The translations under genes and the position numbers were made by a program. A stretch of DNA of 64,000 nt from Sphaerolaimus hirsutus (taxonomy: Eukaryota; Nematoda; Chromadorea; Monhysterida; Sphaerolaimidae): NCBI GenBank assembly GCA_964036195.1, contig CAXIWS010000675.1, positions 1 through 64,000 of the forward strand. Reading direction: 5' to 3'. Positions within the stretch are counted from its first letter, which is position 1. Every line of letters begins with the position of its first letter. Positions 1-64,000 of this stretch are shown in pieces. The notes beneath the pieces are model-generated. The model worked only from the letters and a program-made list of their open reading frames with translations, was not told the origin of the DNA and ran no database searches.

Positions 1-1
1 C

Positions 2-1768
2 GACCGCATATTCAAGGTGGTCTTCGTGGGCGACTCGGGCGTGGGCAAGACCTGCTTCTTGCATAGATTCTGCCACAACACGTTCAAACCCACATTCAGT
101 GCGACCATCGGCGTCGACTTCACGGTGAAAAGCATCAGGGTGGGTGATAGGGTGGTCGCGCTGCAGCTGTGGGACACTGCGGGACAGGAAAGGTGCGCGA
201 GGGGTTGGGGTGCCATTCATAGACTCTGTAGAATGTGATGCAGTGTCAAAAGTCATGTAAAATGCCCTGCAAAATGGCAAACACGTTTACAAGACATTTT
301 ACATGACTACTGACACAATGCATGACATTTGACAGTGTCCGAGAGTGCTCCCGGGTGGATCTAAATATTTGCCTGTAGCCCTAGTTGAACACAAAAACGC
401 GGCGCCAGGTTCCGGAGCATCACCAAGCAGTACTTCCGCAAGGCCGACGGCGTGGTGCTCATGTACGACGTCACCTCCGAGCTGTCGTTCATCAACGTGC
501 GCAACTGGATGAACAATGTCATGGTTAGTGGCGCCCCAGATATCGACAACATCGTCCACTGGTGTAGGAAGATGTCCACCAGTGCGGGTGGACAATCCCC
601 AAAATGCACCTTCAAATGAAAAGCGCCCCTACCGCAAATCCTTGAATAAGACCCCCCTCGAATAACTCCCCCTGTTAGCAAGGTGTAAGGAAAAAACTCC
701 CCCTTGAATAATTTCCCCCTCCTGAATATCTCCCCATGTGTATGAAAAGAATACAATACAAAATAACTCCCCCCCAACAACAGGAGGGCGTCGAGTCGGG
801 CTGCGTGCTGTGCCTGGTGGGCAACAAGGTGGACATCCTGGAGGGCGGCGCCACGCCCGGCGACAGCTGCACCAGGGCGGTGACCAGCGACGACGGGTCC
901 AAGCTGGCCGACAGCTACGGCTGCCTGTTCTTCGAGACGAGCGCGTGCAGCGGACACGGCGTGCCAGAGTGCATGCGAGCCATGGCCGTGTGAGTGCGAG
1001 ACGGCGGTTCGATTGTGACGGGGGGGGGGGAGGTACTACCAGACACTGTGAATGTCAAATGTCATGCAAAGTGTGATCATCATGTAAAATTCCCTGCAAA
1101 ATGTAAAATGTCATGCAAAGTGTCAAATGTCATGCAAAGTGTGATAATCATGTAAAATTCCCTGCAAAATGTAAAATGGCATGCAAAGTGTCAAAAGTCA
1201 TGCAAAGTGTGATAATCATGTAAAATTCCCTGCAAAATGTAAAATGTCATGCAAAGTGTCAAATGTCATGCAAAGTGTGATAATCATGTAAAATTCCCTG
1301 CAAAATGTAAAATGGCATGCAAAGTGTCAAAAGTCATGCAAAGTGTGATAATCATGTAAAATTCCCTGCAAAATGTGAAATGTCATGCAAAGTGTCAAAA
1401 GTCATGCAAAGTGTGATAATGATGTAAATTCCCTGCAAAATGTAAAATGTCATGCAAAGTGTCAAAAGTCATGTAAAATTTCCTATAAAATGTAAAATGT
1501 CATGCTAAGTGACATTTTACAGGGCATTTTACATGAATTGAGACCTGAATTGTCAATTCACAAATATTAAGTTTACTTTACGGACAACTTGACAAGATGC
1601 AGAATTGTGACATTTTACATCCATTTCCATGACATGGCGCCTCTTTTACTGTGTGTAATTGCGGCTCTATCCCAACGCAGGCACCTACAAGAACGCGAGG
1701 ACGAACATCTAGAAGAGGCGCTCAAGCTCGATTTAGCCCCGCAAAAGAAGAAAGGATGTTGCAAATGA
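2..1768 (+). CDS. Rab-family small GTPase, 3' exons (large-Rab RASEF/CRACR2A/Rab44-like)
   Basis: Four exons: 2-192, 409-523, 784-989 and 1681-1768, with phases 2, 0 and 2 agreeing at every junction; the 5' part lies left of the window. Exon 1 carries the P-loop GDSGVGKT, the switch I region and the switch II motif WDTAGQER. Exon 2 continues with [16 protein letters not shown]. Exon 3 has the guanine-specificity motif GNKVD and ETSA, the SAK-equivalent. Exon 4 ends in the basic tail KKKGCCK and a stop, a likely double geranylgeranylation site, so the protein should sit on a vesicle or Golgi membrane. [13 protein letters not shown] resembles the GTPase domain of EF-hand large Rabs, but no EF-hand exon is visible, so the subfamily is an inference. 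Intron 1 holds an introner hairpin core, intron 2 a remnant of the ACCGTAT-type element, and intron 3 a tandem array. A possible poly(A) signal lies near 2068. Confidence 0.88.
239..345. repeat. Introner-type hairpin core (unspliced remnant) in Rab intron 1
   Basis: The inner palindrome of the introner family (arms with GTCAAAAGTCATGTAAAATG and its reverse complement) lies inside the intron at 193-408. It lacks the outer CCCAGACC/GGTCTGGG ends and does not supply the splice sites, so it is a decayed or secondarily inserted copy. Confidence 0.7.
1045..1545. repeat. Tandem array, ~68-bp unit derived from introner interior
   Basis: About six copies of a unit of roughly 68 bp, marked by the recurrent strings GTGTGATAATCATGTAAAA and CCCTGCAAAATG, lie in the last Rab intron. 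The unit is made of the same words (GTCAAATGTCATGCAAAG, CCCTGCAAAATG) as the interior of the introners elsewhere in the window. A single inverted piece (GACATTTTACAGGGCATTTT) closes the array near 1515-1535. Confidence 0.85.
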
Positions 1769-1853
1769 AAAAAATGTGTGAACATTTCTGGCAGTGATGA
1801 CTGATGGCACGAGCTTTCTGTGCAATGAAACACAGAAAGCGAGAAATATATTT

Positions 1854-1948
1854 ACCGTATTTCCTCAAAACACCCCACCTCGTTTAACCCCCCTCAAATT
1901 CTCAGTCTGAAACAATCACCCCCTGGGGGGTATTTCGGGGAAATACGG
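1854..1948. repeat. Short ACCGTAT-type inverted-repeat element
   Basis: Starts ACCGTATTTCCTC and ends in the reverse complement-like GGGGAAATACGGT, with C-rich and G-rich subterminal stretches. It is the smallest member of a family seen at least six more times in the window. It lies just 3' of the Rab stop codon. Confidence 0.75.
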
Positions 1949-2142
1949 TGCGTTTTACTCCGGTTTGTACAGGACCATACATTTTTATGACTTTTGATTC
2001 ATTAGAATCAATGGGTGAAAGCCTCGAGAATGTCTTCCTCTAAACAAAAAATGCTATTTCAACAATCAATAAATAATGAACAACAAAAACGCCTAAGTTC
2101 ATAATGGGTTTTAACGCAGCAGATCAGAAACCATTCATTGTG

Positions 2143-5100
2143 TCAGCAACAGAATGTCAACCATGTTCGGTTTGTTGCCGCAAGCGAACCTGCAGTGCCG
2201 CAATTGAATTGAGTCGATTTAAAAAAGAATTTCCAAACAAACAATTTCCAAACAACTGACTTGCACTGTTTGCTGGGCCCAAAAAGCGCGCCAATTTGTT
2301 CTGGATGCCCAGCAGATCCACCAGCTGTGGCAAAGTCACAGGCCAAAGCGAAGCACTCGTCTAAAGACAGCCCGTTGCGAGCCTGCGAAAATACATTCTA
2401 AGCTGAAATTTGCATAATGCTGGAGAGTTCCATAGTTCCACAAACGAAATTAGATTTGAAGTTGAATGACGTATTATCTCCAAAGGTTTCTCGTCAGACA
2501 ATTTGACGGGGAGTTATTCGAGAGGTGTATTTTTTGTCTGAATTTTTCAAGAAAAACACACAGCTGGACCCATTAGCCTAGACACCTAATCAACTACTTA
2601 TAAATAACACAATCTAAATAGCGCTCTTAAATTCCCTAAAATACGATCCAAAACCTTGATTGGCTTGTCCAGAACACTTTCCACTTCTGGCAACAAGCCA
2701 GCCAGCAGTGCCAAAGTGCGCAGCGCTCCCACACCGACCGTCCGAGTGCCGTTGTAATCGACACACAGCGGACCACCTGAAGATTTGGATTTGTTGTGAG
2801 AGTGGTTTTGTATGAAGTGGCAGTGGATGAAATGATCTCAAATTGTCTCTTCAAAAAATGCTTAGGTATAAAACGTGACCTTCTGGGGGAGGGGGGCAGT
2901 TGATGGTGGAAGCAGTGGCGGTGGAAGCACAATGCCAAAAAAATTCATAGTCCACGGGAATTGCTTAAGCAGCGTTTACACGCTTTCGTGTGCCGACAAA
3001 AAAGTTTGGTGGAAAAGTTCCATAATTCTGGAATTAAGTTTCATATAGGTATGCAAGAAAAAACGGTGAATTGTGCTCACTAGTTATGTGTAAACACATG
3101 CCAATTTGCAGATAATTTGAGCATGTCGTTCAAGAATTATAGGCAATTGAAAATGAATTCTAGTTGTCGGTTCGGTTTTCGTTTTGAAACCAAACCGACA
3201 ACTGAAATTCATCTTCAAATGCAAATAAGTTTTGAACGACAGGCTCAAATTATATGCAAATTGGCATGTGTGTAAACTTAACTAGTGAGTATACTTCACT
3301 GGCTTTTCCCGCAGATACGGAACTTTATTCCGGAATTATGGAACTTTCTCGCTTAACTTTTTTGTCGGCACACGAAACCGTGTAAACGACCCTTAACAAA
3401 ATTTTCGCTCTTAATAAAAACCCCGATTTACCCATAATTTGAAAACTACATTAAAAAATCAAATGCCATCCATACGCGTGCGTGCGTACACGCATTCAAC
3501 CTTTCATTCCTTTCAACGCATTCAACCTTCGTCTACATAAGCCCCCACTTTTTAGCGAGTTCGCCAACTAACCCCTGTTGAAAATAACATCCATTTGTAG
3601 GGCCAAGTCGTTACCACAATCTTTGAAGGGGGCCAACGCGTCGCAGAGGACCCGAGCGTCTGCGTCAAATAAAAAACACGCATTTAACTGGGGAGTTTCA
3701 TTCTAAAAATGCATATATACAAGTTTTTCGATGTTTCAAAATCGCATGTTAAAGTTTGATGCTGGCCCAACGGCGCTATGTTTGGGGAACGACGCTCGCC
3801 CCGCACTTTTCAGATAGATCCGACATTTCTCTACAATTTTTGCAGCAGCAAATTTTGTTGGTCGGGAAAAATTTAGGGAGTGATGTGAGATTTTGTAAGT
3901 CACCCAAAATTGGGAACAAATCTGAACATTTGAAATTAAATGTTAAATAACTTCTAAACATTGCATCGTAGGCAAAAACGAATCACATCACTGCAAAGCC
4001 CGTGTCTAAAAGTACCTTTACCTAAATTTTCAGATCAATATATGCACGCATATTTGATTTATAGTGCAAAATAGATTTGGAAATTCACGTATGCATTTTT
4101 GGAAATGAAACTTTTTTTTGTATGGGAATTCCGGCCAGCTCTTCGCGGCCGCGCCGAAGCACGCGTGCATTTTTGGAAATGAACCTATTTTTTGGATATG
4201 TGCATTTTCGATATGAAACTGCGGCGGTCTGAGATGGATTTATGCATTTTCGATGTGAAAGTCCTGTTTTTCATAGGGGATTGGTCATGGATATGTGAAC
4301 TTTCGATGTGAAAATTGCGATTTTTTTGAAAATCGGTACCACTGTATCTCGGGAACGAAATGGACTATAACGCTGATTTTTTTTCTAAAATGTGAAAAAC
4401 TATACGCGGAGGTCAAATCCACGATAAACTCGATTTTTCTGGATTTGGCGCTTGTGAACCTTTAGAATGGAACTCCCCAACTGCCATTTTTCAGCATTTT
4501 TTCAAAAAAGAAAACAGCCAACCTCCCATTGAGCTATGGGTGTAGCTGCGCACTCGCAAACGACCGCCCAAGCGATCCTTGAAAACAGCCAAAAATGCGG
4601 GCAGCCACGCGGCAGAGTTGTCGCTGTCGCCACGGATGCCGATTGCGATCGTGTTCGGATGAGACGATTTTGTCTGGGTGGGTGGAGCTTAGGTTTCGTT
4701 TCTGCGATTATTCACATTATTGTAGCCTCGTGTAAACCTAGAACTACGTGTAAACCTGAAACAGGTCGATAACTTGAAAATTCGATTTCGAGAAAATAGC
4801 ATGTTTAATTTCATTTCAGCAAGGAGCGAATTCCAGATGAAGTTCCCGCGCTTAACTTAATTTTGAGTTACCGACTTTTAGAAATGGACACCTTGCTGGC
4901 AACATCTTGTTGTAGTGGTGCACACCACAGTAAAAATATTTCCAAACGCACCAGCGCCTTGAATCCGCCAGTCTGAAACACCTCGCACGGCACAACCTCT
5001 CCCTTGATCGGAACGGGACAGTAAACGTTCCTATGTCCATTTCCAGCGGCACCCGTTTGAAGTTTATTCAAACGCGCAGTCATAGACCTGACTGCGCTGA

Positions 5101-6533
5101 GGGCGGCGTCCAAATCGTGAGTGGGGTATGGATCGGACGATTGTTGGCTGCACTCCAATTCAGGGCTCGCATCATTCGTTGTTGAAGTTGGAACGGCTGC
5201 AGGAGCGCTGCTTTTGGTAGTGCCGCAGTTGGAAGGCACCTGGACAGTGGGGAGAGTGGACAGGCAGTATTACACCAGGGTCTAATTTTATTTCACTTTT
5301 AGGACAAATACAAAATCATATTTTTTTAAAAGGTATTTCGTCAGAAAAATTTGAGAAGGATTAATTCGAGGGTGGGTTTTATTATTTCGTCAGAAATTTT
5401 CGTAAGGATCGTAGTAAATAGTAGGCATTTGCGTACCCAAAACAGGTAATAAATGTGTCCAAACAGGATATATCTGAACATAAAAACGTAGACAGCTACA
5501 CAAACTACCGTATATCCTTGAATAAGACCCCAGGGGCGTTATTATTTCGTCAGAGGTTTTGGAGGGGGGAGTTATTCAAGGGGGGTACTATTCAAGGGGG
5601 GGAGTTATTTTTTCCTCAGAACTTCCAGAAAAACTTTCAACCAAAATGACCAGTTCAACACTAACAAAACAACGTATCCATCCTAAAATTCGTGTTCAAT
5701 CATCTAAACCTAAAAAATATCATAGGCTCACATTCTTTTGTATTTTTCGTTTCACACACCAAACCCCATTCGATGAATCAGCCCAGACATAGCTTTATTT
5801 TTCTGTTTGTCTCGTTTTCATTTTCGTGTGTTGCTCATCGATCGTTTTACCCAGAGGGGGGACTTATTCAAGGGGGGGGCGTTATTTTTTCCTCACCTGG
5901 CCAACAGGGGGGTGTTAATCAAGGGGGGGGGGTATTATTCAAGGGGGGGTCTTATTCAAGGATATACGGTAGTCTATGTGTAAGCAATGCAAGTTTAGCA
6001 GTAATGAATACATCATGTACATTGCATACATGATGTACATCATTCGGGGGGGGGGGGGGGGTAATTCGAGGGGAGGTTTATTATTTCCCCAGCCCAAATA
6101 ATAATATTATTATTTTGAGGGGGTTAATTCGAGGGGGGTTAATTCAAGGTTATACAGTATGCATGTACACAAGCACCAGCCTCAGCTCGAGAAGCTAAAA
6201 CCGCTTGTCTCAAACTAAAACCGCTTGTCTCAAACTAAAAGCGCGCCCAGGCTTACACACCTGAGGACCATTTGTCAGGAGCGCACCACATGCATGCAGA
6301 CTTTTCATGGGATACACCCCGGGCACAGTGGGACTCAGGTCGGCCGGCGGGTGCGCCAAAGGCTTCAGGGGGTACATTCTCTCGCAATTGGAACCTATGA
6401 TGCGAAACGGGACACGCAGATAAATTAAAATTTCGCGATATGGTGGTTGAAATGGACGGAAGGGGTTGTCAATGTCAGGAACTTGAATGTTGACTTCAAG
6501 AAACGGTAGAAAAATCGACGTAACGATGTTCAT
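2143..6533 (-). CDS. Seven-exon gene of unrecognised family
   Basis: Exons in transcript order are 6533-6261, 5239-4892, 4673-4523, 3659-3615, 2776-2655 and 2382-2143. The phases (0, 0, 1, 1, 0) agree at every junction, which is strong support for a real gene. Exon 1 starts with an in-frame Met (MNIVTSIFLPF). The second exon is long and Ser/Thr/Pro-rich at its start and then contains LDAALSAVRSMTARLNKLQ, a likely helix. Later exons read RLGGRLRVRSYTHSSMGG and GPLCVDYNGTRTVGVGALRT. The last exon can run to the stop at 2143, or a ~71-nt intron within it could give an alternative end (...NKPNMVDILLLTQ), which would make seven exons. No family is recognised and no function is claimed. Its start faces the RLR 3' end about 0.8 kb away, and its 3' end converges on the Rab gene. 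Confidence 0.6.
2964..3397. repeat. Foldback element with ~180-bp arms
   Basis: The left end (GCGTTTACACG, GTGTGCCGACAAAAAAGTT) is mirrored at the right end (TTTTTTGTCGGCACACGAAA, CGTGTAAACG). Internally GAAAATGAATTCTAG and related strings also pair. It lies in an intron of the minus-strand unknown gene. Confidence 0.8.
3690..4481. repeat. Dispersed inverted-repeat element, copy 1
   Basis: Bounded by ACTGGGGAGTTTCATTCTAA and its imperfect reverse complement (AGAATGGAACTCCCCA). The interior holds CACTGTATCTCGGGAACGAA, which recurs in inverted orientation at 43.1-43.4 kb. It lies in an intron of the unknown gene. Confidence 0.65.
5507..5970. repeat. ACCGTAT-type G-run inverted-repeat element
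   Basis: Begins ACCGTATATCCTTGAATAAG and ends in the exact inverse, CTTATTCAAGGATATACGGT. Between the ends are several G-runs around TTATTCAAGGGGGG. It lies in intron 1 of the minus-strand unknown gene. Confidence 0.85.
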
Positions 6534-6585
6534 ATTTATAGAGCATTCATGTCCAACTCCCACGCATTCAATTTCATTTTGACGT

Positions 6586-7010
6586 ACCGTATTTCCTTGA
6601 ATTACCCCCGGGGGGGGGGGTTATTTTTTCAGAGTGGAAATTTTTAGGGGGGGGGGTTAAACGAGGGGGGGGGGTTATTATTTCGCCAGAAATTTTTCGA
6701 AATCCCAGTAGTAAATTGTTGTTTGAAACGTACACAAACGTCGAAAAATGCAACAAAAACATCCATTTATGGCGCCTCTATGGACTTATATACGTATATG
6801 TACGTAGACAGTATAAAACCAGTTCTAACATAACACAGTCATTGTTTTTAACATGTGTTCTGCGTTTCCCGGATCAAAAACCGCATTACGTTCTCCATAC
6901 AGTAAATTGGGGGGGGATTTCGAGGGGGGGGGGGGTTATAAGTTCATAGTGCCCATTTTGAGGGGGGGGGGGGGGTATTTCGAGCCGGGGGTATTTCGAG
7001 GAAATACGGT
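6586..7010. repeat. ACCGTAT-type G-run inverted-repeat element between two minus-strand genes
   Basis: Begins ACCGTATTTCCTTGAATTAC and ends GAGGAAATACGGT, with several long G-runs inside. It fills most of the gap between the RLR stop codon (7340) and the start of the unknown gene (6533). Confidence 0.85.
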
Positions 7011-7339
7011 AGCTACATAAAATACAACGAAGTAATCCTTGATATGGCAAGGCAACTTTTGATTTCATAAAGACGCACACAAACAAAAAAGATAAATGAC
7101 CAGTAGCAGACATGAGAACGCAAAAAGCTAACAAACGAAAAAGTGCATTATAGTTGAATAATGCATTACTGATAACAACCACGAAGTAAAGTGAAATGAA
7201 AATTTTTAAGCAACAAAGGGATTTTCAGACCGGTGACAAAATATGTTTGGCAAATGCAGCAACATTAATGAGATCCCACCCCGTAAACAAGAACAAATGA
7301 TTAGCACACGATAGATTTGCACCAAATCAATTTTTTACG

Positions 7340-9649
7340 TTACTCATCTGCATCGCGGTCGATCTCAGATTCGACTTTTTTGTAATCATCCACAGCGATT
7401 TGCTCCTCTTTCAATTTCTCGGCCTTTTTACGCGCATCTTCATTGCGCGCCTGAGTGAAGGCTCTAGAATGTGAAATGAGTTTGAAAAAAAAGAAAATAA
7501 AAAATTATGTTCTGCAGATAATGATGCTTAGTTCTTCCTTAAAAGATGAGATTTATAGATACGAAAATATATACTTATAAGACTCGGTTTCGGTTTACCG
7601 ATAAATTTAGCTGAGCGACGGTTAACTACTGCGCGAAACTCTCTGAAAAAATAAGTGTCAAAAGCACTGTAAAAATACCAGAATGTAAAAAATCTCAAAC
7701 AAGAATGCAAGTACTGATAAATACCGACTGACCTGCAGCCTAGCGTCTTTAATCAGACGGTCACATTTTTTCAGCACATCAGTCAACTCATAAAACTCAT
7801 CATCATCATCGCTTTCACTATCACCTTCACTGTGTTTTGAATCAATTTTCAGGGTTCGTTCACGCAGAGCCATCATGAAGTCCGACATCAGAATCTGATT
7901 AGGGGGGGGGGTTGTAAACAATCGACCAGAATCTATTTTGGTGCTCAATTCAACCATGTAGCTGACCCTCTCGTCGGTGGTGATCTCGTCCACGTAGAAG
8001 TGCAGCCCGGTGATGGTGCGCCACGATTTTACACGGCCGTGCACCCGCTCGCTACCGTCGGGTAGGAGCTGTTAGGACACGAATAATATGTAGATTTATT
8101 TATGTCTAGTTGTTGGCTCACTGCCAATGTGAGAATAAGCAACGCGTACATTCATGCGAGAATACACACAATACACAAGCGATAAATGGTTGGTGATGAG
8201 AGAAGTTGAATGACAAGTGGGAAATCATATGAAAAGCAAACTTACATTTGAGTGACATGTAAATTTAAAGGCTGAATACTAGTCCTTAAATGAATACTGA
8301 ATACTAATTGGTGAATTTCTATTTGCTGAACTGACCCATAAAACAGCATCCACAAAACCACCCTCTCACCTGCACCAACACGATCGAGTCCACGGCCACA
8401 GTGGGCAGGTAGACAGTGGGTCCGAGTCTGACCAGTCTGCCCCAGGGCAGGCCGCACTTTGCGTCGGCGCAGCGGATCGTACCGGCCATGGATACTCCGT
8501 CCATGTCGTCCTCGTAGGTGGGCAGTCTGGGTGGGGGTGCCCATTTGCTATGGGGCGGCTCTGTACCGGCGCACATGTAAACCCGGTTCATATGTAGGCC
8601 TATTTTCCCGCATTTCCCGATTACACTGATATTTTATAAGTAAATCGGTAAATGGAGACACCCCAACGGCATTTAGCTCAACACGGAGCTTCCAGGCACC
8701 TACCTCAACTTGCCAGCATTGTCAGCTGGAACAGCCTTGGCACGTAGCCAAATTTCGGGCGCAATACATGCGTAGTGGGAGCCGGCAACTCGACGCACCT
8801 CAGTTGACGAGCAGACGACCTGTTTGCACTGGGCGCACTCCAGACGGTAGCTGAGTTTGGATTGCTTTTGAGGGTGATTTATTATGCTACTGATACATTT
8901 GACGTGAAACATCTTGCTTCTTGACCCAACTTCCAGTCTCTCCCAAGATGGTTACCGCTGTATTACAGTGGGTGACTGAGTCAAAGAGAGGGCTTATCAA
9001 TTTTGAGTTGCCAGGCACGGCAAATGCGCTTCTGAGCATTGGCGGTGCGGTGAAATGTAGAGATATTATGTAAATATTATACTCATAAAATTTATTTGAA
9101 TATTGGCATGGATTTCATCCATGTATACTGTTCGGACAAAACGCTATACAACGAATGATACCATATTTTAATAAGATCAAATAAAAATTTTGCACCTAAT
9201 TTACCAAAAGTGGGAGCAATGTGATGTGATGTGATGTGATGTTAAAAAATTCAATGTATGTTCGTTAATTCAGATGGAATATGGTAGATTGAATTGTAGG
9301 TTGTACAGTCAGTACAATGCCGCTGATAATACCAAATTATAAAAAAATAATCAATTTCCCGGCAAAACATGAAGCCACGCAGCGCTGGCGTACTTCGTAC
9401 GCGTCGCGCGGCACCGCAGCCAGGCAACAAGTACTGATATTCTATCAGTTACAAATATGTCAATAAATCGGTAGATGCATTAGCCCGCTATTCTTAAAAG
9501 GCGTATCCGCAAAACAAAGTGAATTCAAAATGGTCGCAAAATAGTCGCCGCGAAACGCACGTGTTGTTTGCGAGAGTGCGTCGTTTATGTTCCGCCTGTT
9601 CAGTCAGAATCTGTTCGGCACGCCGGGCCTCGTCGACACGTTTTCGCAC
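7340..9649 (-). CDS. RIG-I-like receptor, pincer and C-terminal regulatory (zinc) domain
   Basis: The last five exons are 9649-9561, 8850-8704, 8526-8370, 8068-7733 and 7450-7340, phases 2, 2, 0, 0. The first encodes a charged helix (VRKRVDEARRAEQILTEQ) in the position of the RLR pincer. The next two form the RNA-binding C-terminal domain: CAQC, then IRCADAKCGLPWGRL, which give the four zinc-ligand cysteines and the CG..WG signature, then LPTVAVDSIVLVQ, matching the LPCLKI-(N/E)-FVV strand. HGRVKSWRTI in the next exon fits the end of the domain. The protein then continues for roughly 120 residues, with an Asp/Glu tract (ESDDDDEFYELTD) and a charged helix (DARKKAEKLKEEQ), unlike vertebrate RLRs, which stop soon after the domain. 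The predicted role is cytosolic sensing of viral double-stranded RNA. It continues upstream at 19350-21048. Confidence 0.85.
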
Positions 9650-10208
9650 CTGTAATGAGCGCCCCAGTTTTTTAGGCTATTACTCCTGGGGCCACATTTA
9701 TTTAGAAGACACAGGAGCAGGGGTAGGAAAGGGGACGGGTTGGGGGGAGGGGTTACACCCCCAAACCGCCCAGCTATCTATCTATCCCGGAGGCAAATTT
9801 TTCCGCTACTATCCCCCAAACCCCTCCCCCCAAATCGCCCAGCAATCTACCTATCCGAAGTGATTTTTGAGAAATTTTACCCCAATTGTTGCTCAAAATC
9901 GCTAATTTTCGTACCTTTCAGGTCAGGCGACACAGTCAGTCAGGTCATTTTGGCAATTTTGTGGAAGCAAATCGGCCACCTCTCTTTTTAAATCTTTACT
10001 CAAATCAAATAGTTGATGATGAAAGTGTAGGTAGATGCATGACATCAAGTGACTGGTTTAATACTGTACAAAAAATCCCCTATAACTATCAGTCATGTTT
10101 GTCAACTAAAACTATAGTTGACAATGAAAAACGGACAATTTTCGGTCAACTAGTGTGTGAAGGTTGAATATGCCATTCCAAGCTATCAAAACACCATATT
10201 GTTACTAG

Positions 10209-11031
10209 CAAGGACGTAGCCAGGGGGGGGGCGGGGGGGGGGGGCGGCCGCCCCACCCCCTTCCCGGGCCGGACCAAAAAATGTGCCAGAAATGGCACTT
10301 TCAGACGACGATTTTGTCGACAGTTTGAAAAATTTTTGCGCGCATTCTCCCTTCACAACATATCGTTTTGGCTGACCAGTCTCCGCGGCCCAAAAGCCAG
10401 TGAAAATGGACTCAATTTCTGTCCATGTCGCTGTATATGCCTGTAAAATACAGACGTATACTGCTGTTTTGGCCCAATGTCAACGCCAGTGGCGCCATGG
10501 CGTGGCACCTACGACTGAGGCTCTCTGTGCATGTTTACCCGCTGTGCATGTAGACCCTAATTTTCACACAAAATCGCTCATTTTCATACCATTTTATACA
10601 TTTTCACCTTCAAAATCACTAGTTCATGTGTTTTATCGTCTATTTTCAGCTATTTCTTGTAGTATATGTGCTTATATACCCATTTTTAGTAATTTTTCAC
10701 TTACTTTTAGCGATTTTTCTACCTTTTTTTCCTCATCATGAAAAAGCCTATGCAATGAACCCCCAAACCCCAAAAAAAATTTTTCTAGCTATCTATCCCT
10801 CCAGAGGAGCGATTAGCCATCTATCCAACCCCCTGGAGGGTCAAAGTCTTGAATACTCCTGACATGCACAGCGGGTAAACATGCACAGAGGCACAGGCCC
10901 GCGCCTACGAATGGCGCCATTCCCCTACAACAGGGGTAAAATGTTAGGGTGGGGGGGGGCGCTGCCCCCCCCGTTCGCCGGGCTCCGTATACAATCCGCC
11001 CCCCCGCTCAAAAATCCTGGCTACGTCCCTG
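10209..11031. mobile_element. hAT-type MITE (CAGGGACGTAGCC family) with perfect 8-bp TSD
   Basis: The termini CAAGGACGTAGCCAGG and CCTGGCTACGTCCCTG are inverted repeats. The flanks are GTTACTAG at 10201-10208 and again at 11032-11039, a perfect 8-bp target-site duplication typical of hAT transposons. The subterminal regions are G- and C-runs. A related fragment containing AGCTATCTATCCCTCC lies inside near 10780. No transposase is encoded. Confidence 0.9.
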
Positions 11032-11036
11032 GTTAC

Positions 11037-11690
11037 TAGCGATGGCCAAAAAACGTTTTTTTACGACCCCGTTTATTTTTTAAAAACAACGTTTTTTTAA
11101 TTTAAAACATTTTTTTAAAAGCTCCCTGGTTATGGGTCAACATATACAGGTATATCAAACAATTGCCAGTACTTTGTGATGTTATGTATAGCAACAGAAT
11201 GGCTGTGGAGCCATGGTATAGCATTATAAGTGATGATTTCTGTCAAAAATATCCATTTTTTTGTTGATTTGTTATGTATATCACCTTTTGTCGAAATGTC
11301 ATGACTTCAAGTCAAGTTTTGCATGGAATAGCACTTATTCTAAAGTAATAATAGAAGGCTATTCCGTTGACAGTGATGGATCACACTGTAGAAGTATGTG
11401 GGAGCACATTGGCTGGATATTATATGCTACAATAACATATCACGGCTTATTATTACACAATAGCGAGAACAAATGGAAGCTTTCACACTAAAAATTCCTC
11501 AAAATAAATGAAAACAATCACCAATGGTAAAGTGTAGGTGCAATTGCGCGCTTGCGCGCAAAAAATTGCAAAATACCTAGTACATAGTACAAATTTTTTT
11601 GGCTTTAAAAAAAACAACGGTTTCGATGCCTCTGTTTAAAAAAAATAATGTTTTTAAAAAAGAACGGTAAAAAAAAAACACCGGTCATCC
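11037..11690. repeat. AT-rich TAGGGATGGCC-type inverted-repeat element
   Basis: Starts GATGGCCAAAAAACGTTTTT and ends in ACACCGGTCATCCC. The body contains GGAGCCATGGTATAG and TTGCGCGCTTGCGCGCAA, which recur in the copies at 21.8, 26.0 and 30.1 kb. It abuts the right duplication of the hAT MITE. Confidence 0.7.
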
Positions 11691-12107
11691 CTTATCGTTA
11701 CATATACACCAAGGTGATTTTACTTACATGTGAAATTGTGGGCTTTCAGCACTATGCGCACAAATGCATATTTTCTTTAAAGCTAGACATGCTTATTATT
11801 TCATGCTTAGAAATGTGTGCCAATATATCATCACAAGACACATTGAAGGAGCAAGCACGTCATTTAATTGTTATTTTTTCCAGTATATATTAATGAATAT
11901 TTAGCAATAAGTATTTTCGAGAACAACGCAGGCTTCGTGCCATTACACGAATACACAAACCAAATATCTGAATATTACGAAGCGCTGTAAATATCTTACT
12001 CAATGAGCTAAAATATTCTACCTATTACATCTATATTCATTTATGCAAAATGAAGACCAAAATTCGATCCAAAAGTACACTCATAATCTGTCAAAACTAC
12101 TTCTAAA

Positions 12108-15100
12108 ATGGGAAACGTCTGCAAGAAAAAGCCAAAAAACGACGTTATCGAGCCGGAGCCAAACCAGGATGCAAACATCCCCGAAATTCGTATAGACTCG
12201 CCAGTGTCAGACCAGGTGACAGTCCCAGACCCTGTAAAATGTCAAATCTCATGCTCAAAAGTCATGGAAAATGCCCTGCAAGTGGCTACCGAGTTGTCAT
12301 TTTGCAGGACATTTTCCATGACTTTTGACACTTTGCATGACATTTGACATTTTACAGCGCATTTCACAGGGTCTGGGACTGCCCACAGGGGGATGTTCCT
12401 TCAGGTAAGGTACCCGAAAACTCGACCTAGAAAAAGTGACCAGTTTATTCAAAATCCCATTAAATAATCATCTTCACCGCGCAGAAAACCCGGAAGAAAA
12501 CGATTTAGAAATACCAAGAGAAGAGGATTTAAAAGCGAGCGACAGTGAAGACAACCTAAAAAATAACGACGACAACTATGGTAAGATCCCAACGTGTCTA
12601 AATAACTACCTATAAACATAGGAACAACACACTTTGTAACGTGCACTGCCAAGTAACTTGTAACTATAAGATAAACTTTAAACAGTTCACTGGAATGGGC
12701 CCACACAAACTACATAGTTGACACTAAAATTCGTGTCAACTGAATTCAACGAGTTTAGAAAAATTATGTGATTTCAAATTTCTATGTGAGAGAGTGTAGT
12801 AAATTTTATATCGTGACACTGAATTTTCACTGTTAAATGTGATGCTTTTAATATTATTGTGTTATTTAGTTCACATTCAGTTGACACGAACTTTCGATGT
12901 CAACTAGTATGTGCGGGCGGGCCCAATGTGCCTGCGTGCGATTATCGCCCATACAATTTAAAAACAACAAGTTCTCCCGTAGACCGACCACAATCACCAC
13001 CAAAAACAGATGATGACGAAAATAGTTTTGACGAAAATGATGAGCCCCAAATGGGAGATTCCGAACATGAAAATGAAAGGAGTCCAATACCCAAGGTGCC
13101 AATCCCAGACCCTGTAAAAAGCCGTGTAAAATGTCAAATGTCATGCAAAGTGTCAAAAGTAATGGAAAATGCCCTGCAAAATGGCAACAACCGATTTGCC
13201 ATTTTGCAGGGCATTTTCCATAACTATTGACACTTTGCATGACATTTGACATTTTACACGGCTTTTTACAAGGTCTGGGAGTGACCCCAGGCTACCTACA
13301 GACCTGTTGACAAACCCGACAAGCCTAGGAGAGTCTCTGCACGTGCGTTTGTGAAAAATTGGTTTGAAAGTGAATGTCATTTGCATCAAAGGTCTAGAAG
13401 GGGGAGGGGTCAACCCCACAAAGGCTTCGTAGAGTGATATTCCCCTTTTGAGTTAAACACCTTGAAAAGTCTATTATATTCATGACCCCGCGAACCCTGA
13501 CCCAAATTTGTTTGCAGTTAGTTACCTATCTGTCTGAAGGAGTGATTTTCCTATCTAAATATCTGAACGCCATTGACTCTAAATTTACAAGATCCCTGAT
13601 TTACATGATAATAATTGAGATTTACATTCAATTTAAGTCATACAGTGCCTGAATTTGTAGAAAGGTAACAACATATTTATCTCATTTTCACAGGAGGTCA
13701 GATCAGTATGATCCGGCTAAGTTCTTTTCTTGTGCAAGCTTACAAAATGCTTCCATGTGCCCATTTGCTGTAGTTTACCTAAACCAGCTTCCCATCCGAG
13801 TTCATTACTGTTTCCTGTCCGTTTTGTGTTTCCAATGCAAGTTAATCCGTGGAACCAGTGCACATTGTATACAACAATAAAAACCTTGTTTGCATTACAC
13901 CTGGGGGCGATTTATGCGCTGCATTTGCGGTGCCCCCAGACAGGTTTAGTCTGCCTAAGTTCTGGTGTAGTCAGGGAATAATTGAAATAACTCTGGGAGT
14001 TGATCAAGTATACATCAAGCCACATAGCCCAGGAAACAGTGTCCAATAAAGGGACTAGGATGGATGAAAGCACTCAGCTCAGCACTTGTCACCTTTGCCG
14101 CCTGCTTAAAAACAGCTAAACGTCAAGCAATCGAATATTCAACCACCAAAGTCTTAGCACACCATCCAAACTTCGCAGAGGAGCTATGGATGTACGACCA
14201 AAGTCCGTCAGAGGAGAGCGGCGGGGAAATGCCGCCGCAGCCAGTACATTTGTCGCCGGGCAGACCGCCCCCACCAAAAACTTACACCAGGTGTCACTTC
14301 CAGACCTTGTCAAATGCACTGTAAAATGTCAAGTGTCATGCAAAGTTGTCAAAAAGTCATGTAGAATGCCCCCTGCAAAACAGCAAACATTCGTTGCCAT
14401 TTCCCAGGTAATTTTACATGACTTTAGACACTTTACATGACATTTGACATTTTACAGGGCATTTTACAGTTTCTGGGAGTCTCCCTCCCCAGCAGCGAGG
14501 ATGAAAATAAGGACGCCCCCTTGAATCCCATGAAGGTTGGCAACATCGTGAAGTACAACTTGTTGGACAAATATGACGTGTTCGCCAATATGAGACCGGA
14601 GAATGTGAGTTACATTTGTGTATCCAATGCATGGCTTGGTAGCATGCAAAATATCCTTATGTATGCTTAGTTGTCCAGAGGGATAGCAAAATCATGGGTT
14701 TCAGACTGACTCGAATCGTATTTTTGTTGTTTCTTTTTTTGTTGCGCGAAAAGCCGGCAATTTCTAAAAAATTTTTTAAAAACATTGGCGGTTGTTTTCA
14801 GTGGTTTTGCAGCATTTTTGTGTCCCAATTATACATATAAAAAATGCATGATCATTCCGACAGGTTTCTGAAACATCAAAGTATAAAATATCACTCTAAA
14901 TGTATTCAACTTCTTTTCTCAGTTTGTTTGAGCAATTCCCTCTTCGAAGTCGAGAAGGTTCAACCAATTACAAAAATAACATAATAATGGACTTTTTAAC
15001 AAAAAACTTGCTTTTTACCAACTTTTCGCCCATATTAGAAACAGCTATAAAAAAGTGATTTTTCCATCCCTAGATGTCCAGAGAACATTATTTCTCTCCG

Positions 15101-18100
15101 TTTTTCTTATTTTCCCGAATTCTGTTCCATTTATTTCAATTGTTTACAACCCAAAAAGAAAGACCGCAAGAACTGGCGCAAGGCAATGAAACACCTGAAA
15201 AATCAAGACAAACACGAAGTTTCACAACCAGAGGAAAATAAGGAGGCCCCGTTGAATCCCATGAAGACTGGCAATATAGTGAAGTACAGCCTCTTGGACA
15301 AATATAATATTTTCGGAAATATGAGACCGGAAAATGTGAGTTTGGCTAGTGTGTTTGGTTTGGATTTGAAAATTATCTTTTATGTGTGTCTATTTGTTCA
15401 AATAACATGATTTCTTTATTTTTTTCTCACTTTTCCGAATTCTCTTTTTATTTGGTTCAACGTTTGCAACCCGAAAAGCGAGGTCGCCAAAGGTGGCACT
15501 GGGCTATGAAACAGCTGAAAAAGCGACAACGCACTTTACAACCGGTGAAAATGCAAGTTGAAAGTGACTTCATAAAGCACAAAATGTTGGCTTCAGTAGG
15601 CGTCCAGGTGCCAGTCCCAGACCCTGTAAAAAGCCCTGTAAAATGTCAAATGTCATACAATGTGTCAAAAGTCATGGAAAATGCCCTTCAAAATGGCAAC
15701 CGAGTTGCCAATATTACAGGGCATTTTCCATGACTTTTGACACTTTTTATGACATTTGACATTTTACAGGGTTTGGGACTGCCCCCCCCAGGGTACGAAA
15801 AGCAATGTGAGTGGCGGCGGGATTCGTTTTCGGGGTGTTAAGGTGCAAACACATACATTTTTCGGGCTTGTTCCGGGTGAAGAAAGGTTAGGCAAAAAAA
15901 TTGCAGAATCTATGTGAAAATAGCTAAAAAATAATATACTAGCAGATAGCTGGCCGATTTGAGTAGCAGTATCATAGATAAATAGATAGGTATCTGAGCC
16001 GCCCCCGGGATAAATAAATAGATAGCTGGATTGTTTTGGGGGCCCACAACTACCCCTTTAGACCCCTTAATTATGTATTTTTCTAACACTGGCATGATAA
16101 GAATAATTTGTAATGAAGCACAGCGGGATTGAGACCAGTTTGCGCAATTTTTTATGTACAATCGCTATACAAAGTAAACGCAAACGTACGCAAATCCCAC
16201 TGACAAAACTACATTTTGTTGTCGTTCTTTTTCATGCACCATTTTTTTCTAATCACACCACATATCCAATCATTTGATCACGTAACCTAACCAATTAATG
16301 TGTGCAATGAACCCTGACATTTTACACATTTTAACACAAAACAACGTTTTCAAAATTTTCCGAACACACCATCCCTAATCAAATCAAAACTACTCACAGC
16401 GATGGCGTAAAGCACTGAAACTATGGAAAGCAAAACGTCATGAGTTCGAAAACTCGAGCCAGCCAGAAACAGACCCGAGCCCACTGAACACCATGAAAAC
16501 GGGTAATATTGTGAAATATGCCCTGCTGGACAAATACAGCGTGTTCAATAAAATGCAACCCGACAATGTTGGCTTAATTAAAGACCTTTCTTGAGTCATT
16601 TCAACAATCGATGCTAAATTTTCACGGCGCGGCGCAGAAATGGCGCAAGGCATTCAAACTGTGGAAGGCAAAGCGGCACGAGTTGGAGGCGGAGTCAGAG
16701 TGGGTGGACGAAAACGCGCAGTGGAAGCATAACAAAGGTATGTGTCTTGGCACAAAGCCAAGTCAAAATTACCACGCACACCATAACTCAAAATTACATT
16801 CGATTTTCATGTGCATAACCACACAACAGAAAACGGGCCCCGACTGAAAACCCTATTTACCGGCGCTATATTTTCGAGCGTAGTGGCCAACAATGCCAAA
16901 ACACATTCCATTGTAGGCAAAAATGGCAACGACACGGAAACGACCAGCTTGTCGAACGTGATTCCAAATGATCCCAAACACAGAGGTTAGATAATAGACA
17001 ATTTCGTCGATTACGGTATACTCGGCGGACCGCAGAGTATGCGTCCAAAATTACTTATGTCTTAGACGATAACGCGCAACCAGGATACTTATGCACGCAC
17101 TTTCACAAAAAAAGAATATTATCAAAAAAGCGGGACGAAAGCTTTTCCAGAAATGTTTTTCTTTTTTATTATCAACAATTTTTATTTTATTAACAATGAT
17201 GTCATGGACTGTTTCCTTCAGAAAAATGCATAGCATGTGGTCCGCGGAGTACAGCCTAATTCCTACTCCAACTTCATCACGTCACTCCAAAAACCCAGAC
17301 TCCGCTCTCCGTGACACGGAGACGCAAACGGAGAAACGCGGCAAGAAACTGCGCCGGCGGCGCGCGCGGGCTACTCAAACCAAAGCCAAGAACAGCGGCA
17401 GCGTTGGCGCCAGTGGCAGCTCGACGCGCATTCCAAAAAGCCCCGGTGCCACTCCAAGACCTGTAAAAGCCCTGTCAAGTGTCAGATGTCATGCAAAGTG
17501 TCAAAAGTCATGGAAAATGCCCTGCAAAATGGCAAACGTACGTTTGTCATTTTGCAGGTCATTTTCCATGACTTTTGACACTTTGCATGACATTTGACAC
17601 TTCACAGGGCTTTTTATAGGGTCTCAGAGTGCCCCCAGGCCCCGGCGGGGGTTTAACACCCGATTCTGCCCTAGGACACAAATCGAGGAAAAAAGGCGAA
17701 AAGGGGTCGCAGGGCTCGTCGCCGCGGCAGCGCAAGTCTAGGAGCAGGGACTCGCGCAGGACGATCAGCACGCCCGCCGCGCCCAGGGGTTCGTTTCAGA
17801 CATCTTCATCAAAAACTTGTTAGTATGCACGCACAGTTTTCAAGTCCACTGACGTCCACTGAATTTTTAAGTCCGCATAGAATGAAATCTGAGTGCAAAA
17901 AATTATGTAAAAGTTCGCTCCTGTAAAATGAATTCACGTCTAACGTCGTCAATTTTAGAAAAATTGCATATGTGAGTAACGTTTGGCAGGCTGCCAACAT
18001 AAACTGACGCGTCCACAGTATCAAGTGACCAGAATATATACAAAACACACTACCAATACATACTCCCTTTATTCCGGTAGATCGCTCCATGAGTAGAAGT

Positions 18101-18521
18101 GTCAGCCGCGATGACAGAAAGCCTTCCAGAAAATCGCCAGAATCCGTAAGTTTCTCAAAAGCATTGAACAAGTCACAGTACCCCAAAAATTCACCCTTTT
18201 CAATCACAAAAGCTCGGCAAAAGTCCCAAAAAGACGCCAAAAAGGGTCCGAAAACCACCACCGACACCAATGGAAAGTAGTACAAGCACAGACGAGATGG
18301 AATATGAAGAACACGCGCCGAAAAGAAAGGGCGGAAATAAGCCGAAAATTTTGAGGCCCGACAAACGGCCGGCCTACAAAAGGAGATTTGACCCGGCAAA
18401 TGCGCAAACTGTTGGCTCGGATTTTGGAATTTGGCAGTTTTATATACCATATTTATATCGTGAAAGTGATTTAGTAAAGATATTGACTTTTTTGCAGGTG
18501 CGAGCACCGTGGCAGCCGTGA
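12108..18521 (+). CDS. Basic protein with repeated exons and possible N-terminal acylation, nested in an RLR intron
   Basis: Exons: 12108-12215, 12389-12404, 12485-12580, 12983-13095, 13291-~13390 (end unresolved), ~14065-14290, 14493-14604, 15159-15335, 15479-15607, 15792-15806, 16400-16567, 16638-16737, 16830-16985, 17299-17445, 17639-17818, 18081-18145, 18213-18410, 18498-18521. Phases agree at all junctions except around the unresolved fifth and sixth exons. The protein starts MGNVCKKK, fitting N-myristoylation on Gly2 with palmitoylation on Cys5. An acidic, Pro-rich region follows. The middle has tandemly duplicated exons encoding variants of a basic helix (RWRKALKLWKAKRHE) and of PLNPMKTGNIVKYSLLDKY. 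The C-terminus is Ser/Arg/Lys-rich. Five introns are introners, and two flank exons of only 16 and 15 nt. It lies entirely within a 9.7-kb RLR intron on the opposite strand. No family is recognised; a membrane-attached scaffold is only a guess. Confidence 0.7.
12216..12388 (+). repeat. Introner 1 (173 bp, complete intron, phase 0)
   Basis: Begins GTGACAGTCCCAGACCCTGT and ends AGGGTCTGGGACTGCCCACAG, with near-perfect hairpin arms (AAAGTCATGGAAAATG and its inverse). Its ends are exactly the splice donor and acceptor between coding exons of the 12.1-18.5 kb gene. Confidence 0.92.
12696..12922. repeat. Foldback element with GTCAACT-type ends
   Basis: TGGGCCCACACA and a run containing AGTTGACACTAAAATTCG are inverted at the right end (TTGACACGAACTTTCG, GTGCGGGCGGGCCCA). 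The same GGGCCCACACGCTAGTTGACAT-like theme recurs at 29.5, 48.6 and 52.1 kb. Intronic. Confidence 0.75.
13096..13290 (+). repeat. Introner 2 (195 bp, complete intron, phase 0)
   Basis: Begins GTGCCAATCCCAGACCCTGT and ends GGTCTGGGAGTGACCCCAG. The arms include GTCAAATGTCATGCAAAGTG and its exact inverse. The flanking exons join in frame (...SPIPK / ATYRP...). Confidence 0.92.
14291..14492 (+). repeat. Introner 3 (202 bp, complete intron, phase 2)
   Basis: Begins GTGTCACTTCCAGACCTTGT and ends TTTCTGGGAGTCTCCCTCCCCAG. It is more diverged than the other copies, and the arms remain recognisable (AAATGTCAAGTGTCATGCAA). It splits an AGC serine codon. Confidence 0.88.
15608..15791 (+). repeat. Introner 4 (184 bp, complete intron, phase 0)
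   Basis: Begins GTGCCAGTCCCAGACCCTGT and ends GGGTTTGGGACTGCCCCCCCCAG with the shared hairpin arms. It is followed by a 15-nt exon (GTKSN) and a GTGAGT donor. Confidence 0.92.
17446..17638 (+). repeat. Introner 5 (193 bp, complete intron, phase 1)
   Basis: Begins GTGCCACTCCAAGACCTGTA and ends GGGTCTCAGAGTGCCCCCAG. GCCCCGG occurs on both sides (17440-17446 and 17639-17645), the clearest candidate target-site duplication in the family. Confidence 0.92.
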
Positions 18522-18649
18522 TCGCGTGCAATTGTAAATATATGTGATCAATATATTTTTGCATCTGAGCGCATAGATTCTTATACGGGAGAGTTTTATG
18601 AAATATATGTAAATATTGAAGTGTTCTTTTCGGAAACTACTGGTGCAGC

Positions 18650-19164
18650 CAGGGGTCTCCTAGGGGGGGGGGGCTGGGGGGGGGGGCTGCCCCCCCCCCA
18701 AATCGGCCAGCTATCTATCTATCCCGGAGGCCGCTCAGCTATCTATCTATCCCGAGGCAAAAATTTTCGCTACTACCCCAAAAGACCCCCCCCCCCCAAA
18801 TCGCTCAGCTATCTATCTATCTGGAGTGGTTTTTGAGAAATTTTGCCCCAATTTTCGCTCAAAATCACTAATGTTCGCACCTTTTTATAGTTTTTCACCT
18901 TCAAAATCGTGCTTTCCGGCTATATACATGGTTATATACCTATTTTTAGCCATTTTATACCTACTTTTGGCTACTTTTAAGTGATTATTAGCGATTTTTT
19001 CCCCCTTTCTGCCTTCTTGACCTTGAAAAAGCGTATATATTGTGCCCCCGCCAGCCCCCCCCAAGCCCCCCCCCCCAGAAAAGTTTTCCAGCTATCTATC
19101 CCTCCGGAGGAGCGATTTGCTATCCATCCAGCCCCCGCGAGGGCCAAAATCCTGGAGACCCCTG
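18650..19164. mobile_element. hAT-type MITE (CAGGGGTCTCC family) with perfect 8-bp TSD
   Basis: Termini CAGGGGTCTCC and GGAGACCCCTG. The flanks GGTGCAGC at 18642-18649 and 19165-19172 are a perfect 8-bp duplication. The interior has AGCTATCTATCTATCC near both ends. Related fragments lie at 9.7, 10.8, 21.2-21.7, 24.7, 27.5 and 36.6 kb. Confidence 0.9.
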
Positions 19165-19349
19165 GGTGCAGCGCGTTTTCTAATCAAATGCTGGGGGAAA
19201 ATAAATGAGTATATGAAATATGAAAATACTTATTTAAAATCCATAAACGTCGAGCAGACCGAGAATTGGCCAGCCGAAACGTCGTTATTTTTAATACCTC
19301 CCCAATAAAAAAATCACGTTTAAAAACAATCCCCCTAAACCCAACACAC

Positions 19350-21048
19350 CTCATTCTGCATCCAAGTTTGACCCATGGGCACGATCCTCGCGTGGATTAT
19401 GCTCCTGAGCAGCAACTGTTTGTGCATGTTGCCCAACTCGCGGTCGGCCAGCGTGCCCGGCAGCGCCAGCAGCACGCAGCGCGAGTCGTGCGCGCGCGCC
19501 CGCCCTTGAGTAGATTGATTTGTGAGTTGTTTGGGGGAAGTTATGGTGAACAGAAATGAGTTCTCGAATTTCTATTTTATACAGAAAAAGTTTTTGATTT
19601 TCTAGTTGGGTAAAATATAGATATTTAGATTTTTCCTCCTGGATTCAGACTTTTTGAATTGTTGGACGATTTTGAAAATGTTTTGAAATGACTTGAAATG
19701 TTCTCGCCGCAGACACATTTTCCCCTTTTTTCCACCATGCTACAATGCATCCATGCGAAATCCGAGTATTTGTATTCCGTGTTGGCATTGTATAATAAAT
19801 GTAAATACATGCATTTTTAACCAATTAAACAAATCAAAACACAGGACCAAATTGGATCGCTGGCCGCTCGCAAAAACGCGCTTAAAATTAGAAAATGATT
19901 TTGCATTTACTACTGAATGATAATATAACAACAATGGTAAAATATCAAAATTTTCGACTTTTTTGGGGAAAAATATGATTTCCCCCCCCCCCCGTTCCAT
20001 GAATCCAAATGGCAACAGTAACCATCCCAAAAAAGCAGCACGACTCACCTTGTCTCTGGGTCCTAGCAATTTCATTCGAGACCACATTGTACACCACGAT
20101 GAGGCTGCACTGCGGAATGTCGAGGCCCTCCTCAGCCACCGAAGTAGCCACCAGAATCTTGGCTTGGCCTCGTCTGAACATGGCCAAATTCCGCAGCATG
20201 GCGCTCGTGTTCGCGCTGGGGACGGAGTCTAGCCTCGTTGACGTCGATCGGGTACCTTAGTTTCGGGTGTGAATGAATAAAACCGTGACACAGTGCCCAG
20301 ATTAAATAAGGCCTAGGAATTTAAGCTTATTAAAGGCTTATTTAATTAAAAACACTTAAGGTGCCCTATGCTCGCGAAAGCGCATGAAATTTTAGGGCCC
20401 AACGCGCACAATTTTATCCGCCTACTGCCTGCCAAACGATGATTATGATAAATTCTTCATTTTGCGGTAAACGGTATAAGACACGGTAGATTTCTAAAAC
20501 GGTACGGTAAATTTTCCCATTTTGCGGTACGGTACGGTCAATGCCGCCACCCTGCTTAATTGAGATGGGGCATCCTACTCGCTCCTCACATTCTCATCGA
20601 ATTTAAGGTAAGGGATCAGGGATAAAATATCTATGTCAAAACGTACTAATCAACGGCACCGCTGCGACCCCATCGACGGCCGGGCCCTCTGACATCCCTT
20701 CCATGCCAAAACTGACGTCGTTCAAATCCTCAGCGAGCAATTTCACCATCTGCCTGGTCCTGGCGAACACGATCACCCTGGGGGCATTCACAGACCCTGT
20801 AAAATTCCCTGTCAAATGTCATGCAAAGCGGCGAACGTACGTTTGCCATTTTGCAGGGCATTTTACATGACTTTTTACACTTTGCATGACATTTGACAGG
20901 GCATTTTACAGGGTCTGGGATTGGCACCTGGATTCTGGTTTCTCGACGAAATGGGCGCGCAAAATATCCACGAGCTTGTCGCACAGCTCGGTGCGCTGCA
21001 TCAGGGCCGACCGGTCGGCGTTCAAGTTGCTTGCCAGGAGAAACGTGT
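19350..21048 (-). CDS. RIG-I-like receptor, helicase core (motifs IV-VI)
   Basis: Exons 21048-20928, 20777-20647, 20228-20049 and 19504-19350, phases 2, 1, 1, 0. The first ends in LVDILRAHFVEKPES and the second begins RVIVFARTRQMVKLL, together the motif IV region of RLRs (compare IIFTKTRQS). The third has FRRGQAKILVATSVAEEGLD, the motif V signature, then VVSNEIARTQRQG. The fourth starts GRARAHDSRCVLLALPG, motif VI with both arginine fingers, and continues into the pincer (MHKQLLLRSII). NEIA...GRARA separates this from Dicer and FANCM helicases. Upstream phase 1 fits the insertion-domain exons at 38.5-40.0 kb, and downstream phase 0 fits the pincer exon at 9649. The DExD half (motifs I-III) and CARDs were not found in the window. 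Confidence 0.9.
20778..20927 (-). repeat. Introner 6 (150 bp, complete intron in RLR, minus strand, phase 2)
   Basis: On the minus strand it begins GTGCCAATCCCAGACCCTGT and ends GGGTCTGTGAATGCCCCCAG. It splits the arginine codon just before VIVFARTRQ of helicase motif IV. Removing exactly these bases restores the conserved protein, which fixes both ends. Confidence 0.95.
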
Positions 21049-21149
21049 CTGGGGGTGGGGGGGGGGGGGCTATTTAGGTGCGTGTTGAGTGAATTGCAAT
21101 TAGGGTTTAAATGGGATCCCGAATCCCGATAATTTTCGGGATTTTACGA

Positions 21150-21655
21150 TCCTGGGGCTGGGGGAGGGGGGCTGGGGGGAGGCGGCCCCCCCAACTCGGC
21201 CAGCTAGGTATCTATCTACCCGGAGATCGCTCAGCTATCTATCTACCCCGAGGCAATTTTTTGGCTACCACCCCCTGAGACCCCCCCCCCCCAAATCGCT
21301 CAGCTATCTACCTATCTGGAGCGATTTTTTGGGAAATTTTACCCCAATTTTCGCTTAAAATCGCTAATTTTTGCTCCGTTTTATAGTTTTTAACCTTCAA
21401 AATCGTCATTTTTGGCTATATACATGGTTTTATAGCTATTTTTAGCCATTTTTAACCTGTTTTTGCTACTTCTAACCTATTTTTAGCGATTTTTCGCCCT
21501 TTCTGCATTCTATACCTTGAAAAAGGAATATATTTTGCCCCCGACAGCCCCCACCCAAGCCCCCCCTCAGAAAATTTTTCAGCTATCTATCCCTCCGAAG
21601 GAACGATTTGCTATCTATCCAGCCCCCGCGAGGGTCAAAATCTTGGAGACCCCTG
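21150..21655. repeat. Relative of the CAGGGGTCTCC hAT MITE
   Basis: Contains GGGCTGGGGG, then AGCTATCTATCTACCC, AATCGCTCAGCTATC and, at the right end, TTGGAGACCCCTG, as in the 18650-19164 element. The left terminus is embedded in a short GGGATCCCG-type fragment, so its exact end is unclear. Confidence 0.7.
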
Positions 21656-21797
21656 AATGACTCTTTTCTTTTGCAGTTCATTTTCCATAACGCGCCAGTG
21701 ACTTTTCGCTGTTTTTTCTTCTCTCTGGAAATCAAATAATTATGTAGGGCAATAAATGCTGAGCTTACTTCCACATGATGTTTTCGACAGTCATCGC

Positions 21798-22340
21798 TAG
21801 GGATGGCCAAAAAATGTTTTTTACGACCCTGTTTTGTTAATAATGAGTTTAACGACCCTGTTTTTACGACCCTGTTTTGTTAATAATAGCTTCCAAATAT
21901 GGTAATGAGTAGTGATGTAAACATTCGTGACTTCAAGTGAAGTAGGCCATTGAACAGTGTTAAAAATAAGTTACAATAGAAGGCTTATCTATTAGCAGTG
22001 ATTTTTGACACTGTACAAGTATGTGGAGGCACTTTGACTGGGTATTATACGCTACCCTAACATATCACGGCTTATTATGACACAATAGCATGAACAAATG
22101 GTTTCACTGATAATTTTCACACTAATAATGATTCAAAACCAATGAAAACAACCACCAATGGTTATGGGTATTATAGGTGAAATTGCGCGCTTGCGCGCAA
22201 AAAAATTGCAAAATACCCAGTGCTTAGTACTAAAAAATTTGGCAAAGGTTTAAAAAAAACGGTTTTGATGGTCGGTTTTTTTTAAATAAAACGTTTTTTT
22301 TATTTTAAAAAACCTTTGAAAAAAACCCCGGCCATCCCTA
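21798..22340. repeat. TAGGGATGGCC AT-rich inverted-repeat element
   Basis: Begins TAGGGATGGCCAAAAAATG and ends CCCCGGCCATCCCTA. It shares the GCGCGCTTGCGCGC core with the copies at 11.0, 26.0 and 30.1 kb. The flanks do not show a convincing duplication. Confidence 0.8.
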
Positions 22341-22362
22341 GTGTTATTTGTAATTACGCTTT

Positions 22363-23438
22363 ACCGTATTACATCGAATTATCCTCCCCTCAAAATGGGC
22401 TGGGGAAATAATAACACCCCCTCGGAATAGGGTGGCAGAATTTACCGTACCGTACCGCATTTTTGGGAAATTTACCGTACCGTACCGTACCGTTTACCGC
22501 ACTTTTAGAAATTTACCGTACCATACCGCGTACCGCATTTTCCAACATTTACTGTACCGTACCGCGTACCGCAGTCATTTACCACAGAAAATGCGGTAAA
22601 TTTGACTCAGATTGACCTTAAATATGCCAATTTATTGATGACTATTAATGTGGTGTTTTGAAATTTTTTGCGCACGAGCGCGCAAATTTCACAACACTGT
22701 TTTCCTGATTTGAAGCCCTTTCATTTCATTGATATAAGTCATGATTTACATTAGTATAATGTGTTTATAAAATCAAGCTGTGTGCTTCAACACACTCTTA
22801 AAGTGTAAATTTCACATACTTTGAGCAATTATTCACCACTTTTAGCAATTTTTCTTTCTTTTCTTCCTTCTACACCTTGAATAAACCTATATATTGAGCC
22901 CCTACATTGTGGGTAATGGAATTTTATGTCATCATACTGTTATCGTGTTATTAAGTCCATTTATCAAATTGTGTCATTGAATTTGGTGTCAGAAGTAAAA
23001 GTTGTCTGTAGTCCGGCATTGATACATTTCTGACAAAAGGAAGTTTACCGTACCGCGTACCGCACTTTTCAGATTTACCGTACCGTACCATTTACCGGAA
23101 AATTGAAGATTTACCGTACCGTACCGTTTACCGCAAAATAGAAATTTACCGTACCGTACGGTTTACCGCAAGGCCGTACCGTCTGCCACCCTACCTCGGA
23201 ATACCCCCCCCCCCCTCCGGAATGTACATAATGTATGCAATGTACATGAAGTATTTATTACTGCTAATTTGTATCGCAGCTACACATAAACTAGTTTGTG
23301 TAGCTATCTACGTTTTTATGTCCAAATATATCCTGTACAAAAATTTCTGACAAAATAATAACTCCCCTCGAATAAACTCACCTCAAATTTTCTGGCGAAA
23401 TAATAAACCCCCATGGGGCTATTTCAAGGCAATACGGT
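22363..23438. repeat. ACCGTATT-type element, host of a nested element
   Basis: The outer ends ACCGTATTACATCGAATTAT and CAAGGCAATACGGT are inverted. It is interrupted by the GTACCG element at 22428-23193, whose duplication CCTCGGAA lies in this element, so this one is older. Confidence 0.75.
22428..23193. mobile_element. TAGGG-family hAT-like MITE with GTACCG tandem repeats
   Basis: Begins TAGGGTGGCAGAATTTACCG and ends CGGTCTGCCACCCTA, with a perfect 8-bp duplication CCTCGGAA at 22420-22427 and 23194-23201. Both ends carry tandem TTTACCGTACCGTACCG-type repeats in inverted orientation. Confidence 0.9.
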
Positions 23439-23745
23439 ATATTTATTTCATTATATTACGCTTTATGCAAATTCAAACAAAATGGCAAATCATGAAAGTC
23501 CATGTTGTATTGCGCTGACAGCGGCATTTCACTTGATTTGCCAATTTGGGCAAATTTGAATGAAACTTAGAATAGAACTTAGACGCCCACGTAGAATGGA
23601 GTGAAAAAGTATCCTAGCAACATAAAGTTGCAATTTCACAGTATTATAACTCATGACAATGGGAGTCAGCACAAAGTGAATTAAATAGTTGCAACTTGTA
23701 ATCCCTCCAATACAGGTGCACTTAGTGTTTGTTTCATTCACAACA

Positions 23746-26700
23746 ATGCAGTTTTCACTTCTGGCGGTATTCACGGCAATTCTGAACATCAACCAATGTA
23801 TCTCACATGAATGCAGTAGCTGTGAGGGAGTATACAGGTGCGGCGACACGCAAAGCGTGCAAAATAATACCACTGGTAAATATATTCTATTTATCCCACA
23901 ACAACCCCATCCAACCGCAGTTCATACGCAGTGGGGGGCTGGTGTTTCTCCCTACACAACGACACCTTGTCTAGCTTCGACGATGCACTAAACCACAGGC
24001 CAAAGTGCATGGCACAACAGCACTACCTGGCTTCAATACCCGATTTGCATTCGCGCGTCGCACTGGCCAATGCACTGAAGGTCAGTGGATTTTTTTCAGT
24101 TGTTCATGCGCATTTACTTTTACCCAAAAAGTATGCATACTCGAGTATTTACAGGGTAAATATCCATACGCATACTTCGAAAAAGTATCTGTACTCACAC
24201 GTACGCTTACTTCTTTAGAGTATTCGAGTACGATAGAGTAATTTTTGCCAATCGAGACCACAGTTTTTCATAAAGAATGCTTATTACTAGAAATAAAACA
24301 CCTTTTTGTTGACCAGGGCATATTTACATGTACATAAAAAATGCTCCCTTCTACATCAAAGAAAAGATAATTTTACCCACTTTTACTCTGTCCTGAGAAA
24401 AAAGACTCGCATCTACGCTTTCTGGGAAAAAGTATTTTAGTCTCATTTTTAGTACGTCAAAGTAGAAGAAAATCAATTTTACTTTACGCTTTCTGTACTC
24501 GTGGGGGGAGGGGGGAGTAAAAACAAAGTACTTACGCATACGCATGCTTTGAAAAAGTTTGGTATTTTTGCCAGCTCTGGATTTTTTCTGCCGATGTGAT
24601 AAGAAACTGAAATGTATGCATAGACAGCATAAAACAGGGGCAGGCTAGAATTTGACTCTCTGGGGAGTTAGATATTTAGATAGTAATTCGCTCCTCCGGA
24701 GGGATAGATAGATGAAAGTTCTTCTGGAGGGGTTGGGGGGGGGTTACTCCCCCAACCCCTCCTTCTACCCCAACCCCCTTTCCACAGCTGGACAGCAGAG
24801 GCGCAAGAATCGCTCTAACAAAGCTTGATGGTGACCAGTGGGCATGGCTGCCAGATTCAGACAACTATGGCACTTTCAATGAAAGTGGTCACACAGTTTT
24901 CGGTATCAATTACACGGTGATATCAAACAGCTCATTGGACATTAGCGCAGCGCTCACGACAAATGGTCAACTGATTGCAGTCAGTAAGGATACTCTGTTG
25001 CCAGTTATTTATCAGACCAGTGAGTCAAAACTCGGTTTAATCCAGGGACGGATCCAGGATTTTTGAGCGGGGGGGGGGGGCTGTTTATTTACAGGGGCCG
25101 GTGAACGGAGGGGGGCTTATCAGCCCACCCCCCCCTATATTTTACCTGAATGGAGACGGAATGGTATCAACCGATTTCATGATAACGCCCCTGTATGACG
25201 GAAAAATGCGCAAATGTTGGGCATAGCAAGTTAAAAATTAGACCGAAAAATTGTCAACGAGTTTTTTAGGTCCCAGTCGGGAACGGGGGGGGGGGGTTGC
25301 TGCAGCCCACCCCCCCCCCCCCGCCCCCTGGCTGGATACGTCCTTGGTTTAATCAACATTTATCTGCTATTGAACTCAATCCCCCACTTCAAGGGCTATT
25401 CCGAGTGAGAGAAACTTGCGCACAAAACACAAGAGCAGTCGATAAGCTAGAGCATTCTTTCCAAGCGGACGATATTGACCAGTGCCAGAGGTATTGTTAC
25501 AAGTCACCATTCTGTAGTGGATACATGTTCAGACAAACAGAACACTTCTGCCAGCTGCATTTTGCTTACAGGTAGGTAACTAAGTCATTACGGGATTGAC
25601 CTTTCGGGATCGGGATTGGCATTTTTTGGGATCGGGATTTTTGCCTAAAACATCTGGTTTTGGGGGGTTTATCTATGATATTTTGCAAAACTGCCCGAGG
25701 CACCAAAAACAATGGAGTCCAGACAAGTTGGATATAATTGGCATCCTAAAACAACAGAATGGGTTCATGGCACTGGCGCCATTTGTAGGCAGGGCACAAT
25801 GTAGGGGCTGGCATTGGCATTGACACAAGTGTTAAATAATTTTACAAAATTTTTATATGTACGGGATCGGGACCACAAAATCTCGGAATTTTTCGGGATC
25901 CCGTTTGGACCCTATGTGGGGTAACAACCCCACTCCGTTAACAAGTATGAAAATATTTGCAGCCCGCTGTCAATCACAACAAAAGTACAAGATGGTTCGA
26001 CATTTTGCCGTTATGATCAGAGTATGCTAGGTCAGGTTCAGGTGGCAGGGATGGCACAAAACTGTTTTTTTAAACGACCCTGTTTTTTTTATTAAAAAAC
26101 GTTTTTTATAAAAAAATAAAACGGTTTTTTTAAAGCTCCCGCCTCCCAGGTATGGTTATGGGTCTACACATACAGGTAAAAAGTGTTGTGATTGTGTTGA
26201 GTGATGTGAATTTAAAAAACAACTTTTTTGAAACATTTCCCCTCAAACAACAAGCAAGAGGTGACACCAAGTCACAAAATTACACTATAAACCTGTGTGT
26301 TCCACAACTCACCCAAAATGTGGCCATTTGGGTTGCAAACTTCAGAATACGTGTCCTATGGAGTCTACTCTATTGTGTTAAGATTTCAAAGTGACAGCTC
26401 TACTGTAGCTAAACCTATCGCGTTTTTCCAGCGGCAATTGAAAATGCCCAGCCCTGTATATGGGAGTACATTGACTGGGTATTATATACTACACTAACAT
26501 ACATATCATTGCTTATTATTTATGACACAATGGCATGAACAAATGGAAGGTATAACACTTAAAATGCCACAAAACCAATACAAACGACCGCCAATGGTAA
26601 TGGGTATGTGTAATTGCGCGCTTGCACGCAAAAAATTGCAAAATACCTAGTGCATGAGTACAAAAATTTTGGCTGATGTTTTTACAAAAACGGTTCGATA

Positions 26701-29700
26701 CCCATGTTTTTTAAGTAAAAAAAACGGTTGAAAAAACATCTGCCATGCCATCACTACACTGGATATCCTTTTGACGCACTTCTTAATTCCACTCACATCC
26801 ACAACCACCAATTAAAATGTAAATCTTCCATAATAACTACAGGCTGCAGCCAACTCGACAGTTCCATGCACGTAGCTCAATACTCAGAAAGATCAAATAG
26901 TCAAAGTGTAATGTCTGGCAGTATAGCCAACTTTACATGTACCAACCATAACAACGCAGCCCTGAGCGGCTACAGGACTAGCGGTGTACTAGCATGCAAT
27001 CAGGTGCTACTCCCAGACCCTGTCAAATGCCCTGAAAAATGTCAAATGTCATGCAAAGTGTCAAAAGTCATGGAAAATGCCCTACAAAATGGCAACCGAG
27101 TTGTCATTTTGGAAAACATTTTCCGTGACTTTTGAGACTGTGCATGACATTTGACATTTTATAGGGTCTGGGAGTGACCCCAGGGTTCCTGGTCAGGGGA
27201 GCAGTGCCAATTGTTGGTAGGGTGTCAAAATAGTCAGCGGCCAGAAAACGGCAATGGCAAAATTTTGCACTGGAAATCGGAATAGGGAGAATCGGGGGTT
27301 TAGTAAAGGAGAGGGGGGATTAGGGGGTTACTCAAAATCGCCATTTCACATGTTCCATTCCTTATTTTCAGCTATTTGGGTACTATTTATGCTTATCTAC
27401 TTATTTTCCACCTACTTTTAGCGATTTTTTTATCTTTTCTTTCTCCTATATTTACCTTGGAAAGCCCCGCGACCCCCCCCCCCGAAATTTTTTTCCAGCT
27501 ATCGATCCCTCCAGAGGAGCGATTTACTATCTATATTAACCCCCGCGGGGGTTCAAATCAACAAAACCCCTGGGGAGAATGAAGTGCTGGAAAACAGGAA
27601 AACGAAGGCAAAAAATTCCAAACGCATTTGCACACATGAATAACAATAAACTGATAAGCACTTCAGTAAGCCCAATTCAGGCCTGCCTACAAATTGCACA
27701 CCAAACAATTTGAATCTTTACCATCAGCAGTGGAATATAAATATGTCATTCAAGTGAGAAGTTAGTAAGAACTAAGAAGTTAAAGTAAGTAAAAAGTTAA
27801 AAGACAAATCGCAAATGGCAATAAAATGCAACAAAAAGAAAAAAGAAAAAATGAATTAGGATATTTGGATATCAGATGAATTCAGAAACCGCGCATGGAA
27901 AGCAGGAAATTTGACACCCTAACTGCAGCGAAATAGTAAGTTGATATGGGGTTACTATGGATTCAATATTTTTCTATAATTCTCCATTTACCGTATTACC
28001 TCGAGATACCCCCAGGGGGTTGATTTTTTCGGCAGCAAATTTTTAGGGGGGGGGCTTCAATTCAAGGGGGGCTGATTCGATGGGTTCTATTATTTCACCA
28101 GAAATTTTGTGAAATTCCACATACTCAGACATAAAAAATCTAACAATCACATAGACGTAAATATGTAATGTGTTTATAGACAGAAATATTTCTAACTGTA
28201 TATGCACATAAACCCTGCCCTAACGTCACTCAGTCTTAAGGTTTCGACGTGTGTTCTGCATCATACACATCACAAACTTTGGTGTTTGTCGTGTACATTC
28301 TATTTACACTCAAATTGGGTGGCGGTAGTTCGAAGGGGGGTTTATGATTTCCCCTACAAAATATTAGGAAAGGTGGGTTTATTCAAGGGGGATCAATTCG
28401 GAGTCATACGGTATATTGCAGGGACGTAGCCAGGATTTTTGAGCGGGGGGGGGGGCGGATTGTATACGGAGCTCGGCGAATGGGGGGGGCGGCGAGCCCC
28501 CCCCCCTAAATTTGACCCCTGTGGTAAAGGAATGGCCCCCATTCGTAGGCGCGACGCCATTGGCGTTGGCGCCGAATAGTGCTGTACTTGTATGTATTTT
28601 ACATACATATACAGCGACGGGGGCGAATTTTCAGTGCTTTTTAGATCCTAAACCACAGGTATAACTAAAATATACTGTGCGGCGCCGAAATGCGCGCTTG
28701 CGCGCAAAATTTTTCCGGACTGGCGAAAAAATCGCTTTACGGAAGCACCATTTCGGGTATATTTTCTTGTCCGACCCGGGAAGGGGGGTCCGACCCGGGA
28801 AGGGGGGGCCCCCCCCCCCGCCCCCCCCCCCCCTGGCTACGTCCTTGGTATATTGAAATGCCATGGGCGGGAAATCGCGGATAATCAACATGTAAAAGTC
28901 TATAAAACATACAGAGGTGTGGATATTTCAACCAATGCAAGGCGGATGGCAAGAATGGGGTCCAGGTGCCCGCTCCGCAAATTGAGAAGTGAGAAGTAAA
29001 ACGGCAAAAGCGAAGTGAATTGAGAAGTAAAATGACAAAGTGAAGAGAAATTGCGTTGTGTTTATAATTTTTTTCACTTCGCTGTTGCCAATTTACTTGC
29101 CATTTCACCTCGCTTTTGCCAATTTATTTTGCTTTTGCTATTTCACTTCTCGCTTCTCAATTTGCGGAAGTGGCCCCAGATATACCACCCAGGATAATTG
29201 AATCGGATATATTTGATGCTCTTTCGCTTGGCCATTATTCACAGGCGCAATGTCCAATTGTGGAGATGATAGATTACATGGTCTACTTCGTATTACGTAA
29301 GTTCAAAAACGGCCCCACGCACGCTAGTTGAAAACGCTACACTTTCCACTCTAATAAATCTGTTTTAAAAACATATTTCGTTCACCAGAATGGATCATTT
29401 TATTCTCCGTCAACTGTAATTGACGCACTGCACATCCCGATAAACATAAATACGTAACAAAGTTTATCAGTTTTAGATATTTTGATTGTCAACTAGCGTG
29501 CGAACCGAATATCTTCCAGTCTGCGAGTACGGCCCCACACGCGCTAGTTGACATTCACACCAAATGTCAACTGGTTCCGTTCCCAATTCAAAGCTTGCGT
29601 TTGAACGTCATTCATCGGCTTATCAGCAAGCTTTGAATCGGCATCGGCACCAGTTGACATTTGGTGTTGATGTGAACTAGCGTGTGGGCCCTACGCGACC

Positions 29701-29890
29701 AAACTTGAGCGTACTACGCAGCGTCAATTGGCAGGGTGTGGTCAGCCAACCCGGCCACTTACGAACTCACTGAGAAAACACCACTCCATCCAATGGCAGA
29801 AAATATCCGCCGCGGCGGCGCGGCATTTGAAGGTCTGATTGTGATGTGCGGTGGAGGGACAAATAGAGTTCCGTCTGATAAATGCCACAG
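23746..29890 (+). CDS. Secreted/ectodomain protein: C-type lectin, PAN/apple, sushi and start of a kelch-like region
   Basis: Exons 23746-23875, 23932-24080, 24788-25019, 25394-25571, 25963-26030, 26843-27003, 27184-27216, ~29180-29296 and 29746-29890. Phases agree except into the ~29.18-kb exon, whose acceptor is unresolved. Exon 1 gives a signal peptide (MQFSLLAVFTAILNIN). Exons 2-3 give a lectin-like domain (GGWCFSLHND, HYLASIPDLHSR, GDQWAWLPDSDNYG) without the usual last cysteines or a WND motif, so calcium/sugar binding is doubtful. Exon 4 is a PAN/apple domain (CQRYCYKSPFCSGYMF). Exons 6-7 form a sushi domain (FTCTNHNN..., GSWSGEQCQ), split by introner 7. The last exon, with FEGLIVMCGGGTNRVPSDKC, looks like a kelch blade start. 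It lies inside a 17.4-kb RLR intron on the opposite strand. Final exon: see 38005. Confidence 0.7.
25043..25346. mobile_element. hAT-type MITE (CAGGGACG family) with perfect 8-bp TSD
   Basis: Ends CAGGGACGGATCCAGG and GGCTGGATACGTCCTTG. The duplication GTTTAATC is at 25035-25042 and 25347-25354. It has G-run and C-run subterminal regions and lies in the intron before the PAN exon. Confidence 0.9.
26046..26755. repeat. GGGATGGC AT-rich element carrying one arm of a second foldback
   Basis: Left end CAGGGATGGCACAAAACTG, right end near CATCTGCCATGCCATCACTA. Inside at about 26265-26462 is one arm of the 33442-34003 foldback (CCCAAAATGTGGCC, CTATGGAGTCTACTCTATTG), suggesting nested insertion or recombination. 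Intronic. Confidence 0.65.
27004..27183 (+). repeat. Introner 7 (180 bp, complete intron splitting the sushi domain, phase 0)
   Basis: Begins GTGCTACTCCCAGACCCTGT and ends AGGGTCTGGGAGTGACCCCAG. It separates ...GVLACNQ from GSWSGEQCQ, two parts of one sushi domain. Confidence 0.93.
27990..28412. repeat. ACCGTATT-type G-run inverted-repeat element
   Basis: Starts ACCGTATTACCTCGAGATAC and ends GGAGTCATACGGT, with TTCAAGGGGGGCTGATTCGA in the interior. It immediately precedes a hAT MITE. Confidence 0.75.
28419..28847. mobile_element. hAT-type MITE (CAGGGACGTAGCC family) with perfect 8-bp TSD
   Basis: Ends CAGGGACGTAGCCAGG and CCTGGCTACGTCCTTG, flanked by GTATATTG at 28411-28418 and 28848-28855. 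It contains GCGCGCTTGCGCGC. Confidence 0.93.
29517..29692. repeat. Small foldback with CACACGCGCTAGTTGAC ends
   Basis: GGCCCCACACGCGCTAGTTG is inverted at the right end (GAACTAGCGTGTGGGCC), and CAAATGTCAACTGG is inverted as CCAGTTGACATTTG. Intronic. Confidence 0.8.
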
Positions 29891-29954
29891 GTGACTTGGG
29901 TTCAAACGGGATCCCGATCCTGAATCCCAAGAAATTTCGGGATTTTGTTCTCCC

Positions 29955-31260
29955 TATTAGGGTTGAAAAAAACTCGATGTTTTAAAAAAAAACACGTTTT
30001 TTTTCAAATTTCCCAGATGACCTTGTGTCAACATATATATGTAGGTATATAAGACTGGCAATACTCTGTGATGTTATATATGACCATACAATGGCTGTGG
30101 AGCCATGGGTAGGGTTGGAAAAAAATCTATTTTTTTAACGCCTTGATAAAAAAAATCAATTTAAAAAAATTGATTTTTTTAAATTAAAATCAGAATTTTT
30201 TTTAAATTGTTCAAAATGGGGGTATAGAGAAAAAAAATATGTATGTTAAGTGTCAGACAATCGTTATGTCTATTGTGGTCATATTATGACTGTGAAGTAA
30301 TGGAATAGCATTATAAGCAGTGATTTCTTTCAAAAATATCCATTTTACGTTGACTTATTTTTTACGTATATCGCCTTTTGTCGAATGTTCCTGACTTAAG
30401 GTGAAGTTCAGCATGGAATAGTGCTTAAAAAAGGTTGTAAGAGAAGGCTAATACATTGACAGTGATGTTACACACTGTAGAAGTATGTGGGAGCACATTG
30501 GTTTGATATTATATACTACACTAGCATATCACGGCTTATTATTACATGGTAACATGAATAAATGGAAGATTTTACACTAAAAATGCCCCAAAACCCATGA
30601 AAACACCACAAATGGCAATATGCATGAGAAATTGCGCACTTGCGCGCAAAACAAATGCAAAATACCTAGTGCAAGTCTACCAGAAATTTTGCCTTTTGAT
30701 TTTTTTAAATTAAAATCAGTTTCCACCCTTTGATTTATTTTTAAATCAGATTTTTTTAATCAGTTTAAAAAAAATCAAGTGCCAACCCTACATGGGATAG
30801 CATTACGAGTGGTGATTTGTGCCAAAAATATCCATTTTTTTGTCGGCATGTTTGTATATCACCTTATAGTCAAATGTCTGTGACTTTGGGTGAAGTTTGG
30901 CATGGAATAGTGATCAAACAAGGTTATAAAAAGAGGTTGTTACTTTGGGAGTGAAGTTACACACTGTGGAGTTATATCGGAAGCACATTACCTCAATATG
31001 ATATACTACAGCAACATATGACGGCTTATTAACCCATGGTAGCACATAGAAGTGGATGCTTTGATACCAAAATGCCACAAAACCAATGAAAACAACCACC
31101 AATGTCAATTTGTGTATATTTTTATTATATTCCAAAATGTTAATAAAATGATAAAAAAGCCCATTTTACAAAAATTTTACAGAAATGTTACAAAAAATCA
31201 GAATCTTGCATGCAAGGCCAGAAAAATGTTATAATTAGACCTAAACATGAAAAATGTGTG
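29955..31260. repeat. Nested AT-rich TAGGGTTGG elements
   Basis: Starts TAGGGTTGAAAAAAACTC. A second copy begins TAGGGTTGGAAAAAAATC near 30112 and closes at AAGTGCCAACCCTA near 30789. Two shared bodies (CCATTTTTTTGTCGGC, AACATATGACGGCTTATT) repeat at 30.3 and 30.8 kb. No coding potential was found. Confidence 0.65.
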
Positions 31261-31415
31261 ACAAATTTTTCCATTACTTTGCAGAAGTTGCATGCAGTAG
31301 GTATTGTTAGCTAGTTGCAAGTGTTAAGTTACAATTATTGATATGAATGGTTTGCATTGTCAGTGGAAGTATGATACTACTAGTGTGCTGGCACATTTGT
31401 AAAAATAACATCCAA

Positions 31416-31814
31416 GGTGTTAATTGTCATGAAAAATGTAAAGTAGAGTCAATTGACATCTCAAATGTCAAGCAAAGTGTCAATTAACATGACAAATGTC
31501 ATGCAAATTATAAATTGTGTATCCAAATATTATGTTTTGGTATCCAAATATTACATTTTTGGTATCCAAATCTTATGTTTTTGTATACAAACGTTCACAT
31601 AAGATTTGATACAAAAACAACATCAAGATTTGGATACAAAACATAAGATTTGCATACAATTTGCTTGACAGTTGCCACTTTAATTTATATTTGTCATGAC
31701 AATTGACACCTTACTTCACATTTTTCATGACAATTGACACTTTGCATGACATTTCATATGACATTTGACATTTCATATGACATTTGACACTTTATAGGGC
31801 TTGGGACTGCCCCA
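31416..31814 (+). repeat. Large introner-like variant (~400 bp)
   Basis: Starts GTGTTAATTGTCATG after CCAAG and ends ATAGGGCTTGGGACTGCCCCAG, the introner 3' terminus. The arms contain TTGACATCTCAAATGTC and inverses, with a central AT-rich inverted repeat (ATCCAAATATTATGTTTTGG and related). It lies in the last lectin-gene intron; whether it is spliced by itself is unknown. Confidence 0.6.
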
Positions 31815-32633
31815 GTTCCGCAAATAAACAGGTTGAACCCCAAGCAACACAATAAATTTTTTTACAAAAAAGATGACTTTTTATTCAATTTTTACAAAAA
31901 TATGAATTTGTATACAATTTTACAAAAATTTGAATTTTAATACAATTTTTATTTTTATTTTGAAATTTTTCATTTTATTTTATTTTATTTTTTTTCTTAA
32001 ATTTTCCATTTTATTTTTATTTTTTCCTGAGATTTTGCCAACCCTGGTCATGTACATGTGCCGCTAAGACCTCGCCCACTGGTCATGTACACCTCCATAC
32101 ATGACTATCGAGTCTACATGACCGGCGGGTCTACGCGACCTGCGAGTCCAAATGACTAGCGGGTTTACATACAGTGTCAAACACAGTGACTAAGCACGGT
32201 GTCTTCACAGTTGGCCAAACCTTTAGGGAAAAAAACCTGTAGTTAAGCAATTGCATCGCATTACCACAAAGGGGAGCAACCAATGATAGTTTTGCCATTT
32301 TTAAGCTGCTTGATCAAAAAATGTAATTGTTATTATTAGAACATGGTTTTAACCGCCTTATTTTAAAAAAATGTGTAAAAAACAACAGAAGATGGGTATT
32401 GAATTTAAATTTTTTCTGTACTTATGCATTAGGTATTTCGCAAGTGCGCAATTTGACATAACAGAGCATTCCCTAGAACATAAATAGTAGGGATTCTTAT
32501 GCGTATCGTAAGAATTTGCATTTTTAAATGCGTTTTCTTTAAAAACGGCAAAAACATCAGGCCATTCCCATGCATTTTCCAAAATTGAAGGCAAAAAAAT
32601 TTGATACCCAACAAATGTACGCATATCACGCAG

Positions 32634-34253
32634 TAGGGTTGGGGAACCGAACCGAACCGAGATACGAGCACTATTTTGGAACCGAGAACCGGAACCGACC
32701 TTGAGAACCGAACCGGAACCGAGAACCGGCACGTATAAATACCCGGAATCGACGAAAATACCCGAAAGAACCGAAATTTCCTAGGAATCTTAAAGTTTTT
32801 AATCAGCGTTTTTTCAACACCTACATCTAAGCCTTTAAACAGCAGCTGAACATCTTGGTGCGTGTTCAGAATTGCAAAATTCATCTGTTTGCAAAATGAT
32901 TGCGCGGGAGCGTGTAATTTCACATATACTCCAGCGACATTACACCTTACAATGAAATCTACCATATCCCACCTGAATAACAGAACAAACATTAAAAAAA
33001 TTCATCATATTTATCAAATTGCTTTGATAAATATGATAAAATTGTTTTTATGTATATTCGTTTATTCAGATGGGATATGGTAGATTTCATTGTAAGGTGT
33101 AACGTCGCTGCAGTATACACATTATCACTGGTAGTAGTTTTCATTGGTTTTGTGGCAGTTTTAACCGTGGTTTGCAAAAGTTATTTATGTTTGTACTCAA
33201 AATAATACGCGTACTCACTCGCGTACTACATAAATACATTTACGTTTCCTCCAGAAAAAAATACCAGTACTCATTTACCTGTGTACTTTTTGAAAGTACG
33301 CGAGTACAGAAAACTTATATGTTTGCTTTTACACTTTTTTAAATACCAGTATTATTATAACAACTCTGATATCTACATTCTACCATGAAATAATAAGCTG
33401 TGATATGCTCCTGTAGTATGAAATATCCAACCAATGTACAGGGATGGGCATTTTCAGTTACCGCTGGAAAAACGCGATAGCTTGAGCTACGGTTGAGCTA
33501 TCGCAGTGAAATTTTAGCACAATAGAGTAGACTCCATAGGACACCTATTCTGAAGTTTGCAACCCAAACGGCCACATTTTGGGTGAGTTGTGGAACACAC
33601 AGTTTTTAGTGTAATTTTGTGACTTGACCCCCGTTATCTCAGGACTGGGGGACTATTCGAGAAAAACAAAGAATTTGGTTGTAGCCCCGACCCCAAACCC
33701 CAACATACTCAAAGGGCATCCAAATCGGCCAATGTACGACAGAATGGGACAACACCAAAGACCGGTGACCCCCCCCCCTCAAATGCCACCCTCGATTTAT
33801 CCTATGGGTGACGCCTAGTCACAAAATTACACTAAAAACGGTGTGTTCCACTACTCACCCAAAATGTGGCCGTTTGGGTTGCAAACTTCAGAATAGGTGT
33901 CCTATGGAGTCTACTCTATTGTGTTAAAATTTCACTGTGATAGCTCAACCGTAGCTCAAGCTATCGCGTTTTTCCAGCGGTAACTGAAGATGCCCACCCC
34001 TGTACTTACACATGTAAACTTGGGTATATTGTTTTTCTGTTGTTCAGCCGATTATTACCCGATACCCGGGTTTTTTATTACCCGGAACCGAAATTCTGAT
34101 CATTTTAGAACCGAAAGAACCGAACCGGAACCGAGTTGAAGAACCGAACCGAGAACCGGAACCGAAAATTTTCACGAACCGAGAACCGATACCCGAACCG
34201 AAATCTTTTGGAACCGAGAACCGGAACCGAAAATTTTGAAATTCCCAACCCTA
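32634..34253. mobile_element. TAGGG-family hAT-like MITE with GAACCGA repeats and nested insertions
   Basis: Begins TAGGGTTGGGGAACCGAACC and ends GAAATTCCCAACCCTA. The perfect duplication TCACGCAG lies at 32626-32633 and 34254-34261. Tandem GAACCGAGAACCG repeats fill both ends in inverted orientation. Foldbacks at about 32913-33120 and 33442-34003 are nested inside. Confidence 0.9.
33442..34003. repeat. Foldback element with ~190-bp arms, nested
   Basis: CAGGGATGGGCATTTTCAGT and ACTGAAGATGCCCACCCCTG are the ends. The arms share CTATCGCAGTG, ACTCCATAGGACACCTATTC and CCAAACGGCCACATTTTGGG in inverted order. One arm also occurs at about 26.3-26.5 kb. Confidence 0.88.
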
Positions 34254-34490
34254 TCACGCAGTTACAATCCGAAAACTGGCGTAACTGGCACTCTTCCAAA
34301 TCTGCACGAGCCACGTACTTGGCTGACACTTTGCACATTCCGAAGGCGTCTATACTACATTGGGGGTTCTAGATACGATTCGACCAACGCTACAGCATAT
34401 CATGGCGTTACAGGTTATGCTCAATAAATAAAGTAGTATAAGTAGTAAAAATGTTCTTCCAATTGGAAATTTGTCCAAACTGCCTACTAC

Positions 34491-34912
34491 TAGGGATGGC
34501 AGACGTTCTTTTACCGTCGTTAAAAAAAAGTTATGTAATATACAGCCAATGTGCTCCCACATAGCTTTTCTGATAACCTTACTTAAGCACTATTCCATGC
34601 AAAACTTGAAGTCACGGCTTGAAGTCACGAACATTCGACAAAAGGCAATATACATAACAAGTCGACAAAAAAATGGATAATGTTGACAGAAATCACTGCT
34701 TATAATACTATCACATGGCTCCACAACCATTCAATGGCTATTTTGATTACCACAAAGTACTGGCAATTGTCTGATGTACCTGTATTGCTGACTCAAAATC
34801 ATGTTGGGAGCTTTAGAAATGTTTTAAATTGAAAAAACAAAAAATGTTTTGAATTTAAAAAAAATGTTGTTTTTTTAAACAGGGTCGTTAAAAAAGTTTT
34901 TTGCCATCCCTA
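34491..34912. repeat. TAGGGATGGC AT-rich inverted-repeat element
   Basis: TAGGGATGGCAGACGTTC at the left and TTTTTGCCATCCCTA at the right. The body matches the 11.0 and 30.1 kb copies in opposite orientation. The flanks match at only five of eight positions. Confidence 0.7.
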
Positions 34913-34915
34913 CCT

Positions 34916-35585
34916 ACCGTATTTTTTCGAAATACCCCCCCCCCCTCGTTTGACCCCCCCCTCTCGGGACCACTATGAAACAATCACCCCCCCCCCCCAA
35001 ATTGAGTGTAAAGGGAACGTACATGACAAATACTGCAGTTTGTGTTCTGTGTACTGCAGAACACACGTTAAAACAATGTCGGTGTCACGTTAGAACAGTG
35101 TACATACCATCTATACTCCGGTTACTTTACACCTTGCACGCGTGGTTCCCGCTGGAAGTGCGCCAATGATGGTTAACGCGTGCTAGTTTCAGAAAAAGAT
35201 GACAAAATTGATTGTTGTTATAATGTTTTGTTCATTAATGTATTCACATCGATGAATTTTTCCATCTTTTTACGTAAATCGCATGATTTGAATATCATTG
35301 GCACGCTTCCAACACGAGACATAAATCAGTGCGAGGGCAGAGTATCGTGTACGCCGAGTATACATACTAATATTAGTCTACAGAACCTTATGAAATGGCG
35401 GTTTTTGTTGCATTTTTCGACGTCTGCAAACGTTTCAGACGACTATTTCGTACTTGGTTTTCAAAAATTTTCTTGTGAAATAATACCCCCCCCTCGAAAT
35501 ACCCCCCCCCCTCGTTTAACCCCCCCCCCCTCTCGGGACCACTATGAAACAATCACCTCCGGGGGGTATTTCGAGGAAATACGGT
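34916..35585. repeat. ACCGTATTT-type G/C-run inverted-repeat element
   Basis: ACCGTATTTTTTCGAAATAC to TCGAGGAAATACGGT. Two internal copies of CTCGGGACCACTATGAAACA flank the middle, so it may be a composite of two insertions. Confidence 0.75.
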
Positions 35586-36736
35586 ACTACCAGTTTACAA
35601 TAGAAATTTTCAACATTGATCAATCAGTTTCAAACACATTTGAGTTGAATGAAACACATTTGAGTAGCGGAGTGAAAAATGCATTTCACTTTTTCATGGA
35701 CATTTTTCATGGTCGGGTTTTTAAATGCCTTGATCAGTAACTGAGCGACACCGAATCCACAAATATCTGGAATTGATTGGCATTTGTAACAACGTCCAAA
35801 TAACAAGTAAATCCGTCAAATGCAGACGTGAAATCGATGGGTCCGGAAATGAGCAGTTGGAGAGATGAACCGCCAATCAGTCACGGCAGATCGTTTATTC
35901 AAAATTGCCGCAATTACCATGGAAAATTGTGTGGATGGAGCAAATGTTTTTCCCGACGTGTTTGTCGATCGTGCAATGGCGAAAATTGTTGATGATAAGG
36001 AACGTTTACCACAACGAACATACTGAATTGAATTTACACATCTAGGACCTCCAGGGGGGGGGGGGTTATTAAGTTGGCACTTGACTTTTTAACTGATTTT
36101 TTTAATCACAGGGTGGAAACTGATTTTAATTTTAAAAATAGTTTTTTTTAATCAAGGCGCTTAAAAACTTGATTTTTTTCCAACCGTAGGTGTTCACTAT
36201 TACCTCTGCTGATGGAAAATTTGACACCGAACATGTAAAACCCCAATGAAAACAACCCCAAGCTTAAATTAATGTTTACTCGCTTTGCGCGAATTAATCA
36301 CTCAAGGGAAAAACATTTGAACCGTCCCCCTGGTACCTCTGTGGAGGAATAACCGACAAAACATGCGAAACGTAATTTCAAAAAGCCCAACAAATCTTGA
36401 TTGTGGCACCGGGTACAAAAGTCATGCACAGTGTGCAAAACCATTCAGGAGTAAATGCTTGAAAGATGCACCGATTTTATCTTCAACGATGAGAGCCCAA
36501 AGAGCAACCAGATTTTGTCGGGAGGCAGGGTGATGACTTTTGATCCTGTGCCGCTTGGCATGTAACACCGTTCGGCATGTAGACAGCGGATCAGGAGTCT
36601 CCATGGTTTTGACCATCGTGGGAGCTTGAAAGATTGCAAATCTATCCTCCGGAGGGATAGATAGCTGAAAATTTTTCTGGGGTCTCGCTGGGCAAAATAT
36701 TTTGGTATGATATAAACTGGTGGCACATATAAATGA

Positions 36737-37590
36737 AAAACCCACAAAACCATGTTTTAAAAACCCCACATGCAAGCTGTCAGGCTGTCATCTTGTTTGA
36801 GGGTGCCCCCAAGTATTTATTACATATACCCAAGGGGGACACCCTCAGGCCACCCTTGGTTTTGAAAATAAATTTTTTTCATGTTTTTTTTTCCCCAGAA
36901 AATATAAATATAAAATCCATACATATTTTTGTTCAGGTCAGAATTTGATTTATTTATAAAATTGGTTGGGGACGGTCTACACCACTAATTTTATTTTGAC
37001 ATAGGAGGTGGTAACTTCCTGCACTTTTCGACCCCCTCACAACCTTCACAAATCCTGCACCAAAATATTGCTGAAGATCAAATGCCACTTTTGTCATGGC
37101 ATTTTCACCCATGGTGCAGCCGTGGGTTGCTCCTGACACTGAACAACCTGATTCTGGGGACCATGTGCCCCATGAAACTATCGGGGCAGTTGAGCATGAA
37201 ATTTCCCCAACATATGTTTTGCTCAAATCATGTTTATTGGTTTGATCTTCAGCAAAATTTTGGTGTGAGGCTTGTGTGGGTTGTGAGGGGGTTGAAAAGT
37301 TGCAGGATGTTACCTTCTCTTATGCCAAGAAAAATTAGTGGCCTAAACCGTCCTCAACCAATTTTATAAATAAATCAAATTCCGTCCCGAACAAAACTTT
37401 GTATGGATTTTCCATTTATATTTTCCAGAAAAAAAAACACAAAAAAATTATTTTCAAAACCAAGGGTGGCCTGAGGGGGTGCCACCTTGGGTTTTATAGT
37501 AAATACTTGGGGGCACCCTCACACAAAAGATGACAGTCAGACAGCTTGCATGTGGGGGTTTTAAAACATAGTTTCTTGAAGTTTTGTGAA
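36737..37590. repeat. Long foldback element, arms ~350 bp
   Basis: The left arm contains AACCCCACATGCAAGCTGTC, GGGTGCCCCCAAGTATTTA and CAGGCCACCCTTGGTTTTGA; the right arm carries their inverses (TGGGGGTTTTAAAAC, AAATACTTGGGGGCACCCTC, CCAAGGGTGGCCTGAGG). The inner part (ATTGCTGAAGATCAAA, GACCCCCTCACAACC) is also mirrored. The loop is under 100 bp. Confidence 0.88.
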
Positions 37591-38004
37591 TTTTCCATTT
37601 TCCATTCCAATTTCCACTAGTTTATATGGCAAAATTTACAAAATGAGGCCAAATTTAGCTATTTTGGGTAAAGGTTGAGAAAAAAAGTAGAGACTATTAG
37701 CCTAGGGATAGAAAGATATTAGCCGAGCAGAGCTCCCCTGAGAGCCCGCAATGGGTCTACATGCCAAGCGGGTTTACATGCCAAGCGGCCTACGCCATTA
37801 TTTTTGTTTCTGTAATATCTGTAGGAATATTTGGTAGGTCACCATCATATGGAAACACTAATTGTCTGGAAAGTCGATAACGTTTTTGTCTTTAACATTT
37901 TTAGTCTTAAGTCGATAACAAAGTTTTAGTCGATCATTTAAAAAAAATATGTAGTAAAAACTTGAGTAAATTATTCGCGTCATCGCTTATATTTATCAGC
38001 GCAG

Positions 38005-38251
38005 CCGCAGCACAATGAAACACCCCCCAAACCTATTCAGATTCGACGGAACAGCGTGGACTCTGCTGCCGAATGGACTGGTGCGCGTCGTCCAGGGTGG
38101 CCCAATTGTCGTCTTACGGGACACACTGTACTACTTGCCGAGCTCGGTCAATGTGATACAAAAGCTGGTGAATGAAAGCAGCAATGAGTGGGAGAGAACT
38201 ACGGACTCACTCGCTATGGCAGCGAGCTATTCGAGGGCGATTGAAGTGTGA
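38005..38251 (+). CDS. Probable last exon of the lectin gene (kelch-like)
   Basis: Opens after TATCAGCGCAG and enters in phase 2, matching the phase-2 end of the exon at 29890. It reads FRFDGTAWTLLPNGLVRV and VVLRDTLYYLPSS and ends at a stop. Joined to the preceding ...CGGGTNRVPSDKC it gives a pattern like one to two kelch blades (GG, then a W a few residues after the aromatic). The intron would be 8.1 kb and packed with repeats. Without transcript data the join is inference, and it could instead be a separate gene fragment. Confidence 0.5.
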
Positions 38252-38475
38252 CGCTGTTGCTTAATGGTTTAGACTAGGGTTGGTTTTGTGTTGGTATCAC
38301 GTCGATTTTATATTTTCACAATTTTTCGATATCGGTATCGATTCGATATTTACTTAATGTGAAAAATGTTTGATAGTTGACTAGATACGTGCCAACCGGT
38401 TCGTACTAAATATAAGCAATAGTATAAATATATTTGTTGACAGACCGGCTAGATTTTTTTAAACAGTGCACCTAC

Positions 38476-39975
38476 CTTTGTAGGCAGCTTTCATCGTTTC
38501 GTAGAGAATTCCAGCCAACTTGCTTGACGATCTCCGAGCATCAGCGCGCTCAAATAACAGCTTCAAGCCTGTGTCGTACCGTAATAGTTCGAATACCTCC
38601 ATCGATGAGATATATTATAATATATTTGTGATATATTTATGTAGCGTATTTGCTCGTATAATTCCCCTGGGGAAAAATTATATCGCTAGACTTTTTCGAG
38701 GGTAAATGATTCAAGGGCGGGAATTATTATTTTATCAATATTTCGAAAATTTCTATCAAGTCATTCCATAAAACATGCTTTATTCACAGAATAAGACACC
38801 ATTTATGTTCGAATTGCTTAAAAAACATGATCATATACTAGGGTTCAAACGATATGACTTTTCGATATCGATATTCGATATTCGATATTTTTTTCTGAAA
38901 CTCGATATTCGATATCGATACGTTATGGAACCTCGATATCGATATTCGATATTGAAAAGTGGTCGATATTCGATATTCGATATTGCGATTTTCTTTTGGT
39001 ATAGCAAGGCATATTTCAAGTGGCATATTGTATTTTCATCTGGTTGCACACATGGTTAATCATCTCTTTACTGAAATGTGAATGGTACAAGTGATTTTAA
39101 CAAGGTTTACAATAGTCAAAAGTAAAAAATGGGAGAGAAACATGATGAATCAAAGTGTATCAGACAAATAACAATTGGTAGATATTACAGTTCATACTCA
39201 TAACCTAATTGCTTAAGGGCATGTTGCAAAAAATAGCATATCAGCACTTTCTAGCTTCAAATTTAGCACTCCAACAAAAATGACATTATAAATACTGTAC
39301 TTTTACTCATCAAATACAATACTATAAGCAAATCAGATCAATCATAAATATCTCAAAATGAAAATGATATTAATTTAGGGACACAATACAGGTTCGATAT
39401 ATCGAAAAAATGGTCGATATTCGATATCGATATTCGATATTTTTTCAAAATTTTCGATATCGATATTCGATATTTTTTCAAATTTTTCGATATCGATATT
39501 CGATATGAAAAAATGGTCGATATCCGATACGATATATCGTTTGAACCCTATCATATACCTTTGGAGAGGGGAATTATTCAACGGGGGATTTTGTCCCCAT
39601 CCATCTAACAGAGGAAATTATTTCAGGGGAAAATTTTTTCAAGGGGGATTATAAATACAAGCAATACGGTACATATAAACAGTGATCACAAAATATCTCA
39701 ACAGTGTTCATAACGTTTACGTGCATATGAATAGTGATATTCTAATAATCCAACCGTGTAAATATATATAAATACTCACCAATAAAAGCGGGCAGGTGGG
39801 CCATCAAATCAAGCGCCAATGCGCACAGACGCAAAAAGTTGAGCGCAATTTTCAACTCTAGACAAATATCCGACACATTGTGAGAAGTTATTTGATTTCC
39901 ATTGTCGGACGGGCGCGAATTTGGCATTTTCGGCAGCACATCCCTCAGCAGCGAGGACAACCAAGAAATGTAGCG
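38476..39975 (-). CDS. RIG-I-like receptor, helicase insertion (Hel2i) domain exons
   Basis: Two exons, 39975-39780 and 38568-38476, phases 0, 1 and 1. The first reads RYISWLSSLLRDVLPKMPNS and ICLELKIALNFLRLCALALD; the second reads LKLLFERADARRSSSKLAGI. The layout (aromatic-W start, long helix, then helices leading to NADRSALMQRTELCDKLVDI) fits the RLR Hel2i bundle that precedes motif IV. The exit phase (1) matches the entry phase of the exon at 21048. The sequence similarity is modest, so phase, strand and order carry most of the weight. The ATPase half should lie upstream but was not found up to 64 kb. Confidence 0.6.
38640..39670. repeat. Diverged CGTATT-type element hosting the GATATC element
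   Basis: Left GCGTATTTGCTCGTATAATT, right TTATAAATACAAGCAATACGGT, with GGGGAATTATTCAACGGG-type words inside. Interrupted at 38839-39550. Confidence 0.6.
38839..39550. mobile_element. TAGGGTTCAAACG hAT-like MITE with GATATC/GATATTC repeats
   Basis: Begins TAGGGTTCAAACGATATGAC and ends ATATATCGTTTGAACCCTA. The perfect 8-bp duplication TCATATAC lies at 38831-38838 and 39551-39558. The ends are tandem GATATCGATATTCGATATTC-type repeats in inverted orientation. Confidence 0.93.
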
Positions 39976-40007
39976 CTGCGAGAAATGATCGAGATCGAAT
40001 GTGTAAA

Positions 40008-43000
40008 ATGACCGACCTGCTGGGCAGCGGGGGCGCCTCCCTAGCGGACGAGCTGGCCGGCCTGACGGCCGAGCCGCGCAGCAACCAGCAGAGCGCCATG
40101 CAGCGCGGCGGCAGCGGCGCCGGGGCCTATGGATTGGGACTGGGCACGCCCGAGTATGCGGCTACGGATGATAATGATGAGGGGGTTGCTTGAGCACCGA
40201 CTAGCTAGTTGACATGGCAAATTTTTGACAACTGAATGCCAACAAAATGTCCAATGTCATGCAAAGTATCAGAAGTCATGCAAAATGTTAAATTTTCATT
40301 GACTCTAATTTTATTGGTGCTTGGGTATTTTGCATTTGTCACTTTGTCTGACATTGGACATTAGACAGGGTCTGGGGTGGCCTCGGTCCCTGCTGTCACC
40401 TTTCAGGAACAAAGTTTTTCGAGTGTGAGTAGTTGTTAGGTAGGCAGAGCGCCCACCCCCCTAAATCATTAGAATCATGCATTTTCACGCACGCGATTAA
40501 AACATGCGCTTAATGTTTGTATATTTTCACTCCCCTAATAATCACTCATTGTAACAATAAAAACTGTCCACATAGTGCATAAAATATTACTTTAGCGTAC
40601 ACTTTTTTTTAGCACATTCTAATAACAAAATCCGTTAGTTTAAAAAAACAAAGCTTGCCCATTTTTGCGCGTCCGCTTTTCTTATCGGGTTTTTATTGAC
40701 ATTTTCTATTTCCTTCGCCTGCATATTCGTTTTCCCGATGATTTTTACTATCTAAATTTTCTATTCATTGAACCGCTTTTTTTCTACATTTTCCCTGCCT
40801 TATTTTTAGGTTTATTTCCCATGCTTAGTTTTTATTCCACACTGCGTAAGTTTTCTTTTTGCTTTACCCTCTGCATAAGTTGTCTATTTTTATTGTCCCT
40901 ATCTCTCGAGCCCAATCACGATACTGAAAAATATCCCCACCCAATCCCGAAAAAAATACCCCCATCCTAATCCCGAACCCAAAAAAATGCCCTCGACCCC
41001 AATCGCGATACCGAAAAATACCCCCACCCAAATCCCAATGCCGAAAAAAATACCCCGATCCTAATCCCAAACCCCAAAAAATACCCTCGACCCCAATCGC
41101 GATCCCGGAATAAATACCCCCAATTTCAAACCCAAAAAAAATACCCAATTCCATATAAATGACCCGATTGTCAAAAATACTCCGATTCCAAAAATTATCT
41201 CGATATTAAGAAAATACCTGATCCTGAAAAAATAACCCGAGCCCGAATCCCCAACCCCAAAATCCCGATTCTGAAAAGTCAATCCTGTTTGAACCCCAGT
41301 GTTAAGTATTTGTTTTTTAAATAGGAATAAATCACAATTTATTGATATAATTGTTTTATTATTATTTATGCGCAAAAATTCAAATATGTCAGATTATTTG
41401 AAATAACTAAAATTTATATGAAAAAACCAAATTCAGATAAAAAAGCTTAAATTTTTTCACTTTTCACTCAATAACAACTTCTTCGGAACATTCTGGCGTT
41501 TCAACAATTTCCATCTGAATATCCATATCACTGACGCCATTTTCATTTTCCTTGTAGGCTTTGTCACAGGACAAGACTGGAGAAGTTTTTGTAGCCTCCA
41601 TCATTTCCATTTCTTTTTTGCGCATTTCTCTGTCCCTTTTTATGTTTTCAAGCATTTCCTGGGAACAGTCCCAGACCGTGTCAAGTGACAAGTGTCAACT
41701 GTTATTGAAGATGTCAACTATAAAAATTTATGTCAATTTTTATCGCATGTAAAGTGTAAATTGTCATAATGTGTAAAATAGAGAATCATAAAATTGTGAT
41801 TGACATCTTCAATAATAGTTGACACTTGTCATTTTACAGGGTCTGGGATTGAAACCCGGTATTCTTGACGTGCCAGTTTTAATGCCTCATTTTCGGCTTG
41901 AATATATTGATAAACTTCAACATTACTTTGATCTGAAGAAGTAATTATCACTTTTGGATGGATTTTTTTAATTTTATCGACAATGTAGCAGCGTTCGATC
42001 ACAACTTTGATTTCCTTCAATTTAAAATCATCTCTAGACATGTAGTAACTGCACTTGATCAGATCAGCCATTTTTGTATCTGAAAAAAGTTGTGGCAAAA
42101 TTGAAAAAAACCTTTTAATGTGATTAAAAACATATACTGAAACAGATCAAAAATATCAGATAAAGGTCATTGCCTTATCTTATTTCACATCATTAAAGCG
42201 AGGCAAGTGTTTTCCATTTAGATTTCTATCTAATAATTCACCAATGTGTTTCACATTTATTGCACTATTTTGTTCTGCAGTAAGTTGATAATTTGTCTTA
42301 AGTTTTTTCAATAGATGTTGATTTAAATCTTGTTTGCATTTAAAATTGATTTTTATAATTGATAAGATGTCGACCATGTTTTATTCAATTGAATGACACA
42401 TTTCCAATATAATTTTTTGCTCCCCCATTCACAAGCCAGTTGACATCTACACCAATGTCAACTGTTTTCTATATAAATTCAAAGCATGCTCACGAGTAAC
42501 ACTACAGTTTGTATCGTATTTGCACATTGCATGGACTACAATTTTTAACACTGTATCTCTAGTTGCAATATTGTTCAACAAATTGTGAATTGGGGTAGGA
42601 ATAAGTTGACATTTACTGTCGATGTCAACTGACTTGTTAACGGGGGAGCAAAAAATTATATTGGAAATGTGTCATTCCATTAAATGAAACATGGTAAAAA
42701 TTTATCTAATTTTTTATCAAATCTAAAATCTGAAGGTGTTTACAGTTTTAGATTTTTATCAGTTTTGGAAAATTCAGCCGCTTAGTTCATTTAAATTCCC
42801 AGTTAACATAAGTTTTCAATCAGTGTGCATTATTTTCTGGATTGTAATGTTTTCAATTTATAATTTGCAGGGACCGAATCTACACGCTTTGGAGACTATT
42901 TAAATTTTAATTTTCTATCTACTGAAATGATTCAGGAACCCCCATCCGACATGTTGCCCGACAACAACGTGGGCTTCAACATCAAGAACGTGTCCAGTGA

Positions 43001-44231
43001 GGCTGAGAAAAAATTGGTTTGTGTGGGCTGATTTTTAATAATGTATTTTTGAGCGACAAGTTACATGAGAAGAGTTGTTGAACACCCTCTACATGTGGGG
43101 ACTTCCGTTCCAAAAGTTCACAAGCATCAAATCTAGAAAAATCGAGTTAAGTGTGGATTTGATTTCCACCTATACTTTTTCACATTTTAGCAAAAAATTG
43201 GGGTTATAGCTCATTTCGTTCCCGAGATACAGTGGTACCGTTTTCAGAAAAATCGCAATTTTCATATCGAAAGTGTACATTTCCATCTCAGATCGATTTT
43301 GGACATGTGCTTTTTCTATTTGAAACTCTGATGGTCTGAGATGGGTTTATGTATTTTTGATGTGAAAGTCCTGTTTTTCTATAGGGGACTGGTTATGGAT
43401 ATTTAATTTTCGATCATTTTCACGTTTTTCTATCAAAATTCTCACTTTGAAAAAATAAACCCCTGGGGTAATTGTAGGAATTACGGTAGGTGCGGTTTAT
43501 ATAGACCCAGTGATGACAAAACACACCAGGAGTAGGTTGTGATTTCACATTAGGTAGGTTCTGACTGACCATAAATAGTTGTTGATCTATCTGAGGGTCT
43601 ATTTTTATAATTGTAGTATTAGTTGATCACATACAATTTTCATAAAAAGTGGGACACTTTTTCCCTATCAAGATTGAGGTTTGCTTCAGGATCATTATTT
43701 TGGGATTGTTTTTGGGTTGTTGGGGATCGGGTTGGAATCAAAGTTTCGGGATCGGGATCAAGGTTTTGGGATCGGGATCAAGGTTAAAGGGTCAGTGTGG
43801 GGTACACTGGAGGGTAAACTGATGCCTTACACGTAAGTATACACATGTATGTAAACTGATTAGTGTCAACTAACCAGCGTCAACTTAATTTTTGGTTTCA
43901 CGTACCACTATCCCGAAACCTTGATCCCGATCCTGAAACTTTGATCCCGATCCCGTTCCCCAACCCAAAAACAATTCCAAAAATAATGATCCTGAAGCAA
44001 ACTTCAATCCTGATGGTGAAAAAAAGTGTAACAATCCTTAATACCGAAAAGTCAATCCCCCACCCAATACAGGACCCCAAGTTCGCCGAGGTGTTCGACA
44101 AGGCCTACGACAAGTTCAAGACCAAATTGAACACCATCCAGATGTTGTACGCGTCCGCTGGTGAAGATTGGCAGCTGGCCAGGAAGAAAAACAACACCCC
44201 GCTGCGCGTGCTCAGGCCTATCAGGGTGCAG
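40008..44231 (+). CDS. VPS13/chorein-like exons (partial gene)
   Basis: Three open exons, 40008-40184, 42936-43016 and 44073-44231, all phase 0, each bounded by AG and GT. The third reads FDKAYDKFKTKLNTIQMLYA then GEDWQLARKK and LRVLRPI. This matches a motif of VPS13 bridge-like lipid transporters in which a helix of the form Y-x-K-F is followed by I-Q-x-L, D-W-x-x-A-R and L-x-V-L-x-P. The first exon is Gly/Ala/Ser-rich (MTDLLGSGGASLADELAG) and the second reads VGFNIKNVSSEAEKKL. VPS13 proteins are about 3000 residues long, so most of the gene is absent or unrecognised. Donors are weak (GTTGCT, GTTTGT, GTTTGA). The three-exon join is inference. Confidence 0.4.
40200..40395. repeat. Degraded introner-like copy
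   Basis: Contains AATGTCATGCAAAGTATC, GTCATGCAAAATG and, at the right, GACAGGGTCTGGGGTGGCC. It lies just inside the intron following 40184. The left CCCAGACC end is missing. Confidence 0.6.
40900..41300. repeat. GATCCC/CCCGATACCGAAAAA-type repeat, TAGGGTTCAAAC family
   Basis: Tandem AATCCCGAACCC and CCGAAAAATACCCCC-like words over about 390 bp, ending AAAAGTCAATCCTGTTTGAACCCCAG, the right terminus of the family typified by 44311-44657. The left terminus is not clear. Confidence 0.7.
41464..42071 (-). CDS. Small two-exon gene, coiled-coil protein, family unknown
   Basis: Exons 42071-41856 and 41658-41464 (phase 0) encode 136 residues starting MADLIKCSYYMSRDDFKLKE. The N-terminal part looks globular (IHPKVIITSSDQSNVEVYQY). 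The junction runs into a highly charged helix (EMLENIKRDREMRKKEMEMM), then an acidic tail (ETPECSEEVVIE). The intron is introner 8. The start Met follows a strong polypyrimidine-AG (ACAACTTTTTTCAG) by eight bases, so the 5' end may be a cis or spliced-leader acceptor. Base composition is more AT-rich than the neighbouring plus-strand exons. Confidence 0.65.
41659..41855 (-). repeat. Introner 8 (197 bp, complete intron, minus strand, phase 0)
   Basis: On the minus strand begins GTTTCAATCCCAGACCCTGT and ends CGGTCTGGGACTGTTCCCAG. The arms (AGTTGACACTTGTC and ATTATTGAAGATGTCAA) have diverged from the other copies, but the terminal CCCAGACC...GGTCTGGG and splice sites are retained. Confidence 0.9.
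42180..42377 (-). CDS. Small ORF, 65 residues, unknown
   Basis: Starts MVDILSIIKINFKCKQDLNQ and ends at a stop 108 bases upstream of the next minus-strand start (42071). It reads as a helical, Lys/Asn-rich protein (HLLKKLKTNYQLTAEQNS). It may be a separate gene, an upstream cistron, or a first exon using the GTGAAA just before its stop. Its start codon touches the edge of the foldback at 42374-42693. Confidence 0.4.
   Translation of the reverse strand: MVDILSIIKINFKCKQDLNQHLLKKLKTNYQLTAEQNSAINVKHIGELLDRNLNGKHLPRFNDVK
42374..42693. repeat. Foldback element at a gene start
   Basis: GAATGACACATTTCCAATAT and TTTTTTGCTCCC are mirrored at GGGAGCAAAAAATTATATTG and GGAAATGTGTCATTCC. Inside, GTTGACATCTACACCAATGT is mirrored by CGATGTCAAC. 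Arms about 110 bp. Confidence 0.85.
43097..43430. repeat. Dispersed element, copy 2 (inverted relative to 3690-4481)
   Basis: Contains TGGGGACTTCCGTTCC, CATTTCGTTCCCGAGATACA and TGAAAGTCCTGTTTTTCT, matching the 3.7-4.5 kb element over several hundred bases, partly in inverted order. Confidence 0.6.
43690..43990. repeat. GATCCC-type repeat, truncated family members
   Basis: GGGATCGGGATCAAGGTTTT words, then from 43910 CCCGAAACCTTGATCCCGA words in the inverse orientation, forming a loose palindrome. Confidence 0.6.
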
Positions 44232-44310
44232 GTTTGATTTACGGTGTTCACTCTGATAAGGTGTATACATACTATGTCAAAAGTAAAAGTCATTAAAATG
44301 TAGCGTCAAC

Positions 44311-44657
44311 TAGGGTTCAAACGGGATCCCGATCCCAATCCCGGATCCCGTGAAATTCCGGGATTTAGCAGTCCCGATTCCGATCCCAATCCCAATCCCG
44401 AAAAAATACCAATCCCGATCCCGATCCCGAAAACTTTGAAATCCCGATCCCGGAATAAATACCCCCAATCCCAATCCCGAAAAAATACCAATCGCAATCC
44501 CGATCCCGTGACCCCAATCCCGACCAATCCCGATCCCGATCCCGAAATCTCAAAATACCAATCCCGATCCCTATCCCGATCCCGAAACCCCAATCCCGAT
44601 CCCGAAATCTCAAAAAGTGAATCCCGATCCCGAAAAGTCAATCCCGTTTGAACCCTA
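44311..44657. mobile_element. TAGGGTTCAAACG hAT-like MITE with GATCCC tandem repeats
   Basis: Begins TAGGGTTCAAACGGGATCCC and ends ATCCCGTTTGAACCCTA. The flanks GCGTCAAC (44303-44310) and GTGTCAAC (44658-44665) match at seven of eight bases. The interior is almost entirely CCCGATCCCGATCCCGAAA-type hexamer repeats. Confidence 0.92.
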
Positions 44658-44776
44658 GTGTCAACTTTTGTGAAATGTTACATTTAAATTTAATTAGGAT
44701 TCAAATAGTATCTCGTATCCAGATTTTTTGCATTTTTGTGGTCCCGGTTAGAAATTGGGATAGGGATTTTGGATTA

Positions 44777-45083
44777 GGGATCTTGAACCACAATTACATT
44801 TGAATGTTGGCAGCCCACATACTAATTGACACGTGTGTGTGTGTGTCAACTGGTCTATGTTAACTCAGATTTCAGCTGCCCGTGTCGCAGAATGATCCCC
44901 AAATGCACATGTGACAATGTTGAAATTTCATGTGATTTTCATATATGAGTGAACTTTGAAGTTTGCTCTGCGACACGGGCAGCTGAAATATGAGTTAACA
45001 TAGACCAGTTGACACACACATGTGTCAATTAGCATGTGGGTAGCCAACATTCAAATGTAATTGTGGTTCAAGATCCCCACAGT
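44777..45083. repeat. Foldback element, arms ~130 bp
   Basis: GATCTTGAACCACAATTACA is mirrored by TGTAATTGTGGTTCAAGATC, and CAGCTGCCCGTGTCGCAGA by TCTGCGACACGGGCAGCTG. A TG dinucleotide run lies near 44835. Confidence 0.92.
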
Positions 45084-45798
45084 GCGCGCAGATATTTTGC
45101 TTTCAACGGTCAGCGTTAGCACCACCCACTTTCGTGTAAATGCCCACTAGCGCTAACCCCAAAAATCACGAATGTTCGGTCAGGCTCACCTTTTTTTGTG
45201 TGTGAACTCAATAACAATAGTTAAATTTCTACGATCTTTTACATTTGACAGAGAACACACATAATTTTAACCCTCTGTGCGTACGCTCGACACACAATTC
45301 CCATTTTCAAGCGTGTGGTGGGCCTTGAAAAGTTCGTAAAAATCATAAGTTTGTATAGGGAAAACGGCGCGCGGCCGAACCAAAATGTGTGTATAGTTTT
45401 AAGATGTAGGCTGGCGCAAGAGCGCAGAGTAACAGTGGCACTTGGCTCGGTGCCAATACCCACAGGAATTTCTGCGCACACTGTAATCCAGAATCCCTAT
45501 CCCAACTTGAAATCTGAAAAACGTAACTCAACCCCGATAATGAAATGTCAATCCCACTCGAACTATTAATGTGAAGCACTTTAAAGTTTGATTGAATGTT
45601 TTTATTTTACCCAATGATGAGTAAATATGAATGAGTAAGATTATTATTTGTAGGAATTTTAAGTAGGGCATGATTACCATTCAATTTTGTCACTCTGAGG
45701 GTAATTTTTATTACAAGTGTGGTTAAAATATTTCATAAAACACCATATAACGTGTTAAAGTGTCATTTAAAACGTATAATATTGAAAAAAATTGTCAG

Positions 45799-48218
45799 AT
45801 TCGACTGGCGCTCGTTCTGCTGTCGCTGCTTTTTTGCAGCGCCATGGTCGATTGCAGCGACATTTGCGATGGCTCGATTTGCCAGTGCAGTTTTTTCGCC
45901 GCCAAGTGTCACATGCAACCGTCATTTGAGCTAGACTCGTGGGTTTTTTTAATCATTTGAAATTCCATGCACAAATATACTCGACACGCAAGTGGTAATA
46001 TCTGGTACATAAAGTGTAGGGTAGGGGATTTTATTGTCACTTTTACACTGGGTTAACTTGTACATGTGTTCTTTTTTATTTACCACATTACCTCCCAATT
46101 AAACCCCCTCAAATTTCAATTAAAACCCCTAAAATTTCAATGTAAAGAGAACGCGTACATGACAAATAACGCAATTTGTGATCTGCACAAAAAATTTATG
46201 GAAAATAATAAATCCCTGGGCGTTTTGAAGTAATATTATATGTCTGTACAATGATTTATATCAACAACCAAATAAATTGTGTCAAATACAATGCAGATAC
46301 ATCAAAAATGGCGACGTGAAACAGTTGGAGGTGCACGCCTCGTCGCGACACTTCTGCTTCGCGGTCAAAGCCAAGTTTCCAGATGTCAACATTTTCCTGT
46401 GTTACATCGTGAGTTTTCAAGGTTTCAAGCGTTTAAAAAATGTGGATTTTTGTTGAATAATCCACATGTTTGAATAAAACCTCAGGTGTCAGATTTAATT
46501 CTCCCTAAAGATTTGTAGGGTGTGTAGGCCCGATAGATTTTTTAAAGTTCAGTCGCATCAATGTACATGCACCGAGAGCAAGATGGTATGTAAAATATTC
46601 GAAACCATCCGTTAAAGTTACCGATATCGCAATATAACTTATATCGCTCCGATTTTGGCATGGAAATCATGATTTCATCATTTATTGGCTATTGGACAAT
46701 TCGCTTTTTATTTTGTTGGGTGGGTTACTCGCATAAGCTGCACTTTTGTATGCTAATGCGTGTTTTTTCTTGTCGCTACCCTCATGGTTTCAGTTGCAGA
46801 CAGTGAACACTAAAAAAGTGACCACCTAACTATGCAAAATGGTAAATTATGCGAGTAACTGACCCAACAAAATAAAAAGCGAATTGACCAATAGTCAATA
46901 AATGATGAAATCATGATTTCCATGCCAAAATTGAAGCGATATAAATTCAACTTACATATGCACTGGGCTTAAATTAATAGGTACAACCCCTAAAAAGTTT
47001 ACATGGAAAATTTCACACAAAACAAAATTTTCTACACTACGCAGGAGTGCGATGAAACCGCAACGGCGCAGGCTTGGAGCGATCCCGGGCCCAATATGGT
47101 TGGTTTTGTATGGAATTTGTGCGATAAGTGGGGTTCAAATGGGATTTTGATCTTGTAACTCCAATCTCCCTGATTCCGATTTAGTGACCCCAATCCCGAT
47201 CACCTTGATTTTGTCACACCTATCTGATTTCAATTACACCACCCTGATCCTTATCCCAATTTTCTCATACCTATTCTGATCCCAATTCCGTGACCCCATA
47301 TCCCAATAATCTCTATCACATTACTCCAATCCTGTCACATTGATTTTACGGCTCCCAATCCCGACCCCAAAAATCACACCATACCGATCCAAATCCCGAT
47401 GGTAAAAAATGTCCCAATCCCAAAAATGCCCTGATACAAAAACAACAATCCCATTACCCAAACCCCGATCCCGATCCCGTGACCCAATCCCGATCCGGTA
47501 ACCCTATCACGAATCACGAAAAGTCAATCCCATTTGAACCCAGTGAAATGTGATAATAATTTGCATCAAATCTAAGCATGTGTGTAAGCGTGTGCGTAAG
47601 GTGTGTGTGTGTGTGTGTGTGTGCGTATGTATGAGTGTAGGTTTTTACTCAATTTGAATTTAAAAAAAATCAAAATCAACATTTTCAGATGAGGAGCAGG
47701 CTGGGTGAGTACAAAGCTTGTACTAAAAAATCACAGTTTATTTTACCACACACACAACTGACATTTTTATTTCAGTGTTGCGAGATGCACCAGATAACAG
47801 CTGGAGAATGAAAAAGTAAGTAACAGCCTGATAAACACTTCTACTTTGTAGTGTTCTTAGTTGGTGTTGTGGTGGGCTTCAGTTTTTACCCCTCACCGAG
47901 CAGAACCACATTCAGCACAGTGACCAGTACCCTGACCAGCACAGTGACCAGTACCCCGACCAGCACAGTGACCAGTACCCCGACCAGCTCAGTGACCAGT
48001 ACCCCATCCAATACAGTGACCAGCACCCCACCCAGCACAGTGACCAGTACCCTGCTCAGTACCCCACCCAGCACAGTGACCAGTACCCTGCGCAGCACCG
48101 TGAGCACCATCACGAGGGGCACTACACCCACCCCTGGGGGGCGCTACCCGCGTTACTTTTTCCGACGCGCCAGAACGACATCTACGGCGACACCCACCAC
48201 CGCGAAGATCTGGGGTGA
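45799..48218 (+). CDS. Putative membrane/secreted Cys-rich protein with HSDQYP repeats
   Basis: Exons 45799-45938, 46297-46408, 47045-47098, ~47690-47706, ~47775-47817 and 47852-48218, phases 2, 0, 0, 1, 2. The first exon reads LALVLLSLLFCSAMVDC, a signal-peptide-like stretch, then a Cys-rich segment (SDICDGSICQCSFFAAKC); its start codon is not placed. The second reads VKQLEVHASSRHFCFAVKAK. By phase the last exon reads a repeat of HSDQYPDQ, then HREHHHEGHYTHPWG, and stops at TGA 48216-48218. The same frame stays open past the TGA for about 78 codons and includes a hydrophobic helix (NVFALICLFGVCVIIHFF). Another frame of the same exon gives a Thr-rich VTSTPTSTV repeat, but its phase does not fit. 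The exons to 47098 could also splice to 49449. Confidence 0.4.
46640..46948. repeat. Foldback element, arms ~110 bp
   Basis: TTGGCATGGAAATCATGATT and GCGCTTTTTATTTTGTTGG-like words (AATTCGCTTTTTATTTTGTT) are mirrored at AACAAAATAAAAAGCGAATT and AATCATGATTTCCATGCCAA. Confidence 0.9.
47130..47548. repeat. GATCCC-type MITE, decayed
   Basis: GGGGTTCAAATGGGATTTTG at the left and AGTCAATCCCATTTGAACCC at the right are inverted ends of the TAGGGTTCAAACG family. The interior has CCCGATCCCGTGACCC-type words. Confidence 0.8.
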
Positions 48219-48606
48219 TCTGCACCCAGCCATGTTCCACGCGAAAGCGGCCAGGCACACCAGCACCACGGGAGCTCCTACTCAGTCAACGACGCACAGA
48301 CCCATGCTGAGTGGTTTCCCAGAGCAGGTTCCAGAGGTTTTCGCAATGTTTTTGCATTAATTTGCTTGTTTGGTGTGTGTGTTATCATTCACTTTTTTAC
48401 TTCTGATTATTTCACTTTATCTCCTGATGTTTTTTCTCTACCTTCTAGTGTCTAGCGTTGTTTAGTTGGTACACTCGGCGGACATCGCACTCAGTATTGA
48501 AACATACTATGAACAATAAACCAAAAATTATACAATTTTTATCGTAATATTTCATTTTTACTATGGAATAATTGATGAAATTTATCACACATTGCGATCC
48601 GCCGAG

Positions 48607-49173
48607 TGTTTGTTTTGGACCCACACACACTATTTGACATGTTAACTGGTGCCGACCCCGATTCAAAGCTTGACCCCGTTGTGACCTATTTTTCAAACCA
48701 CGCGTTAGGTGTCAGAAAATGTCAAATGTTACGCACAAGCGTAAAAAACAGTTACGTCAAATGCCTTGGCGGTAAACAACGAGCGTGAAGACCGCGCCAA
48801 CGGTCATGTAAACCCGCTGGACATGTAGCGTGTCTATTTTTGACATTCCTTTAAAGTGAATTTATTTGAATATGGTTAAATAGTTTGATAATTATTTATT
48901 GTGATAGTTGACTTTACCAAAAGTGTTTAGCACTTGAAAATTGACAAAATGTCAAAAATACAACACGCTACATGTCCAGCGGGTTTACATGACCGTCGGC
49001 GCGGTCTTCACGCTCGTTGTTTACCGCCAAGGCATTTGACGTAACTGTTTTTTACGCTTGTGCGTAACATTTGACATTTTCTGACACCTGACGCGTGGTA
49101 TTACAAATAGGTAACAACGGGGTCAAGCTTTGAATCGGGGTCGGTACCAGTTAACATGTCAACTAGCGTGTGT
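48607..49173. repeat. Long foldback element, arms ~230 bp
   Basis: GACCCACACACACTATTTGA, CGGTCATGTAAACCCGCTGG and AAGCGTAAAAAACAGTTACG in the left arm are mirrored in the right (CCAGCGGGTTTACATGACCG, CGTAACTGTTTTTTACGCTT). The spacer is AT-rich, about 100 bp. Confidence 0.93.
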
Positions 49174-49181
49174 GGAACAAT

Positions 49182-49412
49182 TTTCACTCGCAATTGAACC
49201 CGCAAAATGTTAAAAGCGAGTACTCTGTGTAACTAAGTGGAAAAGTGTAAAAAAGTATGAGATCAATCGGTAGGTCAGTTGTAATTTAAGACACACGTAC
49301 TGGTCTTGTGCAATTAGTTGCACATTTCACAACTTTTTTTTGCACTTTTCCACTTAGTTACACAGAGTACTCGCTTTTAACATTTTGCGGGTTCAATTAC
49401 GAGTGAAAACAT
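49182..49412. repeat. Foldback element, arms ~85 bp
   Basis: TGAACCCGCAAAATGTTAAA and GTGTAACTAAGTGGAAAAGT are mirrored by ACTTTTCCACTTAGTTACAC and TTTAACATTTTGCGGGTTCA. It lies right before the exon at 49449. Confidence 0.92.
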
Positions 49413-49448
49413 TTTGCAAAAAAATCAACGAAATTTTTTCACACTTAG

Positions 49449-50961
49449 TGCCTGCCGCCGTCGTGCCCCAGCCTGCTGAACAATCCCAAAATGTGGGTCA
49501 CAATCGGCATTGCGATCACTTCCCTCACGAGCATCATTGGCTTGTGCTATTACGCGAAGACAGTAAATAAGGTAGGTTGAATAGTTCAAATTTGGTCGGG
49601 AGACGTTGATCTTGTAACCTTTTTGTATACACCTAGTGATGAAAACAAAAAATGTCATGAGTAGAATGTGCCGTTTCTTTTGTAGGTAGGTTCTGATTGA
49701 CCTGAACTGAGCTCGGAATTCTGAAGGTGTACGTTTTGAGCTGAAACTTTGCAATAGTTTCTCAAACTACACACTAGTTGTGAAAACTCCCATCAAATGG
49801 TTATTTTATCGCAGATGCGCAATAGGCGTCAAGCCATCGAGGGGGTTCAGCGCCGGCGCCCGGTGCCGAGGTGAATTGACTTTTTGATTGAAATACCACG
49901 TATGTTCGAATAAGATCCCCGTTATTTTTGAATGGGGATGCTTTTTCAAGGCGAGGGATTTATTCGAGCATACGTGGTATTTAAGTCCCTTATTTCTCAA
50001 TGATTACAAAAATATGGTGTTCCGTTTATTTGATCAAAGATATGAGAGCCTAATCTGAAAAAAAGCTTGCCATATGAGAGAACACATTTTTACTCGGAAA
50101 AGTTTTTCAAAAAAATCCTCTAATTTACTCACCCTCCCACCAAAATCAGAATTTCGCTGCCCATGGTTCCCGCCGGTGCCCCCGCCCGCGCCATGCCGAT
50201 GCTGCACGTCGCCGCCCCTCACGTACCCGGCCCGTTGGAGGTCTCCGTGTACGAGGGGGTGGACACCCCCTCGCAGTGCAGCCGCGAGAATGAGCGCACC
50301 CCTCCGTCTACCTCCCGCAGGGGGGACTCGCGCAGGGCTGACTCGCGCAGGTGTGGTTCAGGAGTGACATTTTGGAATCGGGATTGGTATTTTTCAGGGG
50401 ATTGGAATGGGATTTTTTCGCCATTGAGGCCATTTTTTCAAAACTGGGATTGATATTTTGGGACTGGGATTGACATTTTGGGACCGGGATTGATATTTCT
50501 GGAACGGGTTGACATTTTAGGACCGGGATTGACATTTCTGGACCGGGATTGAGCTTTCGGGATCGGGATTGAGCTTTCAGGAATCGGGATAATGGAATTG
50601 GGGTGTCTGGGTTGGGATGTACAGTTTTTGGGATTGGTATCGGAGTTGGGATTGGGGTTCAAGAATTGGGATCGGGATTGTGTAATGAAATCAAAATCGG
50701 TGCGTGGAATCGGGATTGTGGTCAGGGAATTGGGGTGATCGGATCGGAATTGGGGTCATACAGTTTTCGGTATTATTTTCATGATCGTGATCGAGCCCTA
50801 CCCGCAGGGCGGAGTCGCGCAGGGCGGAGACGTACGGCCACGGATCCACATCGCGCCGCCACGCATCCGCATCGCGCCGCCAGGAATCTGCGTCGAACCA
50901 CCAGACCACCACTTTCCACGAGCACGAGGAGGTGGAGCCTAATGGCCACCTCTTGTATTGA
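49449..50961 (+). CDS. Single-pass membrane protein, C-terminal exons
   Basis: Exons 49449-49571, 49815-49870, 50150-50350 and 50808-50961, phases 0, 2 and 2, all with consistent frames, ending at TGA 50961. The first encodes a transmembrane helix (MWVTIGIAITSLTSIIGLCY) followed by a basic stop-transfer region (MRNRRQAIEGVQRRRP). The third is Pro/Ala/His-rich and ends in Ser-Arg-Arg repeats (RRGDSRRADSRR) that continue in the fourth (AESRRAETYGHG) and lead to an acidic tail (FHEHEEVEPNGHLLY). The entry phase (0) fits either its own upstream exons or the exon ending at 47098, so this and the 45.8-kb gene may be one type I membrane protein. No family is recognised. Confidence 0.55.
50351..50807 (+). 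repeat. Intron filled by a GATCCC-type repeat element
   Basis: From the donor GTGTGGTTCAGGAGTGACAT to CCCTACCCGCAG, almost the whole 457-bp intron is GGGATTGACATTTTGGGAC-type repeat of the TAGGGTTCAAACG family. It separates tandem copies of a GACTCGCGCAGG-like coding repeat. Confidence 0.7.
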
Positions 50962-51129
50962 ACATTATTTATCCTCAAATAAGACCCCTGGGGATTTTTT
51001 GTCTTTAAAGAAGTTATTCAAAGCGGGAGACATTTTGTATCACTTGTTGTTGTCATAGGCTGTCATAAACTTTTTTCTCTTCACACGATGCATTTACCTA
51101 AAGGGGTCTCATTCGAGGATATACGGTAT

Positions 51130-52790
51130 TTACGTTTACTCGAAAAGTACGTATACTCGAGTACTGCGTAAATACGTTTTCAATAGTATTCCCATATTTT
51201 GGATTTTTGTTGGTGGTATCAGGCAGGCAAAAAGTTTTGAATTTGGTTACTTTTACACATGTTCTCTGAGGGGGGTGGGTGACTAAAAAAAGTTTACTTC
51301 TGCAGAAACACAAATGTTTGAAAAATCACAAAAATGGAAAAAAATTGAAGAACATATTTAGGACAATTTGGCGGAGATTTGTCAAAGATTTTTTCTTGTT
51401 GGAGACGTTATATTTGGGTGTGAAGACGTTGTTGGAGATGTTAATTTGTTGGAAAGTTTATTGAAGGGTGTAGGATGTGCGGATTTTTAAATTTGTTTCA
51501 CACTAGTGCTTCTTTCTCAGTATACTCAACAGACTGTAAGTATGCACCCAAAATTCACCAGTCTTGATTGATAACGCGCATATACAACACTTTGTATATC
51601 GAATTAAAATGTTTAAAAAAAGGGTAATCTTACAGTTTGTGGAGTATACTGTATTTCTTCTAACAGAATGCCATACCCCCCATAGAACCGACAGTTTTTG
51701 CCACATTTTTGCACTCACGAAAAACAATAGAGCGGTACCTTTGAATAAAAACGGTAGGTAGGAATTATATTGACTACGTGTGAAAACACAAAATTGAATT
51801 AAATATTCACATGTTAAAACTGAAATTCATGCTCTGATATATAAAAATATTGTTCAATGTTCATTATAAATAAAAACTATTTTTAAATGAGAAATGTGTG
51901 AAAAATAGGTGAAAAATAGAACGGTAGCCCCCCAATAAAAAGACACCTATAATAAAGGTAAAAAAGTTGACAAAAATAGAAACAGCGCTATTCTATTAGA
52001 AGAAATACGGTAATTCTCTCCATATTGTATTCGCTTTATTTTTCTTCAGTAGCCGTATGCTTTATTTTCGGTAACCGTACGCTTTACCACGGCATTGGCA
52101 CCACACACGACAAATGTCAACTGAATTCGTGTCAACTAAATTTTAGCGAAATATTTACCTTTCTACCTGAACATGCCGTAAATCCTCGAATAAGATTTGA
52201 CATTGACACGAATTTGCAATGTCAACTACCATGTGTGGCTTCATTATTGGCATTTTTTCTCAGTACAGTGATTCTCTAAATGTTGAATTGTTGTTTTATG
52301 CCATACATGCTGGATGTCAACTGAATTCCTGTCAACTAAAACATTACTTGATACGGTACTTTTTTATCTGATAATAAAACGTTACAATTTACGAGTTTAC
52401 CAAGTGTTTCAAGCTTTTTATTTAGTTGACATTGAGTTGACAGGAATTTGCTATATCCACTCCATGCATGGCCCCATTATTGGCATTTATTTTTGGAACC
52501 AGTACATTCCCCCCCAGTACAGTGATTTTTTACCGGTTCATGGTTGATTTTTTCTCTCTGAATCTATAATAAAATTGCGCGAGCTATTTTGTCAACTAAT
52601 GACACTTTTTTTATGCATTCACTCAAACAATAGAAAGTGTGATTGACATGGGGTTCAAATGGGGTCCCCACCCAGTTATAATCCCGATTTTTTTTGCATT
52701 TTTGCAGCCTCATGGAAGATGAAAATTCTGATCCCATCCCCTGAAACCCCCCCAAAAGTCGATCCCGTTTGAACCCCACGCGGCTAAAAC
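51130..52790. other. Gene-free AT-rich interval with repeat fragments
   Basis: Holds TACTCGAGTACTGCGTAAAT words also seen at 24.1 and 33.2 kb. Two GTCAACTGAATTC/GACACGAATT palindromes lie at about 52.1-52.25 and 52.3-52.5 kb, and a GGGTTCAAATGGGGTCCC...CCCGTTTGAACCCCA fragment at 52652-52779. No supported exon. Confidence 0.6.
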
Positions 52791-53570
52791 TCAACCCTAC
52801 TCAAACATCTCGCGAGGGTGGCGTCAGTTGCTCGGAGACTACAGGGGTTGCAGTAGACACCACCCACCCCGTGGTTAGCTTGGTTGCCCCGGCGTTTTTC
52901 GCGACACGGCGCTGGGGCGCTCTTCTCGACGCGGCGGTGGGGCGTCATTTTTGACCGCAGCGCTCCCCTGAAACGGCCACGCGAGGGTGGCGGCAGTCGC
53001 CCGGACCGCGCTGTCGGCGGCGACGGCGGCCTTGGTGTTTGCAAACCGGTCTCGGAGTAGCCGCCGCCGACCGCCTCCAGGTTAGCGCGCGGGAGACGCC
53101 CGCTCATTTGCCCCGCCGCAGGAGGGCGGCGTCCCCGCCGGCGTGCGGGCGTGCGGGCGTGCGGGCGTGCGCGCGGGCGTGCGTGCGGGCGTGCGTGCGT
53201 GCGTGCGTGGACGGAGCGCCTGCCGATGGGGTTACCCTGCGGGTAACCCCATCGACATGCGCGCTGAACTCCGCGCGCGCCAGCGCGCGTGGGGGTTCTT
53301 CACCGGTCCAGTGCAGTTTCCCGGGGGGGTTGTAGGGTAGTTTTCCGGCCAGTTCCCGGTAGTTTCCCAGTGGTGCAGTTTTCAGGCAGTTTCCCAGGGG
53401 GGTTGCAGTGCAGTTTCCCAGGGGGGTTGCAGTGCAGTTTCCCGGGGGGTGCCGCCCATTGCGACGTGGAGGAAGTTTTTATGTTACAGCGGGTGTACCC
53501 CGCGTGTTAGTAGTTTGTTAGTCTCGGTTAAAAGCATGTTAGTAGTTTGTTAGTCTTGGTTAAAGCGTTA
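52790..53570. other. GC-rich, CpG-rich island with short tandem repeats
   Basis: Composition changes sharply from the AT-rich flanks. Contains CGCGAGGGTGGCG twice, a GTGCGGGCG tandem run near 53142-53210, a perfect 14-bp hairpin CGATGGGGTTACCC/GGGTAACCCCATCG at 53224-53254, three copies of GCAGTTTCCC with G-runs at 53370-53450, and a duplicated TTAGTAGTTTGTTAGTCT. Open frames here are low-complexity and not called as genes. Confidence 0.6.
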
Positions 53571-53669
53571 CACCCTGAGTTTCAACTAGGTTCCGCGTTA
53601 AATTTGATAAATTTATTTGTACACAATTTTAACCATCATATACTGCGAATTAATCGAATATTTTAACCG

Positions 53670-54200
53670 TCATGTACTTTGAATTAACCGAATAGCGTTA
53701 TTTGATAATTGATTCAATGGAGTGGAAGGAAACAGCATTCTAAATAACACACCTATATTATCCTTGTTACAACGTTCAATAAGTTTTATAGCATCCTTCA
53801 TGGACGCAATTGACGGGCGATTACTATCAGATATCATGAGCGCGAGTTTTAAAAAAATTACGGCGTACAGACCACATTTTGAAGAATTTTTACTTTGCGG
53901 TTGAACACTATTTATCATAACTGTGCTACAAGTAGGGGCGCAAGCTTTCAATAAAAAAATTATAGTATCATCGTGAAGATTTGTCTCTCCTAAACTATCG
54001 AATATAAAAATACAGTCCTGATTTATGCGAAATAAAGACACAAAATGACCGTAAGACAAATTCTTGTATTGTAAAAAACATACCACTCCGTGACCTACAC
54101 CTATTGAAAATGCAGTTTCTAGCTTTATGCACTTTGTTTTCCATTTCATCAAGTCGTCAGACCTCAAGATCGTACTAATATCACCAATTTCCATAATCAA
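53670..54200 (-). CDS. Adenain/Ulp1-type (C48-like) cysteine protease, intronless
   Basis: 176 residues from Met to stop with no intron. The catalytic pattern of the adenovirus-protease/Ulp1 fold is visible: His in GHFVSL (~residue 51), Asp in FIFDS (~69), Gln in SVQPQ (~100) and Cys in SKCGLYAVIF (~109). The spacing fits a minimal domain. Its start overlaps the stop of the upstream ORF (54197) by four bases. Intronless proteases of this type occur in Polinton/Maverick elements, adintoviruses and some DNA transposons, so a mobile-element origin is likely. No polymerase, integrase or capsid gene was seen beside it. It is AT-rich and unlike the host exons in composition. Confidence 0.75.
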   Translation of the reverse strand: MIMEIGDISTILRSDDLMKWKTKCIKLETAFSIGVGHGVVCFLQYKNLSYGHFVSLFRINQDCIFIFDSLGETNLHDDTIIFLLKACAPTCSTVMINSVQPQSKNSSKCGLYAVIFLKLALMISDSNRPSIASMKDAIKLIERCNKDNIGVLFRMLFPSTPLNQLSNNAIRLIQST

Positions 54201-54547
54201 TAATTAGTGTTGCTCAAAATGGTACGATCTGGGTGTAAATGAACGGAAGCTAACGTGAACATGTAAACCAACACCGTGAGACCATTTGCACCAACAGGCG
54301 TGTGAAATCTTAGATCTAAGGCGCAACTCCCGATGGAGTGAAGATTTGATTGTTCTTGATTCACGGAGCATGGGCTTGGGTCAAACGCTAATAAAAACTT
54401 TCCAGTCTTGAAATGTCTAAACCAAATCACTTCTTCAATACCAAAATTTTTCTTCAAACATCGACACAACTCAGCATATGCAATCTCGTATCCAAAATCT
54501 CCACCACCCGTTTCAAATTCAAATGGGTTTGCTTGTGATGAAGCCAC
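54197..54547 (-). CDS. Small ORF overlapping the cysteine protease, unknown
   Basis: 116 residues, starting MASSQANPFEFETGGGDFGY, with IEEVIWFRHFKTGKFLLAFD and a C-terminal VGANGLTVLVYMFTLASVHL. Intronless. The stop/start overlap with the protease gene suggests they move and are expressed as a unit. Further upstream (54555-54733) a frame containing NLAVDKWTFGNNGKSTTLKA ends at a stop and may be a remnant of a third gene. No family is recognised. Confidence 0.5.
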   Translation of the reverse strand: MASSQANPFEFETGGGDFGYEIAYAELCRCLKKNFGIEEVIWFRHFKTGKFLLAFDPSPCSVNQEQSNLHSIGSCALDLRFHTPVGANGLTVLVYMFTLASVHLHPDRTILSNTNY

Positions 54548-54739
54548 CGAAGTCAGCGTCTTCTACCACCGAATCCGGCTGCTTCAAGACCGTAGTGAGA
54601 AACGGCCTTTAGAGTGGTTGATTTCCCGTTGTTGCCGAACGTCCACTTGTCGACAGCCAAGTTGAGTTTATTTCGTAGTTGTGTGTTGAAAAGGGGTTTC
54701 GAGATTGTTTCAGGTACTTTATTTTGATCAGATACAGCG

Positions 54740-55868
54740 TGTTACAAAAGCGCAAAGCCTAGCGAGCTTCCTAGTCGAAGTTTCTATCGCTAGCTTATTT
54801 TGTTCACTTGGGGTGGGTCCGCAGACTGAAGTAAAACTCTCAAAGTAGCTAAGACACGGAAATCACGTATAGAAAAACAGCTACAGTAATTTCCTAATAC
54901 AAATGCACAAATAAGACATAAATGCAACAAATAAACACATCTAGCCGAAACAGTTGCCTTATACTGCGCGTGCATACATTCAAATAATTATGGTAAAGAA
55001 ATACCAGGTACAAATTGGGTTAATAGAAAAACTATTAATCTTACGAGGCGCGAAGTCGGCAAACTCGGCCGATTTACTAATCTGTTTCAATTTGTCAGAA
55101 AACATTGACGCACATTGGAACTAATATAATAGGGTTTGAAAACTGTAAATAGTAATGCAAATGTTCCTAATGACGTAAATAGAGTAGGGTATATTCAACA
55201 TAATAATAATAATCACTTCCTGGAAACGTATGTTGAATAAACAGTAAACTGGGACTTATTCGAGGTAAATGGGTGTGTTAATTGAGCAGGGTTTATAATA
55301 TATTCGGCTTGAGCAGGGTATTAAATATCAAGTAAATATAAATATAAGTTGTGAGCAGGGTTATAACAATTATACCTATGCGAAAGGCTTTGTAAAGTAA
55401 ATGCTAGTTGCACGCAGGGCACCATTTCTCTATTAGGACGCTGGCCTAGATAATTACGCAGCACGTAAATATTTACAAGATTTGACTTTTGTAAACTGCA
55501 AGTAAACTATGCAAATGTATGTATAATCATGATCAGAAAATTACGGCGAGTTGAATGAGCCTAATTTTATATTAATACACCTAATAATAACATATTTGAC
55601 CTTTTAACCTAAACATTCCACATAAACCTATCAATAACTTATAGAACACTTTCCTAATCGAATATTCTCCATGGGTAAATAATATAGTGCAGGAAATACA
55701 ATTTGCGTGGTAAATTAATATAGTGCATAAATTGTAAATTAGTGCAAATAAGTAAATGTGCAAATATGAGCCTAATTATCAATTCTCTGTATTTCTTTAT
55801 CCATCCATTTTGCCACGGTCAGCACACTCCGGGCGGAAGAGTTGCTGCACCCCGCTGTTGCAGCAACG
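54740..55868 (-). other. AT-rich region holding a candidate 3' LTR of the BEL/Pao element
   Basis: Lies directly downstream of the element's last stop on the same strand, where the polypurine tract and 3' LTR belong. On the minus strand a purine-rich stretch (AAAGAAATACAGAGAATTG) occurs near 55780-55800. The 5' LTR is outside the window, so the LTR cannot be delimited by comparison. No supported gene. Confidence 0.35.
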
Positions 55869-58800
55869 TCACATGCTGGTGGTGGTGGGCGCCAAAGTGA
55901 TGAGTGGCGTTTCCACAGTCGCCTCGGTGGTGAACGTGGTCGTGCGCGAAGTCGTGGGTGTGTGTGAAGTTGCAGGTCCGGTTGTTGGTGATGCCAACGT
56001 CGACCTAGCCTGATGATGAAGCAGGTAGTTGCCCGTGTCGCTTCCTGCGCGTTCGCGTGAGGTGAATTTGCGGATATCGGGCATGTGAACACTGTCTCTG
56101 TTCCTGGCTCTGACTTGTCCTTCATCAGCTGAACTTTCATCTGGTTGAACGTATGCTGATAGTGACTTTGCCATTCTGTCCTCTGTTTCTGCTCTCCTGG
56201 CAAATCTGACGGACTGTGTTGAGTTGGATCTGGCTCTCCTCTTGATTGCTGGTCTCAACTCTGTCTTGCGCACTTTCCTTTGTGGATAATTGGTCTCTTT
56301 CTGAGTTGATTTCTTGATAGTATATCTGATGGCTCTGAAGCATAGCCATATGCATTTGAACGGGCACACTATGCATTTCCATATGCATGTGTATACGCAT
56401 GGTGGAATCACTGGTTTCCCTGTGGCAATTCTCCAATTGTACCATAGGTATCCTGCAGCTACGATTCCGGCTATCAGGATTGTGATTCCCAGCAGCATTG
56501 CGATTGTGTTGATAATCACTTGAAAGGGTCCTTTCAGCATTCCTCCCATAAAGTTGGTGTACCCTTTTGACACTCCAGATATATAGTGACCATATGCTTT
56601 GCCGATTCCTGCTGCTGTCTGTCCAATTCCAGCTCCAATGCCTTCTATTGAATTTCTGATCACTCTGGGATCCAATGACATATCTGCTGTGTAATCGATC
56701 AACTGGTTCTGCACATGCTCCAAATTCTGTAGTCTCTGAATCTGGCCTCTGACATCCATGAAATTGGTCGCTCTGTTGACAATGTTGGTGAACAGGTGAG
56801 GCGCATCAAACGTGAAGGCCTGCCATTGTCCTTTCCATGTCATTTCAATTGGAGTCTCTGTGACATGCACCATTCCATGTGCGGACTTCCACTGTCCATG
56901 TTCATTTCTGTACAGGTGCGGTGTGGTGTGGCTGCAATCCTCTTCTGGTGATTTCTCCACCAAGTCTCTGCTGCCTGGGCTCTTGAACCACAAGGGCCCG
57001 TCTTTGTCCAATCTCATTGGTGTGTATTTGTAGCATGTCTCTCCCACTTTTCCTGTCTGATAAATTATGTATGGCTGCACTTCCTTGCATTCCCAAAACA
57101 TAATTGCTTCTCCAGCCCATTCTGCATGAACATCCTGTCTTCCCAGCATGGCTCGAATCCCCAGTGTTGGATCGATGCGGAAAAGCTGAGTCAACATGTC
57201 CAGCTGGTTCTTGCGAAGTTGACATAGCTGATGCCATACAATCGCAAATTGTGCCTGAGTCATCTCTCTGACTACATGTTGCAGGAACTGAAACTTGGAG
57301 TTTCTGTCGTCCAATCTGGCATACAATGTTCCACTGATTGTCGACTCTCTTGCCTCCACTATCTTTCCTGGCATTGCCCATTCCACAGGCACATCTTCTC
57401 TTCTGTCAAACTGGATGAATACACCTCCTTGATCGGTGTAGTATGTGTCTCCTGGAACACATTCTGAGCCAATTGGCCTCTTTGTCTTGTTGCTGTGGGA
57501 GTATGCTGCTTGCAATTTTGATACAATAATTGTCTGGCCAGATATCTCTGACTTGAATCTGCCAATTCTTTCATATGCACATTGATGCTTGAAGTTCTCT
57601 GTATCCCACACTGTGATTCCATAGTTGTGGTCTCTGCAGTGTCCCATCATGGCTCTGCACTGGCTGAAATCTTGCAAGTCGCTGATTACAGTCTTTCCAT
57701 CGAGTGAAGCCACAGTTCCTTCCTCCATGTAGAAGTTACTGACGACATTCTCTTTGTCATGGCAACACCATGAATATTCCACATTCAAGGTTTGATTGGT
57801 TGTCCACACTCTGGGCTCCATTTCCACCAAAGGTGTTCCTCTGAACATCTTGTGAATTCTTGCATAGTTACAGGCTACCACGCCAACTTGCTGGTATTTC
57901 TCAAAGTTGCCTGTAATGCCTTTCGCTCCCCAGAAACTGGTGTGTGTGATGATCTCTTTGATTCTGATGTAGCATCTGTATGCTTTCTCTTTCTGTGGAA
58001 TTTGTCTCTGTGCGTAAAGTGTAACTTTCATTGCCTTGACAAAATTCCTTGGTGGGATATGGCACTGCACTTCTTCAGGAACTGTAAGCGCATGTCCATG
58101 CCTTCCACTGGTGCAAATCTGATACTTCTGGCTTTGTGAACTGATCACCTGTTCCACAGGATGATCTTTGATTGCGTCTTTGAATCTCTCATAAGTCTGC
58201 ATTTCTCTGACAGATTTTGGTGGCCATTCTGAAGGCAAAGGCGGCAATCCATGATGCGCTGCCAATGATGGTGGCCTCACTGTCGAGGTTTCTAGAACGT
58301 ATGTTCTGGAAAATACTTCGCTGTAAGCTTTGCCGGCTTCTCTCAGCGTTGCTGACTCTGACATGCCTGTCAGCATCAACACCATGCACAGCATTCCAAT
58401 CACCAGACTGCTGGTGGTTGCTGTGGTTTTCCCTGTTGCACTCCTCAGGACTCTATCTGACGCTGAGTTCCTCTGAGTAGGGTTTGGTACAGAGTCTCTG
58501 TTCGAGCTCTGATTTCTGACATGTTTCTGGACAATTGCTGGGTCCAGTAAATCTACTTTGACTGTCACTGCTGTCTCTGGGATATCCATTGTCTTTGAAT
58601 TGATTTCCAGCGGATACAATTGATTGAGTGGTCTACTGACCACATTTCTGTTGGCAGTTCTGACTTTTGCTGAGCGAATCTGACCATCTTTGCTGGGCTC
58701 TAACTGCTCGATGCGACCCATCCTCCATGCACCTCTGGGCATGTTCTCTTCATAAATCAGCACAACTTCATTCACTTTGGGTTCTTGAGTCGCTGTCAAT

Positions 58801-59219
58801 CTGCCATGTTTGTGCGTCACCTGAGTCCTTTCCCTCAAGCTCGGGATATACTCTTGATGCCACAAGTCCCAGAACTTATCCAAAGTTTGCTGGGTTGTCT
58901 CCCAATATTTCTGCAGTTTCGCTGCGTTATCCATTCTGGGCACAAATTCTCCATCTTTGTCTGCGTCAAACTGTGGTGCTCCAATCTGACCTTCCCCTGT
59001 CAGGAAGTCTTTTGGCGTCAGCACTCTGAGGCTCTTTACATCACCATAGATGTAAGAGATTGGCCTGCTGTTGATCACTGCTTCGACTTCTGGCAGAAGT
59101 GTCAACAATTCTTGCAGGGTTAACATTCTGTGCCCCACAGCTGCCTTGAAATGTTTCTTGGTGATGCCCACCATTCTCTCATAGACTCCTCCCTGCCACG
59201 GTGCCATAGGAGTAGTCAT
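55869..59219 (-). CDS. BEL/Pao pol 3' end (integrase C-terminus) fused in frame to an envelope-like glycoprotein
   Basis: 1116 residues. The first ~15 continue the integrase core, including the catalytic Glu in QGGVYERMVG; residues to ~215 are the DUF5641-type tail (FWDLWHQEYIPSLRER, AWRMGRIEQLEPSKDG, NQLYPLE). A hydrophobic stretch near 270-290 (SLVIGMLCMVLMLTG) would act as an internal signal sequence. A Cys-containing ectodomain follows (residues ~300-930) with a pre-membrane Gly/Ala-rich region, a transmembrane helix near 935-965 (TIAMLLGITILIAGIVAAGY), a Cys-rich juxtamembrane segment and a Thr-rich tail. This is the layout of a viral class of surface glycoprotein captured by a retrotransposon. 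It shares its frame with the upstream pol ORF and is separated from it only by a TGA at 59244-59246. Confidence 0.8.
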   Translation of the reverse strand: MTTPMAPWQGGVYERMVGITKKHFKAAVGHRMLTLQELLTLLPEVEAVINSRPISYIYGDVKSLRVLTPKDFLTGEGQIGAPQFDADKDGEFVPRMDNAAKLQKYWETTQQTLDKFWDLWHQEYIPSLRERTQVTHKHGRLTATQEPKVNEVVLIYEENMPRGAWRMGRIEQLEPSKDGQIRSAKVRTANRNVVSRPLNQLYPLEINSKTMDIPETAVTVKVDLLDPAIVQKHVRNQSSNRDSVPNPTQRNSASDRVLRSATGKTTATTSSLVIGMLCMVLMLTGMSESATLREAGKAYSEVFSRTYVLETSTVRPPSLAAHHGLPPLPSEWPPKSVREMQTYERFKDAIKDHPVEQVISSQSQKYQICTSGRHGHALTVPEEVQCHIPPRNFVKAMKVTLYAQRQIPQKEKAYRCYIRIKEIITHTSFWGAKGITGNFEKYQQVGVVACNYARIHKMFRGTPLVEMEPRVWTTNQTLNVEYSWCCHDKENVVSNFYMEEGTVASLDGKTVISDLQDFSQCRAMMGHCRDHNYGITVWDTENFKHQCAYERIGRFKSEISGQTIIVSKLQAAYSHSNKTKRPIGSECVPGDTYYTDQGGVFIQFDRREDVPVEWAMPGKIVEARESTISGTLYARLDDRNSKFQFLQHVVREMTQAQFAIVWHQLCQLRKNQLDMLTQLFRIDPTLGIRAMLGRQDVHAEWAGEAIMFWECKEVQPYIIYQTGKVGETCYKYTPMRLDKDGPLWFKSPGSRDLVEKSPEEDCSHTTPHLYRNEHGQWKSAHGMVHVTETPIEMTWKGQWQAFTFDAPHLFTNIVNRATNFMDVRGQIQRLQNLEHVQNQLIDYTADMSLDPRVIRNSIEGIGAGIGQTAAGIGKAYGHYISGVSKGYTNFMGGMLKGPFQVIINTIAMLLGITILIAGIVAAGYLWYNWRIATGKPVIPPCVYTCIWKCIVCPFKCIWLCFRAIRYTIKKSTQKETNYPQRKVRKTELRPAIKRRARSNSTQSVRFARRAETEDRMAKSLSAYVQPDESSADEGQVRARNRDSVHMPDIRKFTSRERAGSDTGNYLLHHQARSTLASPTTGPATSHTPTTSRTTTFTTEATVETPLITLAPTTTSM

Positions 59220-59243
59220 GTTCCACTGGATTTGTTGCTGTGA

Positions 59244-62200
59244 TCAGTAAGTCTGTACTGCTCCACTTTTGACCATTTCTGACCATTCCTTTCCAGTATT
59301 GATGGCCTTGTCAGTGCTTGTGCTGAGCACTTTCTCTGTCAATTTGAATTGCGTCGCATTGTCTGAAATCACTGCCTCAGGCTTTCCACGCCTGGCGATG
59401 AATCTCCTGACTGCGTTCAGGAATTCCTGTGCTGTCATGTCCAGCACACTTTCCAGGTGAACTGCACGTGTCACCATGCATGTGAACAAACAAATCCACA
59501 TTTTCCTGTGATCTTTGTCCACTTTGTACCAAACTGGTCCCAAATAATCCAAACCCGTGTACTGGAACGGTCTGGCTCTCTGAACTCTGGTTTCTGGCAA
59601 ATCTGGCATTGGTGGAAGCTGGTACGGCTTCGCTCCCAATTTCTTACAGGTTGGGCAGGTTCTGGTCACATTGTAGATCACCCGTCTGCCCTGTGTAATC
59701 CAGTACTTTTGTCTGATTGCTGCCAATGTGTGTTGCACTCCTGCGTGCATCAACTTTTCATGCTGGTCTCTGACGATCAGCTGAGTCACTGTAGCCGTTG
59801 CTGGCAACAGTATGAGTGGCACTGTGACCTCCTGTGGGTCTGTATGCTCCATTCTGCCGTGGCACTTCAGGATTCCATCCTGATGCATTTGCACATTGAG
59901 CCATTTGATCAACTGCTGGTCTGCAGCTGTTTTCTTGCCATCCTGGCTGCCTTTGCTGTGGCCTGTTGCCAGAATCTTTGCCACTTCTTTGTAATGATTT
60001 TGTTGCGTCACTTTAATCCAATATTTCAACGCAATCTCTCTCTCTTCAATACTGATAATTCCCTGTAGTTTTATTGTACTACAGATACCTTTCATGATTT
60101 CTGACAATCCATTCTGACTGTTATTTTTGCTGCGCTTTTTGTGCATCTGTCGCACAAATCTCATCACGTATACTGTTGCATCCAGTAATTTTGTCAGTGA
60201 TGAGAATCTCTGAATCTCAACTCCCAATGGGTTGCTTTGCTTGCTTTCATCAGCTTGCTCATTGCTGGTATCTGGGTCACTGGCCACTTGCTGTGTGGCG
60301 CCCAGGTAAATTGGACTGGCTTTTGGGAACTTGAGCTCTTCTTTCTTGATTTCTGCCATTACTTCTGGCGTGACTGGCTCCACTTTTGGCTCTGGCCACT
60401 CTCCAGTCATTAGCCATTCTGGTCCCTTCCACCACAGGTTACTGCCTTCCAACTCTGACATATTCATGCCTCTTGTGGCCATGTCAGCTGGGTTTTCCAG
60501 TCCTGCGATGTGTCTGATATGCATGTTCTCTGTCTCACTCTGAATTTTCCTGATTTCATCCAATCTGTTCTTGACAAAACATGCCAGTGGCTTCGCTGTT
60601 GTTAGCCACTTCAGACAACAGGTTGAATCCGACCATACAACTGTTTGACTGAATTTGACGTCCTTGAGCTCTTTGTGAATAAACTTTGACATTCTGCTGC
60701 CAATTAACATTGCTAACAATTCCAGCCGTGGAATTGTCACTTCTGGTTTCTTTGGAGCGAGTCTCAATCTGGAGTACAGCAGGCTTGACGTGCCGCTGTC
60801 ATTTTCTGTTTTCTGGCATATGTATGCCGCTGCGCTGTATGCCATTGCTGAGGCATCAACGAAGATGTGCAGTTGTGCATCTGCACCACTCTGATAATTC
60901 AGATTTCTGTTGAACTTGATCTGTCCAACCTTGAGCAATTCTGTCTCTAATTGCTGCCAAATTGCTGTCTGTTCCTCAGACAGGGGTGTGTCCCATTCTT
61001 TGGCACTTGGTCCTGAATGCCATAACGTTTGCAAAAATCTCTTTGCTGGCAGTAGGACAGGACTAACGAGTCCCATTGGATCAAAACATCCCGCAGTCAC
61101 CTTTGCAACTGTCCTTTTCGTGGGAAGTTTGATTTTCTGGTCAGTTTCTGATAACTGTGATTGCTGAACTGTCTCTGGCGTTTTCAGCCACATCTGGTCG
61201 CTCTCTGTGTCCCATTTCATTCCTAGGACTGTTGTGACAATTTCCTTGGCCACATCTGACTCTGCCAATTGCCAAGTAAAACTCTTATTGTTGCTGTTCC
61301 ATTCTCTCAGATTCATCTGTGCCTCTGTGAACAGCACTTTGGATTCCTGGTACAATTCGATTGCTTTCTGCTCTGTATCCACACTGAGGATCAAATTATC
61401 CACATACAGATTTTCATCGATCAATTTTGCAGTTTCTGTGCCAGCTTGATTCAGGTGGTATCTGACTGTCAGCGCCAGCAGCGCTGGGCTGCAGATTATA
61501 CCAAATGGTACTCTGGCAAATCTGTAAATCTGAATGTTGTCCTCCATAGATGGTTTCGTGGGATCCTTGTACCACAGAAATCTTGTCACATCTCTGTCAC
61601 TGTCCTGCAGACTAATCTGCAGAAACACTTTCTCTATGTCTGCGACCAGGGCGATTCCATGTAACCGGAATCGCATCAGCATCCCTACCAGCTGTGGTAG
61701 TATCACTGGACCGCGGTACATGCACTCGTTCAAGCTTGGCATGCCTGGCGGTTTTGCTGAGGCGTCATATACCTCTCTGACCTTTGTGGTAGTTTTCTCT
61801 GGCGTTATCACTGGTTGATGAGGCAAAATATGGAATTTTCTGCCATCCATAATATCCTCTTGCACTTTCTCGATTACTCCTTGCTCCTCTTGCGTTTTCA
61901 TGATTGTCTGAATTTTCTCCAGTAATTCTGGGTCTCTCTTGAGCCTGTTGGTGAGGTATCTGAACCTCTTGAACGCCATTGCTTTGTTATCTGGGAGTTC
62001 ATGCAAATTTGGTTTGTACATGAACTTTACAGAGTACCGTCCATCTGGGTTTCTCTGTACACTCTCATTGAATTGCTTGATGGCCTCATCGTCCTCGACG
62101 AGGTCTGGCTGGTCCATTATGCCAATGGTATCCAGTCTATCCATGTCTTTGACATTTGGTACAGGAGCAATTGACAACGATGCTTCCTCGTACCACTTTT

Positions 62201-63989
62201 CTCTCTGAATTTGATGCACAATTGTGTTGACCACTACCTGATATGCACCATCCGTGGTCCATTGATTTCTGTTGCTCGTCAGCTGCCCACCTCCCATCAG
62301 CAATCCCAATTCTGACGGAATGACATACAATCCTGACGGAAGTCTGGTGGTGCTGGTGTTTCTGGACATCAAGTCCCAAAAATAATTCAAGCCTACTATA
62401 ATGTCTGGCTTGAACTTGCACTCTGTCCCTTTTTCCTTGGGAATTCTGTCTGCAAAGTAACTCTCATCCGGGAAGTACTTCTGCAGGTACTTTTCGTCCT
62501 GTTCTGACACAGGCACTTTGACTTGTTCTGTGGTCAACGTCGGGACCACATCAGCCACCATATCAACTTTCTGACCATTTCTGAGCCGCATTCTGAATTC
62601 CACTTGCTGTACCACTTTATAGTGCGGCTTTTCATTTCCGAAAGTGTACACCTGGATGTGGTGTTCACCTGTACTCTTCAGATTGAGTTTCTTGGCCACT
62701 TTCTCTGACATGTACGTTCCCTGGGATCCTGTGTCCAGGAACGCTTGAATCTGTAGTGGTGGCTGTTCAGGCTCCATCTCTGTATCCATTTCTGAAGCCT
62801 CAATCACGGTTCTGGCTGTCATCAGCATTGACATATTCCTGTTTACTGACAGGTTCACTGACGTATTTTGTTGCTTTGTATTTGGTTCTGTAACCACTGT
62901 GCTGGATATGGTTTCTGTCTCTACCATTTCTGGTCCAGCTTCTTCCACAGTGACACAATTCACTGTGGCCTTTCTCTGTTGGCTCTGTGCTGGTCGACCG
63001 GCTGTCGGCACAGACTTTCTGCCATTGTTTGCTGATTGCTGGCCACTCTGTTGACCATTCGCTCTGAACGCTGGAATTTGCCGTCCAGCGTTTCCATTGC
63101 CATTGTCACCAAATTTCTCTGGGCACACCGCAGTGTGGTGCCTATTGGACTTGCAATAGAAACAATTTCTCGTAAATTGACATTGATTCATGTAATGCCC
63201 TTTCTGCAGGCATCTCAGGCATCGCTCTGCCTTTGACAAAATCACTCTCCTTTCTCTGGCAGTTTTGAACTTTGGACACTTATCATTAAAGTGTAATTGC
63301 TGTGTGTCATTGCAGAACACACACGGCCTCCCAGGATTCATGAATCCAGCCTGTGGTGCACTCTGACCATTCTGGATCACAGACATGCTCCCTGTGCTGG
63401 TCCTTGGGTTCTCTGGCCCTCTGAATCGGTTCCCATTGCCTTGAAACCGATTATTGAATTGCTGTGCGCGGGGATTATTCCCAAATCCTTGGCGCGATTG
63501 CTGAACTGGTGTCTCAGTTTGCTGTGCGTGCTGTACAGCCTCACTGAGCGCTAGCTGCTGGCCAAACAGCTTTCTGAATTTTTCCACCGTCAAGGCTTCC
63601 TCAGTTCCCTGTTCCTTCTGGATTTCTCTGAGAACCTCGGGTGGCACTTTCTGTTGCAGCTGGCTCAACAGCATTGGATGTTCCACTGATTCACCCAGTG
63701 ACTCCAACTGCTGGAGCAGCCTTTCAATTGCATCAAACAAAATTCTCATATCCTGACAGGTATTCCTGGCCTGTCGCAACTTCATGATATTACTCATCAG
63801 CGTGTTTCTGACCACAACTGGCTGGTCATATCTCTTTTTGAGCATTGCAATTGCGGGTGCATAATTTTCTGCGGTCACACTTAATCCACTGATCATGCCA
63901 AATGCTGAGCCTTTCAGCAAGCTCCTCAAGTATGAGAACTTGGAAATGTCCTCCAAATCTGTCCGATTGTGGATGTGGGATTCGAACAT
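59244..63989 (-). CDS. BEL/Pao gag-pol polyprotein (protease, RT, RNase H, integrase)
   Basis: 1581 residues from the first Met in the window; the frame may extend past the right edge. Domains: gag (DUF1759-like, ~1-150), three CCHC-type knuckles (~222-293; CLRCLQKGHYMNQC is clearest), aspartic protease (AFLDTGSQGTYMSEKV, ~415), reverse transcriptase (~690-900) with VADIEKVFLQI and YVDN at 61395-61406, RNase H (IFVDASAMAYSAAA, VWSDSTCCLKWL), and the integrase zinc-binding region and core (GLDYLGPVW, VISDNATQF). It ends at TGA 59244-59246, between the second Asp and the Glu of the integrase triad. YVDN instead of YVDD is seen; its effect is not known here. Confidence 0.92.
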   Translation of the reverse strand: MFESHIHNRTDLEDISKFSYLRSLLKGSAFGMISGLSVTAENYAPAIAMLKKRYDQPVVVRNTLMSNIMKLRQARNTCQDMRILFDAIERLLQQLESLGESVEHPMLLSQLQQKVPPEVLREIQKEQGTEEALTVEKFRKLFGQQLALSEAVQHAQQTETPVQQSRQGFGNNPRAQQFNNRFQGNGNRFRGPENPRTSTGSMSVIQNGQSAPQAGFMNPGRPCVFCNDTQQLHFNDKCPKFKTARERRVILSKAERCLRCLQKGHYMNQCQFTRNCFYCKSNRHHTAVCPEKFGDNGNGNAGRQIPAFRANGQQSGQQSANNGRKSVPTAGRPAQSQQRKATVNCVTVEEAGPEMVETETISSTVVTEPNTKQQNTSVNLSVNRNMSMLMTARTVIEASEMDTEMEPEQPPLQIQAFLDTGSQGTYMSEKVAKKLNLKSTGEHHIQVYTFGNEKPHYKVVQQVEFRMRLRNGQKVDMVADVVPTLTTEQVKVPVSEQDEKYLQKYFPDESYFADRIPKEKGTECKFKPDIIVGLNYFWDLMSRNTSTTRLPSGLYVIPSELGLLMGGGQLTSNRNQWTTDGAYQVVVNTIVHQIQREKWYEEASLSIAPVPNVKDMDRLDTIGIMDQPDLVEDDEAIKQFNESVQRNPDGRYSVKFMYKPNLHELPDNKAMAFKRFRYLTNRLKRDPELLEKIQTIMKTQEEQGVIEKVQEDIMDGRKFHILPHQPVITPEKTTTKVREVYDASAKPPGMPSLNECMYRGPVILPQLVGMLMRFRLHGIALVADIEKVFLQISLQDSDRDVTRFLWYKDPTKPSMEDNIQIYRFARVPFGIICSPALLALTVRYHLNQAGTETAKLIDENLYVDNLILSVDTEQKAIELYQESKVLFTEAQMNLREWNSNNKSFTWQLAESDVAKEIVTTVLGMKWDTESDQMWLKTPETVQQSQLSETDQKIKLPTKRTVAKVTAGCFDPMGLVSPVLLPAKRFLQTLWHSGPSAKEWDTPLSEEQTAIWQQLETELLKVGQIKFNRNLNYQSGADAQLHIFVDASAMAYSAAAYICQKTENDSGTSSLLYSRLRLAPKKPEVTIPRLELLAMLIGSRMSKFIHKELKDVKFSQTVVWSDSTCCLKWLTTAKPLACFVKNRLDEIRKIQSETENMHIRHIAGLENPADMATRGMNMSELEGSNLWWKGPEWLMTGEWPEPKVEPVTPEVMAEIKKEELKFPKASPIYLGATQQVASDPDTSNEQADESKQSNPLGVEIQRFSSLTKLLDATVYVMRFVRQMHKKRSKNNSQNGLSEIMKGICSTIKLQGIISIEEREIALKYWIKVTQQNHYKEVAKILATGHSKGSQDGKKTAADQQLIKWLNVQMHQDGILKCHGRMEHTDPQEVTVPLILLPATATVTQLIVRDQHEKLMHAGVQHTLAAIRQKYWITQGRRVIYNVTRTCPTCKKLGAKPYQLPPMPDLPETRVQRARPFQYTGLDYLGPVWYKVDKDHRKMWICLFTCMVTRAVHLESVLDMTAQEFLNAVRRFIARRGKPEAVISDNATQFKLTEKVLSTSTDKAINTGKEWSEMVKSGAVQTY

Positions 63990-64000
63990 TTGCCACCATG

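Follow-up and report, generated by a model that had tools for sequence, protein, structure and literature searches.

Results

The window, that is the whole stretch of 64,000 nucleotides analysed (positions 1 to 64,000 of contig CAXIWS010000675.1 of the nematode Sphaerolaimus hirsutus), starts with a Rab gene, whose joined, intron-free exons match Pfam Ras (1.9e-29), and carries copies of a repeated element in what we read, from the open frames, as four host genes. The eight elements reported in a first-pass annotation of this DNA were all recovered with the same coordinates and strands (8/8, Table 1). They range in length from 150 to 202 bp (n=8); each starts with GT (GTG in seven, GTT in one) and each has CAG at its end, and the removal of any one of them leaves at least one reading frame open over the junction (8/8). 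Their ends had, however, been placed three bases too far: the element itself stops at ..TGCCCC, and the final CAG belongs to the 3-bp target duplication, of which it is the second copy. As for the phases 0, 1 and 2 attributed to these introns, the first and the last are backed by open frames at several copies, and phase 1 only by the open frame at 17446. The hairpin interior is borne out by the one window copy that was folded as RNA, 13096-13290, at -143.9 kcal/mol against a shuffle mean of -42.5 (z -25).

Table 1. Copies and relatives of the element in the window; splice borders are predicted.
Feature	Position	Strand	Remarks
Introner copy	12216..12388	+	Element 12216-12385, duplicated CAG 12386-12388; GT-AG
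Introner copy	13096..13290	+	GT-AG; exon-side triplet AAG
Introner copy	14291..14492	+	GT-AG; profile match
Introner copy	15608..15791	+	GT-AG; C-tract ahead of CAG lengthened
Introner copy	17446..17638	+	GT-AG; exon-side triplet CCG
Introner copy	20778..20927	-	GT-AG; open frame over junction
Introner copy	27004..27183	+	GT-AG; sushi-like exon, by eye only
Divergent introner copy	41659..41855	-	73 bits; GT-AG; exon-side triplet CGG
Older copy	210..352	+	Within a larger intron of the Rab/Ras-family gene
Degenerate relative	1026..1607		Interior motif of the element in a 68-bp tandem array
Longer degenerate relative	31403..31815		One recognisable TIR, ends ACTGCCCCAG
Degenerate copy	40239..40381		Profile match

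A profile of the family matched the window at 17 places after merging (E <= 0.01), seven of them scoring at least 100 bits, and these include weaker relatives beyond the eight elements above. The intron at 12216..12388 is also present, with identical flanks, at three clustered places on contig C13. The host gene of the copy at 20778..20927 is presumably a RIG-I-like helicase, judging from its motifs; the joined peptides around 14291, 20778 (83 aa) and 27004 gave no Pfam match at E <= 0.01. A triplicated exon in the window was considered as an empty site, and is unusable as such because its homology begins only 7 nt beyond the junction. As for markers of the taxon, a BEL/Pao ORF gave five distant hits, and COX1, which lies on a contig of 14,754 bp, has best hits at 91 and 82%; among the 120 hits listed, those with a species name stand at about 68-71% and are mostly insects, with the priapulid Halicryptus also present, which points to an invertebrate, perhaps an ecdysozoan.

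A genome-wide search by the terminal sequence, as proposed in the first-pass annotation, yielded 3,755 exact donor-end TIRs in a genome of 348 Mb, with none from the reversed-pattern controls. CAG or CTG stands directly before 3,092 of these 3,755 ends (1,657 CAG, 1,435 CTG). In an alignment of 65 copies the consensus reads GTGCCA...TGCCCC, and similarity extends to both splice borders. The element is a 189-nt near-perfect palindrome, its TIR starting with GTGCCA on the donor side and, read on its own strand, with GGGGCA on the acceptor side. Identical triplets lie just outside both TIRs in 35 of 52 copies (23 CAG, 11 CTG and 1 ATG) against 18.9 expected, a value that none of 20,000 shuffles reached, with one window copy and three copies sharing the flanks of another left out of the counts. 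At donor position 2, 48 of 51 copies have T, two have G and one has A. Divergence from the consensus amounts to 7.4% for copies flanked by CAG on both sides (22 copies), 7.6% for CTG on both sides (21) and 10.5% for the others (22). For the first 40 loci fetched, orientation was set by the end bearing GTG, in one case by eye; in the random sample, the borders of four of eight copies were shifted by hand, by 1-36 nt. The TIRs, the 3-bp target duplication and the thousands of copies agree with the earlier view of a non-autonomous DNA element; by these sequence features, the family is a large MITE family.

How are the copies oriented with respect to genes? Pfam searches on the copy flanks recognised 27 families in 150 sense fragments (out of 163, with 13 left out) and none in 135 antisense fragments. 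Wherever a domain is recognised the copy thus lies on the sense strand, in accordance with the orientation first proposed; many copies have no recognised domain alongside, and one has an open frame over its junction on the antisense strand. For ten further CAG copies, two plausible frames were run against Pfam and neither matched. ORF length was also tried as a test of the coding strand and proved uninformative, the longer ORF being sense in 16 and antisense in 16 CAG copies, and sense in 16 and antisense in 9 CTG copies; the Pfam search on flanks was used instead.

Sense copies at CTG sites, with homology running across the junction, were found in genes for AMPK gamma, VMAT, GCAT, OSCP1, DEG/ENaC and cation efflux. 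In AMPK gamma and GCAT, the junction residues align without gaps to solved structures, and in a zinc-finger gene carrying a CTG copy the C2H2 spacing is preserved over the junction, as judged by eye. GCAT and OSCP1 were each found at a single locus in a genome search with 54 and 48 residues respectively, queries short enough for diverged paralogues to be missed. AMPK gamma has a paralogue on contig C2 in which the site is uninterrupted, with no intron there; since this paralogue exists, the interrupted copy need not be functional. The intron in AMPK gamma is short of one C at its end, and its frames were joined allowing for the missing base. In these conserved genes, as in the eight window copies, the triplets sit on the exon borders.

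Discussion

The sequence evidence points to a MITE family that acts as an introner and that is probably moved by a NuwaI-type transposase (PHIS, PIF/Harbinger-related), a reading to which we give a probability of roughly three in four. The introner proposal gains from two observations, namely that removal of the element restores the protein in conserved genes and that the AMPK-gamma paralogue is uninterrupted at the site. Copies that land in exons appear to become removable introns, even with an unusual splice signal. Moreover, the CTG copies suggest a large class of GT-TG introns: 1,435 of the 3,092 copies at CWG follow CTG, and the exonic ones among them would be predicted GT-TG introns.

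The following mechanism would account for these features. The element would land at a CWG triplet, which would be duplicated. Since the element starts with GTG, its first two bases would form the GT donor, and the acceptor would be supplied by the 3′ copy of the target triplet, after the C-rich end of the element. A CAG site would then give a GT-AG intron and a CTG site a GT-TG intron; splicing would take out the element together with one triplet, and the exon would be restored with nothing lost or gained. The hairpin probably joins the two ends and masks internal AGs. We consider it fairly probable that the middle base of the triplet alone sets GT-AG against GT-TG, the spliceosome, perhaps helped by the hairpin, accepting both. 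What we infer from the sequence is that the copies are spliced and that TG is used, as well as the part played by the hairpin and the transposase.

The probable link to NuwaI comes from a comparison of ends. In the passages of Han et al. (2015, PMC4482050) on this group of the PHIS superfamily, NuwaI is marked by CWG target duplications and by TIRs that usually start with GGG, and its autonomous partner encodes a DDE transposase plus a Myb/SANT protein. The present family shares the CWG duplication, and its acceptor-side TIR starts with GGG, whereas its donor-side TIR starts with GTG. As the acceptor-side TIR starts with GGGG and those of NuwaI usually with GGG, a single G-to-T change may have created the donor. 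The assembly holds 163 matches to DDE_Tnp_4 (PF13359), and the single element read among them bears no TIR of the present family; viral contigs gave no exact match to a TIR pattern.

Several other explanations have to be weighed. The element could be an introner only at CAG sites, the exonic CTG copies being damaging insertions, either heterozygous or located in dying genes. In most eukaryotes TG works poorly as an acceptor, and the second AMPK gamma gene would fit such a loss. However, CTG copies have diverged as much as CAG copies, reach almost the same number across the genome (1,435 against 1,657), lie in sense wherever a domain is recognised, and break the sole GCAT and OSCP1 loci that were found. 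We regard this explanation as unlikely.

The CTG copies could also be spliced as GT-AG introns to the first usable AG of the downstream exon, at the cost of a few residues. The genes for GCAT, OSCP1, AMPK gamma, DEG/ENaC and cation efflux each have an AG in frame within that exon, 6-24 nt from its start, so that canonical splicing with the loss of few conserved residues could take place in these five. Yet it would delete residues that align gap-free to the solved structures of AMPK gamma and GCAT; moreover, the first downstream AG is out of frame in the zinc-finger gene and lies about 75 nt into the conserved exon in VMAT. Such splicing seems to us distinctly improbable.

Excision from DNA in the manner of IES, rather than from RNA, would agree with the long matching TIRs and would restore the site exactly for any triplet, but orientation is irrelevant to excision and the domain matches are on the sense strand only, and the near-constant T at donor position 2 (48/51) also speaks against it, which makes it very improbable. 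That a MITE was later inserted into old introns of the ordinary kind, as the copy at 210-352 within a larger intron of the Rab gene might suggest, is hardly credible given the triplets on the exon borders of the eight window copies and the conserved-gene copies, and the AMPK-gamma paralogue without any intron at the site.

If the family is indeed an introner whose splice site is set by its target, it offers, in an animal, thousands of copies that share one origin and in which the target choice of a transposon determines a splice site. The natural matched sets (the same intron with A or T at -2) would allow direct tests of the origin of new introns and of the strictness of the AG requirement at 3′ splice sites. 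Should TG serve as acceptor, many genes of this genome would be wrongly annotated by gene-finding programs that insist on AG.

Among the closest known systems, DNA-transposon introners were reportedly described by Huff et al. in 2016, and the introns of Fritillaria borealis are said to have a MITE origin. The sections of Gozashti et al. (2022, PMC9860276) concerned with this type list Micromonas, Aureococcus, Symbiodinium, Chrysochromulina and others, and, as regards animals and land plants, report introners from two groups that both belong to the animals. As described in those sections, these are near-identical multi-copy introns with TIRs and target duplications, one splice site being carried by the element and the other derived from the duplication, and in most families the mRNA length is unchanged, as predicted for the present one; ours differs by its 3-bp CWG duplication serving as acceptor, its 189-nt full palindrome and its thousands of copies. 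GT-TG introners are already known, in the relevant part of Verhelst et al. (2013, PMC3879977), from 31 Micromonas introners (IE-B with 25 members and IE-D with 6), and 34 other Micromonas introns have TG or CG acceptors, most of them backed by ESTs. Unlike IE-B and IE-D, the present family would by itself give either GT-AG or GT-TG, depending on which base lies in the middle of the triplet it lands on; its exact donor ends at CTG number 1,435, and these include non-genic ones. The hairpin introners of Amoebophrya, in the portion of PMC7789003 that treats them, resemble ours in the inverted repeats that pair the intron ends, the short direct repeats at the borders and the non-canonical splice sites, but they belong to a protist and show many unrelated splice motifs, whereas here a single family, in an animal, combines GT with CAG/CTG. 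Finally, Fritillaria borealis is also an animal with non-canonical introns tied to intron gain; in the part of PMC13326754 describing them, the borders are most often AG/AC and AG/AT, with YAY triplets, in contrast to the GT with CAG/CTG of the present family.

Copies in the window and across the genome

We consider it likely, at roughly three chances in four, that this family of MITEs, probably moved by a NuwaI-type transposase, acts as a family of introners whose GT lies in the terminal inverted repeat (TIR) and whose acceptor, CAG or CTG, comes from the target-site duplication (TSD). The eight elements of the first-pass annotation are all present where it placed them, and the claim that their borders fall on splice-site motifs holds for each: all start with GT and end with CAG, over 150-202 nt, and the base right after the CAG is G in seven of the eight. 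The near-perfect hairpin that it described is borne out by the fold of one copy (-143.9 kcal/mol, z -25). A family profile built from 44 copies gave 17 merged matches in the window, part of contig C566, against 19 in 200 kb taken from two arbitrary places in the 348-Mb genome; seven and six of these, respectively, reached at least 100 bits. The tandem array listed below is perhaps the MITE interior becoming satellite, and the frame at 55869 reads as a BEL/Pao-like retroelement that includes an envelope-like portion.

Features of the window and of other contigs, with positions
Feature	Sequence	Position	Strand	Observation
Rab/Ras-family gene	window	2-990	+	we take it to be perhaps of Rab44/CRACR2A type; older element copy within a larger intron
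Tandem array	window	1053-1477		6.3 units of 68 bp, element's interior motif
Element copies	window	12216-41855		eight copies in this interval
Flanks of the 12216 copy	C13	19.73-19.82 Mb		recur at three places; same intron in all three
Folded copy	window	13096-13290
Exon-like stretch in triplicate	window	14500-14611, 15231-15342, 16463-16574	+	within the region bearing five introners
CAG copy in putative helicase gene	window	20778
Inverted repeat	window	48716-49080		larger; contains a motif like TGACATTT; weak relationship to the family
Open frame, 1,124 aa	window	55869-59243	-	DUF5641 and Monjiviricetes-type fusion glycoprotein domain
Relative (cf. preceding row)	C4	~12.046 Mb		very similar (by eye)
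Open frame, 2,402 aa	C1 (200-kb sample, L045-L046)	about 10,047,861
DDE_Tnp_4 match	C7	7932035-7932667

Target duplication and element ends

Direct repeats of 2-9 bp were sought in the eight window copies and 36 distinct genome copies (n=44). Outside the TIRs, the top-scoring 3-bp repeat is found at 7 nt from the TCCC/GGGA anchors on either side and is identical in 27 of the 44; an equal score at two nt from the anchors stems from bases belonging to the TIRs themselves, and sub-repeats of 2 bp score as high as 30. Once eight copies of the 200-kb sample are included, the triplets are identical in 35 of 52 (23 CAG, 11 CTG, 1 ATG), shuffled controls giving a mean of 18.9 and no value above 30 in 20,000 shuffles. 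The middle base is the same in 34 of the 38 copies with CWG (CAG or CTG) on both sides, and the flanking bases (C in 39/72, G in 54/72) widen the target to roughly C-CWG-G. The whole-genome search with the terminal consensus, for which the first-pass annotation had called, found the exact donor end GTGCCANTCCCAGACCCTGT 3,755 times, 82% of them preceded by CWG; the 1,657 after CAG and 1,435 after CTG (reversed controls, 0 each) count all exact donor ends, not introns, right ends being observed in the fetched copies only.

Aligning 65 copies gives a consensus, GTGCCAATCCCAGACCCTGT...ACAGGGTCTGGGACTGCCCC, that forms a near-perfect palindrome of 189 nt with a predicted fold of -163 kcal/mol. Leaving aside the variable seventh base, positions 2 and 4 distinguish one end from the other, the donor side reading GTGCCA and the opposite end, on its own strand, GGGGCA. 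Since the ends differ in this way and donor position 2 is T in 48 of the 51 copies selected independently of that end (G in 2, A in 1), the sequences indicate that the predicted donor GT is the transposon's own tip, perhaps derived from the GGG usual in NuwaI, and that the predicted acceptor is the target duplication. Of the 21 copies taken as genic by our reading, four show a changed triplet on the exon side (AAG, CCG, CGG, TTG), with CAG or CTG on the intron side, as expected if the intron-side triplet is read as acceptor. One missing C in the AMPK gamma copy moves the intron-side triplet by one base.

Orientation and host genes

Open fragments of at least 40 aa abutting a copy were scanned against Pfam (150 of 163 sense fragments, 135 antisense). 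Hits to 27 families came from the sense fragments, each family being hit in one member; zinc finger, LIM, CHGN, Ig, ground-like, 7tm, ankyrin, cation efflux, CBS and ASC are among the matches listed. The antisense fragments gave no hit. Wherever a domain was recognised the copy lies in the gene's sense, in agreement with the orientation first claimed. ORF length did not separate the coding strand from the other, and part of the copies lie outside recognisable genes. CAG copies occur in a LIM protein gene (L045), with the donor altered to GTGTGT, and in a DEG/ENaC-like gene (L005), with a weak Pfam match (0.00068, below the Pfam cut-off). The gene with the copy at 20778 we take, from its motifs, to be a RIG-I-like helicase; Pfam gave no match on the peptide round its junction. 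At another locus (L072), a cysteine-rich frame stays open through the junction on the antisense strand of a 377-nt copy; if genuine, this copy would make a GA-AG intron.

CTG copies in conserved genes

Conserved genes carry CTG copies too, and the predicted intron there ends in TG. When GTG...CTG is removed, the alignment runs through the junction in GCAT (to 1fc4, E 1e-19), VMAT (8xiu, E 4.5e-24) and AMPK gamma (4rer, E 3.7e-39); on joining, matches also cross it in OSCP1 (PF10188, 4.4e-17), a DEG/ENaC gene (1.5e-8) and a cation-efflux gene with CAG on the exon side and CTG on the intron side (7.1e-13). C2H2 spacing is preserved, by eye, on joining a zinc-finger gene (L033), and CTG copies are also found in one ankyrin gene and one Ig gene. 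It is possible that exonic AGs downstream of the copies serve as acceptors in five of the CTG genes, but this would cost conserved residues. By our reading, the ordinary intron adjoining the AMPK gamma copy is GT-AG.

Short queries found single loci for GCAT and OSCP1, each split by the copy, the other genome matches to GCAT being 39 and 45% identical. The AMPK gamma paralogue on contig C2 (83% protein identity) has no element where the copy on C1 sits, and TTG stands where C1 has CTG; we take the C2 site as the paralogous empty site. CTG/CTG copies lie 7.6% from the consensus (n=21) and CAG/CAG copies 7.4% (n=22), the other 22 copies averaging 10.5%.

Proposed mechanism

We infer the transposase, the splicing of the copies and the role of the hairpin as follows. 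A NuwaI-like transposase would place the MITE at CWG, and insertion in sense would give CWG/GTGCCA...TGCCCC/CWG/, from which the spliceosome would take the GT of the TIR as donor and the second CWG as acceptor. The reverse orientation would present GG at the donor; no antisense exonic copy beside a recognised domain was met among the 135 antisense fragments scanned. The AGs of the right arm (ACAG, ~20 nt before the end) lie within the stem, a possible reason for their staying unused, and the hairpin would set the two ends of the intron side by side. As to a transposase, the genome has 163 matches to DDE_Tnp_4 (Harbinger-type), many with near-equal scores and in-frame TGAs resembling introns; the TIRs of the MITE family were sought in one such copy and are not present there.

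Comparison with known systems

Introners with one splice site supplied by the TSD are already known, as PMC9860276 describes, and that survey's account of animals and land plants places introners in two groups, both animals. GT-TG introners are known as well, in Micromonas (25 and 6 copies; PMC3879977), and human genes are described as using TG acceptors as alternative sites (PMC2374985). A CWG/NuwaI introner family was found in no title or abstract among the best-ranked matches of our literature search, which lay mostly outside subscription papers. NuwaI, of the PHIS superfamily, is defined in PMC4482050 by CWG duplications, with TIRs usually starting GGG, and is reported from 16 animal genomes. 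The S. hirsutus family resembles it in the CWG target duplication; of its two TIRs, the acceptor-side one begins GGGGCA and the donor-side one GTGCCA instead of the usual GGG.
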